Below, piece after piece: positions 1 through 64,000 of a DNA stretch of 64,000 bases; position 1 is the first letter of the stretch; every line of letters begins with the position of its first letter. The notes beneath the pieces are model-generated. The model saw nothing but the letters and a program-made list of their open reading frames with translations, ran no database searches and had not been told where the DNA came from. Source of the DNA: Rhytidiadelphus loreus (Eukaryota; Streptophyta; Bryopsida; Hypnales; Hylocomiaceae); assembly GCA_947034895.1 (NCBI GenBank), contig OX344763.1, positions 67,227,093-67,291,092 of the forward strand, read 5' to 3'. The translations under genes and the position numbers were made by a program.

Positions 1-1970
1 AAAGGAACACAACACAAACAACTGCACAAGATTAATAGTAAAAAAAATAATGACCGTAATTTACTAGAACTATGACTTTGCTTTTGTAGTTACAGACCAC
101 AATTGGACTTATGTTTTGGCCTCAACTTCTGGCGTACATGCAGAACAAAATTGAATCAGTCGACAGTGGAACTACAAAACCTACGTGAAAGCGACAACTT
201 AGCGTGACTGGCAGTTTAGAATCAACGTACGTCTTCTCCAATGCAGACAGCGAGCGACTACGTACTTGCTAGAATGAGCAGGCACTGAGAAATTGAACGA
301 GCAGTAGTGAAAGATAGAAGTGCATGGACAATAAGCTTTGATCAACTAACAAACAATACACTAGAGAAAACATGAATTAACTCAGACATGAGTTATCTTG
401 AAGCGCTTGTGTTTATATAGAAGGTCTTTCACAGAGATGGTCGGCCCTACCTTCCAACGAATTGGACGTCCAATGGAACATCAACGGACTCTCTTTCCTG
501 GACAATTGTTTATCCAAGTTTAAATCCCAATCCTACAGCAACTGAGGTGAATGTCCCCTGTCGCATGTACCCTAAGCCCGTGACACCAAAACACCTAAAC
601 CTGTACTTCGTTGAGGCATATATTTCCTGTTGCGCACGCCATAGCCAAGTTTGGAGAACAACAGCGCCTACTGCCTTTGTAGTTGCAACTGAGATTATGA
701 ACCCCTACGGACCCTGAATTAAGCCCACATGAGTCACCAAAGTGCATTCAAGACTCTCCGAGATCTGGAAAGTTCAGGATTCACCTTCTTGAACTGTGCA
801 TGGTAGAGTGCGGCCGCTTGTGTAGGCTCTTCAATTCCTTGTCCTTCTTGGTCGAGCCCCTGCAATCACGTTCTCCTTCGTCGCCATCTCCAAGCCAAAT
901 AATTCTCCTTCATCTATGGTATTGAAGGTACCTGAGCTTCGGCAACGATCTGGAGGAGGAAATTCTTGAAGTCCAGGACCGTAGACTGTGTCACCAAACC
1001 GTCTAGCTGAACTTCCACAGGTGAGAGTTCATTGCAACTGTAAATCCTAGGAAAATTTGGTCTGGGCTTGCGCACAACCATGGCTACTTTGCGATGGATC
1101 CAGGTCAATAAGAGACGTTGTTGCTAAGAGACGTGTTTTGCACCAGTCTACATGAAACTTTAGGTTTTTCTAAAAATTCCGTCCACTGCAACAGACAGAC
1201 ACGTGTACCACGGGTGTTGGGCAAAGCTAATCACTAGAAATTCCTTTCGCCATTGTGCACGGAGGTGCCTAGTGATGTTAAAGTTGATAGGAGCATATTC
1301 AATCTGACGTTGAGAAATCCATTACGAATTTGAAATAATCAGACAAGAAAAAGTAACTACAAAGTTTGCTCGAAATAGGAATTCTGTGGTACATCTTGGC
1401 TAGACTCATAGATGACAAATTCGAATTCAAGAAATTACGGGGTTTAACACTTTATGAAACTAAACCCTAGCAATAATGCAGATCGAGGAACCAAGTTAGG
1501 GACGGGAGGTCACTTGCATTGAAGGAGTTCCTCTTGCTGTATTAAAGGAGAAACACTCCAAATCACTGATCTTGTCCCTTCCGTGAAATTGTGAAATCGG
1601 TCACTTTTTTTTAGCAATAGAATGGATTGTGAAGCACGGAAAACTATGCTTGTACAGTGCCGACAGTACACATGCCATTGGAAGTGCGAAAATGGATCTT
1701 TCTGGATTCTCACAACTGAACAACCAATAATTCTAACTATCTCTCCCGTGACATTTGCATAGAATTGTATTGAAATTCGCTCCATGTACTGTGCTGGTTT
1801 TAGTGCTCTCAGTCAATCATCGAAATCAAAAACAATGCTTCCCATGTCTTAGGGCAAGGAAGTACTGACAACATTGGAAAAAATTGTGATGGCTAAGATT
1901 CTAGCTCACTTCAATGAGGCAACCCACCCTGTCCTTTGCGAAGTGGACTCATATGTCGACTATTGATAAG
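1..1970. other. Unassigned sequence, no supported gene
   Basis: Only short, unsupported reading frames are present (for example 914-1108 and 1510-1785, both minus), with no recognisable domain. I see no RNA gene, repeat array or element terminus here. Confidence 0.5.
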
Positions 1971-1975
1971 AATAA

Positions 1976-3774
1976 TCAGGAAGCAGAGAGTTCGATTAAG
2001 CTAATGAACAGTAACGCCGTGGACGATCTAGACTGAAAAAGGCTAATCAAATATTTAGGCAAGGACCGTGCCTTGTACCTTAATGTCCAAAAACTTATAA
2101 AATCAGGAAATTCACGTAAAAAAAAATGGGGAAACATGTGGTGCAAGTTGCAATTCTTCCTAAACTCACAAATCCAAAAAAATATGCTATTGGTGGTCAC
2201 TTGGAATGACCTTGTACGTAAAATCAAATATTCAGGCAAGGACCATGCCCTGTACTTTAATGTCCAAAAGAATATAGTCATGAAAATCAAGTAATGAAAA
2301 ATGGAAAAACACATGGTGTAAGTTGCAATTCTTCCTAAACTCATGAATCCAAAAAATATGCTATTGGTAGTCACTTAGAATGCCCTTGTACGTGAAAATT
2401 AATCAAATATTTGGGCAAGGACCAAAGCCTGTACTTTAATATCCAAAAAAATATAAAGTCATGAAATTCACGTAAAAAAAAATGAGGAAACATGTGGTGC
2501 AAGTTGCAATTCTTCCTAAACTCACGAATCCAAAAAAATATGCTATTGGTAGTCACTTAGAATGCCCTTGTACGTGAAAATTAATCAAATATTTGGGCAA
2601 GGACCAAAGCCTGTACTTTAATATCCAAAAAAATATAAAGTAATGAAATTCACGTAAAAAAAAATGAGGAAACATGTGGTGCAAGTTGCAATTCTTCCTA
2701 AACTCACGAATCCAAAAAAATATGCTATTGGTGGTCACTTGGATGACCTTGTACGTGAAAATTAATCAAATATTTGGGCAAGGACCGAAGCCTGTACTTT
2801 AATGTCCAAAAAAATATAAAGTAATGAAATTCACGTAAAAAAAAATGAGGAAACATGTGGTGCAAGTTGCAATTCTTCCTAAACTCACGAATCCAAAAAA
2901 ATATTCTATTTGTGGTCACTTGAAATGACCTGGTACGTGAAAATTAATCAAATATTTGGACAAGGACCGTGCCCTATACTTTAATGCCCACAAAATTATA
3001 AAGTCATGAAATTAACATAAATAAAATGGGGAAACGTGGTGCAAGTTGCAATTCTTCCTAAACTCACGAATCCAAAAAAATATGCTATTGGTGGTCACTT
3101 GGAATGACCTTGTACGTGAAAATTAATCAAATATTTGGGCAAGGACCGTGCCCTGTACTTTAATGCCCACAAAATTATAAAGTCATGAAATTAACATAAA
3201 TAAAATGGGGAAACGTGGTGCAAGTTGCAATTCTTCCTAAACTCATGAATCCAAAAAAATATGCTATTGGTGGTCACTTGGAATGACCTTGTACGTGAAA
3301 ATTAATCAAATATTTGGGCAAGGACCGTGCCCTGTACTTTAATGCCCACAAAATTATAAAGTCATGAAATTAACATAAATAAAATGGAGAAACGTGGTGC
3401 AAGTTGCAATTCTTCCTAAACTCACGAATCCAAAAAAATATGCTATTGGTGGTCACTGGAATGACCTTGTACGTGAAAATTAATCAAATATTTGGGCAAG
3501 GACCGAAGCCTGTACTTTAATGCCCACAAAATTATAAAGTCATGAAATTCAATTAAAAAAGAATGGAGAAACATGTGGTGCAAGTTGCAATTCTTCCTAA
3601 ACTCACCAATCCAAAAGAATATGCTATTGGTGGTCACTTGGAATGCCCCTGTACGTGAAATCAAATATTTGGGCAAGGATGGTGCCCTGTACTTTAATGT
3701 CCAAAAAAATATAAAGTCATAAAATTCACTTAAAAGAATGGGGAAATACATGGTGCAAGTTGCAATTCTTCCTA
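1976..3774. repeat. 182-bp tandem satellite, left block
   Basis: About ten head-to-tail copies of a roughly 182-bp AT-rich monomer, recognisable by the recurring words GGTCACTTGGAATGACC, CAAATATTTGGGCAAGGACC and TGCAAGTTGCAATTCTTCC. Copies differ by point changes and small indels. Reading frames on the minus strand that repeat with the same period are by-products of the array. The monomer is clearly homologous to the 177-bp satellite inside element I at 24.6-25.8 kb, so the array is probably derived from the spacer of these transposons or was captured by them. Confidence 0.93.
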
Positions 3775-4156
3775 AACACCACATTCATTAAAATGAGAGT
3801 TTTCCACCAAAATGAGAGTTTTCCAATGTAATTTTAAAGGAAAAACAACCTGAAATAAAAAAGTTTTAAGTCAATTTGATGAAAGGTTTTATGTCAATTT
3901 AGCTTGAATCGAGTTAAATTGACATAAAACCTTTAAGAATTGACCTAAAATTGAAACGTTTTATGTCAATTTAACTCGATTCAAGCTAAATTGACATAAA
4001 TCCTTTTAGAATCAACCTTAAATTAAAAGGTTTTGTGTCTATTCAGCTCGATTTGAGTTGAAAACTCTCATTTTAATGGAAATTGGTGGTTTAGGTCGAG
4101 ATCGGGAAGGTTATTTTCATAGGTTCCAATTCTCCCATTTTAATGAATATGGTGTT
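3775..4156. mobile_element. MITE-1, 382-bp non-autonomous element with family TIRs
   Basis: The left end reads AACACCACATTCATTAAAAT and the right end is its near-perfect inverse (ending GAATATGGTGTT), flanked by CTA on both sides (3772-3774, 4157-4159). It interrupts a satellite monomer: the flanks rejoin to the uninterrupted monomer sequence. It has no coding capacity. The inside contains AT-rich inverted repeats and three copies of palindromes resembling AGCTCGANTCGAGCT (around 3905, 3970 and 4045), the site type of element I, so it is probably mobilised by the element I transposase. Confidence 0.88.
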
Positions 4157-4159
4157 CTA

Positions 4160-4640
4160 AACCCACGAATCCAAAAAAATATGCTATTGGTGGTCAATGG
4201 GAATGACCCTGTACGTAAAAATTAATCAAATATTTGGGCAAGGACCAAAGCCTGAACTTTAAAGTCCACAAAATTATAAAGTCATGAAATTCACTTAAAA
4301 AAACTGGGGAAACACGTGGAGCAAGTTGCAATTCTTCCTAAACTCACAAATCCAAAAAAATATGCTATTGGTGGTCACTTGGAATGACCTTGTACGTGAA
4401 AATTAATCAAATATTTGGGCGAGGACCAAAGCCTGTACTTAAATGTCCACAAAATTATAAAGTCATGATATTCACGTAAAAAAGAATGGGGAAACATGTG
4501 GTGCAAGTTGCAATTCTTCCTAAACTCACGAATCCAAAAAAATATGCTATTGGTGGTCACTTGGAATGACCTTGTACCTGAAATCAAATATGTGGGCAAC
4601 GACCATGCCCTGTAATGTAATGCCCTGTAATGTAATGCCA
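4160..4640. repeat. 182-bp satellite, right block
   Basis: Continuation of the satellite after MITE-1, about 2.5 monomers. It ends at a short duplication (TGCCCTGTAATGTAA twice, near 4607-4638) exactly where homology to the transposase remnant begins, so this is a rearrangement junction that removed the rest of the transposase of element A. Confidence 0.85.
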
Positions 4641-5634
4641 CTAGAGGAAATTGGTGGCAAATTCAGTGCGACATTGGCATCATTGATTTTTGGCAATTGG
4701 TCGCTCCAACGCCACGACGAAGGCAAAACCATTGTTGGGACCTTCTCTCCAGATTCAAGAGTTCTTGATTTGTGAGGCATTAATTCAGCTTCACCTACTA
4801 CCAAGTTCCGAAGTGTTGCAATGGCTTGCACAGTTTGTGTGCGTGGCTTCTTCAACCCCATATTTCCATGCGCCTCTGCAACCTTCCCCTCTTTCGCCAT
4901 GCGCTTGAACCTATAGAAAGTAGCTTTTGAAATCCCATGAATGGTCCACTAGGCAGTGAGACAGACTTTGATGTTTTTCAATGTTATCCATTCCTTTCCG
5001 GCAAGGTCCTTGTGCACCTGCCTATGTGCCTCAAGAAGGCAAAGCTTGCGGACGTACACGCCACCTTTCACATGAAGTTGATAACGTATGGCTTCAATTT
5101 CGTGACGTGGGAAATGTTGCGTACAGTTGCTTTGGCAACATGGTTTTGTGGACTCTTCAATAATTGCCTGCTGAGTGAAAAGAGATTCCCTTTTTGGAGG
5201 CTGTTCTGGATCCAATTTTTGAAGAGAAGTTTCATACGAACTCCAACTCAAACGCGGCGGTTTAAGGCATTTACGGCGGTATTGTAAATATGTGTCTGGT
5301 CATGGTCATAAAGACTAACACCATTCAAAAACACTTGTTTAATGTGCCATGAAACCATAGACCACATTCTACGTACAGGGACTTCGGCCTCGCATAAAGA
5401 CTCTGCAATTTGCACAGCAACGCGGTTGTCACCCAAAGGCTCCCCATCAAAGTCAATTACAAGATCCACGTCTACACTTTGGCACACTGCTTTTGCAACA
5501 TCATCTCCTACCTCATTTCTGAGAACTACTCCTCTAGTAATCCAAGATTGTCGAGGTAACCCGTTGCAATGAACAACACCAGCCGGTAATATAGGCACCG
5601 GAACCGCAAAATCATCAAGCCCATGAATATCCAT
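4640..5634 (-). pseudogene. Truncated DUF7869-type transposase (element A)
   Basis: The start is taken at 5634, directly after a 3' splice site (GACGTGCAG) as in element I. Conceptual translation matches the N-terminal ~350 residues of the 945-aa protein at 27972: the N-terminal domain (LPRQSWITRGVVLRNE, a PLGDNRVAVQI stretch, a closing SW/WP segment), the cysteine motif CCQSNC with a following basic stretch, the helix-turn-helix-like GISKATFYRFKRM, then MPHKSRTLESG. At least two in-frame stops interrupt it (near 5248 and 4949), and it ends abruptly at 4640, before the presumed catalytic region. It is divergent from the I and D copies, fitting an older or separate subfamily. It is transcribed away from the operon of element A, the same divergent layout as in element I. 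Confidence 0.82.
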
Positions 5635-5784
5635 TCTGCACGTCAAGTAGATGATAAACATAAGAGGACATGAAATTCAGCTCATTGTGTAAATCCATAA
5701 ATATCATCAAATTGTCAATAAACATAATACACGCATGAGTTATGGTCGACACGACAATATCACCAATTTCTATTGAAACCAAGC

Positions 5785-6345
5785 TTTACTATAAGAGAAG
5801 AATAATCGTCGAGTCGAAGAAACCCCACAATAATAGGGTAATATCAATGCAATAAAATTGATGAATAGGGAATCGTCGATTCGAGGATTACCCTCAAATT
5901 AATTATGACCAGAGAACATAGGCTAAAGAGTGCAATGGAATTCATGAGGATGGTATCGTCGACTCGATGATTACGCAAAAATAACCAAAGACTAGGAAAC
6001 ATCCGTCGAAGACTTCAATTGTCGACTCGACGATAACCAGACATTAATCTGGCCAGGGAACAATACATACAATAGAGTATCGATGAAAAAAACCATGATA
6101 ATGATAACATCCACAATTCAAGAATGAAGCCTATCATTGACTCGACGATAACATTCAAATTGAGCATGACAACGAATAAATCAATGAAACAGAATATTGT
6201 CGTTCTTCCAACAATGAAAATCACGACAACGATAACGTCCACACTTCATGAAAATAAACGGTATTGTCGACTCGAAGATAACACTTCCGACACTACGTGA
6301 TCATTAGGAATAAAAAAACTTATCGTCCGGTATGTATTGTCGACT
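5785..6345. promoter_or_regulatory. Palindrome cluster of element A, transposase leader
   Basis: At least seven copies of the A-type site ATCNTCGANTCGANGAT lie between the transposase start and 6345, for example GTCGACTCGACGATAAC near 6023 and TTGTCGACTCGAAGATAAC near 6265. Position matches the clusters upstream of the transposases of I (27.0-27.9 kb) and D (46.9-47.6 kb), where they fall in a 5' leader intron. Confidence 0.8.
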
Positions 6346-6359
6346 CGACACTACACTGT

Positions 6360-9300
6360 ATATTGCACTCCTATACGATCCTTCCGTATTTTCCGCCACA
6401 TTTCTCGGGATCCCAGTACCTATGCATTTAGTTCAGCTGGAACATCGACGTTACCATAAGGAAACGTAGTGAGTTCTACAAATTCACTAGTACCTTATTG
6501 CATAACTGCTGATAGGGTGTACCACGGAATCGACTAAAGTGAACCCATCCTATCTAATGCATAGAATGAAACATCATGATTGTAATTGCAAAATACTACA
6601 TGGCCGACAAGAACCTGCGATGCTAGAACTCAGTAGTTCGGGGATGGACCGTAATGTAGACAATCAGAAAACATGATGAAGAATGCAATATTGTAAGAAC
6701 CTGAAATGGGAGAATGCAGTAGCTCGAAGATGAACATGGAACGGCGCAACACGGAATTGATGGAGAGCAACATCAATACAAGAGCATCGACATGGAGAAA
6801 AATCTGAAAGGCGTGACTCCGTCGCAAAGGCAATTGTGCAAAATGAAGGAGTTCAACTGTGTCCGTGTACAAGGGGCGGGAAAATTTGAACGCGAATTTT
6901 CCAGAATTCAAAATATGTTGACTTCGAATGCGGAAAATCCGTTGCATTCATCATTTTCTTAACATTACTGAAGATTCTCCGCTCACATTCGGATGCACTT
7001 TTCTAAAGCTGGGTCTAGTGCGTAAAAGATGCAACAAAATTTTGTCCATTTACAGTTGTTGGATATTTTCAATCTAGTTGCAGGGACTACACTTTCGAAT
7101 CATCACATCCACTTGCCGCTATCTTTAGTGTAACGTTCTAAGCCATACTTTTTTGGAATCGCCCCGATGGCATGTTCAACCACCGCGTGAACTATTTTGG
7201 GGTTTGGGGCATTTAAGACTGTAGGTTTAGGGTTTATGACTTCTTTTCTTTCTTTTTTGAACAAATTGGAAACTCATTGCATTCAAAAAACCGGCCAAAC
7301 GGAAAGGTTGAACAAATGAAGTTAAAATGAATTAGGGTTTAGGGTTTTAAAATGTGTCATTTTTTGGTGTGGGCTAGAACATGCTAGAGGTTCTTTTACG
7401 ACAAGATGGATTTTTTACAGTGGAAGGGCCAACAATTTCCTGATGTCAAAAATCTTTACAAGAAATTCTTTCTTATGCATAGTTAAAAGAACTTCAGAAA
7501 TTACATCTATTCCTCATATTTTTCCAAATGGTTTTACAATACAATAGTAGTAGAATGTAGGGCAATTATTTAATTTTCACTAAATTTTTGATCTCTTATG
7601 TTACTCAATGTATTTGTAGATGACTTTAAGAAAACAAAATTCTTAATCTTCCATCACTACAATCTTTAATTTTTCTAGACTTAGATTATGTGCAAATAAA
7701 TACTAATTTAAGTTTTCTTATTTTGTATGTTAAAATATTATTTTCTAATGTACAATTTCAAAAATGAATAAGTAAATTCCTATTTCAAAATATATAAATG
7801 AAGAATGATTTATTCTCTTCAATTTAAAGATAAGTAAAAAGATAAATATAATGCCATAATTGTAATAGGTATGGACAAGAATACATATGCATAAATTCTA
7901 GAAATATTTTAGAAATCATAATGAAATTTTAGAGAAGTTTTGAGTTATTGACTTAAAGAAAACAACTACCCTTTTTTTATGGACTACATAATAATTTATT
8001 TCTGCATGTTGAATAAAGATTATTTTTATTGTAACTATTTAGAAGATCCACACAAAATATATAAAACCATTATTCATGTAATAAAATAGTTAGCCTTCTT
8101 TCAATACTACAAAATTTATAAATGAATGTTTTGACATTTCTAAGTGTCATTTTTTTGAAGAGTCTTGATTATTGAACACTATTTTTATTCTATATATAAA
8201 AAAATGCATTAAAATGAGACTAGAACTTCTTACAATTCATTGAAGAAGGCCTTATAATATGCATTGATTTAATGATATTCAAATATATTCTCTTCTAGTA
8301 GCCAACATGCTAATTAAATTTCAGTAGTTCAATAAGATTTTCCACCTTCTAGTACTATTATGACAAATTTTCCACTTCTTTTCAGTAAAGAGAATTACTA
8401 CCTATCTTTTTCTATTCTAAGATAGTCCACATTGCAAATATCATCTACGTCAAAAACGCCAAGAAATCGGGGACATTTTCAACAAACTTATTACAATCGA
8501 TTAATAAATGTACTCAACATGTCCCCGTCCCCTCCACCTTGCCTTCAAATCAGGTACAAATTTGCTTTATACTATACAAATGAAGCAGACAAAACCTTCA
8601 CAAATAAGGTGAGTGAGTAGTGTACTCAAGGAAATGGAAGACATAGAATTCAGATGGCTGCAACTATGCATGCTAAAATCTTTTGCAACAAATGTTACAT
8701 TTCAATAAAATTTGTTAGATTTTCTACCACATGAGATCTAATTATTGTGGTAAAATGTTCATATCAATCCAAGCAGTTTTGAATGCTTCAGAGCAATTCA
8801 AAGATCAAAACCCAGACACGTGCAAGTAATATTCCATATTTCAAGTATTAAGCATGGAATCATGAAAAAAATGTAGAGATGGTCCAAAATATTATACGTA
8901 CAAGTTGGAAATAATTCCTACGTTACGATTTGGTAAGCAGTACACAAGAACAACTTTTTTTAAAGATCTTGGATTGAATTCAAATGTAGGAGACCCTTGG
9001 CAGTAATTTCCCAACATCCACCAATTAATCACGAAGTGAAAAAAAAAATGTAGAGGTGGTTTCAAAAGTGACACGTACAAGTTGCAAATAGCTCCCCCAC
9101 TAATTAGATTTCATAGTTTGTCCATATCCATGCATGTTTTTTGAACTTTGGAATTGAAGATTGCCGGACCGTTGCGAGTGATTTTCCATAGACAGTTATT
9201 CCTATGAAATATTAAGCATGGAATCATGAAAAAAATGTAGAGATGGTCCAAAATATTATACGTACAAGTTGGAAGCATACGTATGAAGTTGGAAATAATC

Positions 9301-11380
9301 TTGACATTTAGATTTCCTAAGCACTATACAAATTTCCCATGCGCTACTTCTTATAATTATAATTAGTAGGAGGTCTACCCACCCTATTATTTTATGAGCA
9401 TTTTGAAGATTTTATCGTAATAAGTACTATTAGAGGAAAACTTTGTAATTAAGTAGCATCTCAAATCAGTCACAACTCACTAAACGCCAGAGAATCTTAG
9501 TTTGTAATTATGTAGAAGAATTGTTTACCTATTTATCTTCCCAAACTATATATGGAAATGGAAGCCAAGGACTTCTACAAATATTAGACTTTAAATCATT
9601 CATTGTTTACCGGATTTTTTATTTTCAACAAATGATTTGCACGGTATTGTGGATTTTCTTTAATAAGCAATTTAGATCAGATATTGGCAAATATAGGTAT
9701 TTTAGAGACGGCTATATGTGGAGAATTTTGAGTGTATTTGGAGGCAGGTGGGATGAGAGGCCGGTAGAATGGGTTTTCACATTGCTCGATCTTTCCTTCT
9801 AGACTTAAAGATGTAAGTTAGTCTACCCTTAAAGCATCCTTTTAAGAGCTGGTTGCATTTGGAGGGCCACTAAACTCCTTGCAACAATTTTGGTAATTTT
9901 TTTTAAAGGAAGCCAAATGGAACCGTCATCTAATGCAAGTTGGTTGTTTCATATTTGTTAAACCTTTGTAGAATGAGTAACAAATTTTTGAAAATTGAAC
10001 ATGCGGTGGTTACTAATATAAACGACCTCCTCTTGAAATTCATAGTATTAGTATTGCTACGTTTCCAAGGACTGGTATCATTGTCCATGGCCAGTTTGTG
10101 TTGCACAATTCAAGGCACGGAAGGCAGTGATCAATTATTCTTCTACCATCGCAAAAGCATGATGAATTAAACTAGTTCACGGGATCAATGCTTGTAACCT
10201 ACACATACATACTTACATAGTTATATTGACCTTACGCTTTGATTGATTGTGACTTGAATTTAAAGTTGTTTGGCAATTGTGGGTTGTTCATATCCTGAGG
10301 AAGGAGAAGGAACATTTCCTATTTCATACATATGACGTGCAGGATTTATGGATATGGGATGTTAGGATAACTTCTTTCATACTATAGTGGACCAATTCCC
10401 GCCTGACACCAATCAAATCAACAACGTCAACCAAGATACGTGCATTTGCTCTAAAAAGAACACAGTAACTAATAATTGACGAATTTTGTTGTCTCAGGCA
10501 TTGGTATTAGGGTGTTTTTTTTTTTTTTTTTGGTGTTAGAGGGTAATTGAAAAAAAAAAATCGAGTTAAAAAAAGTTATAAAAAATGCCAAAAAAATTCG
10601 ATGAAATTGCCAAACAACTTTGAAATTTAAAAGAATATTACATGAAATCGCCTAATTGTGGATAATACCATAGTATACATGCAATAAGTGGATGAATGTT
10701 GCAATTTGGAGCACCACTAGAACATTTTATATCGCCAGTACGTCAATTCTTGAAAATTTTTAAAAACAACCCTGCTTGGCACTGTTACTAAACTTATCAA
10801 TAACAATAAGACAAGTTTTTTTTTGAATTGAAACAAACCTTTGTAGTGAACAAAATTGTCTCATATCTCTGACAACCCCAAACACGTTGAGTTAATTGAG
10901 AAGTCCCTCCCAGGGATCTAGAAAGTATAAGGTAGTATGCTCTAAAAGCGCTCTCCTTCTTCAAACCGCTTTTTTTTTGGGGTGAAAAATGGAAACCAGG
11001 TGATCTTTAAATGGACCACTGTAACAATTGAATGCACGGAGAAAAAATTATTTTTCTATTGCAAGAGCCAATCACTGCCTTTGATTTTCGCACATTTGTT
11101 TACAAACTGCAAGTGAACAGATTTTGAGAGACCTATGGTCACAAATAGGTGCCTATGCCCTGAATCTTTGAAAATTTATAAGTAATTCAAAAATACTTGG
11201 AAAAATACAAAAACACTTGTGTTAGTTTCCACATCCATTTCTCTTTCTCTGAAAAATGATCTAAAAATAATTCTGTCCACTTTAGCCTATGAAAAAGGCG
11301 AACCAGCTCTTAAATGGTCGCATTTAGAGCATATTACCTTAATACCCTCTGGGAGGATTAAAAGTGATGGCCTGGTTATA
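6360..11380. other. Long spacer between the divergent units of element A
   Basis: No supported gene in about 5 kb. Low-complexity AT-rich DNA dominates 7.4-8.6 kb. TTTAGGG-like motifs occur at 7200-7350. A segment at 10560-10770 is homologous to 24140-24360 in the spacer of element I (shared words include GAGCACCACTA and ACATTTTA next to ATCGCCA). TTTTCCGCC at about 6392 resembles an E2F site. The ORFs of 60-105 codons here have no recognisable feature. Confidence 0.5.
8845..9290. repeat. Dispersed short direct repeats
   Basis: A block of about 70 bp containing GCATGGAATCATGAAAAAAA and GGTCCAAAATATTATACGTA occurs at about 8850-8915 and 9215-9280, with a shorter, diverged copy at 9035-9090. 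No coding potential. It may be decayed satellite or two solo ends of an unknown element. Confidence 0.7.
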
Positions 11381-11389
11381 CTTGCTTGT

Positions 11390-12410
11390 AGGTATACTGG
11401 GCGGGCGGTTTGGGGGGTCCGGGTATGTGACGGGTGACAGTTTGTGACGGGTAAGTGACGGGTCCGGGTATCGACGGGTATGTGAGGGGGACGGGTGTGG
11501 GACGCAGGTGACGGAAGAACTTCAGTAGGGTTTCTTTTTCTTTTCCTGCGCAGTGGAAGAGCGGGTTAGAGCGTGAAGGTTTGCGGGTTCGGTTCACTTT
11601 TTTGTTTCTGCACAGTGGAAGAGCTTGTTGGAGTGCGAAGTTTTGCTGGTTGTTGCTTTTGTTGGAGCGCGTCGGGTTTCTGTTGGAGCGCGTCGGGTTG
11701 TTGGGGGTTGCTGCTGCGGATTTCTGCTGCAAATTGCTCCTGTGGGCTTTGCGGATTGCTGTTGTGGGATTTCCGGGTGCTGCGGCTTGTTTGTGAATTT
11801 CCTGCCACTGTAGAAAGTTACTAAATGTGGGAGTTCGCGGATTACCTCGGGAGTGCTCTTCTGCGGTTTGCGAGTGTTTGGAGATCTTGCTCATTACCTC
11901 GGGAGTTTGGCATTTTCCAGAATTCGGGAGGTCGGTAGTGGAAGCTAGGCAGTTTTGGAATTTCGGAGATCGTGGAAGTTTGGCAGTTCGGGAAGTTGGC
12001 AGTTCAGGAGTTTGGTAGTCTTCATCTTCGACTTTGATTGAGGTTTGTGTTCGACTTCTTGTTTCTGGAATTAGGGAGCTCGGCAATTCAGGAGTTTGAT
12101 TTAGGGTTACATTTCTCAAGGGTTTTGCTTTGAGCTGGTTTTCCAATTTATTCTGTAGCAATTTTGGATTCAGTTGTTCATATGTGAAGTATGGATCTGT
12201 AGCAATGTCATAGCATTGCTTAATCTCAAATCTGGTTTTTACTGCCTGAATTCTTCAATCCAGTAATGTATCTCTCTCTTTAGTTCGAGTAAGAATTGTT
12301 TTTTGTACTGATTGTAACAATGTGTATGACAATTTATTTGTAGAATCTGGAGTTACTTCGCTGAAGCTGTACCAGATTTGGGAAGAGTTTGCTTTGTTCA
12401 TCTTGAAGGT
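11390..12410 (+). promoter_or_regulatory. GC-rich promoter and first non-coding exon of element A operon
   Basis: An abrupt GC-rich island with tandem short words (GACGGGT and CCGGGTA near 11400-11500; a GGAGCGCGTCGGGT duplication near 11670-11700). It lies upstream of gene 1 in the position occupied by GC-rich islands in element I (23.4-23.95 kb, other strand) and element B (34.6-35.6 kb). A plausible 5' splice site (GAAGGTATGT) occurs at about 12408. I read it as promoter plus first exon. A 261-codon minus-strand frame across it has the composition of a by-product. Confidence 0.55.
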
Positions 12411-12599
12411 ATGTCACATTTTCCAAACTTGAATTTTTGGAATTCAGTGTAAGAGTTTGATGGTTTCACGGTTTAGGGTTTTTGACGGGGAAGGTTGTAA
12501 AAGGATGGGGAGTTGCGTTTTAGGATTTTTGTTTTTCTGAAGAAGGTCAGCTGTACAAAGAAAGTTTAGGGTTCACTTTTGCTGCAAGGGTCGAATACA

Positions 12600-13085
12600 G
12601 TAGAGGATCACTGTATCATCGACTCGAGGATTCACCAGAACAAGAGAACAGGATGAGCGTTGACAAAAGCTATATCCTCGATTCGACGATCCAGGAGATG
12701 CAAACTCCTCCTTGATGTTAAATCAGCAACCATAAAAAATATTCAAAAAAACGATACAAAAAATACATAGTGAACATAATTGAAAAAAAAAGAATAAAAA
12801 TAATTAAACACATTTTTCAATTGAAACCAAAGGACACAAATTACAATAACCATTAAAAAATTAGTCAGTACATATTGTTGAGTCGAAGATACTTAAATGC
12901 CTGTTACCATGAAGAGGTCAGTAAAGCCGAATTACACAACACCTGCTAGGTTTACACTATTTATTTCCTAAATCGTTAATTGACGATGCACATAATGTTC
13001 GTTAGGAACAACAGTCAACAATGCTTGGCAGCTAAAAATAAAATAACACCCCCGCCAACCTATCGTCGAGTCGAGGATACCTTAT
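12600..13085. promoter_or_regulatory. A-type palindromes in the leader intron of gene 1
   Basis: Four copies of the site lie between the presumed donor near 12408 and the start at 13132: ATCATCGACTCGAGGAT (12616), TATCCTCGATTCGACGATC (12671), TTGTTGAGTCGAAGATAC (12873), TATCGTCGAGTCGAGGATAC (13062). Confidence 0.8.
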
Positions 13086-13131
13086 GCTGATGGGAGACTA
13101 ATTTTGAACAATGTGTTGCAAGGGTTGAGCA

Positions 13132-14325
13132 ATGGAGGTGCCTGATGAGTACAACTACATTGTAACAGAAAGCCACATGGAGCCATTTGTGAACCCTTTG
13201 CAAGATGAACCATTCATTGCAGAGATGGAGGGAACATATGGAAAACTTTGGAGATTCAAAGAGCATATCAGAAACTGGAGTTTCGGAGTCAGTCGCTGGA
13301 AGAACTTCGTGTACCTTCGGTACAGGGCTCAAGGAAATAACCAGTATATTCCATGGAACATGAAGGAGAAGGTGACGCTCATCGACGATTACCAGAACAA
13401 GTATGTCGTAATAGTCCTACGTAGCGTAGATGACACTGGAATCCCAAGAAAACATTGTCACTCAATGGTAATCGATGTGGATGAATATCACGCAAAGTTT
13501 GACTTAGATAACTTGATGACACTGGAATCCCAGGAAAACACTGTCACTCAATGGTAATCGATGTGGACGAATATCACGCAAAGTTTGACTTAGATAACTT
13601 GATGACCTTTCTACAAGGGTCAGAGATGGACTCCCTCAACGACGAATTCATAAAGTGCGGATATGTTCCGTGGAGTGACAGCATGGCTAAGTCGAACGCT
13701 AGTAAACTCCGTTTGATATGGCAAACCCTGGATCACTACGCACTCACCAATTCAAAGCCAGTCCCATCGGTGGGAGGGAGTGTCTCAAGGCAGGCGAAAA
13801 GAGCTTCAATTGGTGGTGACCAACCACAGTCGGGTCATATTGGCGAGGGCAGTCAAGGGACTAGACCTGGAAAAACAAGGTCCAAACCTCAAAAGCAAGA
13901 TCCTCCAATGTCAGAGCCAGGTGATTCAACTAGGAAGAGGCGAAAACCAAATCTTCCTGGTACTGCTGTGGGTGCTGGGAGTTTAGGTTCGGCCCTCACG
14001 ACCCTCGAAGCAACGTCGGCGACGTCAGAGACACCAACGCCGAATCATGAGAAGTTCACAAAAATCCAATCCGAATTTTGGGCGGACCACAAATCATGTT
14101 TCATTCTTGATGACAAAATTCGTAGGGTCCACATAAAGCAGTGCATCATAGCGAAAGACCACTACATTATTCGGACACTGCAAAAAGACAATGTGGAATC
14201 TGTAAAAAATGAGCTCATCCAACTCAGGGACATTAAACAAAGACAGAAAGTTTGTCTCACACTTGTGGACTTGAAGAATGGACTTCTAAATAAAAAGCCT
14301 GAGTCCTGGGACGAAATAAAGAAAG
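13132..14325 (+). pseudogene. Gene 1 of element A (ParB/methylase-like), 5' part, interrupted by element I
   Basis: The start MEVPDEYNYIV aligns with the starts of gene 1 in B (36858) and I (22072). The first ~150 residues form a conserved N-terminal domain (LYGKLWRFKE-like motif, KNFVYLRYR, KVTLIDDYQNKYVVIVL). A basic, low-complexity linker follows, then the first half of the ParB-like domain (VHIKQCIIAKDHYIIRTL, QRQKVCLT). Two lesions are visible: an 86-bp tandem duplication at 13432-13603 that shifts the frame, and the 17.3-kb insertion of element I right before the NGQHS motif. The exon resumes at 31611. The copy is dead. Its sites and divergence mark it as a subfamily distinct from I and B. 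Confidence 0.88.
13432..13603 (+). repeat. 86-bp tandem duplication inside gene 1 of A
   Basis: Two nearly identical 86-bp copies (13432-13517, 13518-13603), both starting GACACTGGAATCCCA. Because 86 is not a multiple of three, the first copy runs into a stop at 13555-13557, while the frame of the second copy continues the protein. Confidence 0.92.
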
Positions 14326-14350
14326 AACACTATATTCATTAAAATGGGAG
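14322..14350 (+). repeat. Left TIR and target duplication of element I
   Basis: AAAG followed by AACACTATATTCATTAAAAT and GGGAG. A second AAATGAGAG word sits 13 bp further in, a subterminal duplication also seen at the gene-3 side ends of E (52741-52778) and, inverted, C (45885-45934). It distinguishes the operon-side end from the transposase-side end. Confidence 0.92.
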
Positions 14351-14620
14351 ATTTCTAGTGAAATGAGAGCTTGGCAGTCACTAGAAATCATAAACTTAAG
14401 AGATTTCAGTATTAAATATAAGTAAATCAGCAATACAATGACCCCTAAAACACATATTGAAGTGCTATATTTAGAAAGTGGAAGCATATATAATAACTCC
14501 TTTACATTATACCATCATTGAATCCACAAATTTATAGGATGTATACACTTTCCTTGTCAAAATACATGCACTGACCCGCTACGGCATCCACAGACATCAT
14601 AAAGTAGAAAGGAAGGTCTC

Positions 14621-14845
14621 CAAATCAACTAATTCCATAGCAGAGGTGAACGGAAAGAAGCAAAAATACAAGATTCCATAGAAACAATTGCCTGACATGA
14701 CGATTGAGAGTGACCCTCAAACATTGCGTTGTGTGCAGCGCAAGGAGTGAGCGTCATTCTCAATCACCATGCCGGCAATTGTTTGTATGGATTCTCCTAT
14801 TTATGCTTCCTACAGTTCGCCTTCACTATAGAACTAACTCATTTG
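14621..14845. ncRNA. Long imperfect hairpin, MIRNA-precursor-like
   Basis: Arms of about 97 nt (14621-14718 and 14749-14845) pair imperfectly, about three quarters identical by eye, around a ~30-nt loop. The best paired part covers CCATAGAAACAATTGCC against CCATACAAACAATTGCC (right arm read inverted). Length, bulge density and loop size resemble plant miRNA precursors, but a decayed foldback MITE would look the same. It lies between the left TIR and gene 3, in a segment absent from the shorter ends of copies C and E. Confidence 0.5.
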
Positions 14846-15013
14846 AAGGCCTACATCACATTTACAATCATTAGATGCTCTCTATCCAAGATCCTTTCTA
14901 CAAAGTCTCCAACACAGCTTGAAACTCCAAGTACCGAAGTGTCATATGCACTTGCTATGTACAACTACATATACTAGTGATGCCTCATATGAAGGACCTC
15001 ATCGTCTCCAACT

Positions 15014-15335
15014 GTGTTGGCCTTGTGAGTAGAAGCTTCAAACGACGGGGCCATGGTTATAGGAGAAGGAACTGGACGATGGTCCCCGACATAGATGTAA
15101 GCAATCAAATCCTAGAACCGAAAACATGAAGGCGCCACTCCGGAGTTCCTCGAACGGCAATTTCACGCATGGTAATTTGGATTGCCCGCTCATGGAGCTC
15201 TAAAGAGCGACGCCTAGATGTTTAAGTCTGTACAGTTCTAGTGCTTAGATGTACGTCGGAGACCATCGTCCAGTTCCTTCTCCTATATCCGCGATCTCAT
15301 TGTTTGGATCTCATTGTTTGGAACTCCTACTCACA
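15014..15335. repeat. 322-bp foldback (long inverted repeat)
   Basis: The arms 15014-15160 and about 15190-15335 are inverse copies. The strongest blocks are GGCCTTGTGAGTAG and ATAGGAGAAGGAACTGGACG on the left, matched by their inverses at about 15325 and 15270. The pairing continues towards the centre with more mismatches. Non-coding; a transcript would fold into a long hairpin suited to small-RNA production. Confidence 0.8.
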
Positions 15336-15581
15336 AGGCCATCACAACCAAAGAAAACAAGGAACCTAGACTACCGGATCTGTCAAAATTGAACATGTTG
15401 CATCGAATGGCACCGATACAATCTCCAGGCATCGTGTCTTTTATGTTAGGTGGATTGTCGCTACCTACATCATTTACACTCTAGATATATGTCCCGACTA
15501 CGTAAGTGCGTGAAAACTATGAACTATTTAAAGACACTTGACCGTGTCTATTCTAGAATATACATTTATCATAGGGAACTA

Positions 15582-16211
15582 CTACTGGAGCGATTTACTC
15601 TTCATCTTCTCCATGGCCTTGAGAATTTCAGGTCCACGACTATATCCTTTTGCAATTTTCCCACCCTCGCGGATATGTTCCAGCCGTTTTGCCCTCAAGG
15701 ACCGTCGCTCCCAGGAATCCCATGATGGAGTTGAGCATTGACTGCTCGAAGGCCCATCATATTTCCTCTTCACTCTACCCATCGAAGATGATACACGGCG
15801 CCGAGTAGGTAAGGGTGGAATAACCGCCAGCTTCACGTCTTCTTCACATGCTTGAATTGGGACTTGCACGTCCACCACCAGGGTAGTCATTTGGTAATTG
15901 GCGTCTTCGTAAAGCCTTCTCTGCGTCAATCTATCTAATCCCGATGGGGACTGTGAAAAATCCTTGCGGTTCCTTGAGCGCAGTGGCGATGGTGAACAAG
16001 ACACCGGCAAGCGTGGCTTCCGATCAGGAGGACTGTCCACCACCCCGTCATCAACGGGCAAGACAGAGAAGTCCGTTGAGGAATTTACAGTGGGAGCAGA
16101 GCACAAGAAGTTCCCAGTACTGAGGATTACATATTGCCCGTAGTCGAAAATAGAGTCAGCCGACACTTGGCATTGAAGGTGACCAACCGGAGCGCGGAAT
16201 GTGCTGTCCAT
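15582..16211 (-). CDS. Gene 3 of element I: SP-rich protein with RxL-like motif and conserved C-terminal helix
   Basis: 209 residues, open throughout. ATG follows a 3' splice site (TTTCCAG), so a leader or earlier exon lies upstream. Seen in all four copies (I, B, C, E): an acidic stretch DDGVVDSPP, a basic Ser-Pro stretch CSPSPLRSR, then a short TQRRLYED word (RKLY in B, C and E), and in I, C and E a C-terminal block with STPSWDSWERRSL and GYSRGPEILKAMEKMKS. The protein looks mostly disordered apart from the last helix. [RK]xLY next to Ser-Pro sites resembles a cyclin-docking motif plus CDK sites; this is inference from short motifs. No known family recognised. Last gene of the operon; an AGCTCGANTCGAGCT palindrome precedes it at 16336. 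Confidence 0.72.
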   Translation of the reverse strand: MDSTFRAPVGHLQCQVSADSIFDYGQYVILSTGNFLCSAPTVNSSTDFSVLPVDDGVVDSPPDRKPRLPVSCSPSPLRSRNRKDFSQSPSGLDRLTQRRLYEDANYQMTTLVVDVQVPIQACEEDVKLAVIPPLPTRRRVSSSMGRVKRKYDGPSSSQCSTPSWDSWERRSLRAKRLEHIREGGKIAKGYSRGPEILKAMEKMKSKSLQ

Positions 16212-16433
16212 CTGGAAACCAACAAGGGTAAATTAGTAAAATTACAGTATAACCGTCCTCATCAAATATGGAAGTAACATTTATTGGTAGCATCAAAGAA
16301 ACTCCACAAATGATAAAAAGACACGTGAAGCTACAAATCAGCTCGACTCGAGCTGAAATGGAATTCTATATGGAATAAAAAAAATGACCACTCAACGCGA
16401 CGCGACCCGAACTACATACCTCTAGGTGCACCG

Positions 16434-17587
16434 CTAACTAACGCTAGCCGATCCGCGAACTACCTCCATAAGCTTGTCGTACTCTCGGTGCACCTTCTCT
16501 TCGTAGAGCATTCTACGCCCGATTCTCCCCGGACCATTTGACTGAAACGATTTGAGCCTGACGTTGCGATTGACATGCAATCGCCTAAACCAAGGCAGTA
16601 GGACATTTAGTAGAAATGAGTCCTTGTCCCCATTCCCCCGGTATGACCACGAATCCGGAAGTATTACATTCTCCGGCCTGTTCTTGATTTGTTTACGAGG
16701 GCTGTCGTCCACAATGACCGTGTTGTCACATGTGAATTGGCCACGCAAGCGAGAGAGGAGGTACTCCATATTTTTTAGGAACAAGTCCTTATCAGTTCCC
16801 GGTTCTTTATAGGATGTCAACCTCCCGGCCCTATCTCTGCACTTAATTGTTTTACAGGAGTCTTGCCCCAAAACGAGAACGGGCATTTCTCCGTCCCTGA
16901 ATAGGTACTTGGCAATCTCATCGGCGGTGGATTTCTTCATGGAGCTCCACACGGAAACAAACGCAATCTTCTGCAACTCAACTAGGAACGTGGAGCAATT
17001 TGGGCGGACGTACACCGCCTTCGGCCCAACAATCGCAGCAGCGGTCGATGAGTGCGGCATAGAATGGTGATTGAATCGTGCCACCGGACCCTTGGACTTC
17101 CAATCTTCGGCTACACATAGAATCCCATTGAGGTCCAGAACGACGTTGATCCACTTCTCTGCCACCCCGGACCTCAATGGACGATGAACGACCTCAGATG
17201 TTCCTACGTTTAGACCGCATTCCTGTTGAGAAACGGACGAATAGCGTATCCAGTTACATTCAGGAAACTCGCTCAGAGCGGACATCGCGTGAAAACAATC
17301 AAGAAGTCCACTACCAACGACACCACCCTACATATCGTAACATCTCATGATAACGTAGAAGAATATAGTACCTTCCTCCCCGAGGAACCCGAAGGTTCAT
17401 GCGCGTCTACAAGTGTGGTAGGTGCTGTATGCAATGCAGAAGCTCCGACGATAAGTTCATTCGAACGCAGAGTAGGTTCTGGGATGACATGGATGGTGGG
17501 TTCATCCAATGGGGCTTGCATATAAGACGGAAGGCATGAAGATTGACAAACAATATTCACATTTTCAGCACGGAGGGGGCCTGCCAT
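16434..17587 (-). CDS. Gene 2 of element I: FCP1/SCP-like HAD phosphatase homologue
   Basis: Two exons are likely: 17587 to about 17367 (MAGPLRAENVN start, donor GGAAGGTACT) and a second exon ending at 16434. The acceptor near 17285 is not certain. The second exon carries the HAD core: INVVLDLNGIL (motif I), VSVWSSMKKST (motif II) and VIVDDSPRK (motif IV), with the spacing and the ILPDSW stretch of FCP1/SCP phosphatases, which act on phosphoserine in the RNA polymerase II tail. The nucleophile Asp is kept, but the second motif I Asp, the usual general acid, is Asn in all copies. Plant genomes also have FCP1-like proteins with DLNG, so this is a recognised variant; phosphatase activity may be weak or absent. 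Lies between genes 1 and 3, separated by palindromes at 17735 and 16336. Confidence 0.82.
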
Positions 17588-17780
17588 TACATATTGAAGA
17601 AGTAACTGTCCATGAGAAAGTCATATATTACATGCTCTTTGAATGAGTTTCAGAATACAAAAGTGAGTCCAAATCTACTGAACTATATGAAAACTCTATA
17701 TCTATAGAAATGTACAACTTCCGCTAAATCATTCAAATCAGCTCGAGTCGAGCTGAAACTACAAAACAAGGAACAAGTGA

Positions 17781-20700
17781 TCATTGGGCACAACCTGGTG
17801 ATGGTGCATCGGTGGGTTGGGAGCCACTTCCAACTTCCACAACGGAAGCATCCACGGTCAGGTTGTGCCCAACCACGATCACTTCCGCCAACGTGGACGA
17901 TGGCAGCTCCTGGCCACCTTGCGGGTCTTCGACATCTAATTCATCGTCTCCACCTTCCGGATCATCGGAATCTGGAACATCCTCTTCAGCTTCCGCATCT
18001 TCGGAATCTGGAACATCCTCTCCACCTTCCGGATCTTCAGAATCCGGAACATCCTCTCCACCTTCCGGGTTAACGGAATCTGGAACATTCATCTCAACTG
18101 GCGAAGATGGTTCTACTACATGATTTGGCGCAGGGGGGAGAGGTGGTGAGATTGGTGCTCCGGCGGGTAAGGGCGGAGATTGCATAATTGGCTCAATGTG
18201 GCTAGATGCACCGCTGTTCGTTGAGGCTGATGGCTGGCCCACCAGAAGCAACTGCTGTGACGTCCCGGACGGGGCAATAGATGCAATCGGTGTAACCGAA
18301 TTTCTGTTCAACAGCACCTGGAAGAAATCCCTGTTCTGTTGAGACTCCCGCTCCATCCATGCCTGTGTGCTCCTGTGCATCTCCATGTTCAGTTGGCGTT
18401 CCTGAGCCTGTTCCGCACGCAATGTTGCAAGAGCGAGTTCTGTATTCTTCTGCGATATCTCGTTCTGCTCCCGCATTTGCGCAATGGCATCTGCATTTCT
18501 CTGATTCATGTCGGCCATCTGCTTCATGACACTGCTCATGGTATCCCGCTTCTTCATCTGGAGCGGCCGCCCAGATGGAGTATGCGAAGCTGGGGGGAGC
18601 ATCGACGAACCAGATGATCTAGGAACGTCCGCAAGCGGACGACTTGTGGGCGTCAGCATATCATCCAGTCTTTCTTCTTCCATCAACTCACAGTCTCCAG
18701 CATCGTCTTCATGTATCGCATCATCTGATGATAAGTCTTCAACATTGGCAACGACTGCTGGTGCGTTCCTTCTGAGCTGATTCCCAGGAGACCCTTGACT
18801 GGATCTGAGAATTCGCCTCGAAGATGACGGGGTCGAAGATCCGGGAGCCACGATTGCTGACTGCACCTGGTAACCAGAATCGAGGAAATCCGACTTGTCC
18901 AAACTGAGCGCCTTTGTGCATATATCCTGCCACCAGGGTGCCAGTTCCGCTGGACCAGAAGCGTACATATCAACACAACTCATCTGCAGGCCACAACGAC
19001 ATTTCAATCGAAATTCCGTCAAACAGATCAGCTCGAGTCGAGCTAATCATACATGTAACAGGCAATCATGAACAGGATTTACTTGAACTCATTATAAACA
19101 GATTTAGTATAATGGTGCTTACCATTGCTGCACATGTGAATTTCCCTCTTGTAAATCCCGAGAACACACACATTCCCGGGTTGCTAAACTTCCTGATGAG
19201 CCAGAGATAGAATTCCATTTGCAGCTCCGTGTTGTAAATACGGTATTCCAGCTCGCCGTAGGCCCTCGCCTTTTGGTACCGTGTAGTCTCAAGGCACTCG
19301 AACACTTCAGGGATTACCACTGGATTGATGTTGCTTGTTTTCTGCAAAAACATGAGCAACACCTTCTTGGGCGTCTTCGACGCAGCTACATCGCACAAGC
19401 GGTCATTCTTCCCAGCGCTGTATACGGAGAAGTCAACATTGTAATCAATGAAGACTTCGTTCGACTCCACGAAGTTCAATACCTGCGCTTGTTCCTTCTC
19501 ATCCGCGCAGATGAACAACCACGCCGGCACATCGTCAAGTCCTGGCTGGCTCTTCTGGAACATTGATGTGATCACCTCCACAAAAAAAGGATTGTCGACA
19601 GTTGACTTGTCCTTCTTCTCAATCCCGGGAAGGTTTCGAAAATCAATCAATCCGAGAGACATTCTCCTCGGGGTATCCGACGACCAGGCGTACGTCATCC
19701 AGTCGGAGTGTGTATTGTTATTCGTGTTGTACGTCCAGTATTGTCCAGCAACAGTAGGCTTGACAAATTTCGACCGGTGGTCCAGGAAGACCTTGAAGAA
19801 CTCAAACGCTTGTTGTGAGAGCTCCGCACAGGTCTTGTTCTTGGACCTCACAAGCTTCGCCTGAGCAAAGTATGCTTCTCCAGGACGGTCGAGGAGGACA
19901 TCCATCGTAGCCTTTGTGATGCACCTTTCTCTCTTGAATCTCTTCCAATTGTCAACTATAACTTCGTTGCGTGCGTTGAGGAGACCAAGGTTGGGATTGA
20001 TGGTGTGCAACTCTTTCTTCACCAGATGCTTACGTTTACGTCGCTCCGCCCACTCTTTAGTTGTGTAGCAACTTTCAAGGACTGATGTAATTGCCTTGAT
20101 AGTTACTTTAGGATACGGAAGCTTGCGCTTCACTCCTGATTGGTTGAGAATGTGGTTTGCAAGCTTTCCGAGTTCCTCATAACTTAAATTCCCGAGGAAC
20201 TTGAAGAACTCACGCGTTAGCATACAGTTCTCAGGATTCCAATCCGATCTTGCGTTGAACTTCTTCAACGTATCGGCGTTTACGAGCTCACCATGCGCTG
20301 CATTGGTTATAACATCGCTCCAGAGCTTATACACCTCCTCAGGAGCCGTTATCAATTTCAGCTCGTTTGTAAGCTTCAATTTCTCTTCTCGATCCTTCTT
20401 CTGGGTCATCTTCAAGCTCTTATTCACGTCGATCATGGAGAACCGAATATACACCGCTTTCTCAAATTCCTACAATGAAAAAATAGGAGGTCAGAGGATG
20501 TGGATTAGCTCGATTCGAGCTGATTGTCAGCCCTTCTGTACTGAAGTCTAATATCATATTAAACAGGGTGTATAGATCAGCTCGATAGCAGATCAACTCG
20601 ACTCGAGCTGATTTACTTACATGGAATTTAGCGGCATTCCTCGTATTCTCTACGATTCGTCTCGATACTGTGACAGTCCCCACCGACTGTGCTTGTAGTG

Positions 20701-22072
20701 GATTTCTCGGACAGCCCATTTCTTGCCATACGGTACGAGCACCCAAAATGTTGGTTGCCCATGACGGTTGCACGGCCACGAAGTGGTTCACTCGATTATA
20801 GTAGGCTGAAATGCTGCGTAATTTCTTTGCATCACTTGACCATACTATAAAACAATTCCATTTCCAGAAATGCTTTTTTATATCTTCACCGAAATCACTG
20901 CCCTCAGCCACGATTATCTTGCTAGCATCCACACTATGCTGACCGTTAATGATATAAAATTTTCCTTCCTTTATATCATCCCACTTCTTCGGTTTCACGC
21001 AGAAGCCCACTGGCATCATGCAGAGAGTCTGCTTGGTTGACTTATCAGGGATATTGGCCAGGTAATTGACCATGTCCTCGACAAGTTTGTCCTCCTTTGA
21101 CCGAATGTTGAAGGTTGAAGGGGCTCCCATCAATTGCTCGATAGGCATCTCTTTCTTTTCGTCAACCTTGAAGACGTAAGCGTCTTCACAGGTTGTCCAG
21201 AAGCGCTTGTAGGCTTCGCTGACAAGCTTGTAGTCCGGCCTCTTGTCTGTTGCTCGGGAGTGAGGAACATTAAACATTTCCTCAACATAGCTTCCTTCAA
21301 GAAGGCCTGACTCTTCAGACACCTTCTGAATAGGTTTTCTTGTTGATGGAGAAGCGTCGCTTTTCTTCCCAACCTTCCGCGCCGGTGGTGTACTTTGAAC
21401 TAAGGATTTTCTCTTTCCTCAACCTCCAACAGAAGCTTGTGTTGCTTGCCTTCGGGAACCTTGACTGCCTCCTCCGCTCACTAGGTCCATCGATACAGAC
21501 CTTGGCTGGTTCATTACAGTCTGCATTTCGAGCTTCCCCTTCAGAGTGTTGAAGTCGTTGAATAGCGACCGAATCTTGGAACACAGTCGCTTTCCGTTGA
21601 GGGGAGTCCCGTTTAGGTTCTGATATTCCTTCTTGTCTATTTTTTTCTCGAGTTCTTTGACTTCCTCACTATACGGTGTAGGTTCTAGGCTTCTAAGGAA
21701 CGGTGTCATGCTGAACGGAATCAGAAGGGAGTCAATGCAGATTGTGAAGTGGTATTGCTCTGCATTTGGGATTTCGCGTTTCGTAGTGACACATTTCACT
21801 TTTATAAGCGGGTGCGCATCTACTTCGACGTCCTTCACTTTCTCTTCAAAAGACAGCTGAATGAATACTTGTGCGTTTTTGAATTTGTATGTGAAGGCTA
21901 TGAGGTTCGTGAATGGCACCATAAACAAACTCCAGGCTTCCACTCTCTCTGGCTCTTTGAATTCCCAGTATTCTCCTTCAATGAGCATTTCGTCATCATC
22001 TTGACACTCCTCAGGGAATTGAACTTCGGTCTTCCTGAAGTACATGTTGAGGCTCTCTAGCTGGTCTTCCAT
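17781..22072 (-). CDS. Gene 1 of element I: ParB-like plus degenerate DNA-methylase-like protein (one premature stop)
   Basis: Three exons, all in phase 0: 22072-20621, 20469-19123, 18983-17781, about 1333 residues. Order: N-terminal conserved domain (1-160); basic linker; ParB/Srx-like domain ending with FYIINGQHSVDASKI and an N-containing SAYYNRVNH helix (exon 1); a helical middle region; then a Rossmann-like part with LGLIDFRNLP, LQMEFYLWLIRKF and CVFSGFTRGKF, continuing across the intron. The last three match the order DPPY, HPTxKP, FxGxGT of beta-class DNA methylases with catalytic residues lost. Exon 3 adds a coiled coil and acidic EDVPDSEDPEGG repeats. TGA at 21419-21421 interrupts exon 1 in a Gly/Arg/Lys-rich linker; CGA to TGA is a likely origin. 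The intron donor at 20620 is followed within a few bases by a palindrome. Confidence 0.8.
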
Positions 22073-22124
22073 TCTGCAGAGAATGCATCCAGTAAGTTTG
22101 TTAACACACAGTCCTATGTTCAGT

Positions 22125-22665
22125 ATGATACTAATCAGCTCGAGTCGAGCTGATTTACATTTTGAATCAACATGTTTCACATGAGGTGTTCGGTTAATGA
22201 TATTCTTATGGTTGGTCTTCGACGTCATGACTTCCATTCGTAGACTGTTGATGGATTAGCTCGAGTCAAGCCGATTTACAGACAAGCCTGGTATTTGATG
22301 GATTTAATCTTATTTACTTGATTTCTATATTGTCTGTATTTAATAGATGCAATTTTGTACTCGTGGCATATTTTGTTGGTTATCACGCGATCCCCCGTAG
22401 ATAATTTGTTTGACTGATAGTTCCTGCTGGTAACTTCTTACTGTCGACGGACCAGCTTGACTCGAGCTGATTAGCATGGGGCTTCTCTTTCTTAGGCTCT
22501 CTAGCAATTTGCGTATAGCTTTCATATTTCATATCGTCGGAGTCGTCAAACGAACGTTCGTCAAAGGATTTAGATGTGTGGCTGCAAATCAGCTCGACTT
22601 GAGCTGATCTGTACATGTTGCACCTATCGTATGTAATGCAGATCAGCTCGAGTCGAGCTGATCTG
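22125..22665. promoter_or_regulatory. I-type palindrome cluster in the gene 1 leader intron
   Basis: Five sites with core AGCTCGANTCGAGCT or one to three changes: 22136, 22257, 22452, 22590 and 22645. They lie just upstream of the acceptor TTCTCTGCAG that precedes the gene 1 ATG. Further copies on this strand unit are at 16336, 17735, 19025, 20500 and 20600. Confidence 0.88.
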
Positions 22666-22814
22666 CAGCTGCTGTTGATGCAGCTTCTATGGTGCTTGGA
22701 TGTTTCGAGTTCGAGTTTCATTCTGATGGGTTGGATCGACTAGACTTTGGTGTGCGTATTAAATTTTTATTACATTTCTTTCTGGATTAGGGTTCTTTAT
22801 TTCAGCGAACGTAG

Positions 22815-23040
22815 AACGAAAACATTAAACCCTAAACCCTAGCTCACGTAAACTGTGGATTCTGACCTAACCCTAAAAATAACCTGCAATACCCTCTGCA
22901 ACTCCTATGGTGAACCCTAAGTCATAGGGTAACCCTAGGATACCCTAACCAAACCCTACGCTAAACCCTAAACCCTAAAGAAACCCTGATTGTGCATACC
23001 CTAAAGTTGTGCATACCCTAAATACCCTAAAGTTGAGGGT
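22815..23040. repeat. Interstitial telomere-like motifs
   Basis: At least twelve AAACCCTA or ACCCTAA words, some in tandem (22828, 22965), on the template side of the gene 1 leader. Plant telo-box motifs occur in promoters of growth-related genes, so a promoter role is possible; a second short run of three CCCTAAA units lies at 25945-25973. Confidence 0.75.
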
Positions 23041-23399
23041 GCAGGTGCTACGTAATCAGAAACATACATTGCATAGTCAATAGAGAATAAGAAACTAGAA
23101 CTGTAAAGGAAAAAAGAAAAAAGAAAACGCGCCAGAAATTCCATACACAAAATCTGATTCCTAAACCTGCAACTACTACAGCAGCGAGCACACAATGCAA
23201 GCAAGCAAGCCGCACCTCAACTTCTACAGCAATAAGCACAGAATTCAAGCAACCAAGCACAGAATTTAGGCAAGCCGCACCTCAACTTCTGCAGCAGCAA
23301 GCACACAATTCTCTAGAACGACGCAAGCAAGCCGCACCTAAACTTGTACCTGAAGAACCACAAGCTGCAGCTGAAGCACGAGGACCTTGAAGAAACTCG

Positions 23400-23945
23400 C
23401 AGCAACCCTCGCTCCTTCAACCGACCTCCTTCTGCGACCCTCCCTCCTTCCCTCGCAGCGAGCAGCACTTCCCTCACGGCGGTAACCCTCCTCCAACCCT
23501 CGCGGCAGTTGCTGCGACCCTCCCTCCTCCTACGACCCTCCCTCCAACACTCGCGGCAACCCTCCTCCAAACTCCTCCTGCAAGCGTTGGCCCACAACGT
23601 AGAAACGAAAGCCCACGACGTAGAAACGGAAGCCCACAACAAAGAAACGCAAGCCCACAACAAAGAAACGCAAGCAAACTTGTGAGAGGAGGACCAAACC
23701 CTAAACCTGCCACCCTCCTCCTCCGACCTCTTCCTGCGACCCTCCCTCCTCCTACGACCCTCCCTCCTCTTGCGACCCTCTCTCCTCCTGCGACCCTCCC
23801 TCCTCCTGCGACCCTCCCTCCTCCTGCGACCCTCCCTCTTCCTGCGACCCTCTCTCCTCCTGCGACCCTCCCTCCTCCTAGGACCCTCCCTCCTCCTAGG
23901 ACCCTCCCTCCTCCAACCGACCTCCCTACAGCCAAGGAGAACTGA
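23400..23945 (-). repeat. 18-bp GC-rich minisatellite in the operon leader of element I
   Basis: About a dozen copies of CCTCCTGCGACCCTCCCT-like units in tandem at 23700-23925 with looser copies from 23410 to 23560. On the minus strand this is the GC-rich island upstream of gene 1, equivalent in position to 11.4-12 kb (A) and 34.6-35.6 kb (B), although the sequences differ. Overlapping Arg/Gly-rich frames are by-products. Confidence 0.88.
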
Positions 23946-23949
23946 CCCC

Positions 23950-24620
23950 TTAGCTCGGCAAACCCTAGAATTATTTATTTCGTGCACATGAATTGTTTTG
24001 CAAATTTTGAATTCATTTTTGCAATCAAAGACTCCAACTTAGGTAGGTGAGGTCAAGAGTATAGACCTAGGTGAGGTCAAGAGTAGGGCTTTTTTCTTTG
24101 GCTTTTTAGTACCAGTTTGCACCAGGAAACAAAATCTGGCTAAAAAATGCCAAAAAACTTGGATGAAATCACCAGAAAATTTCACATTGAAGAAGAACTT
24201 AGATGAAAATTGTCAAATTGACATGTAATATGTACTAATGTGATATTTTCTATCCAATGTGCATGAATGTTGAAATTTAGAGCACCACTATAACATTTTA
24301 AATCGCCATTGTAGCTATTCTTAAAAAATGAAAATAAAAGCCCTAGTCAAGAGTATACCCTTGAACAACCCAAAATAGGGGGCATTTTTTTTAATTGCAC
24401 CCTTGGTAAGGCCGAGCAAGGGTGTCAACGTACCTGATCCCTACCTACAATCCGCCTTTTCTTATTTGTTTGCTAATGTTTTCCCTATTATGCACTATTC
24501 CTTAAAATCTTCTAGTCCACTCTCAAAGCAATGCAAACCTAATATGAACGCTTTTGTAAAATCTACCAATGAATGAAGATATTCGAAAGTGCCTACAATT
24601 CAAGAACATTCAAAGTACCT
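23950..24620. other. Spacer of element I between the leader and the satellite
   Basis: AT-rich DNA without a gene. The part 24140-24360 is homologous to 10560-10770 in element A, in the same window orientation although the operons run in opposite directions, so it may be a small separate insertion. Confidence 0.55.
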
Positions 24621-24624
24621 TCCA

Positions 24625-25760
24625 ATTCAAAGCGTCCAATAAAATATGAAGTCATGAAATCCACGTGCAAACAAAATGGAATACAAGTTGAGCAAGTTGC
24701 ATTCATTCCTAAAATCGAGATTCCAAAAAAATATGCAATTAGAGGTTAACTCGAATGACCTCTTATGTGAAACAAAATATTCGGGCAATAACCGTGCACT
24801 GTACTTTAATGTCCAAAAAAATATAAAGTCATGAAATCCACGTGCAAAAAAAATGGAATAGAAGTTGTGCAAATTGCATTCATTCCTAAAATCGAGATTC
24901 CAAAAAAATATGCAATTAGAGGTTAACTCGAATGACCTCTTACGTGAAACAAAATATTCGGGCAATAACCGTGCACTGTACTTTAATGTCCAAACAAATA
25001 TAAAGTCATGAAATCCTCGTGCAAAAAAAATGGAATAGAAGTTGTGCAAGTTGCATTCATTCCTAAAATCGGGATTCCAAAAAAATATGCAATTAGAGGT
25101 TAACTCGAATGACCTCTTACATGAAACAAAATATTTGGGCAATAACCGTGCACTGTACTTTAATGTCCAAAAAAATATAAAGTCATGAAATCCACGTGCA
25201 AAAAAAATGGAATACAAGTTGTGCAAGTTGCATTCATTCCTAAAATCGAGATTCCAAAAAAATATGCAATTAGAGGTTAACTCGAATGACCTCTTACATG
25301 AAACAAAATATTCGGGCAATAACCGTGCCCTCTACTTTAATGTCCAAAAAAATATAAAGTCATGAAATCCACGTGCAAAAAAAATGGAATAGAAGTTGTG
25401 CAAATTGCATTCATTCCTAAAATCGAGATTCCAAAAAAATATGCAATTAGAGGTTAACTCGAATGACCTCTTACGTGAAACAAAATATTCGGGCAATAAC
25501 CGTGCCCTCTACTTTAATGTCCAAAAAAATATAAAGTCATGAAATCCTCGTGCAAAAAAAATGGAATACAAGTTGTGCAAGTTGCATTCATTCCTAAAAT
25601 CGGGATTCCAAAAACATATGCAATTGGAGGTTACCTTGAATGACCTCTTATGTGAAACAAAATATTCGGGTAATAATCGTGCCCTCTACTTTAATGTCCA
25701 AAAAAATATAAAGTCATGAAATCCACGTGCAAAGAAAATGGAATACATGTTGTGGAAGTT
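24625..25760. repeat. 177-bp tandem satellite within element I
   Basis: About six head-to-tail copies. The ATATAAAGTCATGAAATCC word recurs every 177 bp (24821, 24998 and so on). Homologous to the 182-bp satellite at 2-4.6 kb. The 230-codon minus-strand frame is a consequence of the period (177 is a multiple of three) and not a gene. Confidence 0.93.
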
Positions 25761-26379
25761 GAAGAAGAAGTAAAAATGAACTTTCACAATTTAAACCAGT
25801 GAGTGCATCTTCCGATTATTTGTTTCAAAACATTTCGCAGACCCTAAACCTTTTATTGGGACAAGAATATCATTTTTCCATTGTAGCGTGCAAATGTTTT
25901 GATTTTTTTTAGGACCATGCAAAAAAAAAAAATTCCTATACCCTATACCCTAAACCCTAAACCCTAAACCCTAAAATCTTAATACCCAGAAACACGTCAT
26001 TAATTTTGGAAGATTAAAAATTTGTAGATCCTTCTCTTTTGATGTACTGAAAGATACCCTTCTTTCTAAAAGTCTGAGCCAAGAATATGTCAGCACACTA
26101 AAAATTGAAAATACGATTCTAGCGGACTGTCGTATTAAATACCTGTAATTCCAAGATTCGAGGACTTTTACACTGTAGATGACAACCGAGAGGCCGCGAA
26201 GCCGGAGTACAGCCACGGTTGTCAGGAAAAGTCAATAGTTGCTTATAAAAAGAATCTCAGCAACTTTGGTGACCCCACAATTTGCGTGGGGTCAATCACT
26301 TTACTTAACAATTGATGTCGTTTTATGGGGTGAAAGTGGGTAGGCCCACGGCATTCGAGGATTCCCGACTTCAAACATT

Positions 26380-26480
26380 TCTCATTTCAAATTGATCCTC
26401 AAGATGGCGCTCTTTCTTTCCCGCCAATCAGTCAGGTGGACGTCGTCATCGCAATTGCAAGCCTCACTTTCGTCCTTTCT
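26380..26480 (+). promoter_or_regulatory. Conserved transposase promoter segment with E2F-like site
   Basis: TTTCCCGCCAATCA at about 26417 fits the plant E2F consensus TTTCCCGCC. The whole segment 26130-26600 is conserved at 46145-46600 upstream of copy D, where TTCCCGCC is kept near 46390. The conserved block also contains AAGATGGCG just before the site. Confidence 0.55.
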
Positions 26481-27029
26481 CTTCAACTCTATGGACCTCC
26501 GTGCGCATTTCTTCCTTCTCGTTTGTACTCTGCTTGTATTGATTACTTTTTTGTAGGCGCCAACGAGACTCAAAATCGTTGCTTGGTCACCAGGTCGGAG
26601 CTCACAGTTTGGCTACAGTCATTCTTTTTTTATTCATTCCATTTGCATAGAAGAAGGAGGTGCTTCACCGCAACTGAAGTTGAATATTGTACGTCATTCC
26701 CAATTCTTCAGTCACTGCCATGCACTGTTCTACGTTTATGTGACCTTTAATAGTTTCCAGTTTGTTATTAGTTGCATTTTATGTTCATATTTAAGTGCAT
26801 GCTTCTATCCTCTACGATTCATGGACGATAGTGATGTTGTATTCTCCTTGCAATGCATATTGATTCCGTCACATCGTCTCAAGGACTAATTAGTCTAGTG
26901 TGAACGCAACAATTATTCCAGTGTGAACGCAACGACTGCGAAAGAAATAATTATTCCTTTTATTGCGCCTTGAAATCCGGATTACTATTAATAGTAATTA
27001 TATTAATTCAATTAATACGAAATACTGGC

Positions 27030-27850
27030 TGACACATATCAGCTCGAGTCGAGCTGATTTACATGCTCCAGAATACGTAAACCGATATAGCTATGAATGG
27101 TGTACCTCGGGCTCAACCCACGCTGATATTTTGTAAATTGCATGTTCTACAAATCAGCTCGACTCGAGCTGATTTACCGAGGGTCCTGAAATTATGGACC
27201 AAGACCTCTGTACAAAGGAGGTCGGACATATTACTTTCTTCGCCAGATAAGTCTACAGGTTCTGGTGTCTGATTTTCATAACATAAATATATTAAGTCAT
27301 GCCAATCAGCTCGATTCGAGCTGATTGGCAAGGGTTCTTGAATTTCTGGAAATGGAACTCTACATACAGGAGGTCAATCATATCAGTCGCTACGTCTATT
27401 AATTTGTATTTCCTTTTATTATTTTAATTGTTCCCTTTATGAATGTCTACATTCTATTCCATCTGTATCATCTCGAGGAATAATATTGCAGTAGACCTTG
27501 CAAGTTAGCTCGACTCGCGCTGATATGCAAGTCTCAACACATCCTTTGTAGAGATTCTCATTTAGATTGAATTCATGTTTTCTCTTCATTAAACTAGTAA
27601 TTGATGAGAGTGTAGACATGTATTTTGGTTGGAACATCAGTCTGGTTTAGATTTACAGCTCATGAGTTCTGGATTTGCCAAAAAACTGCCTTCCAGTTAA
27701 GGCCTAGTCTCTAGTTCTTTGCTTCTTTGGATTTAACAATGAAGTTTCTCCATTTCAGTTGGAGTATCCTTGAAGTTTTTGACCTTCAATGTGACCAGTA
27801 ATTCTTATTTCTAGGCCTTACTCATCAGCTCGATTCGAGCTGACTTGCTA
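27030..27850. promoter_or_regulatory. I-type palindrome cluster in the transposase leader
   Basis: Five sites: 27040, 27153, 27307, 27508 and 27828, four with full AGCTCGANTCGAGCT cores. They fall upstream of the acceptor ATCTACAG that precedes the transposase ATG. Confidence 0.9.
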
Positions 27851-27971
27851 CATTGTATTGTCCTGTTGGTATTGAGTTGCATCGAATATAATGATATCCT
27901 TCTTTATGTGGATCTTGAAATGACTTTAAATATTCTAATCATATAATTACTCATTGTAATCTACAGATACC

Positions 27972-30809
27972 ATGAATCCCACGGCTGCTGATGTCAGTGA
28001 CTTAGACTTTTCGGATATTGAGGATCAAGTGCCTCAAGAAGTAGTTGTTGACGTTCCCGAATGTGAGGGTCTTCCTCGTCGTTTGTGGAACACAAAGTGT
28101 GTAACTCTATACAACCCGGAAGGAGTACTTGTTGGTGAAGGTACCTGTCATAGCGTGAACTCAGACTTGGTGCTTGGAGCGAATGGTCCGCTTGGTGATG
28201 CGAACGTGGCTGTTCACCTTTGTAAATCATTTTCTGAGGCTGACATCCCCGAAGAGCAGGTGTACTCATTGATAGTCTGGCCAATCACACTAGTGCACTG
28301 CCGAGGAGCAAGTCTGCATGACCATGAAGCCCGAGATAATTATAACCGATTGCAAACAAGACTTTTGAACCCACCATCTAGAACATGTGTTCGATCGTAT
28401 ACAAGTGACGTTCGAAACCCTCCACGTGAGACATGCATAAAAACAAAAGGTCTTCTCACTCAAGACTCTATCCATGCAGTTTCAAGCAAGGTGTACTGCA
28501 GCAGAAATTGTGTGCAGCCGTTTCCTAGGGAGAAAATTCGAGCCTTCAGTGAACGCATGTACCAGAATTCTACTTTCAAACACAGAGCTTTCATGAAGAC
28601 CGATGTGCATAGACAAATGCATCATGACTATGCAGGGAGAAGGATGGTGACGATTGATGGGATAGATGTTTGCATGCGAGCATGGATGTACATCTTTGGG
28701 GTCCCAGAGTCTACCTTCTACCGCTACCAAGCATACAAGAAGGAAGGTCGTGAAGCGACGGTTCATGGCAATACTGGGCAAGTGAAGACTAGAATGCATA
28801 CTCAACAAGCTACTGCTACGTTGAAGTGCATTCTTGAAAAAGAGGCAGATCATATGCCACATCGTACTCGGACTCTCAAGTCAGGAGACAAGGTCGTCTC
28901 CATGATTCTCCCGGCAACATTTCAATGGAAGGGACAGATGGCAAAAATTAACGAAACCAATGTTGCTTTCGGACTCAAGGAGGTCTCTTCATCAAACTTG
29001 AGCAAGATTAGATCGTCGCGGTTCTCAGAGTATGATGTCAAGAAGCCTGGAGATAATTTTGCTCGCTGCGCAAAATGTGACAAACTTCGAGAGCTTATAA
29101 AGGGTACTTTAGCAAGATCACAGACTTGTTTGAAGTGGCAAATGTTACTTGACAAACATCTGGCTATTGCTCGAGCACATAGGGAATTGTACTATGCAAA
29201 TCGGTATCCATCTCATAATTTTCCACACGAGTGCTTGACAATCATGCATGACAAGATGGATCATGCCAAAACTGCTTCTCCGGTCTTCTCACATAAGAGT
29301 AAAGAGCTGGATAGCCTCATGAAGTTGCCTTTGTCTGTGACTGGTATAATTGCACATGGTCATGCTGATGTGCGTTATGCTCATTATGGCTTAGACCTTT
29401 TCCCCCACGATTCGAATTACACCATTGGTTCAATGGCAAAGTTATTGCGAGACCTCGAACAACCACCAAAGTCTTCTTCTCGGCAGTTGTTTGTGAATTC
29501 GAGATCTACCTCTTTGTTTGATGCGGTCTTGAAAGGCACAGAGATGTGTGAAGCCTCGCTACCCCCAGTAACAGACACATTGGTTCCTGCAACACCGTTG
29601 CCACCCATTCTTAATATGCAAATGGATAACGCCACAGGGGACAACAAGAACAGATTTGTGTTCGGTTTTTGGTCTCTACTTGTGGCAAACAAAATCTTTC
29701 GTGAAATATATGTGAATTTTATGATTGTTGGCCACACGCATGATGACATTGATGCGTTGTTTGGAAGATGGAGCATGCTGTTGAAGAAGGAGAGTTTTCC
29801 AACAATCCCTACTCTCATGAAGTCATTCATGGATGTGGAATCCATTCCCACTATCCCTCACCTTATAGAGGAGGTGCCCGATTTCAAGGGATTTATTGAA
29901 GGATCATTTGTAGATGGTGATGACAAACTCATTAGACACACCAAGCCACAACAAGTGAAGTTCTACCTAGATTCAGCAGGGTGTCCAGTCATGAAGTACA
30001 AACTGTTGTGCACTGATGTAGAATGGCTAGGGGAAGAAGGTAGAGGCATTAAGTTGTGGAAAGAAGATGTAGGAGGACGGAGTTTGTGGCCTCGTGGAGT
30101 ACCTTCGTCAGTTCCACAAAGGTCAATGAGAGGCGTGGAGGACATTCTGAAAGGGATATCTGGATTTGTGAGATATTGGCAAAATTTGTGCGATTCAGAT
30201 GTAAGTGGAGAGTATCGAAGACGGTATGAGCATTTGATACACTATTGGCGTGGTGTGAAGGAAGCATTGCTAGAACCAGTAACTCCTTCCTTGGTTTTGA
30301 AGGATGGTTTTTGGCCAACTACTCGTGTTGAAGCAACTGTTGCTGACGAATTAAATGAAGATGGTGAGGTTCGTGAAGAGTTCGGGGAAGATGACGCCTA
30401 CGTCGGGCCTTTACGAGGTCGCCCAGAACCATCTTTCAAGGTCGCTCGAGATCTCTTCGAAGGCTACTTTGTTGCAATTCGACCCGCGGATGGTGATACT
30501 CGACCAGTTTGGATTGCAAGGGCTTTGTCTGACCCTTTTTGTAATCCAGAGAAACCAAATTGTGTGCTCATTCAATATTTTCGTCCAACATCCCGAAATG
30601 AGGATGTTCAAAACAACTACATAGGATGGGACAGTGAAAGAGGTTTGTGGTGGAAGGTCGATGAAGCTGAACCACCAGTTTGGGAGGAAACAAACGCCTT
30701 GATGATAGCATGGAAGTCTCAAATCAGAAGAGATACTGTGCAATGCATGATTAAGATTCCGGCGGCTCAAATAGAAGTCATCAACCAAAGTCTTGCATCA
30801 TATACATGA
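27972..30809 (+). CDS. Putative transposase, DUF7869-type, 945 aa (element I)
   Basis: A single open exon; ATG lies a few bases after a splice acceptor. Visible parts: acidic start; residues ~35-115 an N-terminal domain like the one in plant CACTA-associated proteins (a VTLYNPEGVLVGEGT strand, then LGDANVAVHL and IVWPITLVH); a cysteine cluster (TYCSRNC-like, about 175-180); a helix-turn-helix-like GVPESTFYRYQAYK; FARCAKCDKL (about 360); QMDNATGDNKNRFVFGFW with Asp552; and GHTHDDIDALFGRW at 587-600. The last two blocks are the signature of the DUF7869 family, whose members often sit in repeats and which I take as an RNase H-like recombinase; that catalytic role is inference. It is near the right TIR, as a transposase should be, and divergent from the operon. 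Copy D is a close, broken relative. Confidence 0.82.
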   Translation: MNPTAADVSDLDFSDIEDQVPQEVVVDVPECEGLPRRLWNTKCVTLYNPEGVLVGEGTCHSVNSDLVLGANGPLGDANVAVHLCKSFSEADIPEEQVYSLIVWPITLVHCRGASLHDHEARDNYNRLQTRLLNPPSRTCVRSYTSDVRNPPRETCIKTKGLLTQDSIHAVSSKVYCSRNCVQPFPREKIRAFSERMYQNSTFKHRAFMKTDVHRQMHHDYAGRRMVTIDGIDVCMRAWMYIFGVPESTFYRYQAYKKEGREATVHGNTGQVKTRMHTQQATATLKCILEKEADHMPHRTRTLKSGDKVVSMILPATFQWKGQMAKINETNVAFGLKEVSSSNLSKIRSSRFSEYDVKKPGDNFARCAKCDKLRELIKGTLARSQTCLKWQMLLDKHLAIARAHRELYYANRYPSHNFPHECLTIMHDKMDHAKTASPVFSHKSKELDSLMKLPLSVTGIIAHGHADVRYAHYGLDLFPHDSNYTIGSMAKLLRDLEQPPKSSSRQLFVNSRSTSLFDAVLKGTEMCEASLPPVTDTLVPATPLPPILNMQMDNATGDNKNRFVFGFWSLLVANKIFREIYVNFMIVGHTHDDIDALFGRWSMLLKKESFPTIPTLMKSFMDVESIPTIPHLIEEVPDFKGFIEGSFVDGDDKLIRHTKPQQVKFYLDSAGCPVMKYKLLCTDVEWLGEEGRGIKLWKEDVGGRSLWPRGVPSSVPQRSMRGVEDILKGISGFVRYWQNLCDSDVSGEYRRRYEHLIHYWRGVKEALLEPVTPSLVLKDGFWPTTRVEATVADELNEDGEVREEFGEDDAYVGPLRGRPEPSFKVARDLFEGYFVAIRPADGDTRPVWIARALSDPFCNPEKPNCVLIQYFRPTSRNEDVQNNYIGWDSERGLWWKVDEAEPPVWEETNALMIAWKSQIRRDTVQCMIKIPAAQIEVINQSLASYT

Positions 30810-31248
30810 TATTTGAAGTTTAATATGAATTGATGGTGTGAATTTGGTTTAATTATGATTTTACCAACTTCTTCATTCATATAACAGATGAGTTTTTTAT
30901 ATATTTATGTAGTGTAGGTTTCATTTGATTTTTTACTAATTTAATTTTTGCTGCTATATAGATGTTTTGGAGTGTGTTTTTTGTTTTTAGATGACAATGA
31001 AATGTTCATACGGTATTTATATACTTCCTATTATATTGTCGTGTTTAGTTTATCATAGTTTTTCAATTTGTTTTTTGTTTTTTGTATCAATGAGTATATT
31101 TCATTTGAAATTATATTAGTAATTATTCCAAAAAAAGTGGAGTGGACATATCCACTTTTTATTTTGATAATGTGTAAAGTACTTGTCACATTTTGGGTAG
31201 GGGTTGGTTGGTGTTACGACTTTCCTGCCTGCGAAGCTCACTTAGCAG
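30810..31248. other. 3' flank of the transposase
   Basis: AT-rich, conserved at 50618-51048 in copy D. No gene. Probably contains the polyadenylation region; no specific signal can be singled out. Confidence 0.5.
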
Positions 31249-31364
31249 CACCAAGTCATGTTTTTCTGTCATGCGCTCATACGAATTCAACAGGAATCGA
31301 ACCCGGACCGCGTGGATGAGATAAATAACCCCTTACAACCAACCACGGAGCTCATGACTTGGTG
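31249..31364 (-). repeat. tRNA-like (SINE-like) segment with 12-bp inverted ends
   Basis: On the minus strand GGTCCGGGTTCGATTCC is a perfect RNA polymerase III B box, preceded by GTGGTTGGTTGTAAGGGG, a plausible A box. The segment is bounded by CACCAAGTCATG at 31249-31260 and its inverse at 31353-31364. The same unit lies at the equivalent place in copy D, so it predates their split. Confidence 0.55.
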
Positions 31365-31439
31365 TCTAGCGTAGGACCTAATCTTTACTTATATGAATTT
31401 GAAGACTAGTATTATACAGAACAAAATCAATTGTACATA

Positions 31440-31606
31440 TATCTGACTATCAAAACTCTCATTTTAATGGAAACTACACTTTGCAACTAATAGATTTTGT
31501 GTTTATGAATGGATATTGGCTAGATTTAAAACTCAATTGTTAACGTCTAAATGGACTACTTCATTTTGAGAGGGTCCGATCCTCCCATTTTAATGAATAT
31601 AGTGTT
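31440..31606. repeat. Right terminal region of element I
   Basis: Ends in the right TIR (ATGAATATAGTGTT). An internal word AAACTCTCATTTTAATGGAAA at about 31448 repeats part of the terminus and is also present in copy D (51253) and MITE-1 (4060), so it is a conserved subterminal feature of the transposase-side end. Confidence 0.85.
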
Positions 31607-31610
31607 AAAG

Positions 31611-31927
31611 GCAAGTTCATGATTATAAACGGGCAGCATAGTATCACCGCATCCAAGGAGTTGCAGAAGGAGGGATGTGGCGAGGCCCGTCGTGTCGAGC
31701 TTCAGGAGTGGGAGGCAATAATTGTGTGGATGAAGGAACCGCAGAAATTACGAAGCATCTCCAAATTCTATAATTGCACCAATCATTTGGATCACGCCCA
31801 ACCGACATGGGGGAACCAGATAATTAGCTGTCGGAATATCTGGATTACATGTAAACGGGCGACTGATACTCCAACGGAGGGTGCATCCCGCCACAACAAA
31901 GCAGTCTACAACCTGGATGAATACAAA
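31611..31927 (+). pseudogene. Gene 1 of element A, remainder of the interrupted ParB-like exon
   Basis: Continues the frame broken at 14325: MIINGQHSITASKEL, VELQEWEAIIVW, ISKFYNCTNH, then PTWGNQI, all aligned with gene 1 of B at 37970-38280. The exon ends at a donor, AAA followed by GTATGA, and an A-type palindrome (ATCCTCGAGTCGATGAT) lies 24 bp further, the arrangement seen in B and I. The following exons (methylase-like part and tail) are missing. Confidence 0.9.
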
Positions 31928-31929
31928 GT

Positions 31930-34590
31930 ATGAATTTCATTGCCTTGCAAATCCTCGAGTCGATGATTCAATCTCCGTAATCATCCTAGTATATATAGTC
32001 TAGACTCTGGATGGCAATGTCTCTAAAGAATACTTGCTATTCTTCTTCTAGAGTACATTGGAAACCAAAGAAGAAACGAAGCCATTGATGCTATACTACA
32101 TATAGGATTAAAATCACAAAATCTTAAAATTTAATGAAGACAACTATAGGAGAACAAGAAAATAATATACGAGTTAAATTATGATAAAAATTTGAAAGAA
32201 TAATGATTCTTCAACATAGTAGATTATTGTGTTCAGTTGTTTTTTAAATTAGGAGGATTTGTAGGGGTAAACCAAAAATTTGCACAACATTGTAAAGAAC
32301 TACAATAAAATGAGATCCAAAAACTTTTATGAAGATGAGATGAAGGAAATAAAAAGCAAATGTTTAAAATATTTCAAAAAGAAAGTAGGATAAATGAACT
32401 ATACAAAGTAGGACCCCTATTTTTACAAGCTTGGTAACTATGTGAAGAGTACAAAATATTCAAAGACCTCTGCTCTAAGAAGCCAACATGTCCACCTTCA
32501 TGGCATTCCAAACCATGATTTGAAGCAAACGTGGCTTCAAATGAGACTACTTCGTTAGTACACTGAATGAATGATGGATTTTGCATTCATTTGCTCCCAA
32601 TTATTATTATTAACTCCATCATGTTTTAGAGACTTGAACCACTTCAATGTCTCATAAATAATCATCATGCGAGGTTCACCTCCTAGAAATGAATGTACTA
32701 CAATGTATCCCATACAATGACTTTCAAAATTGTATGAAATTAAATACTATACTATACAAGTTTCAGAAATTCTTTACATCTTGTGTATTTAAAACACATA
32801 ATTATTCAAAAAGTGTAAGTTATGTATCAACGAAAGGCCTATTTTTTAACTACTACGAACAATTTTGAATGTTATACTTTTATAATTTTGTGATGATAAC
32901 TTTTCAATAAACAAAATATTATATCGAATTAATTCGAGGTCTTTTTAACATGGAATTAAGAAGTAAAACAAACCAAGAGTTTAGGGTACTTTAAAAACTA
33001 AATTCAATGCACAACAATCATGGAATTCTAATGAAAGACAACCGATTGAAGAAAATGTAGAAGTTTCATTTTTTTTCTCATTCCACCCTAAAACCTATTC
33101 CGTGAATTCAAAAATAATAGTTCTTTAAACTACAAAACATGAAAACTTAATTTTTATGTTTTGTTGTGAAGTACCAAACAAATGGCACCAAAATAATTAA
33201 TACAAGAATCATAAATTCAAGTTCGAAATTTTTTCTACTTCTACATTTCATTTCTTGTCCCAATTTATGGTTATTCCATACCTTTTTAAATGTTAAATAT
33301 TTTAAATATGATGTTTAGGGTTTTATGGGTTAGAATCATCTACAAAATAAAAGTTCAATCTTTCTAATTTAAAAAAAATGAAATGGTAAAAATGGAATAG
33401 TTTATTATTTAATTATTCTTTTATTAATCACAATACCCAATATTACATATAAAATTTTAGTATATGGAATGCCCAAAATGTAATGTAAGCTTTGAATAGG
33501 GTGTGGAATTCAGGTATTGTGTTTTGGTGCGTAAGTTCTAAAGGTGCTTGATTCATTTGAAATTTAGAGTTAATTCCACGAAGCTCAAAAAACACATCAG
33601 TCATTTTGGATGTTGAATACATAACAAATTAAAAATATCATTGATTGAATTCTATTTAAACTTGATTAAATTAGCAAATATGGAAAACTCCTACCAATGG
33701 CTATGGAGTATTTCCCACGTTCTTGTAGTACTAAGAGAAAGTCTACATTCAATAAAAAAAGCCCAAAACAAATGAATTATAAAACTGGAAAATATAAGAC
33801 ACACTTTGACAATTGTATGATTTATGTGTTCAACATCTCTTAGTCCCATCAGAAGGACTCTTCAACTTTCTTATTTCGTAAATGACACCAAGGCCATTTC
33901 TTGGTCGATGAATGACAAACAATCTTGCCGATAAGGACACAAATGCAACTATTCATGCTCTAAAATGTGTGTGGGAAGGGAAGATCATCTACAATACTTT
34001 GTCTTGCAATGAGTACTTTTTCATTTTTTTAATCGAACAATTCATATACTGAGACAACAAACAATTTCCACGATGATTGACGTAGTGTTCAAGGATTATT
34101 ATTTTTTTAAAGTAGCAGCATTTAGGGAGCGCAAATGTCATGAGATATGATTTGTGGTTGAACAGTCAATTCTTTGAAATCAAATGCCACTTCTTAGAAT
34201 AACTGTGATCTACAAAAACTTAGTGAAGTGAAGTAAGTTCTCTTACATTCTTCAAACGCATAATGAAACCAAGGCCATTTTCTAGTCAATTAATGACAAA
34301 GAATCTCGCTACGTAAAACAAAAATGCAACTATTCATCCTCCAAAAAGTATGTGGAAACATAAGATCATCTACAATAGTTTCAATTGTCTTCCACTGAGT
34401 ATTTTAAGATTTTTTGAAGCCAACAATTCATATAGGGACAAAATAGATAATTTCCGCAGTGACCTACTCATCGTTCAAGGCTTAAGGTCTAAGGGACATA
34501 TACGTGAGCAGGGCCCCAAGCTCAAAACCAAAGTTTGGCGACGTAAATTTGGCAAAATAGGTTTGGGACAGGTAGTAGGTTTCATGAGGT
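31930..34590. other. AT-rich region without a gene
   Basis: No reading frame with recognisable content. Mostly low-complexity. Either decayed intron and spacer of A or unrelated sequence between A and B; no family terminus was found, so the left boundary of B is unknown. Confidence 0.5.
33860..34420. repeat. Diverged direct repeat, about 160 bp, two copies
   Basis: 33875-34020 and 34262-34410 share ACCAAGGCCATTT, AATGACAAA, AATGCAACTATTCAT and AAGATCATCTACAATA in the same order, at a spacing of about 390 bp. Unknown nature. Confidence 0.75.
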
Positions 34591-34599
34591 AGGTTTGGG

Positions 34600-35602
34600 G
34601 AGGCCAATAGGATTGTGGAAATAGGTTTGTGAGGCCGAAGGCTTGGGAACGTAGGCTCGGGAGGTATAAGGCTTTAGGGAACGTAGGTTCGAGCGGCCGC
34701 AGGCTCGGTGGCGTAGGTTCGGTTGGTCGCCGGCTCGGGAGGACCTAGGGTCGGGCGGCCGCAGGCTCGGTGGAGTAGGTTCGGCAGGTCGCCAGCTCGG
34801 GAGGACCTAGGGTCGGGAGGTCATCTCTCCCAACTCGCAGGGCGCGGGGTTGTCGTGGAGTTTCCCAGCGGCGCTGAATGTAGTGTCCAGTCTTCCTGTT
34901 CTTGCGCGCTAGTTTTTGGTGCATTGCTTGTCTTCTTTGAACGAGTGCGAGTTTCAGGTGAAGTTCCAGGCGTGGGTGTATCTTGAAGTTCCAGTCGCGG
35001 GTGCATCTGCAAGTTCCACGCGCGAGTATTTCGGCAGGCGCGAATTCTTTCAGCTGGGAGGAGCACTTCAGCGACTGTTTCTTCCGGCGCAGGGGATTTC
35101 AAGTAGTGCGCTTGGATTTAGGGTTCAGCCCTAAAGTGCTCAGTTTTGTAGAAGTGCCGGAAGCTTAGGGTCGCGGGGATTTCTTCAGGCGCAGGGGATT
35201 TTGAGCAGTCCGCTTGGATTTTTAGTAGTCCGCTTGGATTTCAGCAGTCCCTGAAGTGCGGGGGATTTTTAGCAGTCCGCTTGGACCGCTTGGATTTCAG
35301 CAGTCCGTGAAGTGGGGGGGATTTTTAGCAGTCCGCTTGGACCGCTTGGATTTCAGCAGTCCGTGAAGTGCGGGGGATTTCTAGTAGAGCCGGAAGTTAC
35401 AGTCGCGGGGATTTCTTCAGGCGCGGGGATTTCAAGCTGGCGCGGGCATTTCGAGCAAGTGCGAGAGGTTTTGAGCTGCCGCGGGGATTCAGTGACTTCT
35501 GAGCAGGCGCGAGCGCAAATTTTAGGAGCGGCATCTTCTGAAGTTGTTGCATTTTTTGACATCAGAGCTCGGGAAGAAACACTCGTTGTGTTTTGATTTC
35601 TG
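34600..35602 (+). promoter_or_regulatory. GC-rich tandem-repeat leader and first exon of element B
   Basis: Two repeat types: GGTTCGG/GGCGGCCGCAGGCTCGG words at 34640-34830, and a GCAGTCCGCTTGGATTT unit with its surroundings repeated at 35200-35380. The block ends in a clear 5' splice site (CTGGTAAGTA at 35602), so the GC-rich island is promoter plus a non-coding first exon. Equivalent to the islands of A and I. Confidence 0.65.
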
Positions 35603-36059
35603 GTAAGTACAGTTTTGTGCTTGGCCTCCATTTAATGTTTTTTCTGGATTTGAAATGCTTAGAGTTTGTTTTCAACCCTTGTGATAATTTTTGTTTACAA
35701 GTGCAAATAGTTTTCTAGTGGTGAGGTTCTTGAATTGAGTGCAAGGTTATACAATTCAAGTTTCAGTTCCTGTGGCATGTTCAGTTTGCATTTCTTCTTC
35801 TTCTTGTTTCAATTGTTGTTGTCTTCACCAATTTATAACATTGTTGCAATTCCAATGCAAGTGCTACTAGTTTTGGTTTCTTGAGTTGTAGTATTCTGTT
35901 GTTTCCAGCATTGCTATTGGATTCATTGCTTGATTTCAATTCTGTTTTGTATGCATGTGTTCAAAGTGAACTATAATCAAATCTTTGAATTCTGCACGTG
36001 CCAAGAAGATGAGTATTACAATTAGGGTTTTCGTCACCATTCTTGTCAATTACTACTAT

Positions 36060-36802
36060 TACCAACAGAAATTATCTTCGGCCCGAAGATAAAGAGAACA
36101 AAAAAATAAAAATAAAACACAATTATCCTCGAGTCGAGGATAAAAACACCAACAAAACCGACAGATATGTAAAAAAATAAAATAATTATCCTCGGACCGA
36201 GGATAAAAACCCAACAAACCCAACAGAATTATATAAAAATAAAATAATTATCCTCGGGCCGAGGATAAAAATCAAACAAAACCAACAGAATTGTACAAAA
36301 ATAAAATAATTATCCTCGGGCCGAGGATAAAACCCAACAAACCCAACAGAATTCTATAAAAAGAAAAAGAAAACAAGAAACTCCTATCCTCAAGCACGAG
36401 GATAATTATTTTATTTCCTAACTTCTAAAAATCAAATAGTTCTATAATAAAATAAAACGAGGAATAATTATCCTCGGCACGAGGATAACTACTCAACGAA
36501 GAACATAGCCGAGGATAAAAATAACCGGAAATGCACAAATATAATATAAAAACTAAGAACATGTAGGTGTTATGCTCAACTCGAAGATAAAATAAAATAA
36601 AAACTGTACAATGTAATGAAAATAAAAAAGAGAACGTATAGTATTATCTTCGTCTCGAAGATACAGAACCGTAACTTTGATTTACAAATGAATTCTGTAT
36701 GTTGATCACTGTCTTATATAATTTGTAGCCTTGCACAGAAAATACGTAGACGAATTACATTAGTTAGAACTTCAATCGTCTGTTATCTTCGAGGCGAAGA
36801 TA
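36060..36802. promoter_or_regulatory. B-type palindrome cluster in the gene 1 leader intron
   Basis: About eleven copies of TATCYTCGNNNCGARGATA between the donor at 35602 and the acceptor at 36845, for example at 36075, 36122, 36188, 36250, 36310, 36470, 36645 and 36783. Several are spaced 60-65 bp apart in an AAAATAAAATAA context, so part of the cluster grew by tandem duplication. Confidence 0.92.
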
Positions 36803-36857
36803 AAATCAATGAATACCTCTGATCATCATGGTCTGTTATGCACAGGTTCATACCAGC

Positions 36858-39800
36858 ATGGCTGCAGATACTGAGTACGATTACTCAGCTACGCTCCCGT
36901 TTCTGGAGCCATTCAACAAATGGGTGGATGAGGAGCCCTTCATAACGGAAATGCCAGAGCTCTACGGCAAGCTCTGGCAATTCAAAGCCGTTGTCGACTC
37001 TTGGACATTCGGTGTCAACCAATCCAAGAACTACATCTACCTCCGTCACCGAGTGAAAGACAACGGGATGTACGTGAATTGGAACTTGAGTGAGAAGGTC
37101 GCACTCGTGGAGAACCACCAAGACAAGTATATTGTCATCACCCTACAAGCGTATGACAACGCTGGGAGGGAAACGAAACATACCCACTCCATTGTCTGCC
37201 ATGAAGATGACTCGGTGGGAGTTTTCGACTTCGACAACCTCATCGCCGACTTGCACTCGGCAAACCACGACACCTTGGCTGTAGACTTTATTTCAAGGTA
37301 CCACCCCTGGCTAAAAAGGAACGCTAGGGTCACGGCCAGGAAAGTTGGATACATGTTCCATAAGCTCACAGAGCACGCTAAGGAACATGTCCACAAAGCA
37401 CCTGCTCGAACGAGTCAGGGTCGTGGTCAACAAAGGCAGGAAACTGCCAATGAGACAAAATCAACGTCAGGAGTGCGTGGCCGCACAGGGAGTAGAGGAA
37501 GTGGGAGAGGGACGACCCGCGCTAATGCCCCGAAGCGGAAGGACCCGGAATCCACTACCGGCGAGCCTACTGGGAAGCGCAAGAAATCTGTAGCGGAGAC
37601 TCGCCCGGCTACCGCTGGCAGTTCAGGCTCTATACTGACGAATGTGAATCCACGGAAGCCATCAGATAAGAAGCCGATCGAAAAACATGAAGTGGCTGGA
37701 GCGTATCAGTCAGATTTTTGGAAGGAAAATGGCAAGTGCTTCATTTTTCATCCACAGATCTACACAGTACACATCAAACAATGCTTCCTGGCCAAAGAAA
37801 GATATATTATCCGGAAGCTAGAAATGAGAATGGTGTTTGAGATGAAAGACACCCTCGTTCATCTTGGCTCTGAGCAGCAAAGACAAAAACTTTGCTTGAC
37901 ACCGATAGATGCCAATAATAAACTTCTGAAGGAGCGTCATAAGGATTGGGATTCTATCAAGAGCGGAGGTTTCTACATCATTAATGGCCAGCACAGTGTC
38001 ACTGCTGCCAAGCTCCTACAACAAGGAGGATGCTGTGAGACTCGGAAGATCGAGTTGCAGACGTGGGAGGCTATAATCGTCTGGACTAGGGACCCGAGAC
38101 AGCTCACAACTATTTCAAAATGGTGCAATGCCTCCAATCACCTCATTCATAGTCAGCCAACGTGGGGGAACCAAATTTCCGCATGTAGGCAGGTTTGGAA
38201 GGAGCTCAAGCGGCCTACCAACATCGAGAATGAGGGATTGGTGAGGCGGAACAAAGCCGTGTACAACCTTGCAGCATACAAGGTAGGTCCTCTTATCTTC
38301 GAGTCGAAGATAAAATGAACATGTACATGATCTAGTTGTCTAAATGTATTGCCTCAACAGTGTTAGTTACTTGTAATTTAATCGTCAGGGATGTCAGTCA
38401 CAGTTATCCTCGGTTCGAGGATAACGGTCAAGAAATGAGTATGCATTGAGTTGTGTACTTACTGCATTGAATATCCGTCTCCACAGGATTTTGTCGACGC
38501 TGTCATGATCCGATATGGCAGCATCAACCCGGACAAGGAGGGAGCACAGGTCAAGCTCGCATCGGATGTCAAGAATGAAATCCGAATTATTACCTTGGCC
38601 GATGAGACTTACCAGATGTGGGAGGAGTTCCTCCAAAAACACATGGAAGGATCACTGATTGATCCTGTGACGCGCAAACCATTCAAAAGCGCAAAGACCT
38701 TCAACGAGAAGAATTTCTCATTGAAGAGGGAATTTTTCAAGCACATGGGACACTTCACAGACATTGATCTGAAGGATTATGTCCTCCATTTGCTTGGGAG
38801 AACAGAAGGTTGCACACGGGACTACCCGAAGGTCTCAGTGGGCGCTTCAAAGATATTGCGCGAGGACAATTATAAAGCCGAGCACTGGGTAGAGAGGAGG
38901 AAGCGAAAGAAAGTCATCATGGAGGAATTCATGGCCCTCGATAAGTCCTTGAAATTCAAGGACAGACATGGGGAAGTCATTGACGTGGCGTGGAAGCAAT
39001 GGAAGCGCGACAACATGTTTTCCTCGGCAACGTGGGATTTCCTCCTCACCGCCCCTCCCAACCAGTTCTTCGTTAAGTGCCTCACCAACGAGGCGAAGAA
39101 GAAGATAGCAATAGACTACAAGGACAACCCAAAATTGTCGATGGTCTATAACATGTTCAAGACCTTCTTGAAAATGAAGAAGCGGGTGGAGCCAGTGGGT
39201 GGGGATGTGTTCATTCGGGGTCACCAATGCTATCCCCAAGCTCTTGTGACCACCCATGTGTGGCCCTATGTCATGAGAGACCTCCGTCTCGCCGTCATAG
39301 ATTTCCGAATCCTCCCCAGACCAAATCCAGGATCAGGTGACAGTCCACCATGCTTGCCGTTGCTGAATTTTTTAGCGGATCACCTGAAGCCGGTGCTGTG
39401 TACTCCGGATGTGTGGTTATGGATTATGGGAAATCCATACGACATGGACGCGGCAAAGAAATTTGCGGCATCGAAGATGACAGGGTACAAAGTCAAGGTG
39501 TCCAACTACCTGCCAAGTAAGGCAGAGAGGATGGACAACTCGACCAACCGTGCGTTGGCGCCCCCGGTGAAGCTCCTTTTTGTATTGAAGAAATGGGATG
39601 ACGGGGAGCCAAGATATAAGGATGTAGTAAAGAAGGTCTACTCCACCGATGACATTCCTTATTACACGGATTTTCAGAAGAATACCGAGGCAAAATATAG
39701 AGTCCATCCAAGTGAGGTGAGGATGGAGTTCTATATTGACATTCTCCAGAGTTTTACAGTGACTGGAGAGAACGTCATCGGCATCTACTCAGGCTCAAAG

Positions 39801-41353
39801 TTTATGATTGCTGCCAAGGTGAGACTTCATGTTTGGCTTGCCCTTATCTTCGGCTCGAAGATAAGAGTGTCTTATTGCTAGTTATCTTCGGCTCGAAGAT
39901 AATAGTGTCTGTTGGTGTTGTATTATGTGCAGGATACCTCTATGTATCTTGTATGTTGGTGTGTTAACCTCGAATCGAGGATAAATTCTCACGGGTTGAT
40001 AATGATTATTAACGACTGCTTGTTCTTCTGCAGATGTATGGTCTCTATTATTATGGCCTTACTGACCGGCATGCATCCCAAAAACTTCGAGAAATGGCGA
40101 AGTATGGCAGTAAATTAGACATCAACGATTTTTGCCATGAAAACTCGCCATATCTTCCAAGTTATGAGCGACCTCGTAACCTTCAAACTCCAGATGTGGA
40201 CTCGGAGTCCACCCCCTCAATTGATGGCAATGCGGGTGCTTCAAGGGCGGATCGGGATTTCCCTGGTGACGAGGGTGCTTCCAACCTCGGCATCAATGAA
40301 TACGGAACAAATACCAATATTGTTCGAAGAGGAAATGTGAAAGACTCCCACGTACAGGACCAGGGCCCCGAATCTGCCTCCAAGAGTATCGAGGACTTTG
40401 GAGCGGGTACGCGGAAAAAAAAAAAGATCGGAAAGAAGCCCATGGAGGAGATCATACCGGACATCATCATCAGCGATGTGGAGGACTCCTATTCAGATAT
40501 GGAGGACTTTAACTATGATGGTCTAGATGATGGTGGCGCGGGTCCGTCACGAGAAACCCATGGTCCGAACGCACCTGCCGAGGTACTCCCTGGCCATGTT
40601 ATCGAGTCCAGGGGGCCCTCAGACCCACCTCATGTTCCTCTCCGTCCTGTGAAGCAGGAGCTCAAGGATTTCTGGAAAAAGAGAGAGGAGAGGAAGGCCT
40701 TCAAGAGGGTAGAGCAGTCAAGAATAAGGGAAGAGGACCTAGCGGAGAAGGAAGCTTTGAAGAAAGAACTAGAGAAATTGCGTGAAGAGAATGTTTCTCT
40801 GAGAACGCGATCACAGGATCCCTCTGTCTCTAACCCTGATGCGCATGACGGTGGTGGTGCTTTAGGAGCCTCAGGTCCTCAGACCGCCGATGAGGATTAT
40901 CCTCGAGGCGAAGATGATCCTCTCCCACCTTCCGGACAGGATATCGCTCCCCCTTCTCCTCCTCCAGTGGAACAAGACCAGGGGTCCTCTCTTCCTGTTG
41001 ATCGATCAAATCAACAGATCCAAGAAGAGATTGCTCCCTCTAGAACTGGGACAGAGGGAGCTGATAGAGATGTGGATTATCCTTGAGCCGAGGATAATGT
41101 GAGTGAGCCCCCTGCTTTGGAGGCACAAGCGGAGTCTGTCCCAGAGACACAAGAGGAGCATGACGTTGTTCCAGATCCCATCCCCCCTCCACCTGAGCCG
41201 CGAGTACTGGAGGTGGAGATAGAGTTTGAAAATCCCCCGGACGACGACGACGAAACTGTAGACTACGGGGAATATTTGGATGAGGACGCCGGACACCTGG
41301 AGTTCGGTCAGGTACACTCCCCTCCATCGTCAGATCCCTACGATATTTCGTGA
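36858..41353 (+). CDS. Gene 1 of element B: ParB-like plus degenerate DNA-methylase-like protein
   Basis: Three phase-0 exons: 36858-38282, 38487-39818, 40034-41353. The start MAADTEYDYS follows the leader acceptor TTATGCACAG. Exon 1: N-terminal domain (LYGKLWQFKAVV, KNYIYLRHR), basic Arg/Gly/Thr linker, ParB/Srx-like domain (KERYIIRKLE, QRQKLCLTP, FYIINGQHSVTAAKLL, ISKWCNASNH). ParB proteins usually have GERR or GQHR here; the Arg is Ser. Exon 2: helical segment, then LRLAVIDFRILPR, YRVHPSEVRMEFYIDIL and GIYSGSKFMIAAK, which follow the DPPY, HPTxKP and FxGxGT order of beta-class N6/N4 methylases without the catalytic residues. Exon 3: coiled coil (ALKKELEKLREENVSL) and acidic Pro-rich tail. 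TGA at 41084-41086 lies inside a coding palindrome and trims the last ~90 residues. Confidence 0.85.
38287..38425. promoter_or_regulatory. B-type palindromes in intron 1 of gene 1
   Basis: TTATCTTCGAGTCGAAGATA begins about 10 bases after the donor at 38283; TTATCCTCGGTTCGAGGATA lies at about 38403. In element I the equivalent intron also has a site right after its donor. Confidence 0.88.
39840..39985. promoter_or_regulatory. B-type palindromes in intron 2 of gene 1
   Basis: Three sites, at about 39843, 39882 and 39964 (TATCTTCGGCTCGAAGATA twice, then AACCTCGAATCGAGGATA), fill the short intron between exons 2 and 3. Confidence 0.88.
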
Positions 41354-41625
41354 TTGAGTCTGTCGAATGTGATGTGATGGATGTTTGTTTTGGCTTCCAT
41401 CATGTTCATATTCCCAGTGAGAGACTCTCATGCCAGTTCCTTCTGTCTGACAGGAGGGAGTGGACAGTCCCTGATTGTGAAGCGTGGACGAACTGCCACT
41501 CTGTGACTATGTTGTAGCATAGTGTAGATACCGCAACGGGCTTTAGTTGATACTTGTATACAATCGGCTAGAAATCAACGAAACCGTTAGACCGGGTGTA
41601 TCATAAATTATTTTGAAATAAATAT
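41354..41625. other. Gene 1 to gene 2 intergenic region of B
   Basis: No gene and, unlike the equivalent gap in I, no palindrome that I can see. Contains the presumed 3' end of gene 1. Confidence 0.5.
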
Positions 41626-42678
41626 ATGTCAAACTTCTCTTCAATGCGTGTAGTGTCTAATGAATTGATATTGCCCATGCTTGTGCCCAGCGCGGACAAC
41701 TTAGAAGTGTGCACCGCCCGTTGGCACTCAAACAATCACTTAACGGAGGGGTTCTCCAGTCGCATAGTGGGGTTCCATGCTTTTCTCCGTTTTATGGGTC
41801 GCCTGATTCTACCTTTCAACAGGTAACTACATCTCTTTCGTGTTGTGTTTGATCAGGTAGTAACGGCAGGTCGAAAAAAGAATGTGCCGCGGAGTGTGTC
41901 CTCGTTAGTGGTCCAACCGCGACAGAAGTGGTTGAATATCGTGTTCGATTTGAACGGAGTGCTGTGTGAGAGCCAGGGTCAAGGGCCCCATAAGAAGAAA
42001 AAACATTACACAGTCCGAGATAATGTATTTTCCCATCGAACCCCAACCCTCATTGGGACGAAGGCCGTCTTCGTTCGTCCCAATGTGTGCGAGTTCTTAG
42101 ACGAGGTTTCAAAGATTTCGAACCGCGTCGTAGTTTGGAGCTCCATGTTCAAGAAGACGGTGGAGCCCGTTGCCAGTTTCCTCTTCCAGAACTGCAAGGC
42201 TCCCTACCACATCCTAGGTCAGGACAACTACAGGAGGGTAGAAACCTCGGAAGGGAAATTTCTTCATCAAGCTGGGAGTCCGTGGAAGACACTGCTCTTC
42301 AAAGTGCTTGATGAGGAATTGTTCCTGGACCCTCAGGATCCCAACTCATTCAACAAGGACAATACCATTCTGATTGATGATTCTCCGCAAAAGGGCATCC
42401 TCAATGAGAACGGGAATTGCATATACCTTGAGAGTTGGAACCCGTACACGCGTGGAGACAATGTGCTCGTCGGCACTCTCATTCCGTGGTTGAAGAAACT
42501 ACATGAGGAGTGTCCACTCGGACGCCTGCGTGAGTTCGTAGATCGGAACCGTATAGGTGTGGCGCCCTTGGTCGCAGCAGACGATCAAGCCAATTATATA
42601 TTAGATGGGATGAGGATGTCCGTCAAGGCATTCGAGTCGCGATTTGTGTTGCGGGGGATGAATCTAGTGATTGAATAA
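41626..42678 (+). CDS. Gene 2 of element B: FCP1/SCP-like HAD phosphatase homologue
   Basis: First exon starts at 41626 (MSNFSSMRVV); its donor is not certain. The second exon begins after GTTTGATCAG at about 41859 and is open to 42678. It has the HAD motifs LNIVFDLNGVLC (motif I), RVVVWSSMFKK (motif II) and ILIDDSPQK (motif IV), with an FCP1-like FVRPNVCEFLDEV strand-helix between and an LGQDNYRR segment shared with I and E. As in the other copies, motif I reads DLNG, so the second Asp is missing. FCP1/SCP enzymes act in the nucleus on phosphorylated proteins; whether this one does is unknown. The gene is intact as far as it can be read. Confidence 0.83.
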
Positions 42679-42867
42679 GAGAGACGAAGGGAGAAATAGA
42701 CTTCTTAGTGTCTCAGTCAATCATAGAACTCGTTGTACATTATTCTTGTGAATACGGATTTTTTTGTACATTTCATTTTTGTGAATTAGTAAAATTTTGA
42801 AATTTAATCAAGATTTCTGGCCTCTTTGGGTTGTATTGTTTTGTTCAACATGTGTTTGTCTTCCAAG

Positions 42868-43020
42868 TTGAGTTATCTTTGGGTCGAGGATAATTGTGGA
42901 GGATGTGTGTTATCTTTGGGTCGAGGATAATTGTAGAGGATGTGTGTTATCTTTGGGTCGAGGATAATTGTAAAAGATGTAAAAGATGTTTGTTTATCTA
43001 TAGGTCGGAGGATCCGTTCT
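42868..43020. promoter_or_regulatory. Three tandem B-type palindromes between genes 2 and 3
   Basis: Three 38-bp direct repeats (about 42872, 42910, 42948), each with TTATCTTTGGGTCGAGGATA followed by an ATTGT and GATGTGTG context, plus a weaker fourth site near 42996. A clear case of local site multiplication. Confidence 0.9.
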
Positions 43021-43045
43021 ACACTCCCTCCAACAGAGGGAACCA

Positions 43046-43927
43046 TTGACGAGGAGCTTATTGTCTGGATCGGATGTGTCACTTTCAATGAGGTCCGGCT
43101 CGATTGGAGGGAGCTTCGTGCCGTCCTCCTATTCTAAGCCTTACTTCCTGGGCTCGGCCACCGATGCGGCTTCGGCGGCCATCGACTTCTCGAAGGGGAA
43201 TGTGGAAGAAGGCGTGGTAGATAGCCCACCTAGTCGAGGTCCCGTGAGGACACCGATTTGCTCACCGTCGCCGATGAAGAGGGCCAGCTCCACCCCAAAT
43301 CGATTGCGTTCACAGTCGCCGACTTTGCGAACCCCAAACACACCGCACAGGAAATTGTATGCGGATGACGAAGACCAGGGTATGGATCCTCGTCTCGAGG
43401 ATGGAGCGGTGTTGCCGGTGACAATTGCACATCAAGCTGTCCAGAGCGAGAAGCTCAATGTGGATCCCTTGGTTGGGGATCAGATGAATGAGGTACCGTT
43501 GGGTGCATGCAGAGCACAGCAGGTTCCACGCCTCGTAGAGATTCCTATCTCGTTCCCCTCAAAATCCGTGGGCGGAGTATCTTTGCCTTCGGCTGTACCT
43601 ATTTCCCGCCGAATGACTATTCGAGACCTACGGCGGTCAAATTACACACGATCGACAACAACTGCCGATCCGTACATAAGCACTGTTAATAGATCGATAC
43701 CACGGCCGCCTCCTCGAGATTCTAGGTCTCTTTCCAATACCGAGATTCCGCGATGTGAACGAAAGCGAAAGAGAGAGGCCAAGGATTTAATGCTGATGGG
43801 GATGTTCAATACTTTCAGTAAAGACAGTGGATCACCCAAGCCTTCTCGACGCGAGGATATCTTCAGAGGATTGGCCAAGTTGAAAGCCTTGGAGGCAGCC
43901 AAGGAGGCAACAAATAGCAGTTCTTAA
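43046..43927 (+). CDS. Gene 3 of element B: SP-rich RxL-motif protein
   Basis: The frame is open from 43046 (non-ATG at that point, so the first exon or true start lies upstream or at a later ATG such as 43076) to 43927. It has the family signature VEEGVVDSPPSRG, ICSPSPMKR, then TPHRKLYADDE, followed by a longer middle than in I. Its C-terminal end is a basic KRKREAKDL stretch and a helix DIFRGLAKLKALEAA aligned to the GPEILKAMEKMK helix of I, C and E. The conserved CSTPSWDSW block of I and C is not obvious. Two degenerate palindromes lie inside the coding region (about 43390 and 43845). Function unknown. Confidence 0.72.
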   Translation: MTRSLLSGSDVSLSMRSGSIGGSFVPSSYSKPYFLGSATDAASAAIDFSKGNVEEGVVDSPPSRGPVRTPICSPSPMKRASSTPNRLRSQSPTLRTPNTPHRKLYADDEDQGMDPRLEDGAVLPVTIAHQAVQSEKLNVDPLVGDQMNEVPLGACRAQQVPRLVEIPISFPSKSVGGVSLPSAVPISRRMTIRDLRRSNYTRSTTTADPYISTVNRSIPRPPPRDSRSLSNTEIPRCERKRKREAKDLMLMGMFNTFSKDSGSPKPSRREDIFRGLAKLKALEAAKEATNSSS

Positions 43928-44394
43928 TCCAAGAACGATGGTTTGCCGAGTGATCCTAGTTCAGAGTGGTCTAATTTTTGTTGAAGGATCATTACTATTA
44001 ATAGAATATTCATTCATATACAAAATCCAATTTTTAGTAAGGGTGAGTGCTCTCTGTACACATAGCCTCTACATTTTTACACAAGACATTCAATCATTAG
44101 AATTAGCAAGATTACATATACCGGGATTTCATTTCCTAGGAAGTGAAGTATATAAAGAAGTGAGAGAAGTTGATTCAAGTAAATTCATGTTATCAGTGTA
44201 AAAGGACCCGCTTTTATAAATATTACATCTTATTACACAACTCATGTGGAATTGGATTTTGCACATTCACAATTCTTAATTGTTTTGGTGTGGAATTGCT
44301 CTTAGCCTTCTAACGATTTGCCTATTTTTATCTTCGCCTTCAACAATTTATCTTTGAAAGGAGGGGCCTTAAGTTATCAAAATGACCATATTGT

Positions 44395-44417
44395 CTCAAT
44401 TTAATGAATATGGCCTT
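44395..44417. repeat. Degenerate terminus, probable right end of element B
   Basis: CTCAATTTAATGAATATGG resembles the inverted family terminus CTCCCATTTTAATGAATATGG. It follows gene 3 of B by about 470 bp and lies immediately before the remnant of a second gene 3 copy, so B may have inserted into, or been joined to, copy C here. Confidence 0.45.
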
Positions 44418-44539
44418 TTTGGGGTAATGTTTTTTTATAAAATTCAACGGCTCATTGCTATATCTGAAGTTCATGCAGAAACTCCTGTTCTTATGGTGCG
44501 TTGAAAGCTCTATGGCTTATTTTGCTCTTGTTTTTTGTC

Positions 44540-45177
44540 AGATAAGAAGCGCGTCTACAAGATCTAGGGTGGATGGGATTCTCCCTTGTCAAGTGTCCGA
44601 GGACTCCATTCTTGACTATAGACAATACGTCATACTTAGTACGGGGAATTTCCTTTGCTCGGCCCCGATTGTTAATTCCACCATGGACTTCTCTATTAAG
44701 CACGTCGAGGACGATGTGGTAGACAGTCCCCCTGACAAGAAGCCGCGCTTGACAATTTCTTGCTCGACATCTCCTCTGCGCTCTAGGGCAGCTAGGGATT
44801 CGTCAACGTTGCCAACTATTTCGGAGAAAGGGATGCAAAGAAAACTCTACGGAGATGCTAATTGTTTGATGTCTACACCGGAAGTGAAATCCCATACGCC
44901 GAATGACCTCCATATAGAAACAAAATTTAAACCCGCTCTCGTTCGAACTCTGCTTCCACGTTGCCGTCCATTGTCTCAATCAGCAAAATTAAAGAGAAAA
45001 GCGGAGAAGTCATCCAGTACTCAGTCCTCCACTCCTACGTGGGACTCTTGGAAGCGAAGGTCGCTACAAGCACAAAAAAAAGAGCACATGCGTTAGGAAG
45101 GTGTAGGTGTCTGCGGCGGGTATAGTCGTGGGCCTGAAATTTTGAGGGCCCTTGAAAAGATGAAGAGTACGTCATGA
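44540..45177 (+). pseudogene. Gene 3 remnant of copy C
   Basis: Starts after a splice acceptor (TTTTTTGTCAG). The translation from RSASTRSRVDGIL onward aligns closely with gene 3 of I: CQVSEDSILDYRQYVILSTG, DDVVDSPPDKKPRL, MQRKLYGD, SSTPTWDSWKRRSL, then GYSRGPEILRALEKMKS. One in-frame TAG at 45094-45096 precedes the last ~25 residues. No gene 1 or 2 of this copy is present, so C is an end fragment. It is closer to I than to B. Confidence 0.82.
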
Positions 45178-45195
45178 ACTTGATAGTTGTGCTTA

Positions 45196-45527
45196 AACAC
45201 GATATTCGTTATTTTGGGAGTTTTCCTATCTCCCAATTTACGTCGGTTTGTGCTGATCTGAATCACAGATTGGGAAACTGGAATTTTTGAATGGCCATAA
45301 CTTACTCATAATTTTGTCCAAACTGGGCATATGAGATGTTTTTTGACATCTACAGATTCCGTAGATGTCAAAAAACACCTCATATGCCCAGTTTGGACAA
45401 AATTTGAGTAAGTTATGGCCATTCGAAAATTCCAGTTTTCCAATCTGTGGTGCATATCAGCTCGAACCGAGCTGAACTGCATACTCCCAAAATCATGGAA
45501 TTCTCCCAAAATAACGAATATCGTGTT
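45196..45527. mobile_element. MITE-2, 332-bp foldback with family TIRs
   Basis: Left end AACACGATATTCGTTATTTT, right end its exact inverse, with a perfect 4-bp duplication CTTA (45192-45195, 45528-45531). Most of the interior is itself a long inverted repeat: about 45270-45350 pairs with 45360-45448. One I-type palindrome (AGCTCGAACCGAGCT) lies at about 45457. It sits in the short 3' flank of copy C. Confidence 0.92.
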
Positions 45528-45884
45528 CTTAGTATATGTACATTTCTGTGCATTTTTGGTTTTCATGCTTCTCTCTCTGAGTTTTAGACCAGTGTTGACT
45601 TAGGTGGGTCCAAGGGATTGCTATTATCACGCATTCTATACTTCGATCCTACACTTGTAATGACATAGAGGAGTATATATTGCACACCTAGCAATGCAAA
45701 TATGTGTAAATGATATGAATTTCCTTGCTAATACAAATGCAATGCGCAAATTTGGACATATCATTTTCGAATTCTTCATTTGGAAGCTTCTTTTGATTGT
45801 CACGAACTGCTTTTTATGTGTTTGCTGGCGTTTAGCTCTTCTTTTTCTGCTCTGATTAGCTTCGAGAAATTCTAAGGCGTTAGA

Positions 45885-45934
45885 ATATAACTCTCATTTC
45901 TCTGGAAAACTCCCAAAGATTTGAATATTATGTT
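45885..45934. repeat. Operon-side terminus of copy C, inverted
   Basis: Ends TTTGAATATTATGTT, with the CTCATTTC and AACTCCCAAAG words that mirror the left ends of E and I (subterminal ATGGGAG duplication). It closes copy C about 420 bp after gene 3 once MITE-2 is discounted. Confidence 0.65.
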
Positions 45935-46369
45935 CAACTAGTAAAAGTTACTGTGAATCCTTCATTATGAATTTATTTGTGGAAGATTTAAATTGCCTTT
46001 TTTTGGAGGGGGGGGTATCCCAAAAGTTACTCATCTTTTAAAAACTAGGCACAAAGATATTCCAACTTATTAAAAATTGAAAAGGCTCTCCTAGGCAACT
46101 ACAATATTTCTTTTAATACATGTAATTTGAAGATCCCGTGATATTGACATTGTAGATAACCGAGAGGCTGCGGACTCGAAGTGGAGCCACGATAGTTAGG
46201 AAAGTCAACATTTTCTTTTAAAAAGAATCTCATCAACCTTGTTGACACTACAATTTTTGTAGGGTCAACTACTGTATTAAACATTTTGTGTCGTTTCCTG
46301 GGGTAAAGGTAGGCAGGCCCATGGTATTCAGGGATTCTCGACTTTCAAAAATTCTCATTTCAAAACATT

Positions 46370-46410
46370 CCTGAAGATGGCGTTCTTTTCTTCCCGCCAT
46401 ACATTGAGGT
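46370..46410 (+). promoter_or_regulatory. Transposase promoter block of D with E2F-like core
   Basis: AAGATGGCGTTCTTTTCTTC then CCGCC, aligned to 26403-26424. The TTCCCGCC core is preserved although surrounding bases have drifted. Confidence 0.45.
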
Positions 46411-46924
46411 GTACGTCGTCACCCCAATTCCAAACCTCATTTCCAACTTCTTCTTCAATTGTATAAACCTCTGTGCGCATTTCTTCTTTCTGGATTGTAT
46501 TCAGCTTGTAATGATTAGTTTTATGCATGCTTGAGGAGGCTAGAAGGAGGTCTTTAGGAGGACATTGCTTTGTGTACCATCACATTCAAAGAAGAGGTGT
46601 TTCACCGCACTTCGATTACTGTAAGTCAGACCCACTTCCTTAGCCACTGCACTGGTCTACGTTCATACAATTTGTAGACTTATTTTTGAGATTTTTGTTC
46701 GTTGAATTTGTATTCATATTGATGTGTATACTTCTATTCAATCTGTGCATTTCAAGAACGATTGTGATGTTGCATTAAGTATGCAAGTCATTTTGATTTC
46801 CTCATCAGCCGGTTGTCTCTCCAAGCACATATCTCCATAATCGAATAATTGTAGTGTGAACTCAACTCCGATAATTGCGACACAAACCACGGGTACTATT
46901 AATAGAATCATGTTGTGATGGACC

Positions 46925-47640
46925 AGCATATCAGCTCTATTTGAGCTGATGTGTAGTTTATTCATATCTGAGTCCCATGCTGAAGGAATAATAAATTCCG
47001 AGAATAGTAATCGGTCTTGCTAATCAACTCGACTCGAGCTGATTTGCAAATCACAATATATACTTTACGTTGGCAAGTCATTGTGTATCATCTCCATGGA
47101 CTCATGATTCATTTTAAATTAAGAGACTTTGTGTGAATATTGAATGACTATGGTTTAAATATACAATGAACCTGAATACAATGAACTTGAATACAATGAA
47201 CTTGAATACAATGAACTCTTATATACAATGAACTTGAATGTGAAGGTGTAAATAAGCTCGAGTCGATCTAATATGAAAATCAATGAAAATCGGCCTTATG
47301 CATATTGAGGTTAATGAGATTGATATATTGTCCATGCATATCAGCTCGACTCGAGCTGATATGCAGTATATTAGCAATGTGGGTGAAATATTCGATACAA
47401 TTCATAACTCCATACTTTAATCTGTTTGATAGGCCTTTATATTTACATTACGTTTCCACATGTCTTGGTTGCATATCAATTTTCCTTCTGTTTAAATATC
47501 CAATCATGAATTTATGTATAACCGAGTAAGGTGTTCTAGAATCTGATCAGGAATCAATTTGAATATGTTAATTTCTAATTTTATAAGAAGACTTGATAAT
47601 TTGGGAGAACTACAAATCAGCTCGACTTAAGCTGATTTGT
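46925..47640. promoter_or_regulatory. I-type palindrome cluster of D
   Basis: Five sites, at about 46930, 47025, 47252, 47340 and 47618. Only 47340 is a full AGCTCGANTCGAGCT; the others have one to three changes, in keeping with decay of this copy. A 15-bp unit (AATACAATGAACTTG) is repeated about four times at 47165-47235. Confidence 0.85.
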
Positions 47641-47757
47641 CTCTCGATTGAGTCTTGTTTTATGTCAACTGAATTGTTTGTACTGCTATCTTTGTAAACT
47701 TTTATATGAATTGAATTCTTATCATTATTCAATCTGACTCTGTAATATACAGACATC

Positions 47758-50617
47758 ATGAATTCCACGGCTGAGGATGTTAGTGACATGGACTTTTTGG
47801 ACGCTGAGGTACAAGTGCCTCAAGGAGCAGTTGTAGACGTTCCTGAATGCGATGGTATTCCACGTCGACTTTGGATCACGAAGTGTGTAACTCTATACAA
47901 CCAGGAAGGAGTACTTGTTGGTGAAGGTACCTGTCACAGCGTCAACCCAGACTTGGTGCTTGGTGCAAATGGTCCACTTGGTGATGATTATGTGGCTGTG
48001 TACCTCTGTAAATCGTATTATGAGGAGGACATCCCCGAAGAGCAGGTGCACTTATTGATAGTTTGGCCAATTAAACTTGTGCATTGCCGTGGAATATCTC
48101 TGTTTGACCATGAAGCCCGGGATAATTATAATCGTTTGCAAGCGAGTCTTTTGAACCCACCATCAAGAACATAAGTTCGACCATATACAAGTGACATTCA
48201 AAACCCACCTCGTGAGACATGCATAAAAACGAGAGGCCTACTCACTCAAGACTCTATCAATGCAATTTCAAGCAAGGTTTACTGTAGCAGAAATTGCGTG
48301 CAGCCGTTTCCACGAGAGAAAATTTGAGCCTTTCGAGAACGCATGTACCAGAATTCTACATTCAAGTCCAGAGCTTTCATGAAGACTGAGGTGCATAGAC
48401 AAATGCATTGTGACTTTACAGGGAAAAGGATGGTGACTATTGATGGGATAAATGTTTGCATGCGAGCATGGATGTTTATTTTTGGGGTCCCAGAGTCTAC
48501 CTTCTACTGCTACCAAGCATATAAGAAGGACGATTGTGAAGCAACGGTTCATGGCAATATTGGGCTCGTGAAGACTAGGATGCATACTCAACAAGCTACA
48601 ACTACGTTGAAGTGCATTCTTGAGAAAGAGGCGGATCACATGCCACATCGTATTCGATCAAACTCTTAAACCAAGAGATAAGGTCGTCTCCATGATTTTC
48701 CCAGCAACTTTTCAATGGAAAGGACAGATGGCAAAAATTAACGAAACCAATGTTGCTTTCGGACTAAAGGAGGTCTCTTCATCAAACTTGAGCAAGATTA
48801 GATCTTCTAGGTTCCCAGAGTACGATGTAAAAAAGCTTGGAGATAATTTTGCCCGTTGTGCAAAATGTGACAAACTACAAGAGCTTATTAAGGGTACTTT
48901 AGCTGGATCACAAACTTGTTTGAAGTGGCAGATGTTACTTGACAAACATCTAGCTATTATTCGAGCACATAGGGAGTTGTATTATGCAAATCGATATCAA
49001 TCGCATAATTTTCCACATGAGTGCTTGACAATTATGCATGACAAGATGGATCATGCCAAAACTGCTTCTCCGGTCTTCTCCCATAAGAGTAAAGAGCTGG
49101 ATAGCCTCATGAAGTTGCCTTTGTCTGTGACTGGTATAATTGCACATAGTCATGCTGATGTGCGGTATGCACATTATGGCTTAGACATTTTCCCCCACGA
49201 TTCAAATTACACCATTGGTTCAATGGCGAAGTTGTTGCGGGACCTCAAACAACCACCAAAGTCTTCTTCTCGACAGTTGTTCATGAATTCGAGGTCTACC
49301 TCTTTGTTTGATGCGATCTTGAAAGGCGCAGAGATGTGTGAAGCCTCGCTACCTCCACCAACGGACACATTGGTTCCTGCAACACCGTTGCCACCGATTC
49401 TCAATGTGCAATTGGATAACACCACAGGGGACAACAAAAACAGATTCGTTTTTGGTTTTTGGTCTCTACTTGTGGCAAACAAAATCTTTCGTGAAGTGTA
49501 TGTAAATTTTATGATTGTTGGCCACACACATGATGACATTGATGCGTTGTTTGGAAGATGGAGCATGCTATTGAAGAAGGAGAGTTTTCCAACAATCCCT
49601 ACTCTCATGAAGTCCTTCATGGATGTAGAATTCATTCCTACTATCCCTCACCTTATAGAAGAGGTGCCTGATTTCAAGGGATTTATTGAAGGATCATTTC
49701 TTGATGGTGATGACATGCTCATTGGACACACGAAGCCACAACAAGTCAAGTTCTACCTAGATTCAACTGGGTGTCCAGTCATGAAGTACAAATTATTGTG
49801 CACTGACGTAGAATGGCTAGGGGAAGAAGATAGAGGTATTAAGTTGTGGAAAGAAGATGCTGAAGGGCGAAGTTTGTGGCCTCGTGGGGTACCTTTGCCA
49901 ATTCCACAGAGGGCAATGAGAGGCATGGAGGACATCATCAAAGGGATATCTGGATTCGTGAAATATTGGCAGAATTTGTGCGATTCAGATGTAAGTGGAG
50001 AGTATCGAAGACAGTATGAGCATTTGATACACTATTGGCGTGGTGTGAAGGTAGCATTGCTAGAACTAATAGCTCCTTCCTTGGTTTTGAAGGATGGTTT
50101 TTGGCCGACTACTCATGTTGAAGCAACTGCTGTTGACGAATTAAATGAAGATGGTGAAGTTCATGAAGAATTCGGGGAAGATGTGGCCTACATCAGGCCT
50201 TTACAAGGTCACCCAAAACCATCCTTTAGGGTCGCTCGAGATCTCTTCGAAGGCTACTTTGTTGCAATTCGACCCGCAGATGGTGATACTCGACCAGTTT
50301 GGATCGCAAGGGCTTTGTCTGACCCTTTCTGTAATCCAAAGAAACCAAATTGCATACTCATTCAATATTTTCGTCCTACATCCCGAGATGATGACGTTCA
50401 AAACAACTACAGTGGGTGGGACAGTGAAAGAGGTTTGCATTGGAAGGTCGATGAAGCTGAACCACCAGTTTGGAAGGAAACTAACGCTTTGATGACAGCA
50501 TGGAAGTCTCAGATTAGAAGAAATACTTTGTAGTGCATGATTAAGATTCCAGTGGCTCAAATTGAAGTCATCAACCCAAGTCTTGCATCGTACACTACTA
50601 CACTTGATGTGTAAAGT
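47758..50617 (+). pseudogene. DUF7869-type transposase, broken copy (element D)
   Basis: Close to the 945-aa protein of element I over its whole length, roughly nine residues in ten identical by eye. It keeps QLDNTTGDNKNRFVFGFW and GHTHDDIDALFGRW. Lesions: TAA near 48172 where I has a Cys codon, TGA near 48327 where I has CGA, a small insertion with frameshift and stops near 48655-48680, and TAG near 50531 where I has CAA. The protein cannot be made whole. The two copies must have separated after the family's transposase gained its present form, and D has been without selection since. Confidence 0.92.
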
Positions 50618-51048
50618 TCTATATGAATTTATGGTGTGAAGTTGGTTTAATTTTGTTTTTACCATCTTCTTCATTCATATAATAGATGGAATTTATATAT
50701 TAAATTATTTGGTATAGGTTTCATTTGATTTTCACTAATTTATTCTTTGCTCCTATATAGATGTTTTGAAGTATATGTTTTGTTTCTAGAAGACAATGAA
50801 ATGTACATATCATATTTATATACTTCCTATTATATTGTCGTGTTTAATTTATTATTGTTTTTAAATTTTTTTTTCTAATTTCTTTATCATTGAATATATT
50901 TCATTTGAAATTATATTCATAATTATTTGGGAAAAAGTGGAGTGGACATATCCACTTTTTATTTTGATAATGTGTAAAGTATTTGTCACAATTTAGGTAG
51001 GCGCAGTTGGTTGTTACAATTTTCCTGCCTGCAAAGCTCACTTAGCAG

Positions 51049-51164
51049 CACCAAGTCAGATTTATCCCCCATGTGCTCATACAAATTCAACGAGAATCGA
51101 ACCCGGACCACTTGAATGAGATTATGAACCCCTTACAACCAACAGCGGAGCTCCTGACTTGGTG
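51049..51164 (-). repeat. tRNA-like (SINE-like) segment, second copy
   Basis: Counterpart of 31249-31364 at the same place after the transposase. The B box GTTCGATTC has become GGTTCGATTCT on the minus strand; the inverted boundary words survive with one mismatch each. Confidence 0.5.
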
Positions 51165-51407
51165 TCCAACAAATGACACAATCTTCATTTATTTGAATCA
51201 GAACATTTATTTTACACCATAATAAATTTATTCAAACATACTGTCAGTCGTAAAAACTCTCATTTTAATGGAAATTGCACTAGTGCAACTAATATATTTA
51301 GTGTTTGGCAGCTTGAATTGGCTAAAACTACATACATTTTTTAGCATCTAAGTTTTAAATATTATTTTGAGAGATTCTAAACCTCTCAAAATATTGAATA
51401 TAGTGTT

Positions 51408-51460
51408 TTACAAAGAAAATGGGTAACATGATGTACAAGTTGCATTTATTCATATTGTTG
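51408..51460. repeat. Fragment resembling a satellite monomer
   Basis: AAAATGGGTAACATGATGTA and CAAGTTGCATTTATTC resemble the monomer words AAAATGGGGAAACATGTGG and CAAGTTGCAATTCTTCC. D may have inserted next to or into satellite DNA, as MITE-1 did. Confidence 0.4.
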
Positions 51461-52566
51461 TACGCGTAGTACGGTAGTAAGCGCTCTTAGCCACAACTAC
51501 GTGGTAAGATGACACGGAATATCGTCCCAGGGAACCCCAGAGGGTGTTCTAAACTCCTTCTAATCCGGATTCAACAACTTTCCGGACTCTCTACTAGATC
51601 CAGATTCCTTCCGTCACCAAATCCGTAACTCCAAACTGGTTTGTTTTACCTCTATTTTACCCTTAGAGTGTCCTCACTTGCTCTTTTACGAGGGGTAGGG
51701 ACATCACCACTCTTTCTTATCTCACTTTAATTCTAACTTCCTAATGACATGGACCCAAAGTAATTTCCGTCATAAACAAGGTACGGACTGGCTCACCTTC
51801 ACAACTCCAGATTCCTCCAAAAGTAGGTCACTCAGAATATAACCCGACCCTCCTTACTACAACGACAGATTCAGAACTTACCCAGAAACTAAGACGGGGT
51901 CTGGTACCAGAACTTCAACTGGATTTGATGGCGGCAGATCTTCCGGGTGAGTGGGGTTTTTCCACAAGCGGTTGCTTATCTCCGCATGGAACCCTCTCTG
52001 GCCTTCCAGACTCGCACCCACACCACCAACTCCGGATTCCGCACAACTTCTTCACAGCTCTAAATCCCTTCCCTAGACAAACACACAGTTCACAGACTCG
52101 GGAAACCCTGAATCCGGATTCCTCCTTACTACCTCTCTACCCTTCAGCCAAAACCTTCAAATAGACACCCAACCACCTTAAACACACAAGGAAAAAGGAA
52201 AGCAAGGACCCATATGAAAAACAAAGGCAATGAGTAAAAAGACAACAAATGCAAACATATATTTACTGCTCAAAACAAGGAACAACAAGAAAAGGAATGA
52301 AGGACCACAAGCAGGCCCTCCCTTTTAAAATAAAACTATAAGCCGGAAATCTCGCGGAAAGCACCGCTCCGCCCAATCCTAAACTGCCCTAAAAATCCGG
52401 GCGGATAAGGTAACTGAAAATAAAGTCTCAAAATCCAAGATCCGGGTTTTGCATGAAGACCCGGAACTGCAGTCTAACAAAATGACAATTGCAAGACTAC
52501 CAGTCTAACTTCCTACATTCCCTTCCGCTGTTTCTTTGAACTAATGTCGAACCCTAACTGTCCCCG
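51461..52566. other. Non-coding region 3' of the interrupted ORF, possible retroelement terminus
   Basis: GC-moderate sequence with recurring CCGGATTC and CAGATTCC words. Reads as the 3' flank of the minus-strand ORF fragment below, so may be untranslated or terminal-repeat sequence of the element it belongs to. No second copy is in the window, and no LTR pair can be shown. Confidence 0.3.
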
Positions 52567-52581
52567 GGTGCTAGTCTTGCC

Positions 52582-52740
52582 TTACGGTGTCCGGAGGGAT
52601 GCCCGGGTGATAATTGACATCTTCCGGACAAGGGGATTGTCGGAGTCCGTGTCGTCCATATGGACCAGAGTCCAGTCCGCTTTCTCCAAAGACTGCGGAT
52701 CCTCCTCTACCTCCACCTCCTCCGAGATCTCTATATCATC
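52582..52740 (-). pseudogene. C-terminal end of an unrelated ORF cut by element E
   Basis: On the minus strand a frame is open from the E terminus at 52740 to a TAA at 52582-52584. It is acidic (ISEEVEVEEDPQSLEKADW) with a DDTDSDNPLVRKMSII end. Its composition is coding-like, and the frame stops being meaningful exactly where the TIR begins. It may be the end of a retrotransposon polyprotein or a host gene; I cannot tell which. Confidence 0.4.
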
Positions 52741-52976
52741 ATATTCATTAAAATGGGAGTTTTCCTATGAAATGGGAGTTCTACAAGCTTCATAAACTAA
52801 GAATGCAATAAGAATTTCAAGCCACCACCACAAGAACAAAATACATTAATAGACAAACATAGACAATATGTGCAGAAGTAAAATTATAATAGCAATGTAT
52901 TTAGTATTATGGAGGCCTGAACATGATGCTATCTATATATACTATGAATGCGATACAATGATGCTAACTCCACACG

Positions 52977-53825
52977 CTATGACTGTGACCTACTCCTCAA
53001 TATTTGCATTGCCTTTAATATTTCTGGCCCTCGACTATATCCTGTACTCCTAGTGGATAATTGTTGCGCAATCTCTCGTCGTTGTTTCTTTAAGGACCTC
53101 TGCTCCCAAGCATCCCACGTAGGAGTCCTACAATGAAGAGGAGGCAATCCATCATTTCTTTTGCATTGTCGTTTTACGATATCCAAAGATGACAGACGAG
53201 GCAGTGCGTCTTCAGCTATTGCATTCTACTTCTCCAATTCTATACTCTTTACGCCTTTGGAAGTGTTGCCCGTGATGGCAACAAATGTAGGCATTGAATT
53301 CTCCACTTCAGCTATTGCATTCCGCTTCTCCAATGGTATACTCTTGACGCCTTTGGAAGTGTTGTCCAACATGGCAATAGATATAGGCATTGAATCCTCT
53401 ACCTACCAAAACCAAGAAAATAAGACATTCATTACCCACAATGACTACAATGCGAACCATGAAGACAAACACAATTGCTGAAACATTTCACTCAATCACT
53501 GATAACACACCTCCATAAAGGCCACCACACCCGCTTCTTCATCGTAGAGCTTCCTCTGCGTTTCCAAATTGACAACAGGCCGATCCCGGGTTGTTTGTGA
53601 ACGAGATTTTATAGGAGATGGAGAGTGCATTACTTTGGGGCGCTTCCCTCCATTGGGAGGACTATCAACAACGCCATCGTCTATGTCCATCATTGAAAAA
53701 TCCATTGTCGACTGTGCAGTGGCCTCGGAGTACATGACATGCCGAATTACTGGAGCCACAACATTCCTTAACTCCTGGGCACAACACAAAGATATTCCAC
53801 TGCAAATATGAATGATGAATTTCAT
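52977..53825 (-). pseudogene. Gene 3 of element E
   Basis: Two exons: one in 53825-53500 (MDIDDGVVDSPPN, HSPSPIKSR, TQRKLYDE) and one from about 53405 to 52977 (RTPTWDAWEQRSL, then GYSRGPEILKAMQ). The second exon contains an in-frame tandem duplication of about 97 bp (53213-53309 and 53310-53405), each copy with LDNTSKGVKS- or ITGNTSKGVKS-like residues. A TAG near 53231 lies where the other copy of the duplication has CGG, so the gene is broken. Confidence 0.8.
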
Positions 53826-53999
53826 TTTATTTTATTTGACAATAATAATTACATTTTAAGGCGTACCCTCTCAACACAACTACGTCATCTACAAATTTCT
53901 AGAGGTCCTATAGACAAGTTCGTTCGGGAGGCGGACAAGGACGGAAATAGATGTCTTCGTGGGTGAGCTCCTTGCGCTTCATTGCGCGCGTCGTGCGTG

Positions 54000-54905
54000 G
54001 TTTCTACAAAGGAATGACACGCCCGAAATCATCCACTTTCCGTTCTCTATGAAGTCTATTGGAGACCGCGAGCGCCCTCTGAAGTTCCTTGTACCTGGAT
54101 TGGTCGAGATAATGCTTGAGGTGAATCTCCCCCCACAGCATTGTCTCTACGGAAAGAAAAAAATTCCCACGGCCTCTCTACATGCAATCTCCTAATGCAA
54201 GGCAGGAGTTCAAATATGAGAACCCCGTCTCTCGACCTCTGTCCATCAAAACACCACGAGTCTAGGAGCACTACGTTCGAGGGATCATTCATGAATTGTT
54301 TCTCGGGGCTGTCGTCCACTATTATAGTATTCTCCTGCGTGAAGATGGACCCCTTTAGTTTGTACAACCTCTCCAATGGCTTGAGAAATAGGTCCTTGCG
54401 CGATCCCCTCAACCTGTAGTTCTTTAGCATGCCATTCCCGTCTCTAGATTTCATGACGGTACATTGTTCTTGGCCCAGGACACCGGAGGGGGGCGTCAGG
54501 CCGTGGAAGAGAAAATTAACAGCGAGCTTGGCGTACGATTGATCCATGGAGCTCCACATAACGACGTTTGCGAAGGAGGTCAACTCCCGCACGAACCTTC
54601 TGACATGGGGTTGGAAAGTGACCCTTTCCATCGGAATGATGAACCTCTCCGCTCTCGGGACTACTTCATGAAGAGAGCACTCTTCTTTCTTTTATGTGAT
54701 ATCTCATATCATCACAAAAGCAAAGAAGTCCATTCAGATCCAAGACGACATTGAGCCACTTCTTATTGAATCTGGATGTGAACGGACTACGAAAATGCAC
54801 ATCCGCCACAATATCACCTACGACTCCTTCACTGGTCCCCTGCTCATAAGGAACAGAGACACATCGAAATTTACACCGGATCAAACTCAATTGCGAAGGG
54901 TACAC
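54000..54905 (-). pseudogene. Gene 2 (FCP1/SCP-like) of element E
   Basis: Starts around 54905 with LNVVLDLNGLLC (motif I), then changes frame near 54650, then has NVVMWSSMDQS (motif II), LGQEQCTVMKSRDG and TIIVDDSPEK (motif IV). A second frame change near 54140 separates this from a tail with LWGEIHLKHYLDQSRY, which aligns with LYEEKVHREYDKL in I. The frame-change sites and lack of a first exon show a dead copy. The Asn in motif I is shared with the other copies. Confidence 0.8.
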
Positions 54906-55089
54906 CGAAGTGGGGCATAACCAGGGTTGTTTTGTCTGACATATTTTTGGGTTTAGGCGTCGTGTATGACATCTGACGTCGCATGTCGCGTGTCATCAAG
55001 TGTCGAGTTTACATGACATCGCGTCGCGGAGGGATAGAAAATTTTATTCCATGGTAAATAGATTTTGCCTACGTGGCAGGGCTTTGGAA

Positions 55090-55480
55090 TTGACGTGGAC
55101 AGCCAGCGTGGGCGACTGCGGGTGTGGGCGCGTGCAAGTCTGCCTTGGACGACCTCGGGTGGAAAAATTGAGGCGACTGCGGGTTTAGGGTGGAAGGCGA
55201 CCACAGGTGAAGGGGCGACTGCAGGTCTAGGGCGCTAGGGCGACTTCGGGTGAAGGGACAACCTCGGGTGGAAAAAATAGAGGCGACTGCGGGTTTAGGG
55301 TTGAAGGCAACTGTAGGTGAGTGGGTGACTGCGAGTCAGGGGCTTTAGGGCGACTTCGGGTGAAGGGGCGACCGCGGGTCCGACAGGTAGGGGCGACTGC
55401 GGGTTACAGGGCGACTACGGGTCGGAGCAGTAGACAACGATTGCGTGTTCCAGGGCGACCGCAGGTTCAGTTTAGGATTT
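55090..55480. repeat. Subterminal GGCGACTGCGGGT repeats, left block
   Basis: About fifteen imperfect copies of GGCGACTGCGGGT/GGCGACCGCGGGT with variable spacing, several embedded in a longer GTTTAGGGT-containing unit. Clusters of short subterminal repeats are typical transposase-binding regions of hAT elements. Confidence 0.85.
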
Positions 55481-55499
55481 CAGTTTGGCATATTCAGTC

Positions 55500-55925
55500 T
55501 TTGAAGTAACACATCACATAGGTGTTTTATAAGCGCATAATTAGGTGCTACGTTATATTGGGGTTTACAATTTACAAGTGCAAATAATAGAGCCCATGAA
55601 ATGTAAATTGGACAAACTTCCCTAATTCCAAAAATTCACCCAGTATAAGGCTACAATAATAATGTCAACAACAATTATATTAATAAGTCATCGATATTGC
55701 TTTGAGGTGGACTTCAAATGTAGTCATACTTGCATTGCACTTTTATAACCTCGTTGCAGTCATCACCTAACTGCCTACCAATTAGAACTCAACATATATT
55801 TTAAAACTGGTAATTTGTCCCTCACTCTAATATGCTCATATGCTTGATGAAGCACTACAAAATCCTTACACATCAAGATGAAGGCTTAAAGCTTGAACTA
55901 CAAAGATTTGCTACCTAACATATAA
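55500..55925. other. AT-rich segment between subterminal repeats and minisatellite
   Basis: No gene, no recognisable signal. Confidence 0.5.
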
Positions 55926-57480
55926 GCTAAAACCTTATAACTATACTTATAGTTATACTTATAGTTATACTTATAGTTATACTTATAGTTATACTTATAG
56001 TTATACTTATAGTTATACTTATAGTTATACTTATAGTTATACTTATAGTTATACTTATAGTTATACTTATAGTTATACTTATAGTTATACTTATAGTTAT
56101 ACTTATAGTTATACTTATAGTTATACTTATAGTTATACTTATAGTTATACTTATACTTATAACTATACTTATACTTATACTTATAACTATACTTATAACT
56201 ATACTTATAACTATACTTATAACTATACTTATAACTATACTTATAACTATACTTATAACTATACTTATAACTATACTTATAACTATACTTATAACTATAC
56301 TTATAACTATACTTATAACTATACTTATAACTATACTTATAACTATACTTATAACTATACTTATAACTATACTTATAACTATACTTATAACTATACTTAT
56401 AACTATACTTATAACTATACTTATAACTATACTTATAACTATACTTATAACTATACTTATAACTATACTTATAACTATACTTATAACTATACTTATAACT
56501 ATACTTATAACTATACTTATAACTATACTTATAACTATACTTATAACTATACTTATAACTATACTTATAACTATACTTATAACTATAAGTATAACTATAA
56601 GTATAACTATAAGTATAACTATACTTATAACTATACTTATAGTTATACTTATAGTTATACTTATAGTTATACTTATAGTTATACTTATAGTTATACTTAT
56701 AGTTATACTTATAGTTATAGTTATACTTATAACTATACTTATAACTATACTTATAACTATAATTATAACTATACTTATAACTATAATTATAACTATACTT
56801 ATAACTATACTTATAACTATACTTATAACTATACTTATAACTATAATTATAACTATAATTATAACTATAATTATAACTATAATTATAACTATAATTATAA
56901 CTATAATTATAACTATAATTATAACTATAATTATAACTATAATTATAACTATAATTATAACTATAATTATAACCATAATTATAACTATAATTATAACTAT
57001 AATTATAACCATAATTATAACTATAATTATAACCATAATTATAACCATAATTATAACCATAATTATAACCATAATTATAACCATAATTATAACCATAATT
57101 ATAACCATAATTATAACCATAATTATAACCATAATTATAACCATAATTATAACCATAATTATAACCATAATTATAACCATAATTATAACCATAATTATAA
57201 CCATAATTATAACCATAATTATAACCATAATTATAACCATAATTATAACCATAATTATAACCATAATTATAACCATAATTATAACCATAATTATAACCAT
57301 AATTATAACCATAATTATAACCATAATTATAACCATAATTATAACCATAATTATAACGATAATTATAACGATAATTATAACGATAATTATAAATATAAAT
57401 ATAACTATAACTATAACGATAATTATAACCATAATTATAACTATAATTATAACTATAACTATAACTATAATTATAATTAT
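55926..57480. repeat. 12-bp minisatellite, about 1.55 kb
   Basis: Roughly 130 units of 12 bp in sub-blocks: TTATAGTTATAC (55938-56155), TTATAACTATAC (56156-56585), a short inverted stretch (56585-56720), then TTATAACTATAA and TTATAACCATAA to about 57350. Adjacent sub-blocks differ by single substitutions or inversion, showing successive homogenisation waves. It lies just after the stop of the hAT reading frame. The 501-codon Ile/Val frame across it is an artefact of the 12-bp period. Confidence 0.97.
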
Positions 57481-57483
57481 TGT

Positions 57484-60400
57484 CTACTTCTCTAGTACTC
57501 TAGTCACTAGGCGTGAATGTGGATCACTCGGCACCTCATCAGCATTAGGGTTTGTATCTTCGTAAGACTCTTCGTTGCTCCTGTTGTCACTCGAGCTTTC
57601 GATTTCATCATCTTCCCTTGTTACTACTTCGATTTGTACCTCACGCTCTACCTCTGAGTTTAGATTTTGAACTTCTGTATCTACACCACTTAACCCTTCA
57701 ATTTGCACAAGTCGTTTCGTGAGCCTGAACGCATCCGTAGTTCCATCCATGTTGGATGCAGGGTGTCGCCCTCCTCTACTTGATTGTCCAACATTCTGGG
57801 TGGAACATCGCGCTCCAATGGTACACCGTTGGACAATTTGAGTGGGTCGTTTAGGATTTCGAGGTCCCCTCTCGTCAACCCTCCTAATACGCCTTTTCTG
57901 GCCTCTACTGTTGCGCCCCTGAATTCCTAATGATGATTCGCCAGGGCTAGACACGGATGAAGGTTGAGTGGGTTGTGGAGTTGAGCCGTGAACCTCTTCA
58001 TCAATCGTCCGTAGAGCACCTCCACGCACTGGTAGCCTTATTGGAAGGGTTGGGATAGACCTCCTCACTGTTGCCACATTTGTAGTCGTCTCTAGATTCA
58101 ATGGCACATTCCGACTTCGATTCGTAACATATGCCAATGGCACATCATCATCATCATCTATAGTAACAGTTGTTCCGAGGGTAGATGCTTTCAATACAAC
58201 GGGATTTGGTATTTCTTTGTGTACAACTTCATTGACTTCGATGGCCTCTTCTTGATGTTCGCTTCTCATTGGAACTTGTGCACTGCTTCTTAAATTGCGG
58301 GCCATATTTGGAGGCGAACTAGTTGATATTGGAGATCTAGCTTCTTCCTCTACGGGTGCCATGGGAATAGGTACGCCTTCGTCGTTGTTGTTGGGGGTGC
58401 TTTCCCTCCTCTATGATGCATGTGCCGACGAAATTGCATCCATAGTGTGCACAACGTTCTGCGGTGGACTGCGTACAGGTGAATTTTCAGGAGAAACATA
58501 CCCATCGTCACTAAAGTCAAATGTATTCCCGTATATTGGTCGTGGAGGACTAGGTGGCAGCCTAACCATTGCATTCGAAGGATTGTTGCGCAACCGATCC
58601 TCTTCATCCCTACGGTTCTCGCGTTCTCTCATAAAATCTGGAACAATGTCGTCTTCTTCCCCTGAAGACAAAGGCCCATCACGCTCGTCCTCATCATCTC
58701 CATCTGCAAGCATCTGGTCGTAAAAAATGGATGGGTTGTGTCCACGTTTTTGACATTCAAGTTTGTTGTTCGCGTAGATATACACCAATGTCTCCGCCTT
58801 TGTCGTGGCCAAGCGATTTCGCACTTTATTGTGCACAAAGGAATACATGCTCCAATTCCTTTCACACAAAGATGCAGAGCACGTCAAACCGAGAATTCGC
58901 TTTGCAATTTTTGGAAGAGCATTGCCCCCCACACGATTCCACCATTGATGAGGCAATAATTGACATTCAATGATATCGGGAGCCTCATGTAAAGGATCAA
59001 ATGCACCTGTCTTCTCTTCAAATTGAATTAGCTCCTGCATTGCCTCCACCACTGACACGTTCAATGGTACGCTCAGTTTTCGTATGACTCAATTCAAAGC
59101 TCCCTTCGCGTAGCCATTGTTATGAATAGCCTCCACGTCACTCAAGTATGGATTTAGTAGTACCCCTGCATAGTGTAGGTCAGTAATCATCAACTTCCAA
59201 CGAGCATCAAATTGTTTCTCGTATCATGTTGCCACCACTGGATCAAGGAAAAATGGAGCATTCTTGAGAGAATAAACGTGTTCCTTCAAGGTTGTCATCA
59301 TTACTAAAGCTTTCGGCATTGCCGGGACTTTTCCATCAAAATGACGAAGACAAAGCAACACGGGCTCTACCATATGGAGGAAATTGTCGCATTGGACCCA
59401 AAACTCTTCTGAACGGATATCTTGCCTTGCAAGTTTGGCTTTACCCATAATGAAATGTCCATTTTTGCAATTTTGCAAACTCAACTCGAAGGTCATGTAT
59501 GTCTCATCCAGTGTCACGTTCTGCACTGCTTGCTTGCAGTCTACCAAACGATCAATCATCAAGAAATTTGTGGCAAAACGTGTTTTGCTTGGAAGTCTCA
59601 ACACTTTGTTTGGTGAAAATCTCCGAAACAACGCCAAAGTATATTGGTATTTCTTGATGAACTTCACAATTGATGAAGCCTTTTTTATCAACTCCTTTAT
59701 TCTCTGATCCTTTCCCTAGTCTTCTAAAACTAAGTTCAAAATGTGTGCCGCACAACCCTGCCTATAAATGTGAGGGTACCTTTCTTCCAACTTTGTCATC
59801 GCCCCCGTCATGACTGCAGCATTGTCCGTACACAATTGTACAACGTTGGTAGGCCCAACTTCCTCAATGTATCGTGCCATCGTCTCAGTTGTGTAAGATA
59901 TATCCTTGTTCTCCCCAGTACTATCCACTGATCCTAAAAAGACATCCTTGGCGGGACACACCAACATCATATTCAGTAAGGACGCGAATTAGTATCGGAC
60001 CAACCATCTGAACAAATTGTCGCTCCATACTGACTTATTGAAACCCTCGTCCGCTCCGAGACCATGGCTTGAACTAATGCCTTCTTAACATCTATCATTT
60101 TCGTTCGAATCACATTATACGGTGGTGGTTGGTACATAAATCTTGCTGCTGTAGTTTGTTTAACAGCATTCACAAAGGCTGGGTGGCGCACAACGTTGAA
60201 TGAAATTTTTGCCTCGTAAAAGAAAGAAGCCCACAACCTATCCAACTCTTGTCTGCGGCCTGTCTATAATAATTCATCCATGCTTCTTTGCCGAGAAACA
60301 GATGGCATGTTCCTCCTTCTCTCAAGCGTTGTTCCAGTAGAATCTACTGAATCAGGCGTAGGATTTGGTCTTGCATTTGATTCAAAGGGATTGAGAGACC

Positions 60401-60773
60401 CTTCTTCTTCGACATCCAACGTAGGTGCGACAATAGACTCTGCAACAATAACTGGTGCATCATGTCTAGTCGGTGCATCATACATCTCTTCGTAACTCAT
60501 GGCCCTTGGAACTTGCCCCTCGCCAGTCCGAAACTTTTCTTGTACAATTCTAGGGATCTCCTTACAACGCTCCGATGTAGTCGAGCTGCCATAGCCAAAG
60601 TGAATCAATGCTCTTTTTCGTACAAATGCTTTGCTCCACCCACAAAACACGCATTTTCGAGCATGGGGGGAATTATCAATTGGGGTGCACGGTACTAGCC
60701 AAGGGTCCCAATCCTTTGTGGACCTCCGCGTATCATTCATGGTCCCCCCTCTCCCAACACCTTGTCCAGCCAT
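57484..60773 (-). pseudogene. hAT transposase, multiply interrupted
   Basis: Start at 60773 (MAGQGVGRGG). In order: a BED-type zinc finger (CVFCGWSKAF with a later His pair), a region with ATICSDGWSDT, the DUF659-like core (QLCTDNAAVMTGA, GCAAHILNLVLED), central helices, and the hAT dimerisation domain (LTCSASLCERNWSMYSFVHNKVRNRL) at 58840-58900. A long acidic, Pro-rich tail continues to 57484. Breaks: TAG at 60262-60264, a frame change near 59975, TAG near 59717, TGA near 59224, TGA near 59090, TAG near 58411. Most stops can be made from TGG, CGA or CAA by a C-to-T change, as expected from long cytosine methylation. Confidence 0.88.
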
Positions 60774-61069
60774 GTAGTAGATCAACACTAGGTCTTCAAA
60801 GAAAATGACTACAATAATCACACTAATACTATGGAAGATGTAATGACAAAGCAACCCGCTTAGAGTGGTCTTGTAAACCCTTCTAAACACGGTTCTTGCC
60901 CTCCGAAGAAGTTAAACGTCCGCATGAAGCCTCTTTTGAAGACAAGAGTTTTATCAACGGAGCCAAGGTGATAAAACAAGGGGTACCCCTAGAACTTTAT
61001 ACAAGAAAACTCCTTGGACCCGTGGTTGTCCCATGAGAGAATGCGGGTCCAAAAACCTGAAATAAGTCA

Positions 61070-61210
61070 GGTGATGGGCGACTGCAAGTCCAAGATTGGG
61101 CAACAGTGGGTCCAGGAACGGGCGACTGCGGATCTAGGAGTGGGCGACTGCGGGTCTTACGGGTGACTGCGGGTACAAGGGCGACCGCAGGTCCTCTGTG
61201 AGGCGACAGA
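61070..61210. repeat. Subterminal GGCGACTGCGGGT repeats, middle block
   Basis: Six to seven copies (GGGCGACTGCGGATCTAGG, GGGTGACTGCGGGT and others). Homologous to blocks at 55.1-55.5 and 63.6-63.8 kb. Confidence 0.85.
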
Positions 61211-61730
61211 TTGGCCTTGCCTACGGTGGTCAGCTTAGGTTTGACATAAAAGCCCCATGATGTTGTGCCATTTTTTTTGATAATTCTTGCATCCCCCTGG
61301 GATAATTTGGGGCCTATAATTGAAACTATGAGTTCAGAATTTCCAAAAAAAAATTAAGCCTTGAAAATAAAAAATTCTAGTGTTTGCCCTGGAGTGGCAA
61401 TGAGTAGGTCAATTCACCCTAGCCGTGACAATTCCTCTAAACTTCAATAACAAGTTCTTTTCCAATCCGGCAAGTTTTGAATTTTCCTTTTTTTTTAATT
61501 CTCTTTTAATTCCTAAAGTCCGAACTCCCAAGGTCATTTTCTTGCCAAAATTCCTAGAATATTCAAGTATTCACAACATTGCAAACATAAATAACCAAAA
61601 ATTCATATCTATATTTATGTACTCTTGTCAAGGAACTACATAGAATTCAATGTGCTTGCATTGGATGTTCAAAATGGATAATATCCTTTTATATATACAT
61701 AATATGGAATATACATAGTCCTCAAAAATA
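61211..61730. other. AT-rich region, no gene
   Basis: Includes the tentative hAT terminus at 61387-61391. A 72-codon plus-strand frame at 61425-61643 has no recognisable content. Confidence 0.45.
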
Positions 61731-61732
61731 TG

Positions 61733-63350
61733 CTAAAAATGAAAATCATTCAACATCCATTTTCCCTTTTCTTTGTGGTCATGAGCCTCACGTTCCATCT
61801 CATACAAGACTTTCCTACCTTCCAACTGCAAAATCCTAAGGTATCGGTCATCCTTCCCCAACTTCTGTGCCAACCAATATTGCTTATATGATTTTTGGAA
61901 CTTCAAAAGCGCCTTCAGTGCATCCCGATGTTCTTCCAACTGGATCCAGTGACAAAGAAACCCCAAGCTTCTTTTTCAAGTCAACTACTTCCGTAAGAGA
62001 CAATGTTTGTTTAGTAGCCACGTCTTTCCAACCACACATTTCTGCAACACGTTCAAGGGGGGCTTTGTCCTTTAATGCTTTCAAGAAATTTAATCTTGAT
62101 CGTGCTTCTTCCACCCCTCGCTTCTCCAAGTCTATCTGATCTTCCTCCAGCTTGCATGCTTCCATAATTTTGGCAAGCCGTTCTTTCGCAAACTCATTGC
62201 TAGAAGAACTAGATCCTCTAGCATGCCGAGAAGAGAATCTAAGGTAAAATGCTTCCAAGTCTAAAATCTTTGTTATTTGCGTTGACAAAAGAACTTGCCG
62301 ACTTTCAAGTTCAGCGCGTAAGCTATTTACAATATCTCCACTCAAAGTTTGCACTTCTTGATTGCGAAGGTTCTCACGTTCTAGATGCTTTTCATCCAAC
62401 TCATTTAGAAGCTTCTTGAGTTGAGCTCTATAAACAACTTTGCTGTCCAACATTATTGTGTCAGTGACAGTTCCATCTTCAACGAATTCCTCACTTCGGT
62501 ACATGTCATCAACACAATCCAATTGGAACAAAGAAGGCTTAACATCTTCTTCCATTTCCATCTCTGTATAAAAAACATCATCTTTTGCTTCTTGTACGCA
62601 TGCAAGCACATACTGCAAAACTTCGTCCTCTTTAGTGCAAGGGACTGTAATTGGATTCACCATAGCAAGAGGCAAAACATCAAGATTTTGTGGTTGCCTA
62701 GCTAGTTCACCCTCTTCTTCTACTCTCGAGGGAGGTACATTTTGTGAAGTAGAAGCCGCCCTCGCCATGTTTTTAGGCTCCATTGGAGGGTCTTCACCAA
62801 GGTTGTCTTCCTCTCCAGAAGATGAATCAGATGATGTCCACTGAAACTGCTCATCAGGCACTCCCTCCTTCAAGTTTTTCTTCTGGCCTAGCCCTTCACG
62901 TGGATTGGCAGATAGAGCCGCCCTTGGAATGTCTTCTGTGGGTGGAAGGCGAGCATGCTTCACTCCCTTGATTGATCTCCAATCCACTCTTCGAAACAAA
63001 ATGAGTTCCGCATACACCATTGCACATATGAAATACGGGACTTCGCTCCTGGGCACTGAATATGTGCCATACAAGTATCGATAAATTTTGATACATCGTT
63101 GCACAAATGCATCATTACGGCATGGATGCAAATTGGCCGTATTGTTGCGCCGATTCGTGTAGTGCTGATGATAGGGGAATAACTTGTCGATGTGGCACCA
63201 CCCCACGAAGGACTTACAAGTCTTGGTGGTCCAGTGGCCCGTAATTCGATCGCAACCTCGGTAGGCCACACATGCTGGGTCCAAAAGGATGCATCATTGC
63301 CTAGGGTGCATGGCTCCTTTTGCCTTGGTCTTCTTCTTGTGGTCCGCCAT
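61733..63350 (-). pseudogene. Unrecognised coiled-coil protein gene, broken
   Basis: The likely start is at 63350 (MADHKKKTKAKGAMHP). A TGA follows after 18 codons (63294-63296), then a long frame with a Cys/His-containing N-terminal domain (YRGCDRITGHWTTKTCKSF, HIDKLFPYHQHY, YRYLYGTYSV), an acidic linker (SSDSSSGEEDN), and coiled coils (KKLLNELDEKHLERENLRN; ACKLEEDQIDLEKRGVEEA). Near 61960 the frame changes; the continuation has QLEEHRDALKALLKFQKSYK and ends at 61733. I do not recognise the family. The same subterminal repeats flank it, so it may be the second gene of a two-gene hAT element or the gene of a neighbouring relative. Confidence 0.6.
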
Positions 63351-63574
63351 AGGAGATGCTTTCGAGATTTGGGGCAAGGAATCTAAACTTAACCCTAAAC
63401 TGCAAAGTATTATCTAGCGATTAGTGAGTGATGGAGTAAAATCAAGAACATGAGGTACATGTAAGTGAAACTCAAAACCCAAGCTCCCGGGTACGCAATC
63501 AGCCATTGTAAAGTAGGTGAAAGGCAATACGCAGCAAGAAGGGAAAGTGGTGAAGTCGGGTGGGGAGACAGCTA

Positions 63575-63830
63575 ATTAACCCGCAATCGCCCTGGGGCGA
63601 GTTCGGGAAGGGGCGCGTGCAGGTCTGAGAGCGACCACGGGTAGGGCGACTGCGGGTCTAAGGGGCCGACTGCAAAGGCGACTGCGGGTAGGGCGACTGC
63701 GAGTAGGGCGACTGCGGGTCTGGGGCTAGTGGAGATAGGCGACCACGTGTGGAGCACCATAGAGTAATTTTTGGACCCCGACAGTGGGGCGACCGCGGGT
63801 GGGCGACTGCAGGTACAGGGCGGGATTTTG
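63575..63830. repeat. Subterminal GGCGACTGCGGGT repeats, right block
   Basis: About ten copies, several consecutive (GGGCGACTGCGGGT, GGGCGACTGCGAGT). No element terminus could be found between here and the window end. Confidence 0.85.
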
Positions 63831-64000
63831 AATTTCTGAACCTCTAAGACTTTCACTTTGAAGTTCTCTTACACAAAATTGTGGACATAAATTTTAGTTA
63901 CCAATGCACTTCATAAAAATGTATTGCACCTTTTCATCTTTTATTTAAAAATTCGGGTTATGCATCTTTAGCCATTTTATTAATTATTGTTGCAACTTAT
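63831..64000. other. AT-rich window end, nothing recognised
   Basis: No gene or repeat terminus seen. Confidence 0.4.

What the first reader, a model, noticed from the sequence alone, without database searches (positions are those of the whole stretch)
5785..47640. Element-specific palindrome code: same core, different arms in each element
Dozens of 17-21 bp odd-length palindromes share a TCGA-N-TCGA-like core. The arms differ by element: AGCTCGANTCGAGCT (I, D, MITE-1, MITE-2), TATCYTCGNNNCGARGATA (B), ATCNTCGANTCGANGAT (A). Within an element they are homogeneous; they are not in the 32-34.5 kb or hAT regions. This looks like coevolution of sites with an element-encoded binding protein that discriminates self from relatives.
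Basis: partly seen in the sequence, partly recalled or inferred. Interest (0 to 1): 0.93.

Follow-up and report, generated by a model that had tools for sequence, protein, structure and literature searches.

The report
Moss transposons with self-marking palindromes
A family of large moss jumping genes is studded with little DNA palindromes whose outer letters differ by lineage in step with the elements' own genes, much like private address labels that a self-encoded protein could read to act on its own copies only.

The parts
14326..31606 (.). Element I: 17.3 kb, nested inside gene 1 of element A; terminal inverted repeat AACACTATATTCATTAAAATGGGAG at both ends, 4-bp target duplication AAAG
   Evidence: A's gene 1 resumes at 31607
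19069..22072 (-). Element I gene 1: exon 1 (20621-22072) and exon 2 (20469 down to about 19084), intron 1 at 20470-20620; one in-frame stop in this copy
22135..22661 (.). Class-C palindromes upstream of I gene 1 (centres 22144, 22265, 22461, 22598, 22652)
20505..20611 (.). Two class-C palindromes in intron 1 of I gene 1 (centres 20514, 20602); the second begins at intron position 10
16338..19046 (.). Class-C palindromes between or after genes of I (centres 16347, 17747, 19037)
27039..27843 (.). Class-C palindromes upstream of the transposase gene of I (centres 27048, 27163, 27315, 27514, 27834)
27972..30809 (+). DUF7869 (PF25273) transposase-like gene T1 of element I
36072..36803 (.). Class-T palindrome array upstream of B gene 1 (9 sites, part of it in 62-bp tandem repeats)
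36828..39878 (+). Element B gene 1: exon 1 36828-38282 (ParB-fold domain about residues 308-443), exon 2 from about 38451 (methyltransferase-like residues 250-463 of that ORF); the ORFs run into the introns
38293..38424 (.). Class-T palindromes in intron 1 of B gene 1 (centres 38303, 38414); the first begins at intron position 11
39844..39984 (.). Class-T palindromes in intron 2 of B (centres 39854, 39892, 39974)
40897..43404 (.). Further class-T palindromes in B (centres 40907, 41087, 42883, 42920, 42957, 43394)
41845..42678 (+). NIF/FCP1-like gene of B (PF03031); homologue in I at 16434-17285 (-)
45890..45934 (+). Probable right terminal repeat of element B (AACATAATATTC... on the minus strand)
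5742..6352 (.). A-type (class T, variable fifth position) palindromes upstream of the transposase fragment of element A
4631..5577 (-). Transposase (T1) fragment of element A, 39-42% identical to T1 of I
12615..13078 (.). A-type palindromes upstream of A gene 1 (4 sites)
13129..14325 (+). Element A gene 1, 5' part (interrupted by element I; continues at 31607)
31607..31967 (+). Element A gene 1, 3' part of exon 1, followed by its intron-1 palindrome 31951-31967
3775..4156 (.). MITE-1 with three class-C-like sites at 72-bp spacing (centres 3908, 3980, 4052)
45196..45527 (.). MITE-2, inserted in the 3' part of B, target duplication CTTA, one class-C site 45457-45475
46931..47635 (.). Class-C palindromes upstream of the transposase gene of element D (centres 46940, 47033, 47262, 47350, 47626)
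47758..51407 (+). Element D transposase copy and right terminal repeat ending at 51407

Best explanation
The palindromes are double-stranded, two-fold symmetric binding sites for an element-encoded protein that acts on its own element lineage, including non-autonomous MITEs. Shown: occurrence in the family, position in non-coding DNA (both divergent promoters, introns close behind 5' splice sites, intergenic gaps, MITEs), the same site in diverged copies, and arm class that follows the gene-1 clade. Inferred and least certain: by loading on arrays it keeps the element's promoters and introns free of silent chromatin (VANC-like anti-silencing), and perhaps regulates gene 1 and transposase, rather than cutting the ends.
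Against: No binding, expression or methylation data. The clade link rests on one deep switch plus one or two shallower ones. D has sites and T1 but no gene 1 in the window; B has gene 1 but no T1. The two arms covary within elements (class T: offset 5 124 of 169 symmetric against 88.4, also offsets 10, 11, 12, 14; class C: offsets 12 and 15), which independent half-sites do not predict. ParB's GERR motif (recalled) reads GQHS here, and no sequence profile finds ParB. The methyltransferase match comes from a model with pLDDT 40.
Confidence: 0.5

Rival explanations
1. One reading: the palindromes are internal transposase-binding or promoter-autoregulation sites, as subterminal motifs are in CACTA/Spm elements (recalled).
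For: Sites cluster upstream of T1 in A, I and D and beside T1 in other copies; MITEs need transposase and keep sites; T1 sorts with class in 7 of 7 fetched loci that hold it.
Against: Sites are spread through introns and intergenic gaps, up to about 8 kb from either end in I; B in the window keeps full arrays without T1; T1 identity does not sort the offset-10 sub-code cleanly (I-D 85%, I-34982k 84%, D-34982k 78%; D is type A, 34982k type T with only 3 sites).
Confidence: 0.23
2. The palindromes act as hairpins (RNA near the 5' splice sites, or extruded DNA), for example to control splicing or to be bound as folded nucleic acid.
For: Arms covary at offset 5 in class T within elements, also for isolated sites (25 of 34 against 14.3), and not at offset 1 next to the centre (64 against 67.2), as a stem with a three-base loop predicts; in genic sites offsets 11 and 12 covary too (22 against 13.7, 24 against 14.7), and unmatched offset-5 pairs read in the gene's sense are more often T-G (wobble) than C-A, 12 to 4 in genic sites and 11 to 3 on the T1 side (tandem copies and strand-biased mutation not excluded); sites follow 5' splice sites.
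Against: Offset-5 covariation is also significant on the T1 side (47 against 41.0) and more than 250 bp upstream of the gene-1 start (34 against 27.0), where wobble is not favoured (0 to 3); most sequence is a fixed consensus; element A shows no covariation at offset 5 (3 of 13 against 4.2); MITEs lack genes.
Confidence: 0.12
3. The pattern is neutral: sites are ancient repeats homogenised within each element by duplication or arm-to-arm templated repair, with no reader.
For: Many sites lie in tandem arrays of about 40 or 62 bp; arm covariation also fits templated palindrome repair.
Against: A site of this build stands 10-24 nt into intron 1 in gene-1 copies only 25-31% identical (I, B) and in A and L001; I and D promoters keep sites while other columns agree at 49%; MITEs keep them.
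Confidence: 0.08
4. A host protein (for example a transcription factor) reads the sites, and arms differ because lineages exploit different host factors.
For: Sites concentrate upstream of both genes.
Against: All 13 site-bearing loci and all 10 hold genes or ends of this family, so host targets with such sites were not seen (C1:1528609, a lone site, was not fetched); class follows element genes.
Confidence: 0.05

Closest known systems
VANC / VANDAL (MULE) sequence-specific anti-silencing system of Arabidopsis (PMC5735166: abstract and three results sections read; PMC10398659: abstract)
   Same: Element-specific short motifs in introns, intergenic and terminal non-coding DNA and upstream of the transposase gene, often in tandem repeats; sub-lineages differ by motif variant; an extra element gene beside the transposase
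   Different: VANC21 motif YAGTATTAY is not palindromic and is arrayed in one orientation; VANC proteins carry DUF1985/DUF287, gene 1 shows neither; transposase here is DUF7869, not MULE; no methylation data here
VirB, plasmid-borne ParB-family anti-silencer (PMC10653881: abstract and passages read)
   Same: ParB-superfamily protein of a mobile element, palindromic parS-like site, spreading that counters silencing
   Different: Bacterial; silencing by H-NS; the arginine motif of CTP binders is not kept here (GQHS for GERR, the latter recalled)
Bacterial ParB-methylase fusions such as Bacillus cereus Bce_0392 (PMC5512222: passages read)
   Same: ParB-fold domain followed by an adenine-methylase-like domain
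   Different: Here in a eukaryotic transposon, split by an intron, with DFR.LP where DPPY is expected; fold match of the second domain is weak
Fungal DNA transposons that encode a TET/JBP dioxygenase (PMC12730594: search listing and start of abstract only)
   Same: Element gene beside a transposase that may act on the host's DNA-methylation silencing
   Different: An enzyme acting on methylcytosine; no lineage-specific sites seen in what I read
Maize Spm/CACTA TnpA and its subterminal sites (recalled, no call)
   Same: Element protein binding repeated CpG-bearing sites that matter for mobility and epigenetic state
   Different: Sites here are palindromic, internal and intronic; terminal repeat and target duplication differ

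Membership tests
VANC / VANDAL | VANC protein with DUF1985/DUF287 | tested here: not met
   Pfam scans of gene 1 of B and I and relatives show neither
VANC / VANDAL | MULE-type (VANA) transposase in the same element | tested here: not met
   T1 matches only DUF7869 in Pfam at E up to 1
VANC / VANDAL | Lineage-specific motifs concentrated in non-coding parts of the element, with tandem arrays | tested here: met
VANC / VANDAL | Protein binds the motif and causes loss of DNA methylation | not testable with these tools
   needs protein and bisulfite data
ParB/Srx superfamily | ParB/Srx fold | tested here: met
ParB/Srx superfamily | Sequence-profile match | tested here: not met
   No ParB family in Pfam or NCBIfam nor in PDB sequences; one of 26 members hits phrog_723 ParB-like at E 0.019 among other chance-level rows
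ParB (CTP clamp) | GERR-type CTP motif | tested here: not met
   Nearly invariant INGQHS at the corresponding place; motif equivalence is my reading, GERR recalled
ParB (CTP clamp) | Palindromic loading site | tested here: inconclusive
   Palindromes present and linked to gene-1 clade; binding not tested
Beta-class DNA N6A/N4C methyltransferase | Permuted methyltransferase fold | tested here: inconclusive
Beta-class DNA N6A/N4C methyltransferase | Catalytic DPPY-like motif IV | tested here: not met
   DFR.LP there in both window copies and 9 of 10 fetched copies covering it; the tenth has a stop in the motif
CACTA/EnSpm | 3-bp target duplication next to CACTA termini (recalled) | tested here: not met
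   Termini AACACTA...; 4-bp duplications AAAG, CTTA, AACA, ACAA, ACAA; MITE-1 of the window matches over 3 bp only

The most novel reading that the evidence does not exclude
Mosses carry a transposon family that has turned a bacterial-type ParB plus (inactive) DNA-methylase protein into a eukaryotic self-recognition clamp: it loads at parS-like palindromes in promoters and next to 5' splice sites, spreads over the element, and shields element DNA from CG methylation, with palindrome arms and protein diversifying together so that sister lineages in one nucleus do not cross-react.
Probability: 0.2. Interest if true: 0.95.

Novelty: new variant of a known kind. Interest (0 to 1): 0.8.

Why it matters
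The one lineage-specific, site-directed self-recognition system of a transposon that I found described is VANC in Arabidopsis. A second, apparently independent one in mosses, with thousands of sites, a simple symmetric site, several arm variants side by side in one genome and a different protein, would let one ask how transposon proteins and their sites change together without losing function. Relatives are on record from Physcomitrium patens (T1: P0038; gene 1: P0171), a genetic model with efficient gene targeting (recalled), so it can be tested directly.

Tried and rejected

Literature searches (titles and abstract starts of the listings seen; no hit text read unless named): DUF7869, 0 papers; transposon with NLI interacting factor, DNA transposon and palindrom, 0; moss, DNA transposon, Physcomitri, transposase and palindrom together, 0; new superfamily terms, 17; ParB with eukaryotic transposon, domain architecture, methylase, 18; moss sex-chromosome transposons, 8; ParB with moss and transposon terms, 3, none on such an element by title; TnpA/Spm demethylation, 1; palindromic, anti-silencing, ParB-like, plant, 15, none on such an element by title.

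Limits: the 13 loci were chosen by their sites, all on one chromosome, so the link was tested from site to gene only; the reverse test by protein search of the genome did not complete. Listings show 100 rows each (50 places of 659; 100 of 4497). The homologues are mostly unnamed and may include this species. In the tree, P0156 (both signatures) was labelled C, P0140 (a T hit; also the relaxed C signature) was left unlabelled, three window copies were labelled from their DNA, and 10 of 124 rows dropped out as short or lacking the motif (L001, P0206 and P0217 among them, all typed). The relaxed intron signature (33 of 37) was written after seeing the tails; the strict form gives 14 of 37. The alignment is drawn to the sites. 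Tandem sites are not independent. The offset-10 split has gene 1 in only 3 loci of one kind (14974k is a near copy of I) and 4 of the other. On recheck I lowered the best explanation from 0.55 to 0.5 and the novel case from 0.22 to 0.2, and raised the transposase rival from 0.20 to 0.23, because T1 follows the classes as well as gene 1 does.
Full report
What the window is. The nearest named relatives of the large ORF at 27972-30809 (DUF7869, PF25273) are moss proteins: Physcomitrium patens 70%, Ceratodon purpureus 64%. The window is G000:C3:67227093-67291092 of an unnamed 407-Mb genome. That the host is a moss is inferred from these matches.

Anatomy. Self-comparison shows several copies of one element family. 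Element I is exact: the 25-bp terminal repeat AACACTATATTCATTAAAATGGGAG starts at 14326 and, inverted, ends at 31606, with the 4-bp duplication AAAG; A's gene 1 breaks off at 14325 and goes on at 31607. I carries a divergent pair: the DUF7869 gene T1 to the right, and to the left gene 1 in two exons, a coiled-coil-like gene (my reading), an NIF-like gene and a sixth gene. B (36.0 to 45.93 kb) carries the gene-1 side; MITE-2 (45196-45527, duplication CTTA) sits in its 3' part. D (to 51407) carries T1 only. A has T1 and gene 1 in pieces. Of six fetched loci with class-T sites, two hold both T1 and gene 1, about 7.6 and 14.7 kb apart.

The palindromes. The scan against 12 dinucleotide shuffles gives 17 sites with 9 of 9 pairs against 0.4. 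Half-site consensus, read towards the centre: I TGCANATCAGCTCGA; B TTATCYTCGR; A TATCNTCGA. All share TCG next to the centre; A and B share TATC, while I, D and the MITEs have TCAG. With at most two mismatches there are 32 class-T sites, all in A and B, and 21 class-C sites, all in I, D and the MITEs, none elsewhere in 64 kb.

Genome-wide. TATCNTCGNNNCGANGATA occurs 4497 times exactly, its reversed control twice. AGCTCGANTCGAGCT occurs 659 times, control 0. All but one (C1:1528609) of the 100 class-T places listed fall in six clusters, several with tandem arrays of about 40 bp. I fetched 13 site-bearing loci on chromosome C1, chosen by their sites. Six class-T loci hold 145 T and 0 C sites; gene 1, in 5 of 6, is B-like (76-87% to B, 31-35% to I). 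Seven class-C loci hold 50 C and 0 T; gene 1, in 6 of 7, is I-like (57-93% to I, 24-30% to B). T1 sorts the same way: about 40% to T1 of I in 3 of 3 T loci that hold it, 69-97% in 4 of 4 C loci. Eight random 4-kb stretches hold no site. Ten 3-kb loci at listed C places (three of them near or overlapping a locus) hold C sites (at most 2 mismatches) and no T site (at most 1); four are MITEs without coding matches, three of those with both ends found and 4-bp duplications AACA, ACAA, ACAA.

Other data. Public gene-1 proteins often run past the 5' splice site into intron 1, so the palindrome shows as a translated signature. Of 35 B-like proteins 14 carry the T signature and none the C; of 85 I-like proteins 16 carry C and 2 a T hit (P0140; and P0156, which also has C and whose T hit is the coding motif NILGARI). 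T1 proteins as control: 1 of 100. Shuffled proteins: 0.14-0.33 per set and class. On a tree of 114 rows, 16 labelled T and 15 labelled C, one change suffices, against a mean of 10.7 or 10.6 in shuffles and 0 of 500 as low (P0140 was left unlabelled, P0156 labelled C). These proteins are mostly unnamed and may include this species. L001, a 4.2-kb contig filed under a cyanobacterial MAG but carrying an intron-containing gene-1 relative (35%), has five class-T sites: four upstream of the start and one in intron 1.

Placement. Donor sites of intron 1 are GTAAGT in I and L001, GTAGGT in B, GTATGA in A; I ends in TTGTAG, and intron 2 of B in CTGCAG. In all four a site begins 10-24 nt into intron 1. 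Other sites lie upstream of gene 1 and of T1, and between or at the ends of genes. I and D transposase promoters agree at 73 of 84 site columns but at 389 of 794 others, although the T1 proteins are 85% identical; the aligner is drawn to the sites, so this contrast is an upper bound.

Finer code. Class-C elements split at offset 10: A in 81 of 92 half-sites of I, D, 14974k and 25760k; T in 75 of 80 of 17479k, 31371k, 34982k, 35034k and 12620k. Gene 1 is 77-95% identical within the first set (I, 14974k, 25760k), 54-66% across, and 57-89% within the second (17479k, 31371k, 35034k, 12620k), which is thus not a tight group. L043 and L011, with exon 2 at 50-53% to I over 54-58 residues, show TCAGGTCGG...CCGACCTGA-like half-sites mixed with AGCTCGA ones. 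In class T, A prefers G/A at offset 5 (8 of 12 half-sites) where B-like copies have almost only C/T. So arms change with element divergence, but the number of independent changes is small.

A result that cuts against a simple dimer. Within elements the two arms match each other at offset 5 more than independent half-sites would (124 of 169 against 88.4; isolated sites 25 of 34 against 14.3), also at offsets 11, 12 and 14 and marginally 10, not at offset 1 (64 against 67.2); class C shows it at offsets 12 and 15. At offset 5 the effect is present on the T1 side, far upstream and in genes; at offset 12 only in genes, at offset 11 in genes and more weakly on the T1 side.

How it most likely works. 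By analogy with VANC (PMC5735166, sections read: motifs in introns, intergenic regions and upstream of the transposase gene, tandem arrays, motif sub-types), the protein would bind its own element's non-coding DNA and keep it active. Steps shown here: sites, their specificity, placement and link to element clades. Steps inferred: the binder, dimer reading, effect on chromatin.

Noticed in passing
16434-17285 (-), 41845-42678 (+), 54.06-54.9 kb (-): NIF/FCP1-like genes in three elements read DLNG where active members have DxDx(T/V) (recalled motif); possibly a pseudo-phosphatase kept by the family.
   Followed up: no
21419-21421: Element I's gene 1 has one in-frame stop in the linker; five of six other fetched copies have no stop at this place (the sixth could not be judged), so copies without it exist.
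   Followed up: partly
2044-4625 and 24634-25761: Related tandem repeats of about 180 bp (about 73-77% alike) left of element A's transposase fragment and in the spacer of element I.
   Followed up: no
13429-13606: Overlapping 92-bp direct repeat inside A's gene 1 (copies 13429-13520 and 13515-13606, 97% alike).
   Followed up: no
55.9-57.5 kb: Long 12-bp-period minisatellite open in several frames on both strands.
   Followed up: no
45260-45450: Large internal fold-back inside MITE-2 next to its single palindrome.
   Followed up: no
52.73-55 kb: Fragment of another family member (NIF and sixth gene) with a terminal-repeat remnant but no palindrome.
   Followed up: partly
G000:C1:36.9-74.2 Mb: No AGCTCGANTCGAGCT place is listed across about 37 Mb of chromosome C1; the family may avoid this part, or the gap may mark a centromeric region.
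   Followed up: no
L030 (G000:C1:25770001-25777000), right end: The class-C locus 25760k ends with a second NIF-like gene nearer to B's (48%) than to I's (37%), probably the edge of another element; no T site there.
   Followed up: no
L001 (CADCWO010000074.1): A contig filed under a cyanobacterial MAG carries an intron-containing moss-type transposon gene, so it is probably eukaryotic contamination.
   Followed up: partly
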